The notes under the pieces: generated by a model
Database searches by the model: none
What the model saw: only the letters and a program-made list of their open reading frames with translations
What the model was told of the DNA's origin: nothing
NCBI GenBank assembly: GCA_900618425.1
Contig: UZAN01039453.1
Span: forward strand, 11,452 to 75,451
Direction: 5' to 3'
Length of the DNA: 64,000 nt
Source of the DNA: Echinostoma caproni
Taxonomy: Eukaryota > Platyhelminthes > Trematoda > Plagiorchiida > Echinostomatidae
Position numbers and translations under genes: made by a program
Shown: positions 1-64,000 of the stretch, piece after piece
Layout: each line of letters begins with the position of its first letter
Position numbering within the stretch: the stretch's first letter is position 1

Positions 1-555
1 CAAGCACTTGAAATTTTGACACTGGGATCGCTTTCACACAAATATATGCACGTATGGTTGGAGCCAGAGCTGAACTGTCATGACTCGAATTTCTCATTCT
101 TGCTTTTTTCTTGTTGTTAGTAGCGTTCAGCATCATTACTAATTACTGAAAACTAGCTTCTTCGCCACGCTGCTGTTATTCCCAATTTGTTCTGTGGGAC
201 TGTACAAACGTGTATAACGTTGAAAAGGTTGGAAAGGGAAATTCACGAAGTATTTGGTTGTAAGAAGCTACAGAATGGCAAATTTAGGTTATTTATTTAT
301 TCAGGACGGCAATTACCCGTGAACACTTATGCTTCACCGCAGCTACAAACAATGCGATGGTTTTAGGATACTATAGTAATGTGTATTGGCTTAGTGTAAG
401 TGAAATGTTTATCACGTCCAAACTGGATTGCTTAATTGTGTGCCTACACCGAACATTTGTAGAATTTAATTACCAAACATTACACAAAATAGTCGAAAAC
501 AAGCATTAAACCAATTCAGACATTCATCGTTTAGATTTATTGAGCCATTCTCACA
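1..555. other. Unassigned AT-rich DNA
   Basis: I see no gene, RNA gene or repeat in this stretch. Reading frames are short and closed on both strands. Confidence 0.6.
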
Positions 556-740
556 AGGTAACGACCCTCAACCGTGTAGTTCAAAGGTAAGAGTTAGAGG
601 TCCCGACCTGAATGTTTGCGGTTCGATCCCTGACAGGAACATAAAACGCACGCACTATTGACAAGTACCAAAAACAAGACACAAGAGCTGTCCATTGCTC
701 TTTGTCGGTCATCACAAAGACTTCCGCGCGTGAATCTCTT
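556..740 (+). mobile_element. tRNA-derived SINE with hammerhead remnant, copy E
   Basis: The head resembles a tRNA gene. A pol III A-box-like TAGTTCAAAGG lies at 577-587 and a perfect B box GGTTCGATCCC at 620-630. The body (652-698) aligns with the hammerhead region of the other four copies: stem I strand GCACTA, degraded core TTGACAA (from CTGANGA), a stem II segment, then GAGCTGTC and CATTGC. The tail CTCTTTGTCGG at 698-708 is shared with the copies at 7.2 and 25.3 kb. The ribozyme core is broken at C3, at G8 and in the GAAA segment, so this copy should not self-cleave. A short minus-strand open frame across it is a shadow, not a gene. Confidence 0.75.
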
Positions 741-3700
741 GGAAATAAGTTGTTGGCAATAAAGCATTCCGCCTGCTGAATTAATATACTAGCCAACTTT
801 TATTACAAGTGCAATATAACCTAGGATATTCATTTGATAACTTCTACTTAAAATTGCGTGTAAGATAGATAACAGGTTCAGCACACCATTACCTGTGTAA
901 TACCATTAAAGTAACATCGTGAGATAAACACAACCAAGCGCCGAATACATTACAAATTGTTAGTAATCAATATTTATACTATAGTAAATAATTTATGGTG
1001 GCAGCTACCAATAAAGTAAAGACCACTTGGATAGATGTCTTCCCCGTGAATCCACCAGCATTAGTCATTGCACCTGCAAATTCGTTCCAAGAGATATACG
1101 ATAAAACGTTGTTTTGATGTTTCTCTTTCGCGTGCAGTCTTTTACAGTCAACTGTTATTGGCAGATAGGTTTACTTCAACCCTGTTTAGGTCAAGTAAGT
1201 ATTGGCAAACACAAAGCAGGTCAAAACGTTGCACTGTCTTCAGAATGTTAAAACTTGCAGTACAGCTTGTAATCCATAATGTTGCTGGGATAATAAAACA
1301 TGCTTTCCTGTTTGATTTTCTATCATATTTGGAATCGCTGAAATCACAAATGATTATTGAAAATATTTTTAAGCCATGTTTGAATGTTTACCCTAAAACA
1401 TTTGCTGGATGTGTCCATAAACAGACCGATACAACATTAGAAACAGGCTTATTCTAATGTTCTAATGTTCTAATTGTTCTAATATTCTAATCAGAAAATA
1501 AGTTGTGCAAAACATGGAACAATTTCTAACCAATGCAATTTTTTGAACATAAAGGGGGATTTGCACGTCAGATGTCTTATTGTTTTGACTTTCTCAACAC
1601 CACATAGCGGTCTTAAGACATCGGCATAATTCAACATATCGACAAGGCGATCGATAATGAATTTATCAGGGGAGCGTAATGGTGACAGAATAGCGACACC
1701 AATCGGCGAATTTGATACATCACCAGAATAAGGTTGTGTTATTTCAGCGAAATGCGCTTCTATCTAGCAAAGATATCGTTTGATGGAGGAAAATGAGCAG
1801 TTATTTTAGAGTGACTGCTCAATGTACATTTGCAAAGTTGATATATTTAAGAAACAATGCCGGTTCGACCAGCGAGCACGTTGCAATTGACTATTCCAAC
1901 GGTTTTTCAAACATGTACATTAAGCATGTAGTATTAGTAGTAATATTGGTAGTTGGACATCGAAGCATGTCCCTAAACGCAAGTGTTAAGAGCCTAAGAA
2001 GTAGTATAGTGACTGATGCATTTCCTTTTCCAGAATTCATTCATCAGCAGTCTGAGTAAAATAATCAGCAAGGAAATTTAAACGATAGAGTATAGTTTTT
2101 TTGATTGCAGTATACATATAAATATGTATACATCCGATTATCCTCTAAGAATACACATCAGGATATAAAGATACAAATTTTAAGAGCTAATATGACCGTA
2201 GTTACAGAATTAATTTGCTCAAATTTATAGTGATAGTTATAGTTATGACAACCACATGGATAGAGGTAGCGATAAATGTCAAACTGGATTGCAGTCGATT
2301 GACAACAAAAATAAAAACGTCCAAATAGCCTCATGGTGTATATTTTACATAAAGCAAGGGATGGCAAACAGGTTCATTTTTAGCGATTCACAACCAGGGT
2401 AATATATCGCAATTGAACGACAGAGGAAAATTCAAATCACGAGTTACTGGGACTAATTCCATACCAGTACCGGATCTGAAAAATGTTACAGAACACTGTA
2501 ATGCCTCCTTTAACTCTTTCAGTTTGATGAGAAGTACGAATCAATTACTGAGCTGACTGTTGCTTCATCTGAATTCTGAGTTTACTCGAAAAATTATGTG
2601 CGAGTCAAACCAGAGCCTAGTCGTGTGTGCACAAACTCTATGGTCACACAGGTTGCAAAGACCAGCTATTATTGCCTTCGCTGCAGCTAGCAAACGACAC
2701 TGAACGTCTTCCAAAGCTCTATCTGGGAAAAATACAGGGGATGGAAAGCTTCCGTCGAATTTCTAGTGTGATTTTTGTCAGTCCAGTGTAAAAGAACTTC
2801 ACTGGTAAATGAACTAATCAATCGAGTATGGTGATATTCCAGAATCCGGACTAGCTGCCAACCATACGGCCTATTTTCAGTATTCCACCGAAACTAGTGT
2901 ATGAGGTGTTAGAATCAGATATTTAGTTCTAAACCACAAAACCACGTAGATGTTGGCTACCTAGAAGGTTATAACGATGCCTTAGGATAGACTTCTTCAC
3001 ATGAATCCATCTGGTGTCTCCTCTTCGTGTGACCAAATCAACGTGCATAATAATTCCATGGACGGTTTCTTTTGAAATGGTCTCCGTATAAGAAATCGCT
3101 TCGTCTAAAAAGCATTCGGATTATCTGGTGTGTGCAAATACAATTCCAAACAACGTCGAATCTTCTCTCGCTTCCGCATTGAAGTTCTTCCTTTCCTCGT
3201 GGTGTAAATCCTTTGAAATGACTGCATAGATAGCCTTGGTATCATCGGTATTTTTTCTGAAATACAAAGAAAAAATTCGAAATTCTTCGTCACAATTTGT
3301 TGATTATCAGTCGTGTATCCTTTATACCCATTGATGATCTACCTAAAATCCCATGTAAACTACACTTGTCCACATAGGAAACAGTTGCATAGAATATCCT
3401 CTCTGACCCTATTTATCCTTAGCACGGCGATCTATCCGAAAGCCGTTCTCACTCATCCGCACGCTCTACATATCGTTTATTAACCTCTCGCATCAACTTC
3501 TTCAGAAATGTTGTGTAATTATTGACTGAAATGCGCACATTATTCTAAGCCAAAGTCTATGCAAATACAAAAAACAAACACAAAGTGCTAATGAAACTCA
3601 TGATCTAACTTACATTTGACATTTCATAAAACTCATATTTTTCCTTCAATTATTTTAGTAATACATTAAGTAGGGTGATGGTACATGATTTGAAAGTAAT

Positions 3701-6700
3701 TATAATTCGGTTAAATGGCAGTTATAATCCTTAATTCAATGCTTACAAGTTTCAGAAATGTTTTACAGTATGCTATGGCTCTCCAATATTGTCGAAGGTT
3801 TCCGTCAGGAACCCGAAGACGAAATTAAGTATGGTCGCGGGTCGCCCGTTTTCAAACACCGGGAAAGAAAAGCATAGTTGAGTATTTGCATCATACATCC
3901 GGGAGACAACACAAAGATACCTAAACCTTAAATCTATAGCTTTTATCAGTATATAATGGGCATTTCTCTGCTATCATATTGTAAATGAATGGATATGTGT
4001 AGGACAACAGTGAATTGACAAGTAAGTTATTGCAAGCATCCCCAAACTACAGTCGTATTTTATTTAATCTGTCTTAAATCATTCATGATTTTATCTCTTC
4101 AATTTATCAAACAGCCTTTGGATTTTTTTAACTAATTGATACATCATAGCATATTTTTGATGACATCGTACCTCACCCAACGTCCCACAAACTCACACCA
4201 CGTAGTGTTGCTCATATTCAAACATTACGTTTTCTTGAGTTAATTTATTCTTTATATTATAGAAATTATTACCTCATTTGCATAACTATTTCAAACCTCA
4301 AAATCGCTTTGACTGGCGGCTGTGTAATTCAGTAAACAGGTTGCATGATGTATAGAATACATTCATTTACGGAATTGTAACAATAGGTCATACAATGTGA
4401 ACATTGGGTTGGTTCACTTTTTAAGATGGCAGTTGAATAATGTGAAAAGTAAGTGAGCAACAGTCAATGCACATCCCTCCGTAAAACCCGTGATGTCAGT
4501 AGTATCGGCCTCAATTAAGTCTGCATATTTACTGAAGTTGTTCGTAATAATGTGGTCTGAGAATATCACTGTTGCAAACGAGGATAGTACCTGAATTAAT
4601 TGTGTGGCATATACCGGTTATAAGCACCACACCGCATTAAGATACTGTTTGCGAAATCTTGCCATATCCAAACGTTGATCATAAACATGATTGGCTCAAT
4701 ATTTTGGAGAAAATCTCCGGTGGGATTCAGACAGAAACCTGATCAGCATTATTTTGAAATGGAATGAAATTCATGATTAACCATTTGTGTAATACGCTGT
4801 TCAGATCCGATTCAATACACAAGTAAGCAAATAAAAAAGATAAAAAGATAGCAAAACAACAGTCCTATTGTATTTTATGAAAATTGTAGCGAAATAACTG
4901 CAACGATGAGTAAAGATGTTGAACACATTTAAGCATTTAGTGTTCTGCTCTAAGGCACACAGATTTTCGCTAGAATGCTAAAAACAAACAACAACCAAAT
5001 TGAGACACGTGAAGTGATTTTGGTTGTCCTTTGCTTCTTGATGTTACTGTTTCTGTGTTGTTTAGAAACAGTTGCAAAATCTAATTGCACTCCTAATTAC
5101 TTATGAGTGTTGCAACTCAGTTAGTATAACCATTCCATTTTGTAGCAACTCCTCGTTGATGCACAGCCATCAGCTAGGCTGAACACTATCAGAAAAGATG
5201 AAAACTGAGTTTTTCTCATTAAAGTTCACCAATATTGTTATTCCATCCACTTACGCAGTATTTGAATATCCAGACCCTTGGCATGATATGTTTGTGTGTT
5301 TTCGTTGTATCTATCAGTTTTACCGGGATCACAGCAATCTTCGTATCGAACAAGGTGTATTGGGTTGTTGAAAGTGAGTGAGAAACAGACCTTGGTCTTG
5401 AAACATGAATAAACATCTTCAGTTTTTGTGTAAATCGTTGATCGAATTTGGGCTTTCCCGAAAAATATCCTAAGACATCTCAAATGATTTCAATTTAATT
5501 CAAATATGCAAAAGGTTGAATTTTGAAGGAGTTATTAAATTTGTTTTAGTTGCCACGACGATTGGTACTCAACTCAAATAACGTTTTTCACCAGTTAATT
5601 CAGAATAACTTATGCTTCCTCAGGCATACAACAATTCAGAGCTTTGCACCTTATCTGTCAAAAGTGATTATACCTCAGACAAATTTAGGCAGGATAAAAT
5701 CATTAGATTATAAACAGTGTGACAAGTTGAGCCAGCAGAGGAAATTGCTGCATTTTTCTCGGTCTGAGATCGGAAATCGCTCATGTTGCAACAGATAATA
5801 CGACCCGAGAAACTCAACTTGTCATATGAGGATGCCTTGTGCATTGGAATTTTGAGACAAATTTGGATGATAGTGTGCAATTTGCCACATGTGGTTCAAA
5901 TTCTGTTTCCTTTCTGCAGTGCAACGATGCCTTCAGGCAAAGTGCTTCAAAATTGAACTAATTGTCGCCTCTTGTCGATTTCCAGGTTCTAACTTTGTTA
6001 CCTATGGCAGTTACGAACTACTTTTTGGACGCTATTGAAAATCGTCTGAGCATAGGAATTTCCACACTGCCGGTGACACGCGCACTGTGCGCGCTTTCGT
6101 GGTTGTTGCCTGCCAAAAGGGGCCCACAAAAGGGAGCACAGTAATATGACGGAAGGGCTGATAAATGTGCTCAATAACCCTCAGCACTCAGTTGCATTGT
6201 ACGGTATTGCATGCGTGTAAATCGCCAGGTAGCAAGAAAAGTTTTCTTTCTTGAAGAATCAGGTCTAGATCGTCGAGATAGATGAAGTACTGCAAATTTG
6301 ATTGTAAAATAACAGAGTACCTGAGAACAAGAATAGTGTCTTAAGCCACCGGAGGGGTGCGTGATCGAATGGAAGTAAGATGAATCTATTAGTGTATAAC
6401 ACATAAGGTGAATGAAATTATACAAATCTTTTATTGCGAACAGGTCCACTTCACAAGCGGCAGTTGTACCAGAATCCAACGGGGGGCGATTGACGCAATC
6501 AACGGTTATGTCCTGCAAGCACAAGTGTACTTCCGTTGCCCAGCAGCCAGTGATCGGTGTAGTAGAGTATTTGGAACAACGTGCGCATCACGTTGGAGTG
6601 AAGCTTTGTCCAGTTAGAATGGACACTTGATTGGTTAACGAGAACGTTTTTCGATGACTTCATCTGATGATGTTACTCTAAGTACTGGGGTTTGAATCCC

Positions 6701-6928
6701 GACAACACTATTCAGCTTTCGTGGCTGGAAGCATTACCTCAGTCCGGCTCAGCAGTAAACCTACACTGGAAGGGTCCTATATGGTTCACCATTAAAAGTT
6801 ACCGCTTATCATGAATCAACGGTGTGATGACCTTTTCTGCAGTTTTTGTTTCGCAAAGGGTATGGAATGCTATTTAAAATAAGGATGTCATCACAATTTA
6901 CTCCTCTATACATTACTCATTTGAACTC
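741..6928. other. Unassigned intergenic or intronic DNA
   Basis: No gene is identified with confidence. A short tandem repeat sits at 1450-1492. A frame opening at 5550 follows a good acceptor-like run (TTTGTTTTAG) but has only a weak donor, so it is not called. Small GC-richer patches at about 3790-3870 and 6060-6140 carry no recognisable protein. A B-box-like GGTTTGAATCC at about 6690 is isolated and not called. Confidence 0.5.
1450..1492. repeat. Short imperfect tandem repeat, unit about GTTCTAAT
   Basis: About five imperfect copies of an 8-bp unit (ATTCTAAT, GTTCTAAT, GTTCTAAT, TGTTCTAAT, ATTCTAAT) follow one another. This is a simple repeat with no indicated function. Confidence 0.85.
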
Positions 6929-7168
6929 ATGCAGTTACCGGGCCAAAATCTAATCTTGGGAAAGAATCTTGTGTCATTTATCTCTCATTATTTATTGCCC
7001 GTATTGTGTTCTACTCCACTATTTTTATACGTATTCCATGGTTGTCATCTGTTGCTGCGTTACCTAATTCCCTTCTATCTGGAATTTCCTAACGGACTCG
7101 GAATTCAGTTAATCCAAACGGAATTAAATACAATATTTCATTTTCTTTATGTCAGATATTGTTTATAA
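6929..7168 (+). CDS. Possible small hydrophobic ORF
   Basis: A 79-residue frame starts at a true ATG and is strongly hydrophobic in its middle third (roughly residues 13-50), which could form one or two membrane segments. It resembles no family I recognise. The length is within chance expectation for this composition and it may simply be AT-rich noise. It could also be read as an exon, since CATGCAG just inside the frame looks like a splice acceptor. Treat it as a weak candidate only. Confidence 0.12.
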   Translation: MQLPGQNLILGKNLVSFISHYLLPVLCSTPLFLYVFHGCHLLLRYLIPFYLEFPNGLGIQLIQTELNTIFHFLYVRYCL

Positions 7169-7204
7169 ATTGGTGTAATATAAATGCAATTGAAATGTTT
7201 GTGT

Positions 7205-7375
7205 TAACGAACGAAGAGCACTGGACAGCTGTTTCGTCTTGGTTGGGACTCGTTAGCGATGCATAACTTTTGTCTCCCTGTCAGGGCTTGAACTGCAACG
7301 TTTCGGTCTGGGACTTCCAACCCTTACTCTTCATCTGAATGGTCGACGGTTATCACCTTGTACGAATGGTTCAAT
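7205..7375 (-). mobile_element. tRNA-derived SINE with hammerhead motif, copy D
   Basis: On the minus strand the head (about 7375-7284) aligns with the tRNA-like head of copy E and ends in a B-box-like AGTTCAAGCCC. The hammerhead region is 7262-7218: stem I GCATCG, core CTAACGA (CTGANGA with G5 changed to A), a stem II segment with a GTC/GAC 3-bp pairing, intact GAAA, the mini stem III CAGCTGTC, then CAGTGC. Only the G5 substitution and stem I mismatches separate it from a catalytic consensus. The tail after the ribozyme (GCTCTTCGTTCGTT) matches copies C and E. Confidence 0.75.
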
Positions 7376-7709
7376 CAATTTAGATGATGTGCAATATAAT
7401 TTATAGGAATCCAGAGAGTGAATAAAATGTCCAAGAAATAACATTAAACTAAAAATGTCACCAGGGCAAATGAACTACAAACGAGTGTATCCATTCCATC
7501 AAATCACGTGGATACATATCCAATGAATCATTTATTCATGAACTTCCCTAACACATTTACAAATAAAATAACACTTAGGACTGAAAATTGGGAAAAATAT
7601 TTTTTCCGAAGTTGTATTGCATAAAGGGAATAGTAAAGTGATGTTGCATAGTCCGTATTAAGTTGGATCTCGCTGCATCTAAGTAGGTGCATCCTATAAG
7701 CAATAGGGT

Positions 7710-7800
7710 TACAAATACGTAGGATGGCTACCGGGTTCTCCGAACTAGAAGGAATGGTTGCAACCGTTTTGTAGCCAGGCTATGCAACACCATCAGCTTA
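7710..7800. repeat. Dispersed repeat X, copy 1
   Basis: A 65-bp block (7735-7799) matches 57102-57166 at roughly 70 percent by eye. Shared anchors are GTTCTCCGA, CTAGAAG and GCTATGCAA. A related CAAACGTTT-containing block may occur near 40937. This type of GCAAACGTTT sequence occurs around non-coding ends of retroelements, but I cannot name the parent element. Confidence 0.5.
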
Positions 7801-9156
7801 CCGTTTAATTCAATCGACGACATTTGTAGACGAACCAGATAAATGTCCCCAGACGGTCAAATACGGCGATCTTCAAAAAGGCATACCGTCAACCACCTGA
7901 TTCTGCCCAGGGTACGTCTTGCGAAAACAGAGAGGATTAATTCTTTCTTAGGTCGTTCTCTGGTGTAAACTGCAAAACTCTAATTGGAAATCAGTGATTT
8001 TTGTATTTAATGTCTCAGATTGGAAGCACTTTACACCGGATGGTGTCTATCTAGTTGTTACTTCGTTTGCGAATCGCTGGATAAATAATCGAACTTGGTA
8101 CACCGCACTTTTCTCCTCTACCATTTAAGATATTGTTTTGCTTTTCCTTGCCCCTCAATACCTAAGTTGCAAATCTTGTGACGATTACTGTTCTTCTATT
8201 CACTGGTTCATATAATACCGCTAAAGTGGGGTAAAGGCAGCGGAAGAAATTACGGCACAACGCAATCGTATCATAACATGCTTCCATTGTATCATGCACG
8301 TACAATCTATTTCACTGACTTAGCCATCTGGTATTTTATAAACATTGAACGTACTGTAATTTTAATCCGTTTTTCTAATCAATCACATTTTTAAACATAA
8401 CACAATATAAAACTTCATCCCCTTTATTCGGTCTTTATATGAACAGTAATAAACGCCTCGAACGTTTCTTTACGTTTTTCTGCTCTCCTCCTCTAAAATG
8501 TATAGAGTGAGAGAAAACCAATTTGCAAGGTCAGTCAAGTGCCTGCGTGTTGCCCCTGAAATGACTGCTATAAAAGTAGACCGTGGCTTGCTAGCTGGAA
8601 GGAATTTTCTTCAAAATGGAAGCGGCGCATCACCATTCCATTTATCGGTAATTAATTATGTACTGCCTGTTGAAGTTTTACTTTGGTTTGATTAGATGTG
8701 ATTTCGAAATAATCAGTGAAACGTCCCAAATCCCCAGGCCTATTCTGATAAGCGATATTTGCGATAGGCATATCGATGCTTTCTTGAAGAATGCAAGCAA
8801 AATTGGTCCAAAATATTGATTCCTCCCAACCAGCCCGGAATACCGAGTTATTTCATGTTTTATATCCATTTATAAAAACTCAGTGATACATGCATTCTTG
8901 CATTCTCATTGAAAAAGTAAACATCCAGTAGCTCTATAATCCATTCAATAGTAAATTACAATGTCCTCTTCGGTACACGCCTTCTTCCATTATTACGGGG
9001 AGGTTTCTTTCAGACCGAATAGGTGTAGGTACCTTCCGGATGCTAAGCTATAATTCCGACACAAAGTACTGCAATACGTACTTGATGAGATGCAACGCAC
9101 TCTACACGCATACACAGTGCGCACAAGCCAATTACAGATCTGAGCTTATCCAATTT
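7801..9156. other. Unassigned DNA
   Basis: No firm gene. A frame at 8498-8647 is preceded by a pyrimidine-rich run and followed by a GTAATT donor-like site, giving a possible 50-codon exon, but nothing else supports it. Confidence 0.5.
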
Positions 9157-9205
9157 GATCAAGTCAAGTCAAATCAAGGAATGGCTTTGTTCACCTAGAG
9201 AGGTG
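9157..9205 (-). repeat. LINE 3' hairpin and CTTGA tail
   Basis: On the minus strand CACCT-loop-AGGTG (9205-9192) is followed by AACAAAGCCATTCCTTG and then TTGACTTGACTTGA (to about 9157). The LINE at 20.5 kb ends in the same way, at 21423-21468. In CR1-type elements such a structured 3' end plus short tandem repeat is used by the reverse transcriptase for target-primed reverse transcription. That role is inferred here. Confidence 0.75.
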
Positions 9206-9905
9206 GATATTCAGCAAGCACATAATCACAGTATATTAACAGGAGGTGAAAAAATTAAATACAACAATTAAAGGACGTGAAAAAGGACAGCAACGTCAGA
9301 AACCAATGGCATACCCGGATGTTTATGATTGATTTACTTTAGCATTTGGCACAATAAGTTTATTATTTGTTAGAAATCTGGCCAGATACCGGACAATAGA
9401 CCGCTTGTAAGCTTCAGTCTTTATAAATTTTTGAGTGGAACGGGTGGATGAGTGAGGAAGGCATTGACTAAGGGCGGAATAAAGAGAATGGGAAATATCA
9501 GATAAAGTTTTGTTGGAGAATGTTTTACAGGACTTGTACAGTATATGTCACCACAAACTGTACCAGATGTTCCCGTGGTATGAGACTACAAACCGACAGA
9601 AACTTGAGGGATCGGGAAATCAGCTTAACGTCCTTGTTAAAAAAAACCAGGGAGGGTAACAAGAGACCCATAAAGCCAGTGGGGTAGAACTCAAATCAAA
9701 ACAAAACGCCTTATTAGACGGCCTGGGATGGAAAGCGATTCAAGACCTAAGACATAAAACGTGAGCCTCCTGACCTTCAGTAAAACGTCATTAACGTCGT
9801 CAGACTAGATGAGGTTATGGTTGAACCGTGGTAGTCGTTCCATCTAGTCAATGACGATAGATAAGAGCGGGCTGGAATTTGGTAATGCATCATACTTTTG
9901 CCCTT

Positions 9906-10920
9906 TCAAAAGGTAAAAATTTTCGTCATTACATTTTTGGGGTTCATGTGGAGGTTCCTTTGTTGAGACCACTCAACTGTTTCTGACACGTCTTCTTGTA
10001 GAGTGATGTGAAATAATGAGTTGGGGTACTGCAGTCCGAATATTATATCGTCTGCATACTTGACAAGAAGAGAAGAATTGCTAACAAAAATAGAGGAAAT
10101 GTAAACAGAAAATAGAAAAGGGGATGAAATAGCGTCTTGCAGTACGCCTTGTGAGGAGGTCACCAGTGAATATGTACGACCTTTGTAGTGGTTGGTCTGA
10201 CGGTTGGAGAAACAGTTGGCCAAGAGTTCAGTTGTAGAAGGTTGAACTCCGCCCAAATAGAAGGCATTTAGCAACATTTGTCGATCAATTGTGTTAAAGT
10301 ATCACTGTGGGGAAGAAAACATGCGTACAACCTTCCTTTTCTTATCCCGGTTAGATAAAACAAGTGGGACAGGCAAGCAAGGGCATCCAAGATACCGCCG
10401 AAATGGGTGTATGCAAACTGGTCGGGGTCACCAACATAGAAATGTGTGACAGCGTCTTAATGAGGAGCCTCTCAAACACCGTTAAAACAAATGGGGTGCA
10501 GGCAATGGGACGGAATTTCGAGGATACTTTATTCGATACAGGGGCGAAAGAGGCGATTCTCCAACAGTCGGGTGTATGTTGCTGTGAAATGCAATTATTG
10601 AACCCTTTACTCAGTACAGGGGAAAGGAAGGCAGCACATTCTGTTAGGAGAACGGGTGACACTCCTTCGGGGCCGCAGAACTTATGAGGATGTAATCGAG
10701 CCAACACTTGATACATATCAACAGGTGCAACGCTGGAGACGGGATCAGTCATGTTAATTGCATATTCGTTAGGTAGAGTGGTGAGAGCCGTTCCACTGCT
10801 GATGAAACTCTGATTCAAACCATCTGTGCCCACCGCAGCAGGTGAGTGGTGTGAGAATTTGATGCCAGAAATTTGCATGTGGGTGTAGTGTGCTCGATTG
10901 TACGGTGAAAACCGGACCAT
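9906..10920 (-). pseudogene. LINE reverse transcriptase domain (CR1-like)
   Basis: This is the polymerase domain that would copy the element's RNA at a nicked target. Two frames cover it, 10920-10351 and 10277-9906, separated by a break near 10300. The N-terminal frame contains HPHKFCGPEGVSP (a KxxGPDG-type motif), a stretch matching the SxxRPIA motif and a VFERLL segment. The C-terminal frame contains a decayed GVPQGAILSPFLF-like motif reading GVLQDAISSPFLF, then the catalytic YADD within LLVKYADDIIFG. The catalytic aspartates are intact, but the frame breaks and the altered PQG box show a dead copy. The plus-strand frame at 10364-10687 is its antisense shadow. Confidence 0.85.
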
Positions 10921-11599
10921 ATCAGACTTTTGCGGGTACCATTTTTCCTCTACAGTCTAATTTTATGCTCACATTTTTACTTCAGTACTAACGCCATGTG
11001 ACGTTTACTTTATACTATCCCAAACTGCTGCATCCTTCCGCGAGAGAACTTTCACTTTCCTCTTTCGACCCGTTTTGCTCGTTATCGCGCTCGTTGGTCC
11101 TCGTGCTTTCATGCTTTAATGCAAACTCTCGTTAGCCGATTTCGGTACATTCTTTGTGTCACCGTACCTCAATGAACGCCTGCAACAACCACAAGTCTTC
11201 TGGTTTAACCAGTGGTACCTTGGTTGTTTTGCGAGTTCGGGGCTCCGTTCTGACTTGTGTCACAGCCGGTCGTAGTCGACGATCATTCAAGGGCTTACCG
11301 GGTCTCACGAATACTTTTGTTGTCAAGTTGAGCACGGGTGTATAAAGAGTTTAGGCTTCGAAGTTCAGCCCGGATGGATTGAGAAAGGGAGCGCATTTCG
11401 TCGCGCCTGTGCATTTTTAAGGTGCACTCCTTTCTACGACTGATTTGTTTTCGGTGTGGGAAAGAAAATCCATCTTGGAGAAAATAAATTGTCTCTGAAG
11501 GACAAAAAACACTGTAACAAAAGTTTTATTAGCCTATTAATTGATCACAAAAAACAGAAGGGTTGGGGTCAGAAAACAAAGTTAGATCGGAGTGTCTGA

Positions 11600-12290
11600 T
11601 CATTTTCCGTGACCTCATGAGGTTTTCTGGAGAACGCTGTCTTACTTGAAGCTTGTGATCACGACTTCGAGTAAAGAGACGTTGTGCTAAAGGTGGTAGG
11701 AGAAAACTTTAACATAGAATGATCAGACATTCCCAGTGGGGGTGGCGTTCTACAAGAAGTTAATTGGGAAGGTTGATAAGATCCAAATCCAAACCCATTG
11801 GGAAAAGTAACAATGTTTTGAAGAACTAAGGTGGTCAGCACGAATGATACAGACTGAAGTATCTACATATTCAATCAATATAGTTGAAAGAGAGTCATAA
11901 AAATCACTAAGAACATTAAATGAGCAAGAGAGAGCTACATACATATTTACAAGAATAAGTGACCGAGAAAAGCTTAAATGTTTGGGCTTACATTGAATTA
12001 CTGATGAGTTTGTATAACGGGTGGAATAAGAGAACATATTTTTGGTAAGATGACACCAGTGATTTTCGACAAACGTGATGACACCACCACCCTATCGGGA
12101 ATAAAGAACAGGACTATGGACGCGGTAGCTAATGAAACCATCCAGGTGAGATCGGCCATATTTCCGATAAGAGATCAGACGTTACAACTGAGAATGATGG
12201 GGACACAAACGGGAGATGGTTTGTTTTCGAACAGCAACTTTCCAACCTGCTCGATGCTTCCTCGGATATTTTCGACAACTTCCTGAATCT
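11600..12290 (-). pseudogene. LINE endonuclease domain remnant
   Basis: Minus-strand frames give a GGGVITFVEN-like segment (12080-12040), a strand-like block reading LILVNMYVA (about 11950), and PPLGMSDHSMLKFSP (about 11740-11690). The last is the SDH motif region of the apurinic/apyrimidinic-like endonuclease of CR1/jockey LINEs, the enzyme that nicks target DNA. Frames change several times, so it is non-functional. A lysine- and glutamate-rich frame further upstream (12330-12470) may be the start of ORF2 or part of ORF1. I cannot tell which. Confidence 0.6.
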
Positions 12291-12651
12291 CCTTTTTTTA
12301 TTCCTTACAGTCCACCCAAAGCAGGTTGAAGCTACCCATTTGGTCCGTTTGATTGAATGCATGAAACCTCGGATGTATTTGATCAAATTTGTCATTACTG
12401 TAGCAGCACAACAGTCACCTTGACAACCAAGGTAAAATTTCATGCGAACGATGCAAGAAAAGCTCAGACACAATTGCGGTTATACAGTGAATACTCCGAT
12501 GATGGAAAAAATCGCATAGTGAGGCCAAAATTCGAAGGCCCCGCTAACCGCATTGTTATTATCCCCTTTGATGCCATAATGGGTGAGATATTGCAGATAA
12601 TAATGCAATAAAAATTTAAAGCGCAGCTTAATGGTTTCGGTAAATTCGATG

Positions 12652-12820
12652 TGTGGCATTGACCTCGAAACATTCCTTGTACACTTTAAATGCGTTGAAT
12701 ATGCATAGTATACGATTCGAATAATGTAAATGTCCCATTCGATTCGAAGTTGTTTGTTTTCGGTGATTGGTATTGTGTGGATTCTGGAGCTCCATTCTGA
12801 ATACTATTCTCAGTACTACA
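12652..12820 (+). repeat. 5' LTR (169 bp)
   Basis: Starts TGTGGCATTGACC and ends CAGTACTACA, giving the TG...CA termini expected of LTRs. It pairs over its full length with 15473-15641. Shared blocks include ATATGCAT, TATACGATTCGAATAA and ATTCTGGAGCTCCATT. It is short for a gypsy LTR. Confidence 0.9.
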
Positions 12821-12821
12821 T

Positions 12822-12838
12822 TTGGCGTCGCGGCCAGT
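12822..12838 (+). promoter_or_regulatory. Putative primer binding site
   Basis: TTGGCGTCGCGGCCAGT directly follows the 5' LTR, begins with the TGG expected opposite a tRNA CCA end, and is more GC-rich than its surroundings. I cannot assign the tRNA. Confidence 0.4.
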
Positions 12839-12848
12839 CTACTGAACA

Positions 12849-13376
12849 ATGAATTCTACTCCACTAGAATCCCTGGATCTTAACTGCAGTGCACGCGATA
12901 TCGAGGATTATTTTGACCGTTTTGAGATTTGATGGTTGATTCGTTCAAAGTCCGACGAGGAAAACAAATCCGCTTTCTTTTTGGATGCTGGCGGTAAAAA
13001 TGTTTACACACTGATCAAAAACTTGACTTTCCCTTCTCTACCTGTTTTTTACCATATGAGGATTTAAAATCCCTCATTCTACAGCATGTGAAGCCAACGA
13101 ACTTTGGAGCTTCGAAAAGGGTAAACGTTTATTCAATGACAGCGTAAATACTGTTTTGCAAAATGGTTTTCTAAAGCTACCCAATCCTACGTTCAATGAT
13201 GTGCAGGCCCATTGTGATTAATATCAGGACATTCCAGATTCACATGTTGATTTCATTATGCTTCATTTCAGAAGTGTGGCAAAACTGGCCATATTCAATC
13301 TATGTCGCAGTACCAAAACTTGTCGTTTAATTTAATCCAACGACACAGAAGTGAGTGACATGGACAATCATTTTTC
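12849..13376 (+). pseudogene. gag remnant with degenerate zinc knuckle
   Basis: An ATG at 12849 opens a frame (MNSTPLESLDLNC...) that stops after about 27 codons. Similar reading continues in shifted frames (EENKSAFFLDAGG, about 12955-13000). Near 13268-13308 the frame reads QKCGKTGHIQSM, a CCHC zinc-knuckle remnant. Its first cysteine is replaced by phenylalanine, and the last is lost through an apparent one-base frameshift (TGTCGC lies in the next frame). Gag would package element RNA. This copy cannot make it. Confidence 0.7.
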
Positions 13377-14607
13377 TTGTTTATCTTTGACAAAACCCCC
13401 TTTTCCGATTACATTCGTGAACAACTATTCAGTTCTACTGGTAACTCGCTTCGTTTCATTTTGGACAGTGGTAGTATGGAGTCTCTAATTTCTGTTCATT
13501 ATTTAAAACGGTTTACTCCAGAGGCTAAACTCCAGCCGTCCACTTTCACCATAAATGACATCACTGGACACCCATTACTTGCTGTTGTTTTTTGTGAGAT
13601 TTCAGTCAGTGATGAACATTCTAAAAGTGCTATCTGCACATTCATCGTAACCAAGTCTGGCCCCTCCATACTAGTCTTGAAAGCTATGCAAGCATTAAAT
13701 ACCAATGTTTCTTTGTTAATCTCCATCGATACTGAAAATGAGCTGAAAGATTTGATTATTAGATGCTCAAAGGCCAGTGGTGGCAAGAAAACTCCCCCGG
13801 TGAAATTACCAATTAATGGCGATCCGGTTTTTATGAAACGCCGAGTTATTACACATGGCCTTCGTGAATCTGTCACTAATGTATTGAACAACTTGTGTTC
13901 CAAAGATGTTATAGAGAAGCTGGCTTCTTTAGCATGGGGTACATCAATCGTCACACCACTCAAGTCGGATAGCAAGACCAGCAGAATATGCGGCGACTAC
14001 CGAATCACCTTAAATCTAAGGCTGTCAAAGTATACATGTACAACAGTTGAACCAGAGGACATTCTGAATAAGTTGACTGATTTGACGGTCTTTTCTAAGA
14101 ATGACTTGAAAGATGCTTATTTACAAATTCCGTTGGACGAAACCTCATCCAACTTGACCCTTATTAATACCCTTTTGGGTCTATACAGATAAAAAATTTT
14201 CCCGTTTGGTTTATCCATTTCTCCTACCGTATTCCAACAAGTTACGAATGACATTATTAGTGGTATGTCTGGTGTTGAAGTATATCAAGGTGACATTATT
14301 GTTCATGCTCCTGAAAAGTTCACTCAAGAGGAACGATTGCTTGAACTCTTTTGTAGGTTTTCTGATAAGAATGTTGCTGTTAATCCTCAGAAATGTTTAT
14401 TTCCTGTCTCTCATTTTGAATGTCTTGGATACTTAGTTGATGGTAAAGGATAAAAACCTGACCCGAACCGTCTATTTTCTCTAACAAAAGCCAAATCACC
14501 ATCGAACATACACGAACTCAAATCACTGATTGGAACCCTACAGTATTACTCTAGATTTATCCCTAATTTGTCAGAAAGCTTCACCTCTATTTCTACTCTC
14601 ATGTTCT
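13377..14607 (+). pseudogene. Protease and reverse transcriptase region of the gypsy pol
   Basis: The longest clean frame of the window (271 codons) starts here. FILDSGS at residues 27-33 is the retropepsin active site, with D30 encoded at 13464. Reverse transcriptase follows: DVIEKLASLAWGTSIVTPLK (about residues 178-197), a GDYRITLN box, and FSKNDLKDAYLQIPL with the first catalytic aspartate. A TAA at 14190-14192 interrupts, then the same frame resumes with FPFGLSISPTVFQQ and the catalytic box. That box reads YQGD (14283-14294) instead of YxDD, so a catalytic aspartate is lost. A second TAA lies at 14451, and the frame then continues through the IGTLQYYSRFIPN connection until 14607. The minus-strand frame at 13499-13975 is its antisense shadow. 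Confidence 0.88.
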
Positions 14608-14711
14608 GACAAATGTGTTTGAACTGATGTTTGTGAACAGTGCTTATGTGGACTGCTGAAGTTTCTACAGACTGAAGCTCTAATTCATCCATTCAATCCC
14701 GAAATTCATTC

Positions 14712-15475
14712 CACTGTTATTATTGATACATCATCTGATGGTATTGACGCCATTTCTCAATGGAATGTATGCTTTTGTTGTCATTAACTCCTTCTCTAAG
14801 TGGTCAGAGGTATTTTTCACTAGTTCACCCTCACCATTGATGCTTTATTTAAAGTCTTCAGTCTGGAGGATATTCCTACTCTACTTATTACTGATAATGG
14901 CAGTCAGTTCTCCGTGGAGTGTTTCAGACTGGATGAAGAACATTGACTGCCAACATTTGTCTACTGCTCCTAGACATTCCTGCTATTATGGACAATCAGA
15001 GAATTTTGTGGACTTTAAAGAGGTGTTGATCGTTTTATTTTACAATATCGTAATTCTGTTCATTCATCAACTAAAGAAACACCTGCTAAACTTTCAAAAG
15101 GCGGAAATTTCAGATCCAATTTATTGTGTATGAAGTCTTCTTAAGGAATTATCCTAAAGTCTTTAGGTCGAAGAATGCTTCAACCACTCGACAAGGATGA
15201 TTTGTCTATACACAGAAGACATATGGATCAAATTTGTTTTGACAATCCGAATCAGTTTGTTCCATTTCATGATGAAAATTCCGAGTCTAATAATGTTTCT
15301 TTAAGTACTGAGCAACTTGATACAACTGATGAACAGAATGTTGAACAACAAGCTACTACAGAAGAATCACCTGTGAATGAACGAACCCTACGAAGGTCTG
15401 AGCGACTAAGTACGAAGCCACGACTGGATTACAGAAATCCTGTGGCCAATTCAAGGTGCGGTCAGTGTGCTGTGT
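14712..15475 (+). pseudogene. RNase H trace fused to integrase core and C-terminal fragment
   Basis: STVIIDTSSDGIDAIS (14712-14757) is the start of RNase H with its first aspartate. Within a few codons the sequence becomes integrase core in another frame: FVVINSFSKWSEVFF (about 14770-14815), then LITDNGSQFS (about 14888-14915) carrying the second acidic position of the DDE triad. The rest of RNase H and the integrase zinc region are absent, so a deletion of more than a kilobase is inferred at about 14755. The end (15175-15477) is an open frame rich in acidic and basic residues with RRSERLSTKPR, the usual tail of this pol. It stops inside the 3' LTR at 15477. Confidence 0.8.
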
Positions 15476-15641
15476 GACACTGACATAGAAACATTCTTTA
15501 TACACTTTAAATGCATTGAATATGCATGGTATACGATTCGAATAAAGTAAGTGTGCTACTTGATTCGAAGTTGTTTTATTCCGGTGATTGGTATTGTGCG
15601 AATTCTGGAGCTCCATTTCGAATACTATTCCCAGTACTACA
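15473..15641 (+). repeat. 3' LTR (169 bp)
   Basis: Starts TGTGACACTGACA and ends CAGTACTACA. Same length as the 5' LTR. No convincing polypurine tract lies just upstream (the sequence there is CAAGGTGCGGTCAGTG). Confidence 0.9.
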
Positions 15642-17221
15642 CTTAAGTTTTCACTTAATTTTAGAAAACCGAAAATTCTGCAAAAAGCTAGACCACCGTG
15701 CAGACGTTCATTTAATGAGTATCAACAATTATGAGAAACTACTTTTTGAGGTTCCTGCGTTGCATAAGCCGCACATAACTTGATTATTTCAAAGCATGCA
15801 ACAGATGAGATTGATTTATTCGTACAATGTACACTAGTATATATATATATATATATATAAGGCAGTTGTAGTGTAGTCACGGATCTTGAATAGTCTATTT
15901 TTCAAAATTCCCGGTCTAATGGGATCTGTGTGAAAAACACGAAAATCCTGATTCATCATATGCAGATCCATATAGTAAGAACACTATTAAAACATACGGG
16001 GAAGAACTTTTGTGAACAGAACCAGAAGCCGACTGCGGTTAGTGATACGTTAAACAAAGTTTTGCTATCGGCAAATTTCCTTTTTCTATAAAATTAACCG
16101 GGTCACCACATCGTATTTGTAACTATAGTGCAGACGTCCACTTCAACCATTATGTTTTGCTAATTCTGAAACAACTCAGCGAATGATGGGACTTCGTTAC
16201 ATGGAAAGTGTCAAACGTTTGTTGGGTTTATCAAAATTATAAGGCAAGTTACATCAACATTCGGGTAAACGGCAACATAATCGTTTGCAATAACAGTCGA
16301 GATGAAAGTCACACTTTAGTTAGGGTATACATCAGCACAGACGAAATAGAAAGACAACTCAACCAGATGAGCTCATTTGTCACGGGCTTGCTGCTAATGG
16401 ACAGTTTACAATTATGCAACTGGACTTATTCGTTTTGTTACCAGTGGACCAACCGTCCTTCGATTTTTCCATTCTCAGCGCATACAGTCAACATCCAAGC
16501 TGGTTTTGGTGCTGCTGTGGTGCTGTTGCTGCTATGCAAAAAATAAATTTAACACCGGTTTCATCCCATTTTTAGTTTGCGTCAATAAACCGAGAATGAT
16601 TTGTCCATTGCTACAATCATCTGTCTTCTTTCATCTTTTGTAAACTGACTATTGTTTGCAATAAAAAGTAACTTCCAGAAACATATGCAATATTTATTTT
16701 GTCGGCAACAAAAATTACATCAATGGAAAATGTTTTTGCCCACTTTTTCAACACGAAGGTTACTTTGAAACTGACGGAATTGGTACGCTAGCTTTTGAGG
16801 CGATCACCACACTGATATCTTGTAAAAAAGACCGCTACATCGGCATTTGTCCATATATTATCGAAATTGTCACTTTTTCTTTTCCTGACGAAAGCTCACT
16901 ACTGTTATTTCGCTGTATACTATGTACATGGGCGATTCCTCCAGCTGATCGATCTGGATAAAATATACCTCTGAGAGACAAATCGGCAACGATAACATTT
17001 ACAAGATGAAACGTTCAACAAAGTGACTGATCAACTGTTTCTTTGCTTAGGTTTCTGTGCCGCGATTTGTAAATATTTGTCAGCTATGACAAGATACCAC
17101 TCAGGTGCCTACGGTGTGGTGGTGTTAGTGTTGGTGGCATTTGAACATGTCCTCTGAGTCGATAGTTTACTAACCTCAACCGCTTGACGACCACCACTCA
17201 CTTCGTTCTACATCCTTTACA
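15642..17221. other. Mostly unassigned; simple repeat and a possible broken exon
   Basis: A TA microsatellite occupies 15838-15859. The plus-strand frame through 16090-16546 contains one TGA (about 16184) and ends in a hydrophobic tail (FGAAVVLLLLCKK) like a GPI-anchor signal, with several cysteines and one NWT sequon. It could be a broken exon of a surface protein but could also be chance. GTGCAGACGTYCAYTT occurs at 15699-15714 and again at 16128-16143. Confidence 0.35.
15838..15859. repeat. (TA)n microsatellite
   Basis: Eleven TA units directly visible. Confidence 0.95.
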
Positions 17222-17422
17222 GGTTCACATGATTTGCAAATTTCCGTTTTCCTACCTAGTTCCCCTAGACGTGTTAAACTGAACTGCTTACGCCGAGGAA
17301 GGTTTCCTACCTTGGCTGCGCACATGCGGGCTTTGCTCCCTGCTGGTCTTCCGCTCGCTATTGAGGCTCGATCACAAATGAACAAACATACCTATAGGGA
17401 GGGAGAGCTACTGACAACGTAA
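17222..17422 (+). CDS. Candidate host exon, unknown protein (3' coding exon)
   Basis: A pyrimidine-rich acceptor (TTCTACATCCTTTACAG) ends at 17221. The frame that follows (2 nt, then 66 codons including the stop) is open to TAA at 17420-17422. It is markedly richer in GC than its surroundings and in charged residues, with basic stretches PSSPRRVKLNCLRRGRFP and a tail REGELLTT. I recognise no family. No AATAAA lies close behind the stop. Open length alone is not significant here; the acceptor and the base composition shift are the support. It may belong to the same transcript as the candidate exon at 18.5 kb, but this one ends in a stop. Confidence 0.28.
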   Translation, partial: GSHDLQISVFLPSSPRRVKLNCLRRGRFPTLAAHMRALLPAGLPLAIEARSQMNKHTYREGELLTT

Positions 17423-18512
17423 ACAACCTAGATATGCCATGGGATTTTGGCTTTGTATTACTTAAACAGATGACCATTCCATTTCCGCTTACCCCACCCC
17501 CATCATCCAAGAGTCCCATTTTTACCATGATGTGTGCTAACGTTGGACCATTCAGCTACCACTCCAAGGCTTGGTAAGTGCAAGTGTTCTGAGGTACAAC
17601 TCACACTTGCTAGTGATTTGCACGTATCGAGAAAACGTGAGCACATTCCAGGACTTGTGGCTTAGTATACTGTTCTGTAATACGTGCTTTTAAGTACTAG
17701 GAAAAACCGATTGTGATATTTGTGACAGAACAAAACGATTCGATGAAAATTACGTTAACACCTTTGCTTTTTCTTCCCATCATTTGTGAGGAATATGCTG
17801 TTTATTCAAAGCACAGTTGACATAGACAGTATCACATAGTCTTTCTGTTTCGACTATTTGTCAATCTATTATGAAGCTATCAGCTTCACACTAAATCAGT
17901 GCACTCAGGATTTAGCAATTTTACAGTTTCAAGTGGTAGTTTATCCTTAACTGTTTAATTTACCTCTCTGAACGTTTTCTAACTCATTTTCCGAATTTCT
18001 GACCCAAATATTTTAAATTCAGTCGTAATTCAAGAATGACCATTGCTAGGATTATACGGGGTCCACCATGACCTAAAATGGTTCCGACTATGACCGCGTC
18101 ACAAAATTAAGGCACAGATGACGAGCAAGACTTAGATACGCAAATTAATCCTTACTTGTTAGCAAACGGCATTCGAGATAAATCGTACGATCGAAAATAA
18201 TGGAAACATCTATTACTGATCGGTACGTTGACTTCTTCAATATAGACCAATCGCCCATTTCTCGCTATGCTATTTCCGAATGCTTTTCTGATAAAAAATG
18301 TGTACCGCAGTGTCTGTAAAAATCTATTCGTTCGTTTATCTTTTTATTATGGTCACCGGTATTTACTGAAATCGGTCGATACATTGATTATGCCAGCATT
18401 GGTCGGTATTAAGGCCACCGTCGCTAGTCATGACCTCAGTGACTATGTAAGCTCAACATGTGATTTGAGGAGAAATGCATCACATAAACACAGTCAGAGG
18501 TGTGTTAGACCC
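17423..18512. other. Unassigned DNA
   Basis: No gene or repeat recognised. A frame at 18267-18623 overlaps the next candidate exon in another phase and is not called. Confidence 0.5.
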
Positions 18513-19349
18513 AGGTCAAGAACATCTTGGCCAGTGACCTGCACAATTCCGTTAGTGATTATCTTTCAGCATATGCACCGTTGCGACAGTGGGGTGGCCG
18601 TTTTCCATCGCCTGGCAACCTAACATCGTACCCAACCCTCCTTACAAGTGATTGTTGTTCACTTGTTCGCACAGCTGCGTTCGNNNNNNNNNNNNNNNNN
18701 NNNNNNNNNNNNNNNNNNNNNNNNNNNNNNNNNNNNNNNNNNNNNNNNNNNNNNNNNNNNNNNNNNNNNNNNNNNNNNNNNNNNNNNNNNNNNNNNNNNN
18801 NNNNNNNNNNNNNNNNNNNNNNNNNNNNNNNNNNNNNNNNNNNNNNNNNNNNNNNNNNNNNNNNNNNNNNNNNNNNNNNNNNNNNNNNNNNNNNNNNNNN
18901 NNNNNNNNNNNNNNNNNNNNNNNNNNNNNNNNNNNNNNNNNNNNNNNNNNNNNNNNNNNNNNNNNNNNNNNNNNNNNNNNNNNNNNNNNNNNNNNNNNNN
19001 NNNNNNNNNNNNNNNNNNNNNNNNNNNNNNNNNNNNNNNNNNNNNNNNNNNNNNNNNNNNNNNNNNNNNNNNNNNNNNNNNNNNNNNNNNNNNNNNNNNN
19101 NNNNNNNNNNNNNNNNNNNNNNNNNNNNNNNNNNNNNNNNNNNNNNNNNNNNNNNNNNNNNNNNNNNNNNNNNNNNNNNNNNNNNNNNNNNNNNNNNNNN
19201 NNNNNNNNNNNNNNNNNNNNNNNNNNNNNNNNNNNNNNNNNNNNNNNNNNNNNNNNNNNNNNNNNNNNNNNNNNNNNACAAGTGATTGTTGTTCACTTGT
19301 TCGCACAGCTGCGTTCGTGCGACAGAGCCCATGGATCAACTGAATTTCA
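18513..19349 (+). CDS. Candidate host exon split by a probably spurious scaffold gap
   Basis: After a TAG at about 18509-18511 and acceptor-like AG sites, a frame opens (about 68 codons once the gap is discounted) and runs to the left gap edge at 18683. The sequence right of the gap (19278 onward) begins with an exact repeat of the last 40 bases before it. If the two copies are the same DNA, the frame runs on in phase for about ten more codons (FVRQSPWIN) to TGA at about 19341. The product is rich in serine, tyrosine and proline (VSDYLSAYAPLRQWGGRFP). I recognise no family. Confidence is limited by length. Confidence 0.25.
18684..19277. other. Scaffold gap (594 N) flanked by a 40-bp exact duplication
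   Basis: Bases 18644-18683 and 19278-19317 are identical (ACAAGTGATTGTTG...GCTGCGTTCG). Contig ends that overlap but were not merged produce this pattern, so the N-run probably contains no real sequence. Confidence 0.85.
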
Positions 19350-20529
19350 TTCCCCTCAACGAAACTGATCTTATGGTCACAAACATAGACGTGGTTTTGG
19401 TGACCACAGCAAAATTTAAGTGACCACGAAAATTGAATGAAACAATTATTGGCGGAATCCGGCGTTGCATCTGAGCTGGCCAATGCCCGATTGCCACGTA
19501 TGTGGTTGGTTTGGGTTTTCATGGGTGATAAATAGCAGACGATTGACTACTTGATAGACTCCTCGACTAAAAGCGAGACAAACTGAAATGATACGTGAAC
19601 GTTTCAGTAAGATGCCATAGAAACTTGGTTGGCCAAAGATAAAAGACTTTTCTTTAATCCACATGTTACGTGCGAGCTGTTGGTAAATTTAAGAGTCGGT
19701 CGAGTTGGATGCTGGCGTCATCTGGTTTTGCGATATTATCCAGGATATCAGTGTTGAACTATAACAATATTGCCTGTTTTCGGGGATGAATCAACAGATT
19801 TTCGGAAATCAAATAACCACCTCAGTTTTTGAGGTACTCCTATGTGCTTAAAACTTGAACCGCACAGTGGATTAGATAGGTTCATCTCCCTTTGTGTATG
19901 AGGGATTCATGATGAGTAAGAGGCAACGTTTAGGTACTCAGAATAGCACAACATCGGGATTAGGGGAATCACAGTCAGAAAACGATGACCAGTGTCGCTC
20001 CAAAGTGCTATTACCTACACCAGGAACATAAACTCCTTGGGAAACATCCTTATCTTCATACTGACACACTCCTGCACTTCGGTATATGAACAGTGTGATT
20101 CGGGAAACGCCTGGCCAAGATGTGAATAATGAGATTAGCCATGCCTGCTTATTTCGTTTATTGCGCTTTTGGTTGTATCCAAACACAAATAAGCACAAAT
20201 TGGGCTCTTGGTTCATTTGTTTCTGCAATAAGCTGTAACTCCTCCAAACGGTATGATTTCCATTTCAGCCACACAGTAGGTTAATACATAAGAATAAATG
20301 GGCATTTGGCTCGATTACTTAGTTATATCGTCGTGTATAGACCAAATAAAGCTTGAAATGAAACGCCGGTAGATACCGCCATACTGTTTTGACCTGTAGG
20401 GATCTCATCATCCGCAATGAAACCCAATCGTTCTAAGTCAGGCTGGAACAAAATGAAGAGCGATCTGATCAGCAGTTTGATGGCCAATTTTTCTAGCATG
20501 CTTCTTTTATGTATATACAAAATCTCACC
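19350..20529. other. Unassigned DNA
   Basis: No gene recognised. Open frames on the minus strand (19446-19664, 19938-20228) lack any motif or splice support. Confidence 0.5.
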
Positions 20530-21468
20530 ATTCGCAGAAACTTTGTTGCCCATAAGTATGCCAATGATATTATGATCGGTTGCCCATCCCCTATTTCAGG
20601 CAGTTTCCGACCCCGCCAGCACAGTCTCAGCGGACTTCATGATTGGTCTGTGACCCGACCTCTTGTACTTAACATCAGTAAGTGCACTGAAGTTCCATTT
20701 AGTCTTAAAACTGGTCCCCGTTGTCTATCATTAGATAATAATCTCCCTGATCTTAGAATTAACAATCAAAGCATTTTCAAATCTGTATCTGTTAAATACC
20801 TCTGTGTCACCTTAACCTATAACCTGGCCTGATCTGCTCATGTCATCAAGATTTTCACAAAAGTTTGAAAACTGTCCTTCTATGCTTACAGGCTCAGGAA
20901 ACTAGCCGTACCACATAATCTTACTTTTAAATCCGTGATCACTTCTATTCTTTCACACTGACTATACTGCTCCCCTGATTTTTATCTCTGGACTGAAAGA
21001 AAAAGACTTCGCTTGAGTTTGGAAATCCCTCAAACTTTTGTCCCACTACAGTGAAGTTGATAGAATGGTTTGAGCTGATTTCTCTATTTCCAAGCTACTT
21101 GACGCTTGTGATATATTCATAGACAGGATAACACGTGATCAAGGGCACTGTCTGCATGAAAATATCGCGAAAGCTCCATCAAATTCCCGAACTCGCTCCA
21201 AATATCAACTCCTTCCTGCGCGTACTTTCACATATAGGAACAGTGTAATTCCATACCTTGCTCAGTTACTGGGTAACGGTCAGAATATTCTCACCCACTT
21301 CAGGGACAATCTCTTGCACTAATTTTTCTCTCATTTACTAAAGTGTAGAATTTCTTTCATTTTCTTTTTGTTTGCAATTGTTTCTATTTCTGCACTGTAA
21401 AAATCGTAAATTGCTGAAAATTCACCCTGTGGGTGCATAAAGCTTTTTTGACCAGACTTGACTTGACA
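20530..21468 (+). mobile_element. 3' half of a CR1-like LINE, decayed
   Basis: The frame at 20560-20830 reads FVAHKYANDIMIGCP, a reverse transcriptase YADD box mutated to YAND, followed by a thumb-type segment (VLNISKCTEVPFSLKTG). After a stop it continues as SAHVIKIFTK, FYAYRLRKLAVPHNLTFKSV and, in shifted frames, DRITRDQGHCLHENI and PARTFTYRNSVIPYLAQLL, ending near 21320. This is the usual C-terminal region of CR1/jockey ORF2. The 3' end carries the hairpin CACCC/GGGTG (21423-21435) and a CTTGA tail, as in the LINE at 9.2 kb, so the two are related families. It is 5' truncated near 20500 and inactive. Confidence 0.8.
21423..21468 (+). repeat. LINE 3' hairpin and CTTGA tail
   Basis: CACCC-TGT-GGGTG (21423-21435) is followed by CATAAAGCTTTTTTGACC and ACTTGACTTGA. 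Compared with CACCT-AGAG-AGGTG at 9192-9205 the closing pair differs by a compensatory change, C-G here and T-A there. Confidence 0.75.
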
Positions 21469-23239
21469 AACGTATCCCAACAGGGACGAAGTAACTGCCA
21501 ATGCTTGTTCTTAACCACTGGAAAACGGGGTAAGAATATTTGTAAAAGGTTTTGTTTGCAAAATAAATGCATTAGAAATTTAAAATTGATGGAACCGTAT
21601 AAGTTTAATAGACTGTCATCAATCGAAATAGTTCAGTGGATTTGACAATGTTTGAATGTAGGCCCGAAAAATACTTAAGCAATATCTTTGTCAGTCATTT
21701 CCTAAAAATCAGACAACAATTCTTGAGTATGGATAATTCCCACTGCAAGAAAAGATATGGTTATTTTCATTTTTAGGATTGTCTATCATGCTTAACGCGT
21801 TCTGGTTATAATTGCCTGTCAAACGGCTGTCTTTTATTAGTACTCGAAGATTTTCCTTGGTCTTTAATGCCACGGAATTAATTGGATCTCATCGTATCGT
21901 TCATATGTCGCCAGGAGTTTGAATACAGTGGAACTGGATCGTCAGATAGCCTAAACATATCAAGGCCAAATGAGACATGCCATCAAAAGCCACGTGATAC
22001 TAGGTTGCACTTGTCCTGTGGGATGCACACGCACACCGAGCTTGAACAGATACTTGTGCATTTTCCCAGTCATGCTAAACTCGTTTATAAATGAGACAAT
22101 TTGATTACAGGATTAGTACAAAAGGCATTGGACTTCAGCTTACTCGGTCACTGAGCACCAGCACAATTCCAAGCGATAATCCATCAAACTGAGAAGTAAT
22201 CATGTGTTATACTGATGCTCGTTTTTCTACTAATTTTGGAGAGAGCGATTTTGTCGTGCAGCGTCCATCAGCCCATGCATGGTCCCTTTCCTCTCTCTCT
22301 CAAACTGTCACAGATTTTAATGATTGGGAAAAACAGTGTGGAAATCGGACAAGCCACACACGGTACCAAAACGATTAGTTTGTTTCATGAGAGGTCATCC
22401 AGAATTTAACTGGTTAAAATGTAGGTTTAATACTGAGCGTAATTATGTATTGTTTCATGGTACATGCTCGTCCAACACCTGGACTGATTCACACATAATC
22501 TGATCAAAAACGTAAAAATGAACCGTCAAAGCTGAACCGCTTTTTTTAGATCAACTTTATTGAACGTCATAAATTAAGGTTGAATCAAGCACCACACAGT
22601 GGGTCGATATTATAGCAACTTCAAGATGCCGCAAAATATCACTGCGGGCGGCTCATTGAGTTACAAAACAATGCTACTAAATGAATTATTTCAGCTGGTC
22701 CGAATCGGGTGAACAATGTAGCTAAAATGTCTTCTGGCTGGCTCTGCAGGAATTGCACAAACGAGCAAACGTACTTGTGAAGAGCACCTGGAAACATACA
22801 GGCAAGAATCCCGTGATTGTCAATTCAGGGCCGGTGCCATGGGAATAAAAGTACTTGTAGAAGATTGATTCAACTAATACAAGAGGGATCAATAATATAT
22901 AGAGGCTTCTTCGAGTACGTTGAATTAGCTTATCAGTAGTATAAAAGTATTCGGAACACAACTTCATGTGAACAATTGTTTTCAATAACTCATAATCATG
23001 CCGTTACACTTTATGGGAGAGGATAAAACCTAGGGTTTCGAGGTTAACGTTAGGATGTGAGGAATCCATCATTTTATGTATATGCGTGTGTTACACACCA
23101 GAATTGCAGATCTGTGCTTACGGGGTTTTCGCCTGTCACATTGGTCGTGGAATCCCGTTCTGGAGAGGGGTGTGAAAATGTGTGAGGGTACGGACGAAAG
23201 GTGGATTTCTGAACCTAGGGGAGTTAGAGAGCATGAATA
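21469..23239. other. Unassigned DNA with weak exon candidates
   Basis: Two plus-strand frames look mildly coding but are within chance expectation. One spans 21915-22094, behind an acceptor-like ATGTCGCCAG, with LNISRPNETC and two sequons. The other runs from an ATG at 22202 to TAG at 22376-22378. Neither has a donor or a partner exon in phase. No repeat is recognised. Confidence 0.35.
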
Positions 23240-25190
23240 AGACATTTATGGGCACAGTTCCGGGGTATAATGTTTAATACACATGACTTGGGCTATGACC
23301 AACGTACGCATTCTAGCAGATTTAGTCCGGTTCGGGGGAGCCTGAGAAGTAACACGGAGTGCCTCACTTGAGTAAACACGTTGGTCTAAGAATTGATAGA
23401 TCCCAAACCACCTTAACTTAGTTAGCATGGCTAGATAACTGCCGTGAAGAACGACTGATGTGCGGTGATTCACAAGAGCATCTGAACGAATAAATAATCA
23501 TTGAAGCGGTCAACATCGGTAGTTTATCTTTATTCTGTATCGTTATCATTGGCGAACTTTTGCGAGAGCAGCGTAGGTGGATGGCGTTGAATATGGTTTT
23601 AGAGCTGCATTCAGTCATCTTTTGAGGGTTCTGGAAGCAACCTTGCACTTAGCGTGTACTTTTGTTGTATGTTATGTCAGATTTGTTTGAATAAAACGTT
23701 GGAGATGAACACGGGTTTATCTTCCAATACTTCTTGCGAGCAGATTCACTGAGCTCTCGATAACAAGCATTGTATCAGTTTCCTCTTCAGCTTATTCGGA
23801 AAATAACAGCGAAAAATCATGTTTTGGTCACTCCATTTTTCCTCATATTACACTATACGTTATGAAGATCCATCACGTCTTCTAATGAGGAGTAAATCGA
23901 GAAACGGTATTCAATCATCTGGTCCCATTTTATTTGTAAATTGTATAGCTTGTGTGTAGAACTGAACTTTTCTTGCGGTTAATCCAGTCCGCAGTTAGAA
24001 TCAGCTATGCAAAATTATGCCGCCTACAAACCAAGACTATTATTGAGGACTATCCATGGTGCTTTACAACTGCCGAAAAATAATTCCATTACTACTCCAT
24101 CGTTTTGTCGATAGATCGTTCCGTTGACAAGAAACTGAACTTTATATGGACACTGAAATAGGAGTTCGCGTACCGCTTTTGTAATCATCCCCAAATTGGT
24201 GTCGTTATCATTAAGATGTTTTATGATGAATTGTATGCTTTCGGCTAAGGTCACATCTGTGAAAGGTGAATTGATATCCAGGACTAGCATCACTTTATCT
24301 GACACATCTATATCTCGTATTGCCTCAATAAACTGAGACGTAACGTCAACTTTATGTACCGATAACCGTTTCCTTTTAGGTTCAAGGATTTCAATGAATC
24401 AATGAGTAACAGCATTGCATGGAGAATTTGTCATTGATATGATAGAACCAATGTAAACTTGAGCTTTACAGAATTTGTCACACCTTATAGCCGCGGAAAT
24501 GCATTAGCTGGCAGGTCTTATGCGTTCATATAGCTCACTGCTTCTGTAATCTTATTGAACGAGTTGTTTTAATATCCCCGTGATTTATTGTTCAGTCTGG
24601 TGTGTTTTGTCCTCTTTTGTCGGTATGGTTGTATAATTGTCATTTTACGATATGAAAGCTAGTACTTCGTCAGTATATTCCTTAATGCCCATGAAAACAA
24701 TCCCGCTTCCTTTATCTGGGAGGATGAATATTGCATCTCTGATACGGATCTGTTCACACAGTGCCTCAATGTGTTTTGGGATAACGGAGACAGTTGCGTG
24801 GGTTTGAACTCTGTGCTATAAATATCTAGCATTAGCTACAGTTAATTTGAAAGCCTCCATCTCTTTGAACCAACTAGACACTAAATCCCATGCCTGACTC
24901 ATTAGGTTTTCGACTTGTGCCTCCAAATCTGCGAACTCATTGTTACTATGGTCTGATAAATCGACGCCACTCAACACACCATTTTAGAGATAGTTAACGA
25001 GGCGTACAGCACAATTAGGGAAGCGTAATCAATGTAACTGTGAGGAATGTTAAGACAATTGGAAAAATCCTTAGGGGTCAAAATGATACCACGGTTGAAA
25101 TATATGGCCAATTCGTCGTGTTGAATTACACGTGTCCGCCTCTCTCCGGAGCAGTACTGCCACTTCAATCGAATGTTTATATTCATCCCA
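23240..25190 (-). mobile_element. Penelope-like element (PLE), degenerate copy 1
   Basis: Read on the minus strand from 25190 down. A segment at about 24740-24640 reads ILPDKGSGIVFMGIKEYTDE, the conserved DKG-type box at the start of PLE reverse transcriptase. Then comes a reverse transcriptase core at 24340-24024 (VMLVLDINSPFTDVTLAES, QFLVNGTIYRQNDGVVM), and a degenerate GIY-YIG endonuclease region with its C-terminal tail at 23648-23246 (NKDKLPMLTASMIIYSFRC, then HYTPELCP). It aligns segment by segment with the better copy at 62-63 kb. The GIY-YIG YVG motif has become HIS, the reverse transcriptase stops before its YxDD box, and frames are broken. It is inactive. PLEs normally retrotranspose using this reverse transcriptase plus endonuclease pair. 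Confidence 0.8.
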
Positions 25191-25244
25191 GGATTCAGGC
25201 GACTCTATTCAAAGGAACATTTACATTAGATGGAAATGTTTATG

Positions 25245-25400
25245 ACAACCGACAAGGAGCGCTGGACAGCTGTTTTACTCTGTTTGGGACTCGTCAGCAG
25301 TGCGTATCTTTTGTGGTTCTGTCTGGACTTGAACCCACCCTCAATAACATTAAGAGTATCTGGTGCCCCTTAACAATCGAATGGGTTAATCCAAACTGGC
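25245..25400 (-). mobile_element. tRNA-derived SINE with hammerhead motif, copy C
   Basis: On the minus strand a B box GGTTCAAGTCC (25335-25325) precedes the hammerhead region 25303-25259: stem I GCACTG, core CTGACGA (an allowed CUGANGA form), a stem II segment, AAAA in place of GAAA, the mini stem III CAGCTGTC, then CAGCGC. Stem I pairs at five of six positions. The loss of G12 (CGAAA to TAAAA, a CpG-decay type change) should kill cleavage. The tail CTCCTTGTCGGTTGTC matches copy E. The tRNA-like head above 25340 is poorly conserved and its A box is not clear. Confidence 0.75.
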
Positions 25401-26544
25401 TACTGTAGTTAAAGAAGTTTCAACATTCAAGTAATTTAATCAATTACATATAAGCGAATGATGGCAGTTGATTACTCAAATACCTTTTACGTTAAAATTA
25501 TATTGATCATCAGTTCAAGAAAAGTATTGTTTATATACCGTGTTGTCAGTTAAGAAGATCTTTGCTGGTGGAACATGAACTCTCAGATATCTTGTTTAAA
25601 TCAGACTATTTAGTGCTAGCTCTTTCGAGAAAAAAGATTACTTATTTCACAGTGAAACTTGAAACGCAACTTGGAATGAATGCAGTAGACGTTTTTAATG
25701 TGGATCAATGAAATACCAAACGTATATTCTTGAACACAAAACCCAGTTCGCATCGGAGATGGAGCGGTGAGAAAAGTCTGATGGTTGGCTTTATGAACCC
25801 TATATACTGAGAACCCTATTGAAGTTCGGTTTTCCAGGCGAAGTGGTACACGTACGAATGCACAAAAGGAATTTTTAATGAGAATTCCCAATCACATCGC
25901 ATCCCGAGCGCGTCTGAGAAGAAACGAGAAATGCGAACGCCAAGTTTGCTGAAAAATGTGCCACCTACTTCTGTTTATGCTGGATGAGCAAAGGAAAAAT
26001 GTATTACAGATAATGTTGGTGTGAAACTGGACTTGGTTTGAGTCGATGAAATGCGGCCTGGAATTCATCATAAAAAGACCATCTACCGTCGGAAACAAAT
26101 GAAAAATCTGGACATTTTCATCAATCATATTATTTCGCTGAAGTTCCCAGTAATTGTTATTACAAATCTCTGAAAATAAAAGAAGGCAAAAGAACGAAAC
26201 AAAATGGGAATTATGCCACGAACCCGGATGGTGAGACATACTAATTTTGATTTAGATCTTTCACCATATCGTTCGCCATCGATACACAAAGTTATAAAGC
26301 TCTTTGAATCGTCTGACTTGTGTGGGTTTATCAAATCTAGGGCTACTATTCCGCATTTTCTATCATGAACCGGAAAAAACGCAGGCTAGTGGGCTAATCG
26401 GTAAATCTTAGCTGAGGTTTACTGTCCATTCCCAATCGGTCTGAATTCGATCTATATTTCCGACAATTACGTTATCTTTGTTCTTTTCAAAATTCACTTG
26501 ATGACGTGTGTAGCATATGCATAATCCAAAATGCGAAACGGTCC
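25401..26544. other. Unassigned DNA
   Basis: No gene or known repeat recognised. Minus-strand frames at 25616-26334 have no domain or splice support. Confidence 0.5.
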
Positions 26545-26745
26545 CATCAGCTGCCCGGTGGTCGAGTGGGTACTATGCTTGCGTTCGACATATGAGGTGC
26601 TGGGTTTGATCCCCAATTGGGTAGATGGATTCGCATTGCTGATGAGAACCAACCAGGTCGAACCAGCTATCCAATATGTGCTTCTTAGCTTACATCACAC
26701 CTCATTAACAAGACTAATTCATCATACGCACAAATTCCCAGTGTA
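26545..26745 (+). mobile_element. tRNA-derived SINE with hammerhead motif, copy A (best tRNA head)
   Basis: The head GCCCGGTGGTCGAGTGGGT contains an A box (TGGTCGAGTGG, 26559-26569). A B box GGTTTGATCCC follows at 26603-26613, a spacing typical of tRNA genes. The hammerhead region starts at 26633: stem I GCATTG, a perfect core CTGATGA (26639-26645), stem II GAACCAACCAGGTC with ACC/GGT pairing possible, GAAC in place of GAAA, then CAGCTATC. The closing stem I strand is disrupted (CAATATGTGC). The tail CTTCTTAGCTTACATCACAC is shared with the copy at 43.7 kb. It is a retroposed pol III unit and not a gene. The overlapping 71-codon frame is chance. Confidence 0.8.
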
Positions 26746-27468
26746 ATCAGAACCTATGGATATTTTATTGAATCTTTGTGATCTGTAATTCAATTGGTAA
26801 ATGTTTAGCGTCTTACTCGGCATGCAGGTCTAGCTACTCTGCAGCGTGATGTTGCAAATCTACCCCATCGTTGTGAAATAAACGATCTATGGATAGAACT
26901 CACTGTGATGCTAATGGAATAGTCTGAGATTTGCTGCACATAGATATATAGATATATTTTCTGCTTACAGCAACTGCAAATTTTATTTTCACCATATTTT
27001 GATTAGCCTGTCGTTATCTGAAGAATAGCATTTTACCAATAATAAGCACTCTCTGTTCCCATTGACTTTCCGATCATTTATGACAGTCGGTTATCCAATG
27101 AATCTCTGCTGACAGTTTTGGATACTGCCCACAGATTATCCCTTGCGTACCTTCCACGCCGGAAAAGATACAATCCTGTTTGAAGGAGATGAGATTTCTC
27201 AGTAACTGCCTAACATATATTGAAATCGCCCTCATCGTAGCTTTGTATTTATCACCGAAGGACGACCACTAGAAGAAACACGGTGTCATATACTGAATAT
27301 AGATGGAGATCAACTGGAATCATTCAGACTTGCACTTGGGAGTTATGAGAGTAATTATCAATGAGTACACTACCTTTTTCGTAATTTGTTCTGTTGTGAA
27401 GGATACTTAAATCACTTTCACCAACAATAGGATGAGTTAGTTTTCAGGACTTAGCGATTAGATATACA
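26746..27468. other. Unassigned DNA
   Basis: No gene or repeat recognised apart from a short ATAG run near 26940. Confidence 0.5.
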
Positions 27469-27969
27469 GTGCGATTGCTTCATCGTTTCACATAGTTTTG
27501 TCCCTCTCACCCGAGACATTAAACAGTTACATCCCCTCTGACACCCTCTACGATCCGATTGGATCATTTTCCGCGATTTGCTTAACTTGACTCCTTAACT
27601 CTGGAGCATCGCCCCACTACCGTTACTCACCTCTGATGTTTGACCAACAGTTAAGCAGTGCCGGGGTCTTAAATTATTCCCCTCCCCCTATGCGGGCCCG
27701 ATCGATCGGTTCGACCGTACAGCTGCCACAAGGGACGTGATGCATATCCGGTTAACGCGAGCGAGAGGTCATGAATAGATTGCAGTTGACAACAAGAGCA
27801 TCACAAACATGACGAACCGGTGATCCGACAGTCTCGTGTCTGGTCAAAGGGTCAAGTTGCGCAAATCGCGGAAAGTGATCCAATCAGATCACTGCGTCAG
27901 AAGCTGTGTAATTTTTTAAGTTAACGGGTGAGAGGGACAAGATGATGTGAAACGACGGAGCAATCACAT
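27469..27969. mobile_element. MITE/foldback element with about 130-bp inverted arms
   Basis: The left arm 27469-27600 and the reverse complement of the right arm 27841-27969 align along their whole length at roughly 75-80 percent by eye. Anchors include CGTTTCACAT, TTGTCCCTCTCACCCG, GATTGGATCA, TTTCCGCGATTTGC and AACTTGAC. The 240-bp centre is GC-richer and non-coding. No transposase frame is present, so this would be a non-autonomous DNA element mobilised in trans, or a foldback. A TA dinucleotide precedes CAGTGCGATTG on the left, but I cannot define the target duplication. Transcribed, it would form a long hairpin. Confidence 0.75.
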
Positions 27970-29099
27970 TTCATTTAAGAAGATAACCATAGACTGATGC
28001 GATTTGATGAAATGGTTTGAGGTCCCTGGATGAAAACAGACCGATGAAGACTAGAAATGATCTCCTGTATACCTTTTCAAATTCGAACCAACACGTTGTA
28101 AATTCAAACGAGTGCGTCGCCAAAGGAAGTCGGTTTGTTAGATCGGCGAAGCAGTGTGCTGGACTTAAAGCAATTAAACTGACTACAAACCGATAAACAC
28201 AAATGGTGATGCAACTGCAAACAACAGCTAAAGCAAAATTAGTTATGCTTGCTCGGACATTGACGTTAGCTCAATCACAAAAGTCCCCCCAGTAACTACA
28301 ATCAGGAATGATTCAAATACTTGTGGTTTGCTCCACGCGATGCACTTTTCATCACGTGGAGCATGCGTTTGTTCGTTACGAAACCCTAGTCGCAGCTAAA
28401 GAGTTGATAATTCGTGCCATGGTGACAAAATCGTTACAGTGGTACTTGTCGACATTTATGCTTCAGCAATGCGACCGGTTTCCCCATCTATCCTGACCGA
28501 CCGAGGTCTATTACCATCGATTGCGTTCATTCTCGTTTAGGGCACCCCTGATCAACGGTCAAAATATAATGTTCCCGAAGCGAAGGCTAGTCAGGCCGCA
28601 TCCCGTCCCAAGGAACCTCCATCTTCGCTCAGTAATTCACTGGCAACTTTCCTTAATCAGACTTGGTGGGCGTTGTGGTAAACCCGTTCAAAAAGATAAG
28701 GTGTAGCAGGAGATGCACTGGTTACGTTGTGGGATTTCTAGTAGCTTAAGATTGGTGAATTCCTTTGGTGATGTGGTTTTTGGTAACATGGGATAACTGC
28801 AGTGTTTTGCATTTGCCAGACTGAAGAAGTATACTTTTGAGTCACGGAGAAAAACACAAAAGGCAACCTTATTAATTGAATTATTGAATAATCTGAGGGC
28901 ATTTGCTACAATGTGATATATAAAAATGATATATAAAATAGCACTAAACGTTTTTCTTTGTATCTGCAACTTAAAAAAGCGTCTGGTAGCAATTAGATGG
29001 AAGTTCAACCAACAAGAATAATTGAAACCTGGTTTTCTTTAACCTTGACCATGGCTGGAACAAACAAAGATGGATACGCACAAGATATCGAAGGATAAG
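27970..29099. other. Unassigned DNA
   Basis: No gene recognised. Frames at 28308-28706 (+) and 28688-29008 (-) have no domain or splice support. Confidence 0.5.
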
Positions 29100-29480
29100 A
29101 CCCAAAGAATAGAACATGAAATTAAACGTAGGTGACCTGTTTTGGTGGGTTCAAGCAAGACACGACGAGGCTTCTGGACATTTCGCAGTTATCCATGAAG
29201 TGACTAGCGCAGAAAAAATGAAAACATATCTCAGTTCAATCGTGATCTGTATGGGAAATCTTCCGTGTCATGCTGCGCGACGCGATCAGAATCCCCCGCA
29301 ACACAAACAACACCAAGTTTCTGAAATACGCCGAGGTACAAGCCATTAAAAATTACCATCCCAAACTGTGTAAACAGTGTGAATGGCTTATCACTCTGGC
29401 GCTACCTTGGAAACAAATGTGTTTGATGAGTAATTTTGATTGCAATCATTCTCCACCCATGAATTTGTTATTTACTGACG
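29100..29480 (+). mobile_element. Penelope-like element, C-terminal fragment 2
   Basis: The frame ending near 29470 reads IPRNTNNTKFLKYAEVQAIK followed by PKLCKQCEWLITLALPW. This matches the tail of the PLE endonuclease ORF at 62 kb (YRVSPHPS...ATAEAISIRLMKPELCAQ...ALKLPWP) in order and spacing. A weaker match to the preceding H-L-A-E segment lies at 29160-29215. Only the C-terminus is present, with a scaffold gap 100 bp downstream. Confidence 0.6.
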
Positions 29481-29600
29481 AAATATTAATGATCACATAG
29501 ACTGCAGTATGCACGGGTACAAATGCAGCGAAATAATCCAGGATACACGGTACTAACCTGAGTTTGGCTTCTTGATTCCAATTCGTTGCGGCGAAACTAT

Positions 29601-30032
29601 NNNNNNNNNNNNNNNNNNNNNNNNNNNNNNNNNNNNNNNNNNNNNNNNNNNNNNNNNNNNNNNNNNNNNNNNNNNNNNNNNNNNNNNNNNNNNNNNNNNN
29701 NNNNNNNNNNNNNNNNNNNNNNNNNNNNNNNNNNNNNNNNNNNNNNNNNNNNNNNNNNNNNNNNNNNNNNNNNNNNNNNNNNNNNNNNNNNNNNNNNNNN
29801 NNNNNNNNNNNNNNNNNNNNNNNNNNNNNNNNNNNNNNNNNNNNNNNNNNNNNNNNNNNNNNNNNNNNNNNNNNNNNNNNNNNNNNNNNNNNNNNNNNNN
29901 NNNNNNNNNNNNNNNNNNNNNNNNNNNNNNNNNNNNNNNNNNNNNNNNNNNNNNNNNNNNNNNNNNNNNNNNNNNNNNNNNNNNNNNNNNNNNNNNNNNN
30001 NNNNNNNNNNNNNNNNNNNNNNNNNNNNNNNN
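29601..30032. other. Scaffold gap (432 N)
   Basis: Run of N. The flanks do not repeat each other, so the missing sequence may be real. Confidence 0.99.
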
Positions 30033-30177
30033 CATGGTGTGAATGAGAAGCTCTCATAATGCCAAAACTCATTTAAGCTCAAGACATTAATACATGGTGC
30101 CCTGTCATGCGTTTGCCCGACCGAATCCGTGACCACCATCCCAAAGTCAGAATACAGGAGCGATTAGGTCACTTAAT

Positions 30178-31757
30178 TTCTTTTATTACACAAAGTAAAT
30201 TACAGTAAACGGGGAAATCCCCATGAGCAAATAGCATACTATAGGGAGAGAGTAAGGGTATGTTCACGTAAGGTCCAGTTTATTCATTCTGCGTTTAATA
30301 AGTGTAAGAGTGTAAGTTGCGGAGAAAACAACAAGGGGGAGGGTGTTCCACGGTTTGGGAGTTCAGGGAAGAAAGAAGATTGGATTGGAGAGGTACGACA
30401 TCTGAGAACAGAAACCTGATAAGGATGCCTAGATGACTGTGTACGGGATGGACGAGTAAAAGTTGAAGGAAGAGGAACTGGCGAGGCAAATTCCGAAGAA
30501 CAAAAACCAAAGTAGTAACGGTAGAACAGGGGCAACGAAGCAACTGCCGGGCGATTGGCTAGCGACTGTAGACTGGATGTTAGGGAAGAATCATTGATTG
30601 GCCGGATGGAAGAAGGGAAAGGGAAGAAGACGAAGCCCCTCCCCACAGGTGACTACAGTATTCGAGAGCAGGGTGAATTTGAGCTTTGTACAGTAGAAGA
30701 TGAGCTGGGGTGAAAAAAAGTCCGGCACGAAATAGAAATCTAACCTTGCGCGCAATACGAGAATCAAGCTTAGCTATAAAAGGGGACCAGCGTAAAGAAG
30801 AAGTTATAGGTATTCCAGAAGGGAAACAGAGTCTATCGAACGCAGTTGGGTGGAAACAAAACCTAATTGAGGGGAGAACGAATGATGTTTTAGAGAAATT
30901 GAAAGAAGAGGTGTTTTAGAACTATTGAACGAAACCTGGTTTGCAATGCCCCAGGAGGATATGTGTTCGGGATCTGAGTCCAGTGACATATTACTGTGCT
31001 ACGGTCACCATCGATGTTGGTTTGGGCACGGCGAGTAGTGCTTTTAGGAGAGGGAGCAGTGGAGGGTGGCGTCATCAGCAAAAGAATGGATGGGGTTAGT
31101 AGTTTGGTAAAGGAGATCACTGATAAATAGAAGGAAGAGGGTGGGTGGAAGTACTGAACCTTGGGGAACACCAGCGATCACAGGGAATGGCTGAGATAGA
31201 ACCCCATCAACTCGGACGTAGATGGTTTGCTTACTAAGGAAACTTGATAAACACGCTACGAGCGCTGGAGCGAACCTGAACATGGGTAGTTTCGCCAGCA
31301 GACCATGGTGACAAACTCAGTCGTAGGCCTTTGAGATGTCAAGCGAGACCAAGTGTGTTTCACCGTGGTTATCGAGTGGAGCTGACCAGGGTTGAGAGAC
31401 AAGAGCCAGAAGATCACCGGTGGAGCGAAGCGGTCGAAAGCCATACTGGTGGTCGCTCATTAATTCTTCGCGTTCAAGGAACATGCGTAGCTGGTCAGAA
31501 ATAATAGATTCAAATACTTTCGGAAAAACAGATGTGAGGGAAATGGGTCGATAGTTGTTGGGGTTAGAAAGTTGGCCACATTTGGGAATGGGAAAACTCA
31601 CGGCGTGTTTCCAGGGGATTGGAAAGGAAGAAAGTTGGAGGGAAACACGGAAAAGACGACGTAAAACAGGGGCCAGCTCGGGAACACACATTTTGAGGAC
31701 GATGGGTGGCATACCGTCCGGACCGAGTGGTTTGTTTGCGTTTGGAGAGCACAATGT
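30178..31757 (-). mobile_element. Jockey-type LINE, 5' truncated, ends in AATAAA-containing 3' UTR
   Basis: On the minus strand the element starts inside reverse transcriptase at 31757 (NKPLGPDGMPPIVLK). It runs through the SPF..NYRPISLTSVFPKVFE and DHQYGFRPLRSTGDLLA motifs, the GVPQGSVLPPTLFLLFISD box and FADDATLH (about 31070), then a C-terminal region to about 30283, which includes FYRYYFGFCSSE and HPYQVSVLRCRT. The 3' UTR ends near 30180 with AATAAAAGAAATT. The truncated 5' end abuts a PLE fragment of opposite orientation at 31758. Stops and frameshifts are moderate, and the catalytic FADD is intact. It is distinct in sequence from the CR1-like copies at 9-12 and 20-21 kb. Confidence 0.85.
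31044..31754 (-). pseudogene. LINE reverse transcriptase domain (jockey-like)
   Basis: Two frames cover the polymerase, 31754-31317 (145 codons) and 31283-31044 (79 codons). The break lies just after the first catalytic aspartate region, LVSLDISKAYD followed by a stop. The first frame carries GPDG, the RPIS box and the GFR..ST box. The second carries GVPQGSVLPPTLF and the catalytic FADD. All catalytic aspartates remain, but the frame break separates them, so no intact enzyme is made from this copy. Sequence features such as STGDLLA...VSLDISKAYDRV resemble jockey-clade LINEs common in arthropods. I cannot rank relatives without a search. Confidence 0.85.
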
Positions 31758-31975
31758 TTGGCGGGTGTCTCACACCTGGCTGAAATGAATCACACTGCAA
31801 ATTTGACTAAGGCATGCCGATCGCTGTATAGGGTTTGCTTTCGGCAATCAATGCAAGTTCACTATCGAATGCTTGCCACAGCGGAATCAGAGGGAATTCA
31901 TCTACATAGCCCTCCTTTGTGTAATGGAAAACATATTTGTAGACACTTGGGCTTCTCTTGCACACCGCATGCTCA
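31758..31975 (+). mobile_element. Penelope-like element, C-terminal fragment 3
   Basis: The plus-strand frame reads VSHLAEMNHTANL, then SLYRVCFRQ, MLATAESEGIHLHSPPLC and HLGF. These match the PLE ORF at 62 kb (AHLAETGHLIDM, IIYRVSPHP, KLATAEAISIRLMKPELC) in order. It is a short degenerate end with no catalytic part, starting exactly where the LINE ends. Confidence 0.6.
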
Positions 31976-34883
31976 ACTCATTACCCCACTAGTCACCACA
32001 ATATAATAACCTAACAAAGAATTATTTGATCATCGAGAATCCCATATCGGGTTCAAAATCATCAGATCAAAATATTTTACAATTGAATTTTCCCTCGCCC
32101 AATAAATAAATTTTTTTCTAGTTTAGCACTGACATGGTATTTCATAATAAGTAGAATATGAATGAATCGACAAAATTTCCATGGAAGCACATGAACGATT
32201 TCGCGATTCTTGCCACTCGTCAGGCATGGGTATTGGGTAATTTCGACCATTGTGATATGCCTAAGAATCATTGGAAACGACCTTGTTCACCTCTCTCTGT
32301 TCTTATTAAACTGTGCTGTGTTGGACTGTCTAAACGTATAAACATTTAAAAATAAACATACATGAACATTTACATAAATTGACTGCATGATGAACCGATC
32401 TGATAAGCCCTTTCCTTAAAACTTTTACGAGTTGTTTACATCTGTTTATAAGGCGAGTACCTCCATATTGCTGTTGGAAATCTCTCAGATTAGTGCCCTC
32501 ATGTACTGCATCGCCACAAAACGGTGGATATAGTATGCTTTCCTGCCCGCATATACTTCCGGCGTATATTAGCTAAGGAGACCTATCTTAACCGTGCAAA
32601 GACCACAAATGGTGCCACAACTTGGGAGGGGGGGTCCGTTTTCAGTGTTAAGCGCAGAGATGGTTTTATGGTTCTCGTGCAAATAAGTGGGACTATTGGA
32701 GATATCATTCTCTCTAACAGCGAAATCCATTTCATATAGGATAAGACACTTTCTGATGTGACTATCCAGTGCATCATTTTGCAGTTTACTCAAAAGGAAA
32801 TCAGCCAGAAGTGAAACTGGGAGAATCACATCGCCATCTCATCTGCACTTTCCTAAGTCACACCACTGAACTGAGAATTCACGTCATACTTACATATTTG
32901 AAGTTGTCTGTGAGGATTTTCAATTGGTAAACCAAAGTTCATGCATTGCTGTTCACTCTGCGTTTAGATGTGATCAGTAGTTCAAAAAGTTACGTCAGTA
33001 AAAGGAAAGATCGCATCCAGAGGGAGTATTTGCTTTCCCCAATTAATAATACAACAAAGTCTACGAATGATAATGCATCACACAGGTCGATTCCTTTATG
33101 ATACCCTGTAACGTTTGAGCTAGCTACTTTGATATAACTTTTTTCACTTTGTCTTCCTTCGTTGAATAAATGATGATAAAATTTTCCGGAACGTCGAAAC
33201 GACCAATCCAAGGGTTGCCTTACGTGGGATTTCAGGCGGTGGTGGTGTTGATTTGAAAACATTCTCCGGGGTCATAATTTTTTGACGTTACCCCCGAGCC
33301 ACCCCCGCCCATGATATGATGTAATGTACATGTCTGGAATCAGAACACCTCGTGTTTTAGTTTAGGTTTGTGTTCCGATTGCAATGGCTTTTTCAAAATT
33401 GTTGGAGCGAAGACATAAACCTTCTTTAATTTCCTAAGGCCTTCAACCAGTCCTTTCTTGATGGCAAGCATAATACATTTCACCCATATTTTTCTTTTTT
33501 AAATTATGCAACATATTGTAAAAGCCGTTTCATTTTTTACACAATCCGCCTGGGGAAGTGTAGTTGATGTCGGAACTTTGTCAAACCCCTGAAGGATATG
33601 GTCTTGTTCTATCTGAAAACTCACCAGTCTATCATAATGTTTCCTAGAACTCTACTATTAATATTGAGTTACATATTGATAACATCTAGTGATCAACTGA
33701 GTTTTCAAATTTTTCGAATTCCAATCTGACAGCTGCAATAGATTCAAAGTTGACCGGATCTTTTAACTGAAACTGAAAATCTGGCTGTTCAATTGTATCA
33801 TTAGGGCATAACAATTTAAGTCCTAGGGGTTAAAACTTAGTTGTCAACCTCCTGAAATCAATGGAAAGCTGTCTACATACAAGTCCATATATTTAGGGAA
33901 ATGTGCATCCCATATGCTTATGGTGGCCCGGGGGCAAAGTTTGCCCTTATTAATGAGTGCTGAACTTATCTAGTGAATAAAGCACAGAAAATAAGGTTTT
34001 TTGATCACTGTGAACTCTGCATATCACCCGCGGGTGTATTCCGGTATCACAAAAATGTATGCATAGTAGTACAACCTAAAATATATTTTAAACTTTCGTA
34101 ACCAAATTATATGTGCCCCCGCGAAGTTTTCCAAATAAGGTGATAGGCTTTCGGGGTTTATGCCAAAATTCAGTTGTGAATAGATCTAATCGGTTTTTAG
34201 GTAGCAGGCAGCCTCATAACGCAAGACTATGCACCCCCAATGAGTAAGTATTTGCCAAATTAGCTGGGATTGATCACCATGAAAACTTATCCCTGCTTTC
34301 CGTTTAGTGAGATATGCATCGCTGATAAGTTTCGAGGAGAGCGAGGTTAGAATCTAGCACTTCTTGAGTGTTAGACTCACCTGACGAACGGAGGACTGGG
34401 TCACGATGAAGCCTGGATGTTTTTGAGTTTGGTTTAATCATCTGGGACTGTTCGCAAACATCCAAAACTGTGGGTTGTATGCACCGCGATCCATGTTACG
34501 CATTTCCTCAAACCGAGCAGTGCATACGTTCTTGTAATTATGAAAGTGAAACAGAGGAAAAGAATCAAAACACGGAATAGGGTTAAAATTCCATGAAGTA
34601 ACTACTTTCAGCGATTATCACTCAATACCCGGCGAAGTGAATATCAAGGTTTTCATCACATGGTTTCAGGCGGTTTCACACTTTTATACGTATGTGATAC
34701 TGACCGCAATGGACTCTAGTGTTTATTGATCTGAGCACCCAAAGCATTAACCATTTGTTCATTTGGAGCAATGGGCCACTGGCAGAACGGTTATTGCGGT
34801 ATTTGGTCAGATGTGACCACTTGTTTACCCACAGCACCGACCGTATTCGGCACTGACACTCACGGTCGCCGATGGAATTGGTG

Positions 34884-34886
<3 letters not shown>

Positions 34887-34925
<39 letters not shown>
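34887..34925. repeat. (AT)n microsatellite
   Basis: About 39 bases of uninterrupted AT repeat. Confidence 0.97.
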
Positions 34926-34928
<3 letters not shown>

Positions 34929-35996
34929 CTGTTTATCCAATGGTTACCCGGTGTTGTAAAAAAAGGTTATTGTGACGAAGATGCACTTCCTGGGTACAAG
35001 TATATGAGTGAACTGACAAAAGATTACCGGATACGCATGCCTGACGACGCGGCCAGAACTGCGAAACCGGTCACGTGCTTCCAGGGAAATTTTGTCCAGT
35101 CATTTACATACTACTTATTATGAAATATATTTATCTAGAAAGAGAGAGTTTAAAAGTTGAGGAAATATTCAAGCGGAAGCGATATGAAGGAATTTCGATC
35201 AGCTGTCTGGCATATTCTGTGTAAACAGTTCCGTGATCCGATGGAGCATTGGAGCGATGGAGCATCCAGTTGAGAACAATTCTTTGATCCCTTCTACGCG
35301 TACTGCACATAAGGTGATAGAAACCAGTGAACTGTAATACTGATCATTATCTGAATCTGGAGTGGGCAAGAAAGCAAAACCACCCAGTTGGCGAACGCCT
35401 CTATATATATTTTTATGATAGGATAACACATATCCGGATGCCAGTTAACCTGCTGGATTTAGATTTTAGTAGTCAACTTCGCACTTTAGAAGTCACATCA
35501 TTAACTACAATGATAGGAACGGGTAAAAGCATTCGGCCTTTCGAATAGAGGTTGCTGGGGAAATCGAAACAACCACCGTGTAAACCTTGCGTAATAAAGA
35601 TTTTTAATTTTTTCAACCACTGCTCAAAAAGAAACTTATTATTGTCAAATTTGTCAAATGTTCATAAATATATTTTTATTAAGTTTTCGTTAAACTAAAC
35701 GGTTATTTACATAGTGCTCTTTTCCAGCGTTCGATTCAATATTTTACATTGATAATTCCATTACTTTTCAATAAAGAATCGCTGCACGTTTCGATGCATC
35801 ACCACCTCTGATTTTTACACCTTCCCGTTCTGAAACATACGAAAAATCAGGCCAAACAGATAACACAATGATTCCTGTTAATGCTCTCATCTAGTTTCTC
35901 GATGACTTTTCTGATTCGAAAGATTCATCGATATTGCGCATAACTGTTTTGCTTTCCTTCATTGTGTATAAGAATAGTTTTCAAATTCTGAGTAAA

Positions 35997-36032
35997 ATAT
36001 ATATATATATAAACATATATATATGTATATAT
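35997..36032. repeat. Imperfect (AT)n microsatellite
   Basis: ATAT repeat interrupted by AAAC and TG. Confidence 0.9.
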
Positions 36033-39000
36033 CATGTTTGTACTACGGGTTCCATGTAGCTTGAGTGCCAAAAACGAGCCAATCGATAACTGGTTTACCT
36101 ACTGTACACCGTTAGAGCGAAACTCGAATCTATAGTGCTTTCGAGTGTATGAATGACTGGGAGAGCTGAGGAATCAGCGTGCGGGTGAAGTCTGTAGGAT
36201 GGTCAATTCCAATTAATCAGTGATCAATCAAAACAGTCATTGGCAATGGATATTTTGTATTCAAAATGAAGCATACTTCAAACGTACTAAATTGCATCCC
36301 ATCTGGTCAATGTAGTCGCAACATTTCAACCCCAGTAATTCATTAAGCATCATCGTAAACAAAGCTCTAACCGGATGAAGCTTTTGGTTATCTCAGGGAA
36401 TGTAAATGGTGCACAATTAGCTGAACATATTATGTACGGTTTTCTGGCAGACACTCAGAGCGCATTGCACGTAAAACACACAAAGTCACGACTGATTGAC
36501 TGAGCAGTGAAATGTAATACATGCAATACGCTACAATTGATATTAATGGCCAAATGTAGTATTTAGACAAAGAAAACTTACTAATCGTTTTTTCATTCGC
36601 GTAGTCACAAATATACATATATATGCTGTGGTTTGATTACAAATGGCGTTAAACTAACTTGTTCGGTAATCTGTTTCATCGTCTCAAATTTAGTTCTAGT
36701 TTAAACCCTACCCGGCCATTGTTCATAAAGTGGAGCAGACAGCACTTCAAGAGCTTCGGCGGGTGGATATTTAATTAAGTTACTATACGATAACGTTTCC
36801 AGGGTGATCAGATTGACCGATTAAATGTGTTCATGGAATGCGGATAATGAAGTTCATAACAAATTCAACTGACAGCTTCTAAAACGAAACTAACTGAATC
36901 TGGATTAAATATTGCACTTAAACTCAGGCTAACAATGAAACATCGGAAGTTTTAACAATTTTATTTTAATATAATTATCCGAAAGTACAAGTTTCCTTTG
37001 AAACTTATCACAAACCCGCCTGTCCCAAAACAAACTTCTTGTTCCGGTATTAGATACGTTATCAATCGACCCTAAAACCTGTTTTTTGATTGTATGAGAA
37101 CATCATTTGCTTGCTTTCATTCTGATAACAACGAATAAAACTCTACGAACGTGAATTTTTCTAGCATAATCCATACGGCTCCGCAGACACCAAGGTCTGC
37201 ACGCATCATATATGCACTGATTATAGAGGGCAAAAGGGATGAAGCAGACGCTTTTGCTGGGTCTTTACACAAAGAATTCACACGCAACTGAAGCAACCTT
37301 CGTTTTTCGACGTACACATTGATTAGCAGATTTCTTCGTTCCAACTTAAAATAAACCAATGACAATATCCGGGAGTATTTGAAATAAAACCACACTCGAG
37401 AGCCTGATATTCTTGGAAATAAGCAAAGATCAAAGATTTGGTGAAAGACCACGGTTCGGACCAATGTGTCGGTGAGATGAATAGGATGGGAAATGTATTA
37501 TTTTCACTGGCTGTTTTGCTCACCTCATACTTGGAACATAGATTTTAATACAATCATAGCAGATAACTCCAGAAGCCTAATCAATTTGTTCAAAGTGCCA
37601 ATCAGAACGATTCATTCTTGGCAACAGTTATTCGAAAAGAACAACTCCTTGTTCATGAATGCTAAGCGTTTATTCATTTGATCAACAGAACCATTCATGG
37701 TGTGTGTTGGAAAATGTTTGCTGAACAGATCCCAAATGTTACTAATACATTTCTTTCCTGCTTAATGCATCTAAAACTGTGAACTGTATTACAAATCTGG
37801 TAAGTTATACACTTTACTTTACTCGCTTGGGCCTCACCCGCAATGCAAACACATCAAACCAATTTATTATTGAATTCGTAATCTCACAGTCTTGTGTTGT
37901 CGTTTTGCTTCCTTTTTATTTATTGAATGTACAATTGTAGAGTTATCATTGGAGAAGGGAGACCGTGACCATACAAAGGCTGACTGGAAAATACACAATT
38001 TGGGGCGTGGTGATGTATCGCACATCGTTCTTCATTGGTGTCCACAAACGTTCAAAATGGAGTCTTGCATTCTCACTAAATAATCCTGTAACATGACTAA
38101 ACATTTATTATGTACGCACCAAACCTTTCTCATGGATTTTGTTTTGGGGAAAGGTTCAGTGGCAACCAAACGTCTATGACGTTGTTCAAACGAACCCCAA
38201 CCATACCGATAAATTTAATTGAGAAGGCTTTTGTTTTATTGTGATTTCTGACTGCTCTTGAGGAGCAAACAATTAACTTACAGGTAATTGAAATATGAGG
38301 TTTGGGTATAAACAGACATGTGCAAGGTTACGACTAGGTAAAACTAATGTTCAGCTAAACATATGTTTTTGTCAGAGTCATCTCCAAAACACCTACATTT
38401 CAATTAAATCAAAAAGAATTGAGTAGGATATATTAGAAAGAAAGGCAATTGCGCGTCTGAGAAGGTTAAAATAGCCTAATAAATGAATCCACTTCTCGCA
38501 TTATGTGAACAAAACCAACGGTATGACGTCATCGTCTTATTTACTGGGTGCCGTCTTACTTCGGCACGGAACGTTTGAACATTTGCAAACAATTGCGAAA
38601 TTTCATAGGTTTGCAGGAGTTCGGTGGGACTGAACAAATGATTAATTTATTAAGGTACGCTAGCCGAAGGTCCCAGCTTCACGAGTAACATTCATGTTCA
38701 ACACAAGTTTGAAAACTGTGTAGAGCTTGATGAGGATAAGGGTAAAGATGTTGGTGAAAAGAGAAGTTTACATCCTGAAGACAGATGCACTAGAGTTCAT
38801 TCGTGGCTTAATTGTTGATCAATAATCTGTTGCAGTTTATCAGTAGCTAACAAAATTATGAAATGAAGTTATAGAGTTTGTTGATAATAATTATTGCAGT
38901 AGTAAATTGAAATGATTTTGTGATTGCATAAAAAGCGTTTATTTTATCCTAACAAACAATATAACCATGGATAAATTACCTTTTTCAAAACTCATACCTG

Positions 39001-39475
39001 CAAACTCACAGGGCTATATTTTTAAAAGATCGCAGTGTTACACCGATGACGTCCACGTAGCCACATTCCGCCGGTAATCTTTCCGTTCACCAGATAACAC
39101 ATAACGCATTTGACCAGAATTATTGCGGAATAACTTGAACAACCACCAACCCCATGCGTTTTATACCGGATTTTCTTCTACACAAAAAAGTGTAAACTCC
39201 ACATCCAGGATTACATATTATGGGTAAACACTGACGTAGTAAAGGAGGAAATAGGTCCCGGAATAATTAGACAGAGAGCATGTAGATCAAAAGGAGTTTA
39301 AAGGTGAGTAGATTTCGGAGAGCCACTTTTAGAACACGGTAATATATTATTAAATGTTTCCAGATACCACTTGAGATCCTCAGCTAGATTTCCTTAGGTG
39401 GGGCTTAATAACCGCGACCGATGGTTATATATTGATAACGGGACATGGTCAACTAACTCCTGGTGTTTCATCTAG

Positions 39476-39870
39476 TTACTGTTTACGGAGAGAAAACCAA
39501 TCATACCCGTGAGGAACATTTATCTCCAATACGCTCATATAGACGAAATACGTCCAAAAATATTTTCATTCCAGAAACTGATCTAAATTTGCCACAGATC
39601 GGGGGCAATATCAATCCTATAATGAAAAAGGTACATAAGCACTATTTCATCACAGTTTCTGGATGGCTTTGAAAGTAAATATATTTAATGATTCTGGTCT
39701 TGCAATATTTGAAAGCGCTCCCTTTCCCGGCGCAGATGAAAACAATTTCATTTAATTACATAACTCATTCAATATTAGATAAACATGAGTATAACGGGGA
39801 GAAATTTATGTACAGGAAAAAGATCGTATCTTCATTGGTTTCAAGATCAGATAATCTGAGAACGCCAAAC
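39476..39870 (+). CDS. Candidate two-exon host gene segment, unknown protein
   Basis: Exon a, 39476-39630, follows GGTGTTTCATCTAG and ends AAAAAG before GTACAT. Exon b, 39736-39870, follows CGCTCCCTTTCCCGGCGCAG and ends before GTAAGG. Exon a is open from its first base (2 nt of a split codon) and ends in phase 0. Exon b is open only in phase 0, so they join in frame over a 105-bp intron. Residues include FIPETDLNLPQIGGNINP and HEYNGEKFMYRKKIVSSLVS. A strong donor (AAAG before GTGAGTAG at 39304) upstream leaves one base, also compatible with exon a. No family recognised. Single-exon openness is not significant; the support is three consistent splice phases. Confidence 0.33.
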
Positions 39871-40067
39871 GTAAGGTCGTTTTAATGTCATTCCAGCCAC
39901 AAAACAGTGTGTCGGGTTCGAACACATTTTGTGCACCTTCTGATAAAATCGGTGTCCGGAATACGAATGACATTGTTTGCGCACTTGAGGTACCGTGTGT
40001 GTTCGTGTGTCTGGTTGAGTGATGTGTCTCGCGTTGCCGAGCAGTGTGCAGCGTGCGATGTGTGTAT

Positions 40068-40776
40068 TCAACCCGGAGCATGCAGTTCCAAAGAGTCGGT
40101 GCACTGTTCGCATGATTCGACAAAAGATGCTTGTTCTTCAGAACGCAAATCATTGTTTAAGCACAGCGTGCCCAAACGTGAACACGGTCTGTCCGTTTTG
40201 CGTTGAAAGTGTCTCGGGCTAGATTTCGAATGCATTTCCAGTTCATGATGCAACAGACGATGCGGAACGATTGAACGAATGGTTGCGGAAGAAGAGGATG
40301 TTAAACTTTTGGCAGTCAGTTTTTGGCTACCTCGAGCAGCAGTGTGAATCGCAGATGCTGGAATCATATGACATGAGCACAAACCATCGGTCGGTGTGTG
40401 TAGCGATTCCGTAGTTGGATCTGTATCATTGTCCAATTTTATCAGGTCGCATAAATGGTTCGGTAGCTGATGACCTGAATGTCTCGAACGGGATGTTTGA
40501 CAACTGTCCGGACCATTTAATCGCCATTTCTCAAAATGTTTACTGTAGTAGTACCTTGTAGCAAGCCACGTGACTGTAATGCAAATTGTTATACCGATTC
40601 CGGTGAGCCAGAGGAAAATCCATTGATCGAATTTGAATGAAAACGTGGCGGAATGATCTGCCGTTTGGCTTAGAACCACATTTGTCCCGGTGATAGTTTC
40701 AGTTTCACTAGGAGGAGTCAAAGTTGTGCGGTGGATCTTAGGGATATCTGAACGTTGGGAATGATCACCAAAAGGG
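40068..40776 (-). CDS. Exon of a single-pass membrane protein, C-terminal part
   Basis: A minus-strand frame of about 235 codons is open from a TAA near 40778 to its stop at 40068-40070, far longer than expected by chance here. A serine/threonine-rich segment (TPPSETETITG) leads to one clear membrane span (WIFLWLTGIGITICITVTWL, followed by ATRYYYSK), then about 160 residues rich in serine, histidine and arginine, ending LELHAPG. The layout suggests a type I membrane protein with a cytoplasmic tail. The start is not an initiator ATG; an acceptor such as ATATCCCTAAG near 40732 is likely, with earlier exons at higher coordinates. No family recognised. Plus-strand frames over 39907-40222 are antisense to it. 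Confidence 0.5.
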
Positions 40777-40814
40777 GCTTATTAAGGATTGGATCAATTG
40801 TCATGATATATATA

Positions 40815-40920
40815 TAGGTGTTGAGCAAACTCATGCAACATCGTTCTCACTTTGAAAATGCATTTCACTTTCCAAAATTATATCTGTATATATTTGGCTA
40901 TAGGTAAAATGATACATTCC
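40815..40920 (+). repeat. Solo copy of the transposon-end repeat
   Basis: TAGGTGTTGAGCAAACTCATGCAACATC (written here as 40815-40842, preceded by TA) matches the 28-bp ends at 49301 and 51037. Homology to the inner side of the 51037 end continues for about 100 bp (TTTGAAA, CATTTCA, ATATAT, ATTCC anchors). It is probably the remnant of one end of the same element family. Confidence 0.6.
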
Positions 40921-42612
40921 GCCTGTTCATCGAGTTTGGCAAATTGTTTGCAAACGTTTCGGCTGGTGGGTATGTCCGTGGTGGAAGATCTAGTTTTATG
41001 TAACCGATAGCGGCACTGGAAAGCGTCGACCAGTGAACCGGCACGCCGGTCATTTTCCTGTGGATGCCATGGCGTTTGGTCTCAGTGCAATACAATATGA
41101 TTTTATCAGTTGTATTCTCATGAAAGCAGATGGATAGAAAAAGAGCCTAATTTCGTTGAAGCTCTTTTATCACTAGGGATATGTGGGCTTTATATCGTGT
41201 CTCCTCTATCCAATTGAGAGAACGTTGGTAAAAAGTCCTCCAGAGATTGATTTTATGATCTTCATGGTGGCCAGAGGTATTGCCTCTCAACAGTCTAGAA
41301 TTGTTTGTTTTTTACTTTGTTTAATGAGAAGGCAATAAAATGAGAGAACTCTTTGTGCTAACCTCCACGGTCACAATCTCGCGATAAGACAATTGAGCGC
41401 TTTTTGAAATACACGACCACATATACACGGAAGGCTTGCACGATTAGAGAGGGATTGCATCATCATGACCAAGAATGGAACATAACGTGGTTCACTTTAC
41501 ACAATGTGGTAGGGGTAAGCGCCTTTCGAGTTCACGTACGCATATTTGCAGACTGTATCATCGACAACGAAATGGTTTTGCTCCATGGTCTTATTAATAA
41601 ACTCATGAATGCATATTCACTCCAACATGTTTGAAGCAGACAACCAATTTGTGTGTTGTATGGCAGCCCTCTGATTGGCCGCTTCCCCCTTCCTGAAAAA
41701 TTGTATCTTTGTATACTCAATAAAAAAGAAGCAAATGAAAAAAGAAAATCAGACTAGTGGTTTATCAGACAACCGGTCAGGAATCCATGGAATCGGTATT
41801 TTGAGTTACTCTGCCCCCCCCCACACACAAACAAACATTTGTGCGTTTGCCTGCTGCACATACATTCGTCGGTCTGTACCATCTAGGGTACGATGGCCGC
41901 AGGTACACCGTTCATCGACTGTTGTTCAAGAAAGTTCAAAAGCTTGCCTTCTCTGAGCAATGGCCGGATCCTTCAGATTGCTCAGCAGAATTCTGTATAT
42001 CGACTTTTAAAAACGTTTTACATTTAGACCAAGAATTGCCATGTGTGACCGACAGGCACTTGTAAAGCTAAATTGCTTCCCAACAATTCCAAGACAAGAT
42101 CATTGCTGGTAAGGTTGAATGATAGTCCCCTAGTTCGAGCGCCATACGCCGCTTTGAACTAAAAAAGGCTTTCAGTGGTTAAATGAATATGCGAGAGTTG
42201 CCGGGCTAAGTTGTGAACGGAGAGCTGGGGTTTGAAGATATAAGTATTTTCATATTATTACTCAACTCCTCCGTAGTAACTGCTTTCTTCTCTGTCCCAT
42301 TTGTTTTTCTGTCAATCGATTTGGTTTATGGTAAACGCTCTTTGCATTTTTTTCGCAGTTCAATCGATGTGATCTTCGCTTCGTCGGGAACAAGACGTCT
42401 GAATTATCGTCACATATTTCCCGAAAACTCAGACATCACACTTTCAGCCAGACCAAATGATTTTTTATCGTCTGTTAAATCCATCTTGTAATGATTGTCA
42501 ACGGTAACTTATTTTTCACAAGTAGCGAAAGGTTAACACAAAGTGACTGGTTTTCCCCACTAAAAAACGCTTACAAGCAATTCCGGGTTGTGTGTGGACG
42601 AGCTTGTGAGTT
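40921..42612. other. Unassigned DNA with weak exon candidates
   Basis: Candidates not called as genes: a frame through 41886-42065 (SEQWPDPSDCSAEFC) that competes with another open frame, and a frame at 42359-42491 behind a very good acceptor (CATTTTTTTCGCAG) that ends in TAA. Either could be a terminal exon. Confidence 0.4.
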
Positions 42613-43286
42613 GTGACCACCCACTGCCATTCGACACAGTTCCCGTCCGATAAACGTGCAACTGAACGACAACTGAAAATTCCACTCCACAGTATGTTTC
42701 CGTCCTGGAGAATCGTTTGGTCTGATAGAATATCATTGAAGCGGGAAACTAGAGCTGTTTGTCGACATGCGACACACGAGCAGGAGAATGTCACTAACGG
42801 GCAGCGGTGAGTGTAACCTTAACCGGAACGACCAAAATTCATAACATAAGGTGCTCTGTTAACCATTGTTATGGAGCTAGTCTAAATTCACACATGTTAC
42901 CTGTCTAAAAATGAGAACTAGTTATTGGTCCCAATATCCACTGAGAACTTTATTCCTTAGGTTACCCAGTTGAATTTTCCCTCGGTTGCCATGATTTCTT
43001 CAACCTGAGACAGTGTGAATGAACAGCACATCCGTATTGATTGCATTGGCTAAACAACTTATGATTGTTCGGACTGTGTATTGTTTCCAGTGTAATTAAC
43101 GATACGAACCAGGTGGGAACCATCCATCCGTCGGCCACTGGAGAATACCTATTAAGTTCATATCTTACAAATATTTTGATGATAGAAAGCGATCGATATT
43201 TTGAAGATATTTTCTCCTATAATAAGTGCATAACTGAGGTTCCTCTTTTTCCAACTAACATTACGTCAGTGCAGATGTTTATGTGA
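42613..43286 (+). CDS. Candidate two-exon host gene, unknown protein
   Basis: Exon 1 ends at 42807 with CAGCG before GTGAGT, a consensus donor. It is open from 42613 and has an in-frame ATG at 42691 (MFPSWRIVWSDRISLKRE). Exon 2 starts at 43091 after GTATTGTTTCCAG, a consensus acceptor, and is open for 65 codons to TGA at 43284-43286 (INDTNQVGTIHPSATGEYLL, then MIESDRYFEDIF). Exon 1 leaves two bases and exon 2 supplies one, so the join over the 283-bp intron is in frame and creates an arginine codon. The true first exon may be upstream, since TTGTGAG just before 42613 could be an acceptor. No family recognised. The minus-strand frame at 42516-42794 is antisense. Confidence 0.38.
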
Positions 43287-43639
43287 TCTGACAAACACTG
43301 ACTTTTGTTTACCAAAACAAATCAGTTCAAGCTCCGGAGCTTCCTCTATCTGTCGTCGAATAAGTCACTTGGTAACTGTTATCGATTAAAGTTAGCACTG
43401 TACTTAAATACATTTATAGTACTGGCTAATTGTAATACACTAAAATCGTTTCTTTATGATCAACTGAGGTTGCATTATATTTATCATCTAGAAACACCCA
43501 ACAAGGCGTCTTATTATTATTTAAAAACAAACTAATTCATTATAAATGCCTATACTAACCAATAAGAGGTTCACAGGGACCCATTGCTTCAGTTTCGATT
43601 AGGCCTGGGTCATCACCTCATTTTCTTTTAGGTAATCCC

Positions 43640-43745
43640 CCAGATGGGCCGATGGATTCGCACTGTTGATGAGATCCAACCAAGTCGAAACGGCTGTCCA
43701 GTGCTTATTAGATTTTCAGTTCACGCTTCATTTGTCATATACACG
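43640..43745 (+). mobile_element. SINE hammerhead module, copy B (best ribozyme fold)
   Basis: The tRNA-like head is lost or unrecognisable, but the ribozyme region 43660-43704 is nearly intact. Stem I GCACTG (43660-43665) pairs perfectly with CAGTGC (43699-43704). The core reads TTGATGA (43666-43672), with only C3 changed to T. Stem II segment GATCCAACCAAGTC has three pairs, GAAA (43687-43690) is intact, and CGGCTGTC carries a two-pair stem III and the cleavage-site TC. The tail CTTATTAG...TTCACGCTTCAT matches copy A. The C3 substitution is expected to abolish cleavage. Confidence 0.75.
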
Positions 43746-46316
43746 ATGAATTTCCCCTTTGAAATTTGAATTAGAGTGCCCAAACTCAGCAACTTCTGTC
43801 CTTTATTCCCAAAGACTAATTTTCCCTGATTCACTGACCGCAGTGTCCTTCATCGATAGATGTTTTCAACTATTTTGGAAAAATTTTGCGGAAACAAAAC
43901 ATCACAGCGGTATAACAATTTTCTGAGAAACCAATAGTCTGAGCTCATCTCTTCCCCTTGTACAAGTCTTGCTAAAAGAAATGTGATCACTCAACCCCTG
44001 AAAATGGATAATAGACAAATTTGTTTGCAATACATGATAACAAACGGATATACAAAACAGTAATGGTATGCTTTCTGAAAGCTATTTTTATACGGTTTGA
44101 ATGCTCAAGTGATAAAATGTACGGCGGGATGCCTTATGCTTTCATAAATCTAAAACGCGCGTCATGCTCGACGTTGCGTCGAAATTCCAGTATCGCTCAG
44201 TTCGTTCACAATTCTACACACACACAAACAAGGACACTTTTCACAAAGGTAAGCAGATTAAGAAACCACTGATTTGGAACGACCAACCTGTCTACTCACA
44301 GACATGTAGACGACAGCGAATATTCAAATAGATCCTACTGCCAGATTTGCATTTACGGATACCAGAAAATATCCACGCATATGCTTAAACTTGCCGTTAA
44401 TGTTTGACTGCTGTGCAGGTTGTGATGTATGCATGGGAGCAGTTTCCATCACAGACTGTGGAAATGCATCCAGTTCGTCACATTTTGAATCGATTCCCGT
44501 CCAGACATTCTGCAATCTGAAATTTTGTGAGACTGTGTTGGTAATAGGCTGTCATTTGAATAGAGAAATGCGATTCCTCCGAAAGCTGCACATAGCTTTG
44601 CGATGGAATTGCCAAGAAATGGTCTAATAGTAGAAGTGATTAACCTGAATATCAAAGGGCATTGCTTAGGCAGTTAACCGCTCGTGTGTTTGCTATGGGA
44701 ACGAAGCAAAGCGACCCTATCCATGGTGGCAGCGAATATTTTATCGATAGACTATCAGATACCAGTGTAAATTTTAATTACGATACAGTGTAGTTTAAAT
44801 TTTTCAGCCCCATCGGAGTTAACATTATTGTTCTACCAACATGTTTGTAGTCTATGAATAATCCACAAAATCACTTACCTCAATAATGTACAAAGTAAAA
44901 AAGATACATTATAAGAACATTTATTTTACAAATTATCGATTTAAAAACAGGTGATACTTCACTAGATTCACACAATTTTGATCTTACTCAATAAACGCAT
45001 GTCAGTTAGTGTTTTCTGAGACAACCCACCCTAAATGACTCGAACCGGTGAGCATGTGTGAGGACCAAATGTGAGCAACATCCGGTTATGCAACTGGAAT
45101 GTTGATTACTTCTTTCCCGACTGTCATCACTTCTTCCCCACTACTGAACATTTGGATATCAATTGTGCTGTATTAACCGAAAGAAAAATCACCGCACATG
45201 AACTTGTTCGATACCCTGTGTTTTCTTACGAAGTAGTGCTCTCCGACTGAGTGATCCATGAAGAGATAAGCTGCTCTGTGGTTTGTGAGACCATTATTTC
45301 ATCATAGCCCAGTGGCACTGAATAGTCCTGTTCTGTTTCGTCTACTCCCGGGAGATGGTGCCAAATTAAACATANGGCAAGTTTGCAAGGACACTTGTGC
45401 ACTGAGTTCACCCCAGGTGATGGACACGACCATTAAGAGAGCACCCGGGTCGCCAGTGGTCATTTTTCCATGATCACAGTAAAATTTCACCTCAACAGTA
45501 GTTAATCCCGGCAGTACAGTGGTTATCCTTTATTCTTCGAAAGATTTCTCAAGGAAGTACCGTTGCGTAGTAACTGCAACTGATTGACAAACTATTTTAC
45601 GTGATGGCTGCACCGCTGTCTTGGTTTGTTTATAGTTAAACAGGGCAAATAAACAATACTANTACTATGTGGACAATGCTGATAGGTTAGTTTCAGACGG
45701 AATTCGCAGAGTCAACAAAGAACATGAGAGGCGGTCAGAAAACGGAATTGGACCACATTCATTATTCGCCTAATGGACACAGTTATATGCACAAGACTAC
45801 CTTTGCTGGGCATGAGCTAGTCAATGAACTAGACAATGAATGTATCCACGCTGGTTCGAGTTGAAATTTAATTTCTAACAATCCTTCGTCGTTGATTCTT
45901 TCTCATACTGAATGAAATCTCTGAGTTGTGACCTTGGCCAGCGTCCAGAGCCATTATGTACACAATTGCACAATTTTAGTAGGAGCGGGAATAGAAGGCA
46001 TTGCAAATAATCATCTCATTTTCTATCTCTATTCTAGAAATTGAATGAAAACAATATAACTAACCCTTGACTACTGGAAGTACACATTCCAGTCCTGGGG
46101 TTCCAAGAGCAGTCGGGGTCTCGCAGGGCCACGCATTTCCTGAAATAATAATCACAAATGAGAAAGATATGAGAACGCTCTGGGGTTTGATGAAAACAAG
46201 CTGAGATATTCTCCGTTTAGAAATTCATTTATTTGCTAAGTTTTCAAATTGTTGTTTGAAAGTGTTGAAATTGTGAAAAGTTCAGTAACCTCTTTGGAAT
46301 TCGAAACCATATATGG
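43746..46316. other. Unassigned DNA
   Basis: No firm gene. A minus-strand frame through about 45300-45520 (TTVEVKFYCDHGKMTTGD, then LSAQVSLQTC) looks exon-like and contains one N, but it lacks a convincing acceptor. Single N bases lie at 45375 and 45661. Confidence 0.4.
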
Positions 46317-46476
46317 ACGCCGCCTACTCCTTTGTACAGCGCACGCAATACCAGCAATACCAACACCGATTAATGGACGATGGAAGACTGATTCGAATCT
46401 GAAAAGATCAGTGCTCTTGGTATAGTTTCGTAGCTCAGGGGGTATGGTGTACGCTGTACAAAAGCGTAGGCGACGA
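46317..46476. repeat. 36-bp inverted repeat with 88-bp spacer
   Basis: 46317-46352 and the reverse complement of 46441-46476 agree at 29 of 36 positions, sharing CGCCTAC, TTTGTACAGCG and ATACC. The right arm is preceded by CGTAGCTCAGGGGG, which resembles a pol III A box, but no B box is visible. It may be two opposed copies of a tRNA-like SINE head. Confidence 0.6.
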
Positions 46477-49300
46477 GTTTTTCCTGTGGATAACTATCCA
46501 GAGAGTTGAACTATCGATACGCACTCATACAGGTAGCATCTGCTTGACTGTCTTGTGGTGTTCGGTGCATTCCTGCTTTACGAATAATCGGCTGTTTGGA
46601 CATTGGTTTGATTTCACAAATCCGTAAATAAATTACGTTTCCCGGTTTTGACAACATGCACATTTACTGTATGGTTATTTCTTGACTATTTGGACTTTTT
46701 GAGGTGATAACTGACAGTATAGCACAACGAATGAATTTCGTTCAAAGACGATAAAGGGAAAGAATGACTAAATAAATTCACAAAATTAATGCAATTACCA
46801 GTGAGGATTCATTCCATTAATTGAGTGAACAAATTTATGTACTAATAATTGCTCAATTCCCAATTAAGAACAAAAATTCAACTCAATGGTGATATACTTT
46901 TTTGAAAATCATGAGTGTAGAGTGAGTTGTTGAGTAAAAAGGACAATTCAGATGTCCAATCAATATGAGAAAAGTATACGAATTTCTTAAATCAATTCAG
47001 GTAATTGAAATTGGATGTGTTCACCTTATAACCGTGTCAAACGTTGTTCAGATACTAGATTAGGGTATACAGAAGACAAATGAAAAAGCCGTTTGAGCGC
47101 AAACACCTTTGTGACAAACCTACTGGTGAAGTCGAGATTTTAAATACAAAACACGAATCAGAAAATGGTCACAACTTAGAAAATATGCGCCTCATATATG
47201 AGAGAACACCTCATCTCTTTGAATGATATAAACAACTGCACATTGTTAGGAACACGCAGAGTTATTTGTGTTTTAGGCGAATGTTCTATCTGATCTCAAA
47301 CAACTGATCCGTATACGAATAAATTCACAATAAGCGCTTTTTATTTCATTTAATTGCCCGCGAAAGACTGTTGGTTTGCATTTTCGGCACAGACGTTCCA
47401 CGCAAATTAACTAATTAGGCTAAATGATGAGCTGGGAAAACAAACATCGGTCACGCCATACATGCACAATACCTACCGTAAGCCGTAGTAATAACAATGG
47501 AATAAACTATGTGATGATCCTGTGAACGCTCGTGATGTATTGATTTCGAGAACCGTGTCTACTCAATAACGGCTAGAAAGTTTGCCTTTAATATGGCGGA
47601 ACTTCCGGATCCGGCACCCCAAGCTTATTTAACACCTTTTGCAATAATTATATGTCAATTTATAAAAATATTTTCCATTAGGAAACTTTTACCCTCGTTG
47701 AAGACTGAGATTGCTTATCTTGACCACTGAAAAATGACTTGCCTTCCGTTCCAGTTTAATCTCCGTACATGTATTCGTATAACGCTAAAGTGTATGGTTA
47801 AATACTGATGGTAAGATGCCATTTTTTAACCGGAAGGTGCCGGGTGCCACACAAAATTGTGGATCTCAGTTCATATTTACTCACATCAATGCACCATAAC
47901 AAACTGCTTTAATACCCCATCTGGTGCAAATTCAGCTCTCAGGTAACCCTCAGAACAAACCCAAGGGATGGATAACTGTACAAGAATTACGGAGATTTTA
48001 AACACGGCTGAGAGATCATGAAAAATCTGGTCAGGGTGATAGCGGATTGCAAGATAGTGAAATATCCAATTTCCCTTTCCAAATCAAACAATCCACGGTT
48101 GGTATAGCAAATATGTGGATAATTCTTCCGGGGTTGCTTGGCGCTAAAAAGAACTAGTAACTACGCATAAACACACCATACTTTATTGAATTTCGTGATC
48201 ACTCACTTTTTATTACACAGAAATATTGGATAGCACGCTATAAAAGAGACTTAAGAAAATGGTAATTAACAATTGTGGTCACGTGATCCTCTGTATGAAT
48301 ACACGCAACCTATTCTCCATTCTCAATAGCACGTTTTGACATGTGTTCGGTTTTTTTTCTGGACTTGTACAGAATGCTTGAAAATGAAGTTAGAAAAACA
48401 CGTAAGAGACATTCGATGCAATACAACTGACTTTTCAAAATTAAAATGCATGCAGTAATTGTGGTGTAATAATCCACCGGTTCATTGATAATTGACAGAT
48501 GTCTGCAGCATCAACGTTTATACAAATGTATATGGCTGCTTCTAGCTAACGTTCGCTGACAACTGACGCAAAGAAGCCTTAATCACTTGCATGAAAGATA
48601 GTTGAAAAAAGATGCATTTTCTCATAATAGATACACACATAGAGCAACCGATACAAGCGGATGTTTTCTAAGCGATTGGCATTCGTCATATAACGATATT
48701 GTTTCGCGAAAGAGCGAAACGTACTAGTTTGAAAGAAAAACCAACAACCATTCGTCCCAGAAACAATGCTTTTTTGCCTGTTCTTACATGAAAGTAATGT
48801 TTCTGAGGACGTGGATGAAAGAAGATTATTCTATGGTACCATACAAATGAAGCGTGAACTGAAAAACTAGGATGCACACGGATTTACACTACTGCTAAGA
48901 CTTCACCAGGACGAACCCACGGTCCTCATATCATTTCCTCTATAGTCAACTAAATAGACCGTGTAGAAAATCAAACTCCTGTATACTATTATGTGGGATT
49001 ATTCTACTTTATCTACCAAAAATGATATTTGACATGAAAAACTAGCAAGCTTAGAGTAACCAACGAGTCAGGGAAGAAGAACCTAAACCAAACGCCAAGT
49101 TTATTCTAACTTCGTGTTTTCCGACATCAAAGTCGATGCTGAATTTTTGCATATAATGTTAAACTGTTTCAGTTTGGCACTTGACAAAGCAAATCATTCA
49201 TCAATGGAATGCCTTGTAGTCAGTTTTTTCATTCACTCCTTCCTCGTGACATTTCAAATTTGATAAGTAACCCGAAAACCATAGCACTTTATTAAACATA
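46477..49300. other. Unassigned AT-rich DNA
   Basis: No gene or repeat recognised. Confidence 0.55.
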
Positions 49301-49567
49301 CAAGTATTGACCAAACTCGTGCAACATCCTGATTTTTATTACACTTGTTCCTCTCAATGCTTTATTCTTCCAGCCTCATTCACGGGATTGAATATGATAT
49401 TGCCCCACATCAGATGCATCATATCTGATATAATATCCACTTGTTTCACTACTTCTATTAGCCACATGCCATTAAATTGTACAATTTCGCGATTTCAAAG
49501 ATTTTTGCAAATGCATCAGTTGTAAGATAACAAGGTCACAGTAGAAAACCTAACTGTAATTTATTTA

Positions 49568-49773
49568 TTAAAACGACTCACAGACTTTATACAGGTATTG
49601 CACGTCTCGTCCATGTTCCGTTTGCTCCTCTTCAATTTTGAGCACTGGAGGCAGTCTCTTTAGGATGGAATCCACCAAGTTAACTGCCAAACGGAATTTG
49701 TAAGTTTCATCTAATACACCGCACACCTTTACCACTAGCAACCAGTGGCAAGGTAGCTGACTTATCCCTGTTT
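49568..49773 (-). CDS. Candidate 3'-terminal coding exon, unknown protein
   Basis: On the minus strand a strong acceptor (ACTTTTCCCTCTATCAG) is followed at 49773 by 2 nt of a split codon and 67 open codons, ending in TAA at 49570-49568. The stop overlaps an AATAAA signal (TTTTAATAAATAAATT), as expected for a last exon with a very short 3' UTR. The product is amphipathic and charged: DETYKFRLAVNLVDSILKRL, PPVLKIEEEQTEHGRDVQYL, ending KVCESF. It does not read like a transposase. No family recognised. Preceding exons would lie in or beyond the gap at 49948-50903. Confidence 0.38.
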
Positions 49774-49947
49774 CTGATAGAGGGAAAAGTTTCCGATTAA
49801 ATTAAAATCCTACCTGCTGCGCGTTAATAAAACGAATTTGACATTGAAATCAACCCCTCTAGAAACTGTATAAATGTGAAAAAAATAATATTTATTCAGG
49901 TCTAACCGTTTTCTACCACCAAGCTCAAGCGAGAAGATATACCAACC

Positions 49948-50903
49948 NNNNNNNNNNNNNNNNNNNNNNNNNNNNNNNNNNNNNNNNNNNNNNNNNNNNN
50001 NNNNNNNNNNNNNNNNNNNNNNNNNNNNNNNNNNNNNNNNNNNNNNNNNNNNNNNNNNNNNNNNNNNNNNNNNNNNNNNNNNNNNNNNNNNNNNNNNNNN
50101 NNNNNNNNNNNNNNNNNNNNNNNNNNNNNNNNNNNNNNNNNNNNNNNNNNNNNNNNNNNNNNNNNNNNNNNNNNNNNNNNNNNNNNNNNNNNNNNNNNNN
50201 NNNNNNNNNNNNNNNNNNNNNNNNNNNNNNNNNNNNNNNNNNNNNNNNNNNNNNNNNNNNNNNNNNNNNNNNNNNNNNNNNNNNNNNNNNNNNNNNNNNN
50301 NNNNNNNNNNNNNNNNNNNNNNNNNNNNNNNNNNNNNNNNNNNNNNNNNNNNNNNNNNNNNNNNNNNNNNNNNNNNNNNNNNNNNNNNNNNNNNNNNNNN
50401 NNNNNNNNNNNNNNNNNNNNNNNNNNNNNNNNNNNNNNNNNNNNNNNNNNNNNNNNNNNNNNNNNNNNNNNNNNNNNNNNNNNNNNNNNNNNNNNNNNNN
50501 NNNNNNNNNNNNNNNNNNNNNNNNNNNNNNNNNNNNNNNNNNNNNNNNNNNNNNNNNNNNNNNNNNNNNNNNNNNNNNNNNNNNNNNNNNNNNNNNNNNN
50601 NNNNNNNNNNNNNNNNNNNNNNNNNNNNNNNNNNNNNNNNNNNNNNNNNNNNNNNNNNNNNNNNNNNNNNNNNNNNNNNNNNNNNNNNNNNNNNNNNNNN
50701 NNNNNNNNNNNNNNNNNNNNNNNNNNNNNNNNNNNNNNNNNNNNNNNNNNNNNNNNNNNNNNNNNNNNNNNNNNNNNNNNNNNNNNNNNNNNNNNNNNNN
50801 NNNNNNNNNNNNNNNNNNNNNNNNNNNNNNNNNNNNNNNNNNNNNNNNNNNNNNNNNNNNNNNNNNNNNNNNNNNNNNNNNNNNNNNNNNNNNNNNNNNN
50901 NNN
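49948..50903. other. Scaffold gap (956 N)
   Basis: Run of N with no repeat across its edges. Long frames reported through it are artefacts of N. Confidence 0.99.
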
Positions 50904-51037
50904 AGAACGTAGATGTTGGAGATAAAGTCAGGAATAAATACATTGTACCCATAACCATCTATATATAAGTATGCTATTGCAAGCTGAAATGGGGTTTCAA
51001 AATAAGGGTGATGTTGCACGAGTTTGGCCAACACCTG

Positions 51038-54000
51038 TATAACCCAATCCTAAGAGGAATTTTATGTGACTATAAACGACCGTTTTCATTGACCTCGCGT
51101 TCATCAACAAAATGTTATAACCACAATGATGAGAATCTCTCTCTCCTCTACTTTATTCCCATTTCTCTCACATGAAACGCTCTGGAAGTGAATGAACTGC
51201 CCACGCAGTTGTCACTCTGTTTTCTTGCTAGAAGAAGATTCATTTTCCTGGTGATTTGTAAAATACCCGACAGTCATCCAGTATAAGCAATCAAATGTTT
51301 CAAATCAGTTTTATATTATTTACTTATTTATTTATTTTATCATTGGTATGACAACAACACACGGTGATGTTCGCTCAATGCTACTGGTTCAGTTATTACA
51401 ATACGGCGTTACTCCCCAATCCGTCACACGAGCTCTGCACCAGATAAATGACATTGCCGTTCTACGAGGTTCACCATTTGGTGTTTGCGGTTTTTGTTAT
51501 CTCTAAAAGAAAAAGTCATTTATCATCTTTGGATCTACCGTTTCTGTCGTACAAAGTATTTGACAGGTAAGAAAAACCGGATAAATAGTGGATGAGTTAA
51601 TGTTCAATAATCCCATAATACTGTTGTGATCAATATATTAACTGTACTTTATGCAATCGTCAATGGCAGATATCTGTGGACGTCAGCAATGGATTGGTCA
51701 ATTTTAGTACTGCTCTCCTATACAGCGAATACTCAATCAGCATATCATTCCGTATTTGGTGACTGAAGGTAATCGTGTGCGGTTTTATTGGTGTTTTGCC
51801 CATTACAATATCTGGTGTAAACATCACATCTAAATGTTTAAAATAATTGACGTTTACGTCAATACAATTGGACAAGACCGATCAGTTTTATTTTGCGAAG
51901 AATTTCAAATCTATTTCAGCTTATATTTCTGTATCACACTGCTCATGGAATTCATTACGATCGTTCACTTGTAATACGAGATGAAATGATTTAGGTGATC
52001 ACTCAGTACATTATATTATGTGTCCATATATATGCATATATATGTATATATATATATATATCACTCTGCATTTCTCTCTGAATCCGAGAGAAGAAACACG
52101 TGTTCAGAAGTGACGTAGTTGACGATCAAAGTACATTCACCGTTCAGAAAATGGAGACATTAATATATTTTTTTTCATTTACAGCAATAAATAAAATATT
52201 GTAAGCAATCTACCCCGTTTTGAAAGTAATCAATGACAAGGTTTAGAATTCATGTCAACATGTACCATTTATTGCAATAGCACGCCCTCAAACAGAACAG
52301 TCCCCGTTTGGGAAGAATCAAACGAACAAAATTCTATTCGAGCTATATGATTTCGTGTTAGAGGTGTTGCCCAATGGAAGATATGAGGCTTTTCCTCCCA
52401 GTCGATGACATAATGGTTTCAAACTTGTCTTTCGTCGTTTTCTTTACACCGGGATGTGTTCGACCGTCCGGTGACGTAATTGCCTCTGTCTGATCTACGT
52501 AAATGGTGGTGCATTCACAAAGCGAATTGGTAACAGCAGCTTTATCTGACGGAGGTGAGGCGATAGTTCTTCCATCGATGTCCTGAGTTTCCCGGTTAAG
52601 TTAAGACATTGACCGGCTCAGCTTCTTAAAAGATGCAACATAAAATTGGTCTCTTTAACATACTGTATCCCTTGAAACATGCAAGACGATGAAAGTGACC
52701 TTTTAAAGGAGGTACTGTATATAAAACAGGTATCCAGCTGCATTCATCAGCATACATTGTACAGCAACAATCAAAGTAGAAAAACCAACATTATTGCTTT
52801 TCAAAGTTGTCGTACAAACACTATGTTGTGAGTCAATTATTCAGCAAGTGGTAAAATTCCATTGTCAAGAGAATCTACTACACCATGGTAAAGAGATTGA
52901 AACATACTTTTCGATTCACTGTATTTGATTCCGCGGTGTCCTTTGTAAATATATATGTTTGTCTCGATCTTCGAGGTGTTAGGTCATAGACTGTAAAATC
53001 ACCTTGACAGTAGTATTTATATATACAAATTGAATGATGTGACTGTGTGACCACTGTAACTTCTCTGTTCAGATTTGTGACGGGATAACATTGGTTTCAG
53101 TTTTTTAGATGTTGTATCTTCAATTATTTTAATTTGTGCTCCTTCTCATCTTTGTATTGTGTTCAATATTGCCTCAAAGGACGGGAAACTTCCTGGCATG
53201 TTTCAAAAAACTTTATAATGAAATGCCAATGAAATGAGTTATGTAGATGGTGAGCAAACGGTTATTTGAACACGCAAAACGAATATGTCCCACAACAGAG
53301 ATAATCTTCAAAGCCACAATCTTGTTTGATGTACGCATATGCCCATCATTCACGCTTCAGAAACCTTAAGTTTTAGTAATACACAAGCCTTCCATTTTTC
53401 TTGAAAAGATATGTTCAAGTGTTCAAGAAGGTCTATTCCCGCACAATCAAAAGCAACACACAATGGAAGATTAACTCATCCCAATCTCATGGCTTCTTCT
53501 CATCATAATGTTGTTTCCACTCAATAATTTTCTTATACAAAACATTATGCAAACTTGGGACTTACTGAAACAGAAAAATGAAATGAAACGGTTCTACCTT
53601 GATTCCAACGGACCGCCTTTGATGTTGATCAAAGAAAATATTTTCTCTCACACTCACATTTACGCTCAACTGGGTTGATTTGGCAAATTTGATCATGCTC
53701 TGTTGCACTGTATTGGTTGTACCGTTTTAACCAACTAGGTGGTTAGTTGTTGTCGTTGTTTTTCATATACGACAAACATGACGACGTCATGGTGAATCGT
53801 TTCAAGTTAACCAATGAAATGATTTTTCTAGTTGATTGCCAAAGACTGCACAAAGTTTGTTTATCTGTGGTTGGGAGTATTTATGTTAAACACGGCAAGC
53901 GTCACAAATTGTGTAGAAGCTAACTTCCATATTTGATCATATAAAACACGGAAACCAAACGGTTGTGTTCTGCAAATACCGTTCACTAATTCCAATATTG

Positions 54001-54309
54001 ATCACGAAAAATCTGGGAATAATATTGTTTCAATTAGACGCTAACCTTCAGTCGCATGGGAACTATAATACCGTTCTGGTGTGAATCTCATTTCTTCGGA
54101 GTTAACTTAATCACCCAAAATGTTTGGTTTCTTTCCGTAAAAAGTGCTGAGTAAAATCAAACAATGAGCTTTAGACCGTGGTTTTATGCTTGATTGTGCT
54201 TTTTAACTGGGACTCCAAACATGACCATTCGATTTGGGGATGCAATTTTAAGATTATTCGAAAATCACGGTATTCGAGATTTCGTATTTGATTGAATTAC
54301 AGCATACGC
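51038..54309. other. Unassigned AT-rich DNA
   Basis: No firm gene. A 52-codon ATG frame at 51348-51506 (+) (HGDVRSMLLVQLLQYGVTP, then SVTRALHQIND) looks exon-like but has no supporting splice pair. A TA-rich microsatellite lies at 52026-52061. Confidence 0.45.
52026..52061. repeat. Imperfect (AT)n microsatellite
   Basis: ATAT run interrupted by GC and TG dinucleotides. Confidence 0.9.
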
Positions 54310-54441
54310 ACGAGGACAAAGCAGTTTGTCAGTGGTCCGTTCTTGTTTTGCTCCCATCAATAAACGGAACCTAGTCCGCTAGAACAGAGAGAAGACAAAT
54401 ACGAATTCGATAAAGGGGACCCTATGTTTAAAGTATCTCAA
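54310..54441 (+). repeat. 132-bp direct repeat, left copy
   Basis: Matches 55708-55839 at about 93 percent, from ACGAGGACAAAGCAG to AAAGTATCYCAA. Its last bases run into the reverse transcriptase frame of the LINE that follows. Confidence 0.85.
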
Positions 54442-55450
54442 CGGTCTGTACTCGGTCCCTGGTTGTTTATCGCATACATAAATGATCTACCGAAAGTGTT
54501 AGGTCCAAACACAATACTGTTTGCAGACGACCCTAAAATCTGGAATACGGTAACAGAATCCGAGGGCTGTGTAACACTTCAAGAATCATTTTAGAGTACC
54601 AAGAATCACTGAACGCAGCTTATTAATGGTCTAAGTTGAAGGACATTGAATTCAACGTTTCTAAATGCTAAGTCTCATCCCTACGCTAGAAGATAAGATT
54701 CTCGTATTTCCTCGAAAATCATCAGCCACCACCTATCTCAAGTGAAAAGGACTTCAATGATGTTGTCCAAGAGCATTTATTCTGCTCCATTAATTACGCT
54801 AAGGCATCGTCCTCTGCTGTGAAAAATGTCCGCTTACTTAGGCGAGTCTTTGGTCGCTTTGAATCAGCACTGTTCCTACGTTTGCTGTCAGTGTACATTC
54901 GTCCGTACACACAGTACGCCATCCACGCTTGGGTCCCATGGTTGCAACGTGATCGCAAGATGCTTGAGCGCCCATAAAGTATAGCCACTAAGACCGTTAA
55001 AGGATCGTATTACATCATCTATGGGGATAGATTACGACCACTGGGACCATATTCTGCTCAGTATCGCCAAATTCGGGGAGACTTCAGTTTGACGTATCAA
55101 TTAGTACAGAACCCAAACCATCTCTGAAGGACACCTTATCAAGTTAATGATTCCAAAGTACTGACTGGAATGCCGGCCCCAATCTTTTGCATTCAGAGTA
55201 TGCAGTGCATGGAACACCGTTCCATCTCACGTTGTTTGAATCTCTCAAGCGGAGACTCGATTAAACCCTGGCACGTCTCACATTCCTACACCACTAAAAG
55301 CAAACGCAAATTCATTCAAGCCTAAATTCTCTATAATCTCCTACCTGGAACTGTATGTGGTTTCTTTCGCCGTGAAATGATTCAATTGTGCAATATGTTA
55401 TGAGGACAAAAGAAGCATGAGCTTGTAAGTAATTCCCATAATAAAACTTT
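54421..55450 (+). mobile_element. LINE family 2, 3' half, copy 1
   Basis: Starting inside reverse transcriptase (SVLGPWLFIAYINDLPKVLG), the plus strand gives TILFADDPKIW with an intact FADD box. Shifted frames then give a thumb and C-terminal region: KNVRLLRRVFGRFES, SVYIRPYTQYAIHAWVPWLQ, RLRPLGPYSAQYRQIRGDFS, and FAFRVCSAWNTVPSHVV. This RRIRGD...FRVCAAWN ending is typical of CR1/jockey-type LINEs. The 3' end near 55450 has CATAATAAAACTTT. Frameshifts are frequent and it is inactive. The 5' end is truncated at the direct repeat. Copy 2 lies at 57.9-59.2 kb in the same orientation. Confidence 0.8.
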
Positions 55451-55707
55451 CACTCTGAAGCCGAACCTCGATAATTATGTAAAAACCCGATGGGAGACCA
55501 AAACCAGAACAACACGTGCAGAACCTCTATATGTTCGATTTAGCATGTAACTAACACCAAACCTTCCCCAATCCATAATACCGATCACTCACTTATGTTT
55601 TCAGTCAGCCGCGTAACTCGGCCATAACATTTTAGACCGCTAACCCGAAGAATGACAGACAATGTTCCACTATAAACACAATGAAATCACACTGTGTGTG
55701 AATTCGA
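55451..55707. other. Unassigned spacer
   Basis: No feature recognised between the LINE 3' end and the right direct repeat. Confidence 0.5.
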
Positions 55708-55839
55708 ACGAGGACAAAGCAGTTTGTCAGTGGTCCGTTCTTGTTCTGCTCCCATCAATAAAGGTATCCCAATCCGCTAGAACAGAGAGAAGACAAATAC
55801 GAATTCGATAAAGGGGACCCAATGTTTAAAGTATCCCAA
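55708..55839 (+). repeat. 132-bp direct repeat, right copy
   Basis: Second copy of 54310-54441. Inside it GTATCCCAATCC occurs twice, near 55757 and again near 55831. Confidence 0.85.
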
Positions 55840-57071
55840 TCCATCGAAGCTATTATTATAAAACCTGGTAAATAAACAGATTGCCCACGTAAGTCACTAT
55901 GCAGGTATCATATAGAGAGACAGAGGGAAAAGCCAACCAAAAGCAAATCTGAACACGATGTTTTATTATTTGGATCAACTATACAAAGTAAAATCCGTTA
56001 CAAAGTTTAGTTTAACAAAGTGATTCTGTGACTTATCCCCAAGAAAGAATAATAATTTTATTTAGACGATTTACTCTTGTTGTTAGTTCCTTTTTATTGA
56101 CATAACAGAAGTGATCATAATTTGGGTAAGTAAACAAGACGACCAATTCCGGGTGGAAAATGTAGGAGAGGCACTAGGGCGTTGATCAGTGAGATCCCTT
56201 AGTTCGCATTTATCTAGTGATGCCCAATACGGTCAGATCATCTTAGGCAGCCTATTTAAGTTAATAAATGTCTTCATCTTTTAGATTTATCATTAATATT
56301 CCGACATTTGTCCAAAGAAAAATCTGTAAAAGAAGCACAGAAGCACTTCGGTCCCTTGAAAGTTCGATTTGTGAAACGATGATAACTGGAGACCTTTTCC
56401 TATTCAATAGGATTAAAGAATACGGATTTTTCATTAAATAGGAATACACATAAAAATCAAAACGGTGGTAAAAATCATAAATGTGCAATCGAAAATGAGT
56501 TAGATTAGATATGTTATTTTCTCAATCGCGGTCATTTTCATGAAATGCCACCGATTTAGAACCCAGCAATCAAAAAACATTATTATATACACAGAATTGT
56601 ACTTGGCCACACTAAACGTGGGAATAAGTAATATATTGTTCAGAGAGGAATTTTTATTTTCCATTATCCTGTTGTAAAAAATGGTTTACCCGAGACATAG
56701 TTCAAAGCTAGCAACACCTTGGCCTGGCATAATTTCAAAATTTATACAATAACCGTGGTGCGTGATTTGGGTAAACTCATTAAAACTCAATGCAACACGT
56801 ACGCAGGTCCTTGAAAGCAAACACCATGTTGATTGTAGACGCGTTCTGTGAAAACATTCCACTGACGAAAAACCACTCAAATGTTCAAAATATTAACAAA
56901 TACATTCGGACACGGATATGGGCATTAACGAATGTTATGTTTAAAATTTACCCAATACATCATTTAGAATAATCACACTAGGCGAAACATCTCATTTCTT
57001 TCCAGGAATTATTTATTGAGCTGTACAAAGATTACATAAATAAAACTATAAAACAGATTATACAGTAGAAG
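55840..57071. other. Unassigned AT-rich DNA
   Basis: No gene or repeat recognised. Confidence 0.5.
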
Positions 57072-57166
57072 GATCGTAGCTCAGGATGCGCATGTTGGTG
57101 AGTTCTCCGACCTAGAAGTGTTGTTTCCAAACGTTTAGTGGACAAGCTATGCAAAACCCTCAGTGG
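57072..57166. repeat. Dispersed repeat X, copy 2
   Basis: 57102-57166 matches 7735-7799. It is preceded by ATCGTAGCTCAGGATG, whose TAGCTCAG resembles a tRNA D-arm/A-box. Confidence 0.5.
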
Positions 57167-57914
57167 AACTAACCCGAAGTGAACACAGGTCAACACGAAG
57201 AAGTCGCAAATGCGTAGAGAAGAGATTGCAATCATTGACGGAGTCAACACCGACAGATTATCTTTGTTTCAAACCGGATACGAAGGAGTATCCCGACACA
57301 CGCGCCGCAAACAGGCAGTGTTGGATGTGTCACTAACTCTTCAAGCGGTTTAATGGATGAAAGTCTCACCCATATAATTGGATTTTAAGTGGTTAACTGG
57401 TCATCGCTCAACACTACTTCGGAGGACATTGTTCTTACTCTGGAGGCCAAATATTTCGCTGAGTTACATTTCTGTTGAATGCTAACGAAAATATTGAAGT
57501 TAGTGTAACAGCCACTTCGTGTCCGTTCTACTTACACATTTTGTAAAATCTGGTCCGTTTTACATTCTGTTGAGAGAAACTGTCAATAACGGTGGTTGAG
57601 TGTTCGCTTCAGGCTTCATGGCGTAGCGTGTTTTGTTGCTCATCTCGGTAAGTTCAAATGACGTGGGATGTACGTCACTTCAAACATTAATCATAGAATA
57701 TATTGTCCACTTATCTGGATTAGTGTACAAAACTATCGATTGTAGACTTCAGCCTAGTTCTTCTCGTGGAAGGCACCAAAACGTGATTGAATCGGTTGTA
57801 ATTTCATAGCAACACCGTCATGTTGACTGCAAATGTTTTTTTTTGAAGTAGGAACGGAACTCAGATTTTATGTATTCCAATGGGTAATTTCAGTGAATGT
57901 TCCAACTAAACAAA
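57167..57914. other. Unassigned DNA
   Basis: No gene recognised. Confidence 0.5.
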
Positions 57915-59165
57915 AGTAATGGAATCGGTTGTTGTGGGTTCTCTCATGGAGTATTTCGAGAAGTATAACCTTCTTCCTCCGCCCCAACACGCGTTTTGAA
58001 GGAAACACTCGAGCACTACAAATGTGCTACTTGCACGAGATGAATACACAAGATCAGTCGAAGATCTCTTAGACCTCTCCAAAGCGTCTAACAGAGTTAA
58101 CCACCGTATACTGCTGTAAAAACTCCAGAACTATGGTGATCTAAAACTGCTCCTTGATTGGAGTCAGCAATTTCTTTGGACAACATATCGTTTCATTTCG
58201 AGTCAATGCTTCTTATCCGGACTGATTGAGGCTATCCGAGGAGTTCCACAAGGATCTGTATTCTGTCTGTACCTTTTCCAAGCATTCTAAACAACCTACC
58301 AGCTGTCCTTGGAGAAAACGCATTAGTATTCGTTGACGAAGCCACATTATGGAGGACGGTACAATATTCTGAAGACTACGAAACCCTACAGGAAACTCTC
58401 GACGCAGTTTATCGATGGTCTATTTATAATGACATCGGATTCAACGTTGGGTATCGCTGCGCCACAGGAGTCGCTTTCCATACTAATTGTCATCACCGAG
58501 TGCTCCAAACGAAAAGGATCTGGGGGTTGTCGTTCATGAGGATCCAGTNACACATGGCGCAAGGGCGTCATCAAAGGCCATAAAGAACGTTGGATTGCTA
58601 AAACGTGCTTTGCCCCAGTTGCAATCAGCATAAATTAGACAACACACCGAAAATGTTATATAGGCTTGGAATGTTTGACTGATTTCCGACCAAAAGGAGC
58701 TCCAACCTCCGAAAAGTTCAAGGGGTTGCAATCCAAGACCCATGGTGAAAGGCCGTAAATTCCCGGACTCTACCGAATACAGAGAGACATTATCCTTGTA
58801 TTTCAAACATTATATCAACCTAACCACCATTTTAGTACTCTACTAACACTATCTAGGAATGGCCACCTCAGAGAACGTCCGTTTAAATTGCTGCTCCAAA
58901 AGTGTCGGCTAGACTGCAGGCATTACTCTTACAGCTCAGAGTTTGTATTTCATGAAAATCCCTTCCACCTCAAGTTGTTTGTGCACCAACCATCGACTCA
59001 TTGAAGTCCCGACTGAATGAAGCATTGAACCACCTAACTTTTCAGTACCATTGATAGAACGTTATAATTTGCAATTTAATCGTACTACCAACCGAACCCA
59101 GGGTGTACAGATCCTATGGGATTCAATAAACATCAACTTTGTAATTTACTCATAATAAAAGTTTG
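57915..59165 (+). mobile_element. LINE family 2, copy 2
   Basis: The plus strand reads reverse transcriptase from ESVVVGSLMEYFEKYNLLPP (57918 onward) through EDLLDLSKASNRVNHRIL (about 58060-58110) and LIEAIRGVPQGSVFCLYLF (58225-58280). The catalytic box follows as LVFVDEATLW near 58325, where FADD has become FVDE. The C-terminal region is present in scrambled frames, ending near 59165 with CATAATAAAAGTTTGAATTT, like copy 1. The first catalytic aspartate region is also altered, SKAFDRV to SKASNRV, so the polymerase is dead. One N lies at 58550. Copy 2 extends further 5' than copy 1. Confidence 0.8.
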
Positions 59166-59923
59166 AATTTGATTGTGAGAGGCTGATTGTTACCCATCGC
59201 TCAACTAGAATTGATAATTATGTGGTGGTTGCATGCACTCCTCTGGCGACAAATATGTGTATTTTGGCTCAATTTTTCATTCCATTTGTGTGTTGAACTT
59301 GGGGAGATTATAATACGGGTGTTTGAAGCAAGTGCGCAGAGCAAAAGTACAATTTGTAACAAAGAAAAACGTGAAAGGTGGTGTTTTCTCTCAAAAAGTA
59401 TGTCAAAGAGAAGGTAAGCTCGCTCCTCATTGTTATGAATAGTACCACTTCTAGTGAGGCACACTGATTTCTCCCGTTTTGGTCAATATCCCTCAGCGTG
59501 ATTTGCTACGCAGCTACTCATTACATTCAGAGATGATAAATACGTTTGTGTATCCCCTTTGAGAAATCTATACTCAATGATTTGGTTACATCATGCTCCT
59601 TATTATTATTATCATTATTTTTGTTACTGTATGTGCTAATCCTGAAAACCTTTAATGAAAGGAGCTGTAGGTAAACACAGCTTGGTAGAGATTTTTGAAA
59701 AACGAATGAAACCTGATTTAATTGGATGAAAAACAGGGGTTGAATGAAAAGGCGAAATGCCTGTACACTGAAAATAATCACAGTTGGTATGTAGTTATAC
59801 ATTACTTATTCTTTTCGCCTCAGATTGCTTGATTGGCAGTACTGTGAGATGAATTTGTGAAATCGAGATCAGGAAGCGTTTTTATTTGATTTTGCCTAAA
59901 TGTAACTTTTCCTTGTATTACAG
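59166..59923. other. Unassigned DNA with ATT repeat
   Basis: An imperfect (TTA)n run lies at 59600-59631. No gene recognised. Confidence 0.5.
59600..59631. repeat. Imperfect (ATT)n microsatellite
   Basis: TTATTATTATTATCATTATT directly visible. Confidence 0.9.
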
Positions 59924-60151
59924 TGATGAACACTTGTCTCGTTCTTCTCTGAACCCGCTATGGTCCAAGATCTCTTGCTCACTGACACTGACGATATATA
60001 CAAACTGGGGGGAAAAGTGCTGCTTCAACGGTGCACCCCACAAATCACATCACGGGATGAATTCACCAAACACCAACAAAAACACCGAAAAAGGGATCAT
60101 TTGATTTTTGTGCGTTTTATTCCAAGTCTATGGTACCGGACAGTTCAGAAG
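59924..60151 (+). CDS. Candidate 5' coding exon, unknown protein
   Basis: A consensus acceptor (TTTTCCTTGTATTACAG) ends at 59923. Thirty-six bases later an ATG in good context (G at -3, G at +4) opens a frame of 64 codons (MVQDLLLTDTDDIYKLGG, then DEFTKHQQKHRKRDHL) that reaches a possible donor (CAGAAG before GTTTCT) at 60151 in phase 0. An acceptor just upstream of an initiator ATG fits either an intron in the 5' leader or spliced-leader trans-splicing, which flatworms use. A second frame across the same stretch is also open, so the coding frame is uncertain. No family recognised. Confidence 0.25.
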
Positions 60152-61550
60152 GTTTCTTTAATTTTCTTCGTCATCTTGAAATAGCGAAATTGCGGCTGTA
60201 CGCGCTAAACGTGTGACCTCAACAGGCAAAACTCCAAAAGTTCGCTCGTTGCATGTTTTTAATGTTGAGGTTTATTATCAATTAAAATGACCAGTCCATA
60301 TAACTTTTTTTATCACCCGTTATACATAGTACCAACAACTGAACCACGTCAACAGAACCTCAAATGAATGATGCCAAACTTGAATCCTTTCACGGCAATT
60401 ATTCAAGGATGAAACATTATTTGACGATGTAATATAAATCATACATGCAACAATGGAGTTATCTGTTACTTCAACATCAGTTAGACATACTTCTCAGACG
60501 TTTTTAACTTTGTTAGATTTGGGGATTCAAGACTACTGGTATGAAAAAAACTATGAACGGAATGGGAACTACTCGAGCGTGTCATGCTATTAGGGTCACG
60601 TCTCCGCCCAGTAACCGTGAAGAAAATCCACTGTGCAACGAAGAAAATCGAAATAAAGTCGTTAGTTAGCTCTACAGGTGTGAGTAAATCCTATCTCTAT
60701 TTGGAACCAGATTAATAGAAGACACAGAGGTAATATGCTCACAGTAGAAAGTATTGTTGCCACTGATTTCTTCACATAAATGCCATCTTTAGTATCGTTG
60801 TGATATGCGTTTTCTTACAAGAGTTGAGCACTGCATGACCTCAGGATAATAATGGTAAAAGCACATTTAACAGAGGCGCCACAACCAGTCATACACTATC
60901 AATTCCAAGGATTTGACCTGCGATGTCAAACGCTTTATCACACCAGGTAATTGACCCGTTTGTCTTTTTATTATTGTGCTCATTGCAATCAAATTGCATA
61001 AATAATCATTCCTCAAAGGAAAATGAAATCACCTGAGTTCATGTGGTACGCCAGTGAACATTTCGCTTCCAACCTAAAGTTTACCCAGATTCGCCAGACA
61101 AGCAAATTCACTTTTCGAATAATAATGGGAGTCATTTGTTCGTGTTTGAGAATCATTTTTACCAATCTCTACAAACTGGAGAGCAGACAAACAGTCACTC
61201 TTCCCCGCCCGAGGTGGATCAGTTCAAGCAACAGACAACACGGTCTGCCCATCCGCCCGTGAAACAAGACATGTGATCTGTTTGGTTTTCTATCAAATCC
61301 AGAGACCAAGATGCGCGTTCATCAAATGTCGTTGTGATGGTGTTGGCCAAATCGGTTTCCCTATTCCAAAATATCAATTGATCCTGGTCACCTAATTCCT
61401 CCGTTCATAGATCTTTTATGCTGTTCACTATCTCCTGCTTGAAAAAGGCAGTTGACAGTTTTTAGAAACATATTTGTGCACATTCCAAACCGAATATTTG
61501 AGTGTGGAAAATAAAATAAGTTTCATTTTTTTGCAAGCAAGATTATTCAC
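60152..61550. other. Unassigned DNA
   Basis: No gene recognised with confidence. A GC-richer patch near 61190-61265 may hold a small exon on either strand. Confidence 0.45.
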
Positions 61551-63949
61551 GTCATATCTGAACATTGTGTTCTTCCACCAACTATTTAAATATTTCTGCT
61601 TTAACCAAGTCGAATCCGTTGTGTAGTACCGATAGTGACCAGATGTGAAAAGTGACGTAAGGCATTCTGTAACCGTAGGTATACGCATCCCGGTGGCTGA
61701 ACAGAACAATGATGGCGTAACGGCAACAGATCTAAAATTCACGGAGTATGCTCATTGATTGAGAACACAGTGTAGGCAAACATATGTTTTCGGTGAATTC
61801 CTTTTCAAGCCTTTACAATCACATTTATATGAAACAAGTTCGATGAGGTCGAACAAAACAAAAACAAAAAGGTGAATGACTCATGTGTTCGGAAATGAGC
61901 CCAAGAGAACTCTAAATTTGTTGTGCGCAGTTTCAACCACGTAACCAAAGTGATTACGTCATGGTGTTACGTCATGGTTGTATGAACAAGCAATTTTCTC
62001 TTCCCTTGGCCAGGGGAGTTTGAGAGCTTGAATCAATTTGCGTTGTGCGCACAGCTCAGGCTTCATGAGTCGGATGCTAATCGCCTCTGCGGTCGCTAAC
62101 TTACGGAAACCTGTTGCGCTTGAGGGGTGTGGTGAGACTCGATAGATGATTGTAGATGCTGAGCGCATGTCAATCAAGTGACCCGTCTCTGCCAGATGAG
62201 CAACGATCGAGCTGGACACAGTTCCACTCCCACCATGTGTAAGCCAGCGTGGATTGTGTTCTTTGATCCTTTGAGATAGCTGCCCTGTCGTTCGACCTAC
62301 GTAAGTTGCTCCACAAGTGCACTTGAATTGGTAGACAATCGTAGATGAGGTCAGCATAGGCAATTTATCTTTGTTATAGCATCGGATGTTTGGTGACGTA
62401 GAGAACACACATTTTGGCTGTGCGGCATTAAATGTAGATTTTACTGCGGAGGATAAAACTACTGATCCTCTCAGTGGCGGCACCACCTTTAAACGGAAGT
62501 TTTATAAAAAGCATTTTCTTCTCCGCTTTTGGCAGCTTTGTTGGCTTATTTTGTTCAGTCCAGGTACGGTCAATAAACTTCTTAGGATAGCCATTTTCTA
62601 GTAAGGTTCTCCTCACTAGTTCAAGTTCGTCCTTCAAAGTATCTTCTGAACAGATGCGCCTTGCTCTCTGTACCAGACTGCGTATGAAGTTACGTTTTTG
62701 ATAGAGTGGAACGAAGCTATGAAAATTTGTGTACTGTCCACTTCATGTTGCTTTGCGAAGTATCTTTCTTTGGATAGACCCGTCGGGGCGCCTGGTCAGA
62801 TGAACATCCAAAAAAGGAAGGCAATCGTTCTCCTCTGGTTCAGTTGTGAACTTAATTGATGAATGTGCGTTATTAAATACTGACTACACTTCGGGAAGAT
62901 TAGTGTTCTCGTTAGACACAAAAAACATATCATCCACGTAACAGTGATATTGTTCGAAAGATCTAATGGCTGTAGATAAAGAAGTTGTCTCTAGCTTGGC
63001 CATGAAGATGTCCACCAGAACAGGTCCGATGGGTGAACCCATAGCAACGCCATCGACTTGGCGGTAGAAAGTATTATTAAACGAAAATTGCACATTTCGT
63101 GTGCATTGAAGTATGAGTTCTTTAAGGGTTAAGACAGGAATCCCCACGGATATCATTTCAGGGTTTATAAATTCACAGAGTAAATCAACTGTTTCAAACA
63201 GAGGAACATTTGTAAAGATCTTGTAAAGATCTAAAATTAATCTTGATTCTGGAGAACTCTCCGCCTGTGCATGACACCGATCTTTGTTTTGTATCCATCA
63301 ATTCATTGCCATTGGTCATGTATTCACAAATTCACTCACATGCAAAGGAATACACTTAACACAAGAAATTCAATGATTTTATGGTATAATTGTCTCTTGA
63401 CCAGTCTGAGGCTCTATAAATCTCACAAGTACATGCCTAATATGATGCGCTTTGGTTTACAACTGGATACTAGGACTCTCATGTGATACTATCGATTATA
63501 AAATGATCAATCAATATACAGCATTATAGATTTCACTCTCATTGGTCGGTATGAAGGGCAAACGAATACAATAGAAAACGATTGAGTTACACAAAGAACA
63601 CACCTGCAGTTTGCTGCCTGGGAGCAATTTGTCACAGCAAATCGTATCAGTTTAGAGCCATTCATCAAATAAAGCTCAATATGTGTCCGCGCATTAAGCG
63701 GACTGATTGGGGGTGAAGATACGTGTCGGATTCCACCTGATGAATCGTATTGGACGAACTGCAGTGTCCGGATCGGTTGCGAATGAGGTAACTTGATCAA
63801 CCTTTGAATCACATGAATTTGTCCACTTGCCAAAACGGAATTATCAATATCACGGGGCTGTGGAGTTTGCTGATACTGATTGGGTGTGGTCTGAGTTACA
63901 TGCTTCACATCGGGATTGATCAGAAGAAGTTTAAACACCTCGCCAGATT
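61551..63949 (-). CDS. Host gene segment: two phase-compatible exons with a PLE in the intron
   Basis: On the minus strand exon 1 is 63949-63604. It follows a textbook acceptor (CAATACTTTCCCAAATTTTCAG), is open for 114 codons, and ends AACTGCAG before GTGTGT. Exon 2 is 61731-61551, following ATACTCCGTGAATTTTAG and open for 60 codons to a possible donor (GATATGAC before GTGAAT); the frame actually runs on to about 61430. Exon 1 leaves AG and exon 2 starts with A, so the join is in phase. Residues include QTTPNQYQQTPQPRDIDNSV, PIRTLQFVQYDSSGGIRHVS and ARTHIELYLMNGSKLIRFAV in exon 1, and MRIPTVTECLTSLFTSGHYR in exon 2. No family recognised; probably an extracellular or scaffold protein. More exons should lie beyond 64000. 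Confidence 0.5.
61959..62486 (-). pseudogene. PLE GIY-YIG endonuclease domain
   Basis: A 175-codon frame. VYQFKCTCGATYVGRTTG at residues 51-68 contains the GIY-like VYQ (51-53) and the YIG-like YVG (62-64), with a cysteine pair CxC, and then the catalytic arginine in QLSQRIKEH (R73). The C-terminal half carries AHLAETGHLIDM and RKLATAEAISIRLMKPELC, used here to recognise the other three PLE fragments. The enzyme nicks target DNA for priming. The frame is joined to the upstream linker through a one-base shift near 62440, so it is broken as part of the full ORF although the domain itself looks intact. Confidence 0.88.
62884..63255 (-). pseudogene. PLE reverse transcriptase core
   Basis: This part of the polymerase carries the QVDGVAMGSPIGPVLVDIF box (template grip) and YVDD (catalytic aspartates, at about 62945-62935), followed by NENTNLPEV and a stop. 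PLE reverse transcriptase is related to telomerase reverse transcriptase and copies the element RNA. The N-terminal third, including the DKG box seen in copy 1, is missing through 5' truncation. Confidence 0.88.
63256..63603. other. Intron remainder between PLE and upstream exon
   Basis: No feature recognised. The plus-strand frame at 63271-63486 has no support. Confidence 0.45.
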
Positions 63950-64000
63950 CTGAAAATTTGGGAAAGTATTGAACGAAATTAAACTCATTTTATACGCAGT
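63950..64000 (-). other. Intron end with polypyrimidine acceptor
   Basis: On the minus strand this is the 3' end of an intron with a pyrimidine-rich run leading to CAG at 63952-63950. Confidence 0.4.

Follow-up and report, generated by a model that had tools for sequence, protein, structure and literature searches.

Hammerhead-Bearing Repeats in the Window

The elements described here bear on how ribozyme-bearing retroposons such as Sm-alpha and the retrozymes are primed and mobilised; they come from a stretch of 64,000 nucleotides from Echinostoma caproni (contig UZAN01039453.1, positions 11,452 to 75,451), referred to below as the window. An earlier note on this stretch had described five dispersed copies of one tRNA-derived SINE family, whose body was said to be a minimal type I hammerhead. 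The elements found in the window are listed below; the percentages are identities to the consensus units of the two families (A and B) described further on, and the scores in bits refer to the Rfam type I hammerhead model (RF00163) unless otherwise stated.

513..725, plus strand: copy 1, family B; 78% identity to the B unit, from position 299 of the unit across its boundary and on to 188
577..587, plus strand: A box of copy 1; exact consensus
620..630, plus strand: B box of copy 1; exact consensus
652..698, plus strand: decayed hammerhead of copy 1; 2-nt insertion, core broken; 54.6 bits with the five-copy model, no Rfam match
7178..7389, minus strand: copy 2, family B; 84% identity; the 5' end carries about 10 nt of the 3' end of a preceding unit
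7218..7262, minus strand: hammerhead of copy 2; 35.1 bits; one core change
20287..20503, no single strand: decayed family A copy, head-to-head, outside the earlier list; E 0.0016
25218..25407, no single strand: copy 3, family B, head-to-head composite; minus arm 25218-25335, plus arm 25325-25407
25259..25303, minus strand: hammerhead of copy 3; 34.5 bits
25325..25407, plus strand: inverted 3'-end arm of copy 3; 79.5% identity to B unit 236-318
26523..26691, plus strand: copy 4, family A; 85.7% identity to the A consensus
26559..26569, plus strand: A box of copy 4; exact consensus
26603..26613, plus strand: B box of copy 4; one mismatch
26633..26677, plus strand: hammerhead of copy 4; 21.4 bits, sub-threshold
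43638..43766, plus strand: copy 5, family A, 5'-truncated, no A or B box; unit 185-312, 89% identity
43660..43704, plus strand: hammerhead of copy 5; 36.5 bits
48844..48877, minus strand: fragment of a family A tail, the same as the tail of copy 5 at 22 of 22 bases

The order of hammerhead elements claimed for the five copies is indeed present, and three of them exceed the RF00163 cut-off of 34 bits (copies 5, 2 and 3); the part of the claim that did not stand is the core, since CTGANGA, GAAA and UH are found intact together in none of the five. The hammerhead of copy 4 remains under the cut-off, and copy 1 gave no RF00163 match even at E ≤ 5 in the searched stretch (540-760). A covariance model made from the five copies recovers all of them at 54.6-66.7 bits, as it must by construction, the best further match scoring 12.2 bits. 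A descriptor allowing at most one core mismatch found two places in the window, the mean of 100 shuffles being 0.08 (maximum 1); with two core mismatches allowed, the figures were two versus 0.69 (maximum 4), and a looser descriptor recovered three of the five copies together with one unrelated place. Covariation among the five copies alone is weak (2 of 11 pairs, with 215 of 500 shuffles as high); adding the Rfam consensus row gives 6 of 12 pairs in which both partners have changed, a value equalled in 1 of 500 shuffles, and this result rests largely on the added row. The term "minimal" is appropriate for the two-pair stem III. An extended stem I, drawn from the first typed B flanks, is unsupported, 46% of shuffles being equally stable. 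In the later genome consensus, the enforced hammerhead fold shows an outer stem I helix with an internal loop; the unconstrained fold is better, the enforced one lying 5.9-9.6 kcal/mol above the minimum-energy fold. On the whole, the five copies are real hammerhead-bearing repeats, for which self-cleavage is predicted.

Concerning the putative promoter, an exact A box accompanied by a B box with at most one mismatch occurs in copies 1 and 4 only (mean of 0.075 in 40 shuffles), as well as in the consensus sequences of both families; the boxes are decayed in copy 2 and missing from copies 3 and 5, which is at odds with a tRNA-like head in all five copies. In copy 3, the supposed head (25325-25407) is really an arm from the 3' end of the element itself, in inverted orientation. 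No tRNA was detected by ARAGORN over the whole window, nor did the Rfam tRNA model match copy 1 or copy 4 at E ≤ 5. Among the features that define a tRNA-derived SINE, boxes A and B with the spacing of a pol III promoter are present (copies 1 and 4, and both consensus sequences), and a recognisable tRNA structure is not (window; copies 1 and 4); the arms and segments described below do not conform to linear monomer copies with a 5' end at the pol III start. What stands of the earlier description is that dispersed repeats combine boxes of the pol III type with a type I hammerhead whose stem III has two pairs.

Two Families in the Genome of Echinostoma caproni

The assembly scanned (426.5 Mb in 12,689 contigs) contains 66,429 first-look candidates for the type I hammerhead. 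All the 74 candidates that were scored among these 66,429 exceed the RF00163 cut-off (37.1-60.6 bits); together with the three window copies, they bear out the hammerhead assignment. RF00163 matches were found in none of 14 control genomes, and a pattern search in viral contigs gave no matches. The genome loci examined were these 74, plus 30 loci each for similarity to copy 2 and to copy 4, among 41 and 43 matches listed, respectively. These samples were therefore selected as the best hammerheads or as the best similarity to one copy; they contain the window's own copies (L009 and L105), and a few places were sampled twice, the repeats being removed from the counts labelled "distinct". Loci L001-L100 hold 133 hammerhead matches, 90 with the core and 49 with both the core and six stem I pairs, and intact hammerhead cores are common in the genome.

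The comparison of these loci replaces the single family with two, copies 1-3 belonging to family B and copies 4-5 to family A, which have essentially only the ribozyme, of about 47 nt, in common: when the unit of one family was mapped onto the loci of the other, the match was limited to 35-68 nt around the ribozyme, a few incidental copies aside. That two families are joined solely by this short sequence suggests that the hammerhead itself has been kept by selection.

The B consensus unit spans 321 bp, with the A box at 42, the B box at 85, the hammerhead at 117-161 and a CTAAA end; its conserved part begins 41 nt upstream of the A box, and cleavage would be expected after position 155. The hammerhead of the B genome consensus, built on selected copies, reads GCACTG-CTGACGA-GTCCCAAACAGGAC-GAAACAGCTGTC-CAGTGC, and a B subtype has the end GCTTGATACTCTAAA. 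The A consensus is about 366 bp long, including a 21-nt linker, and its hammerhead lies at 207. Either unit combines promoter boxes of the tRNA type and the hammerhead with a tail. In both families, the consensus (in each case from selected copies) restores the core and stem I, so that the refuting condition named in the earlier note does not apply. The stem II consensus differs between the families on both sides (GUCC/GGAC vs. GACC/GGUC), and stem I shows paired changes with respect to the Rfam consensus in five of six pairs. A second, copy 3-like head of family B, assumed from arms ending at unit positions 81-93, was dropped because many such arms turned out to be inverted end arms (copy 3, L051, L056, L074, L081, L096, L100 and others); some arm ends at 81-93 adjoin plain flank.

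Head-to-Head Composites with Two Fixed Ends

The head-to-head, two-ended architecture of these elements is the new part of the finding and the one worth following, and such a back-to-back double structure hints at the route of insertion. Two outer ends were distinguished, T1 at about 188-210 of the B unit (...CATCGCA) and T2 at the CTAAA end. In family B, 63 of 104 loci carry two arms in head-to-head orientation at most 40 nt apart, while convergent (tail-to-tail) pairs are absent and a single direct pair was found. These correspond to 60 distinct composites, 12 of which run off the fetched stretch; among the 48 fully seen, 38 are T1/T2, 2 are T1/T1 and 8 have an unrecognised end. A more sensitive remapping of B raised the number of distinct composites to 66, including copy 3, again with no convergent pair.

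Target duplications of 8-13 bp enclose both arms in half of the tested B composites. In the 38 T1/T2 composites, the mean longest exact match between the flanks is 7.8 bases, versus 4.9 in mismatched pairs, and a match of at least 8 occurs in 19 of 38, versus 2.8% of mismatched flanks; in the other 19, an exact flank match of at least 8 is absent. The pairs might also be separate insertions, each new element preferring to land beside the 5' end of an older one and pointing the opposite way: the families are abundant, second insertions nearby do happen (e.g., L010) and those 19 composites lack a clear common duplication. However, the arms mostly adjoin within a few bases, the two outer ends differ, half of the tested composites have one duplication enclosing both arms, and the pairs include no convergent and only one direct arrangement, so that this explanation appears improbable.

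A similar picture is seen in family A, in which 16 of 29 loci are head-to-head (arms at most 60 nt apart), in addition to 20287-20503 in the window, with no convergent pair. Both fixed ends are present in 7 of these 17 composites, whose flank match is 8.6 versus 4.5 for mismatched flanks. The A ends are looser than those of B, and several A copies stop near 276-280. As for the window, copy 3 has T1 and T2 as outer ends and an inner junction at unit 85|236, and the copy at 20287-20503 consists of a minus arm (20287-20410) and a plus arm (20450-20503), 39 nt apart, with 68% and 72% identity, respectively. Flank duplications of the single window copies are not significant, with the exception of a 10 bp duplication around the 48844 fragment (P 0.007, one of seven tests).

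Not all arms are paired. Out of 79 distinct B T1 arms, 55 lie in composites, 10 are accompanied by a short T2-like motif (from a set expected by chance in 7.5% of stretches), 12 by none and 2 are at the edge of the stretch; for 62 T2 arms, the corresponding figures are 46 in composites, 13 without a second end and 3 at the edge. Longer incidental copies, in loci picked for the other family, are head-to-head in one of two cases (B) and one of four (A), as are two of the six window copies (copies 1-5 and 20287). The composite rate thus looks lower in unselected, older copies.

Arm Lengths and the Nature of the Template

The loci chosen for their hammerheads contain 47 T1 arms with a length of 80 nt or more; 23 of them read across the unit boundary 321|1, and 2 are longer than a whole unit. 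Among the copy 2-like loci, which are biased towards long arms, 21 of 24 T1 arms cross the boundary and 5 exceed one unit. In 35 of the 42 cases with an exact TTGATTGAGCC unit start (duplicates left in), CTAAA stands just before it, and direct multi-unit copies exist in the genome (L017, L019 and L033). A linear monomer would be unable to explain boundary-crossing arms unless the reverse transcriptase jumped from one RNA to another; a circle copied for more than one round or a multimer would fit, and the sequence is compatible with either of these two templates. A limit of one unit in length, which would single out the circle, had been drafted from the T1 arms (2 of 47 longer); it was withdrawn after the recount of the T2 arms of at least 80 nt, which are over one unit long in 6 of 25 and 1 of 11 cases in the two locus sets, and after 20 distinct segments of more than one unit, the longest of 546 nt, had been counted.

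These arms bear on the possibility that the repeats are ordinary tRNA-derived SINEs, i.e., linear pol III transcripts retroposed by a LINE, with the hammerhead as a passenger and the pairs arising from L1-like twin priming. The A and B boxes of both consensus sequences and of copies 1 and 4 agree with this idea, as do the target duplications and the fact that Sm-alpha has been called SINE-like (PMC2770079). Nonetheless, almost half of the T1 arms (the 23 of 47) pass the unit start into the 3' end of a preceding unit. Moreover, a pol III transcript is expected to start downstream of a unit start such as that of B, conserved from 41 nt before the A box, and twin priming usually occurs at varied sites, whereas 38 of the 48 fully seen B composites have their second outer end at a fixed position. 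We therefore regard ordinary SINEs as a rather unlikely explanation, although ordinary twin priming on a tandem transcript could also have generated the pairs.

The earlier note had also foreseen that intact genomic copies, if transcribed, would release an RNA of unit length. A single hammerhead makes one cut and yields two fragments; a unit-length RNA would need two tandem hammerheads or a circle, and the five window copies are not among the multi-unit copies that occur in the genome. A possible footprint of cleavage, with arm ends at 155|156, was considered and discarded: a loose excess of ends exists at 151-165, yet the arms ending at 151-152 extend past the cut. Three arms stop there, 4-5 nt beyond the cleavage site, and none exactly at it; as the arms miss the exact site, they do not demonstrate processing by the ribozyme in vivo. 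Arm ends also cluster in the B box/T-loop: in a post hoc test, 12 of 116 positions hold 9 of the 22 ends (P 2e-4). This cluster may reflect stalling of the reverse transcriptase in the tRNA-like part.

Relationship with Known Ribozyme-Bearing Elements

The repeats are a known kind of element met in another fluke, with several details of their description corrected here. Sm-alpha and Sj-alpha are described as SINE-like retroposons, with hammerhead matches numbering more than 38,000 in one schistosome genome and more than 5,000 in another (PMC2770079), and introns of SmPoMuc genes hold single hammerheads with A and B boxes (PMC2576457). As far as the consulted parts of these two papers go, the E. 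caproni elements share with them the A and B boxes, the type I hammerhead and thousands of dispersed copies; being scattered singly rather than in a tandem satellite does not set them apart from Sm-alpha, which is dispersed too (PMC2770079, PMC2576457). The comparison covers these described features and the ribozyme. At the level of the ribozyme, the B stem II and loop (GUCCCAAACAGGAC) differ from the RF00163 consensus (GUCCCAAAUAGGAC), which presumably mirrors Sm-alpha, at 1 of 14 positions, and stem I is GCACUG/CAGUGC here and aUccag/cuggAu in that consensus.

Non-LTR retrozymes are characterised by a unit of 150-450 bp that carries a type I hammerhead but neither LTR nor coding region, and by target duplications longer than 4 bp; the units of 321 and about 366 bp, presumably non-coding, fit this description in their length and target duplications. 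They have in common with the metazoan non-LTR retrozymes, as presented in the parts of PMC7229834 and PMC7761336 considered, a length of a few hundred nucleotides, the type I hammerhead, the duplications and presumably the lack of a coding region. Those texts stress tandem repeats; they propose circular RNA templates and the help of LINE or Penelope elements, and according to the review, retrozymes could be regarded as a novel SINE family (PMC7229834, PMC7761336). In what was consulted of the 2020 review, the retrozyme repeats have no conserved motif pointing to the mobilising element (PMC7761336). In this respect, two opposed fixed ends, target duplications and boundary-crossing arms offer a testable handle on the template, the priming sites and the partner element.

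The W-elements of Schistosoma mansoni share minimal hammerheads with a very short stem III, and one W family is Sm-alpha-like; unlike the present repeats, they are described in the portion of PMC8490949 considered as satellite families of the W chromosome, some with autosomal copies. Penelope-like elements may show inverted 5'-truncated copies next to a full copy. For those with minimal hammerheads, the available part of PMC7229834 cites tandem copies and a hammerhead of type I.

The tandem habit of many metazoan hammerhead repeats (PMC7229834, in the part consulted) and the multi-unit direct copies L017, L019 and L033 might suggest that satellite-like tandem arrays are the active form, the dispersed copies being debris produced at the DNA level by recombination or extrachromosomal circles. 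Fixed ends, 5'-variable arms and target duplications, as seen in the sampled loci, are instead marks of target-primed reverse transcription, and we consider debris of this sort very improbable.

Head-to-head composites with two fixed ends are not described for Sm-alpha or Sj-alpha in the consulted parts of PMC2770079 and PMC2576457, and the words "inverted", "head-to-head" and "twin" do not occur in PMC7229834. More generally, no description of such composites was found in the literature searched, in the parts consulted and with the primary papers on Sm-alpha, Sj-alpha and Penelope hammerheads outside its scope.

Proposed Mechanism of Insertion

We lean, with modest confidence, towards considering families A and B as non-autonomous retroposons of the Sm-alpha/non-LTR retrozyme kind, inserted by target-primed reverse transcription that starts at two sites of one RNA, which would be circular or multimeric and perhaps processed by the ribozyme. 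The architecture is directly visible in the genome (an intact consensus, numerous copies, read-through across the unit boundary and head-to-head arms), and the events behind it might have been the following. Transcripts of multi-unit copies would be cut by their hammerheads, and ligation into circles would be possible. The reverse transcriptase of another element, of the LINE or Penelope type, would then copy the RNA from both nicked strands of the target, one strand being primed at ...CTAAA (T2) and the other where a TAAA-like stretch comes after ...CATCGCA (T1); finally, the two cDNA arms would be joined head-to-head.

A more specific version, held only tentatively, is that this two-ended process is stereotyped, both nicked strands priming at two fixed TAAA-type sites on one and the same ribozyme-made RNA circle before the cDNAs are joined head-to-head. 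If it were true, circular RNA templates would have left a structural record in the genome, and this in two families with only the ribozyme in common.

Other Open Reading Frames of the Window

No homologue of the ORF at 40068-40778 was found at E ≤ 0.001. The ORF at 13359-14192 encodes a reverse transcriptase with a 74% match to E. caproni, entries from Schistosoma, Paragonimus and Trichobilharzia ranking below; together with the match of the Penelope-type ORF given next, this agrees with a digenean fluke that, by retroelement similarity, is closer to echinostomes than to schistosomes. The window also holds a Penelope-type GIY-YIG remnant (61959-62501), whose ORF matches E. caproni at 67%.

Arm ends and a second CAGTGC in the family B unit

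In the consensus of the family B hammerhead retroposon (the B unit, about 321 bp), the ends of the arms, i.e., the segments of unit copies found at the sampled genome loci, cluster at positions 82-93, within the B box/T-loop (9/22), as if the reverse transcriptase stalled within the tRNA-like part. Many segment 5' ends also fall at positions ~251-280 of the unit, a region whose poorer alignment is perhaps part of the reason. The 3' strand of stem I, CAGTGC, is present again at ~256-261, about 100 nt 3' of the ribozyme, and this second copy could compete for stem I pairing.

Retroelement remnants and other features

The window also contains the following features.

Retroelement remnants and other features of the window
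6632-6699 (+), A box and B box, one mismatch in each, without a hammerhead
12650-12823 and 15471-15644, direct repeat pair, 87% identity
13359-14192 (+), retrotransposon reverse-transcriptase ORF fragment
18684-19277, 29601-30032 and 49948-50903, N runs
31317-31769 (-), retrotransposon reverse-transcriptase ORF fragment
54304-54441 and 55702-55839, direct repeat pair, 93% identity
61959-62501 (-), Penelope-type element remnant (GIY-YIG match and E. caproni protein match)

The Penelope-type remnant, whose GIY-YIG match is weak (under the Pfam cut-off) and which matches a GIY-YIG protein of Echinostoma caproni at 67%, is a possible candidate for the partner retroelement, whose reverse transcriptase would mobilise the hammerhead retroposons. 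The ORF fragment at 13359-14192 shares 74% identity with an E. caproni protein. The A/B box pair may perhaps represent a further tRNA-type head, but chance alone would give about one such pair. The two direct repeat pairs are additional to the hammerhead families.
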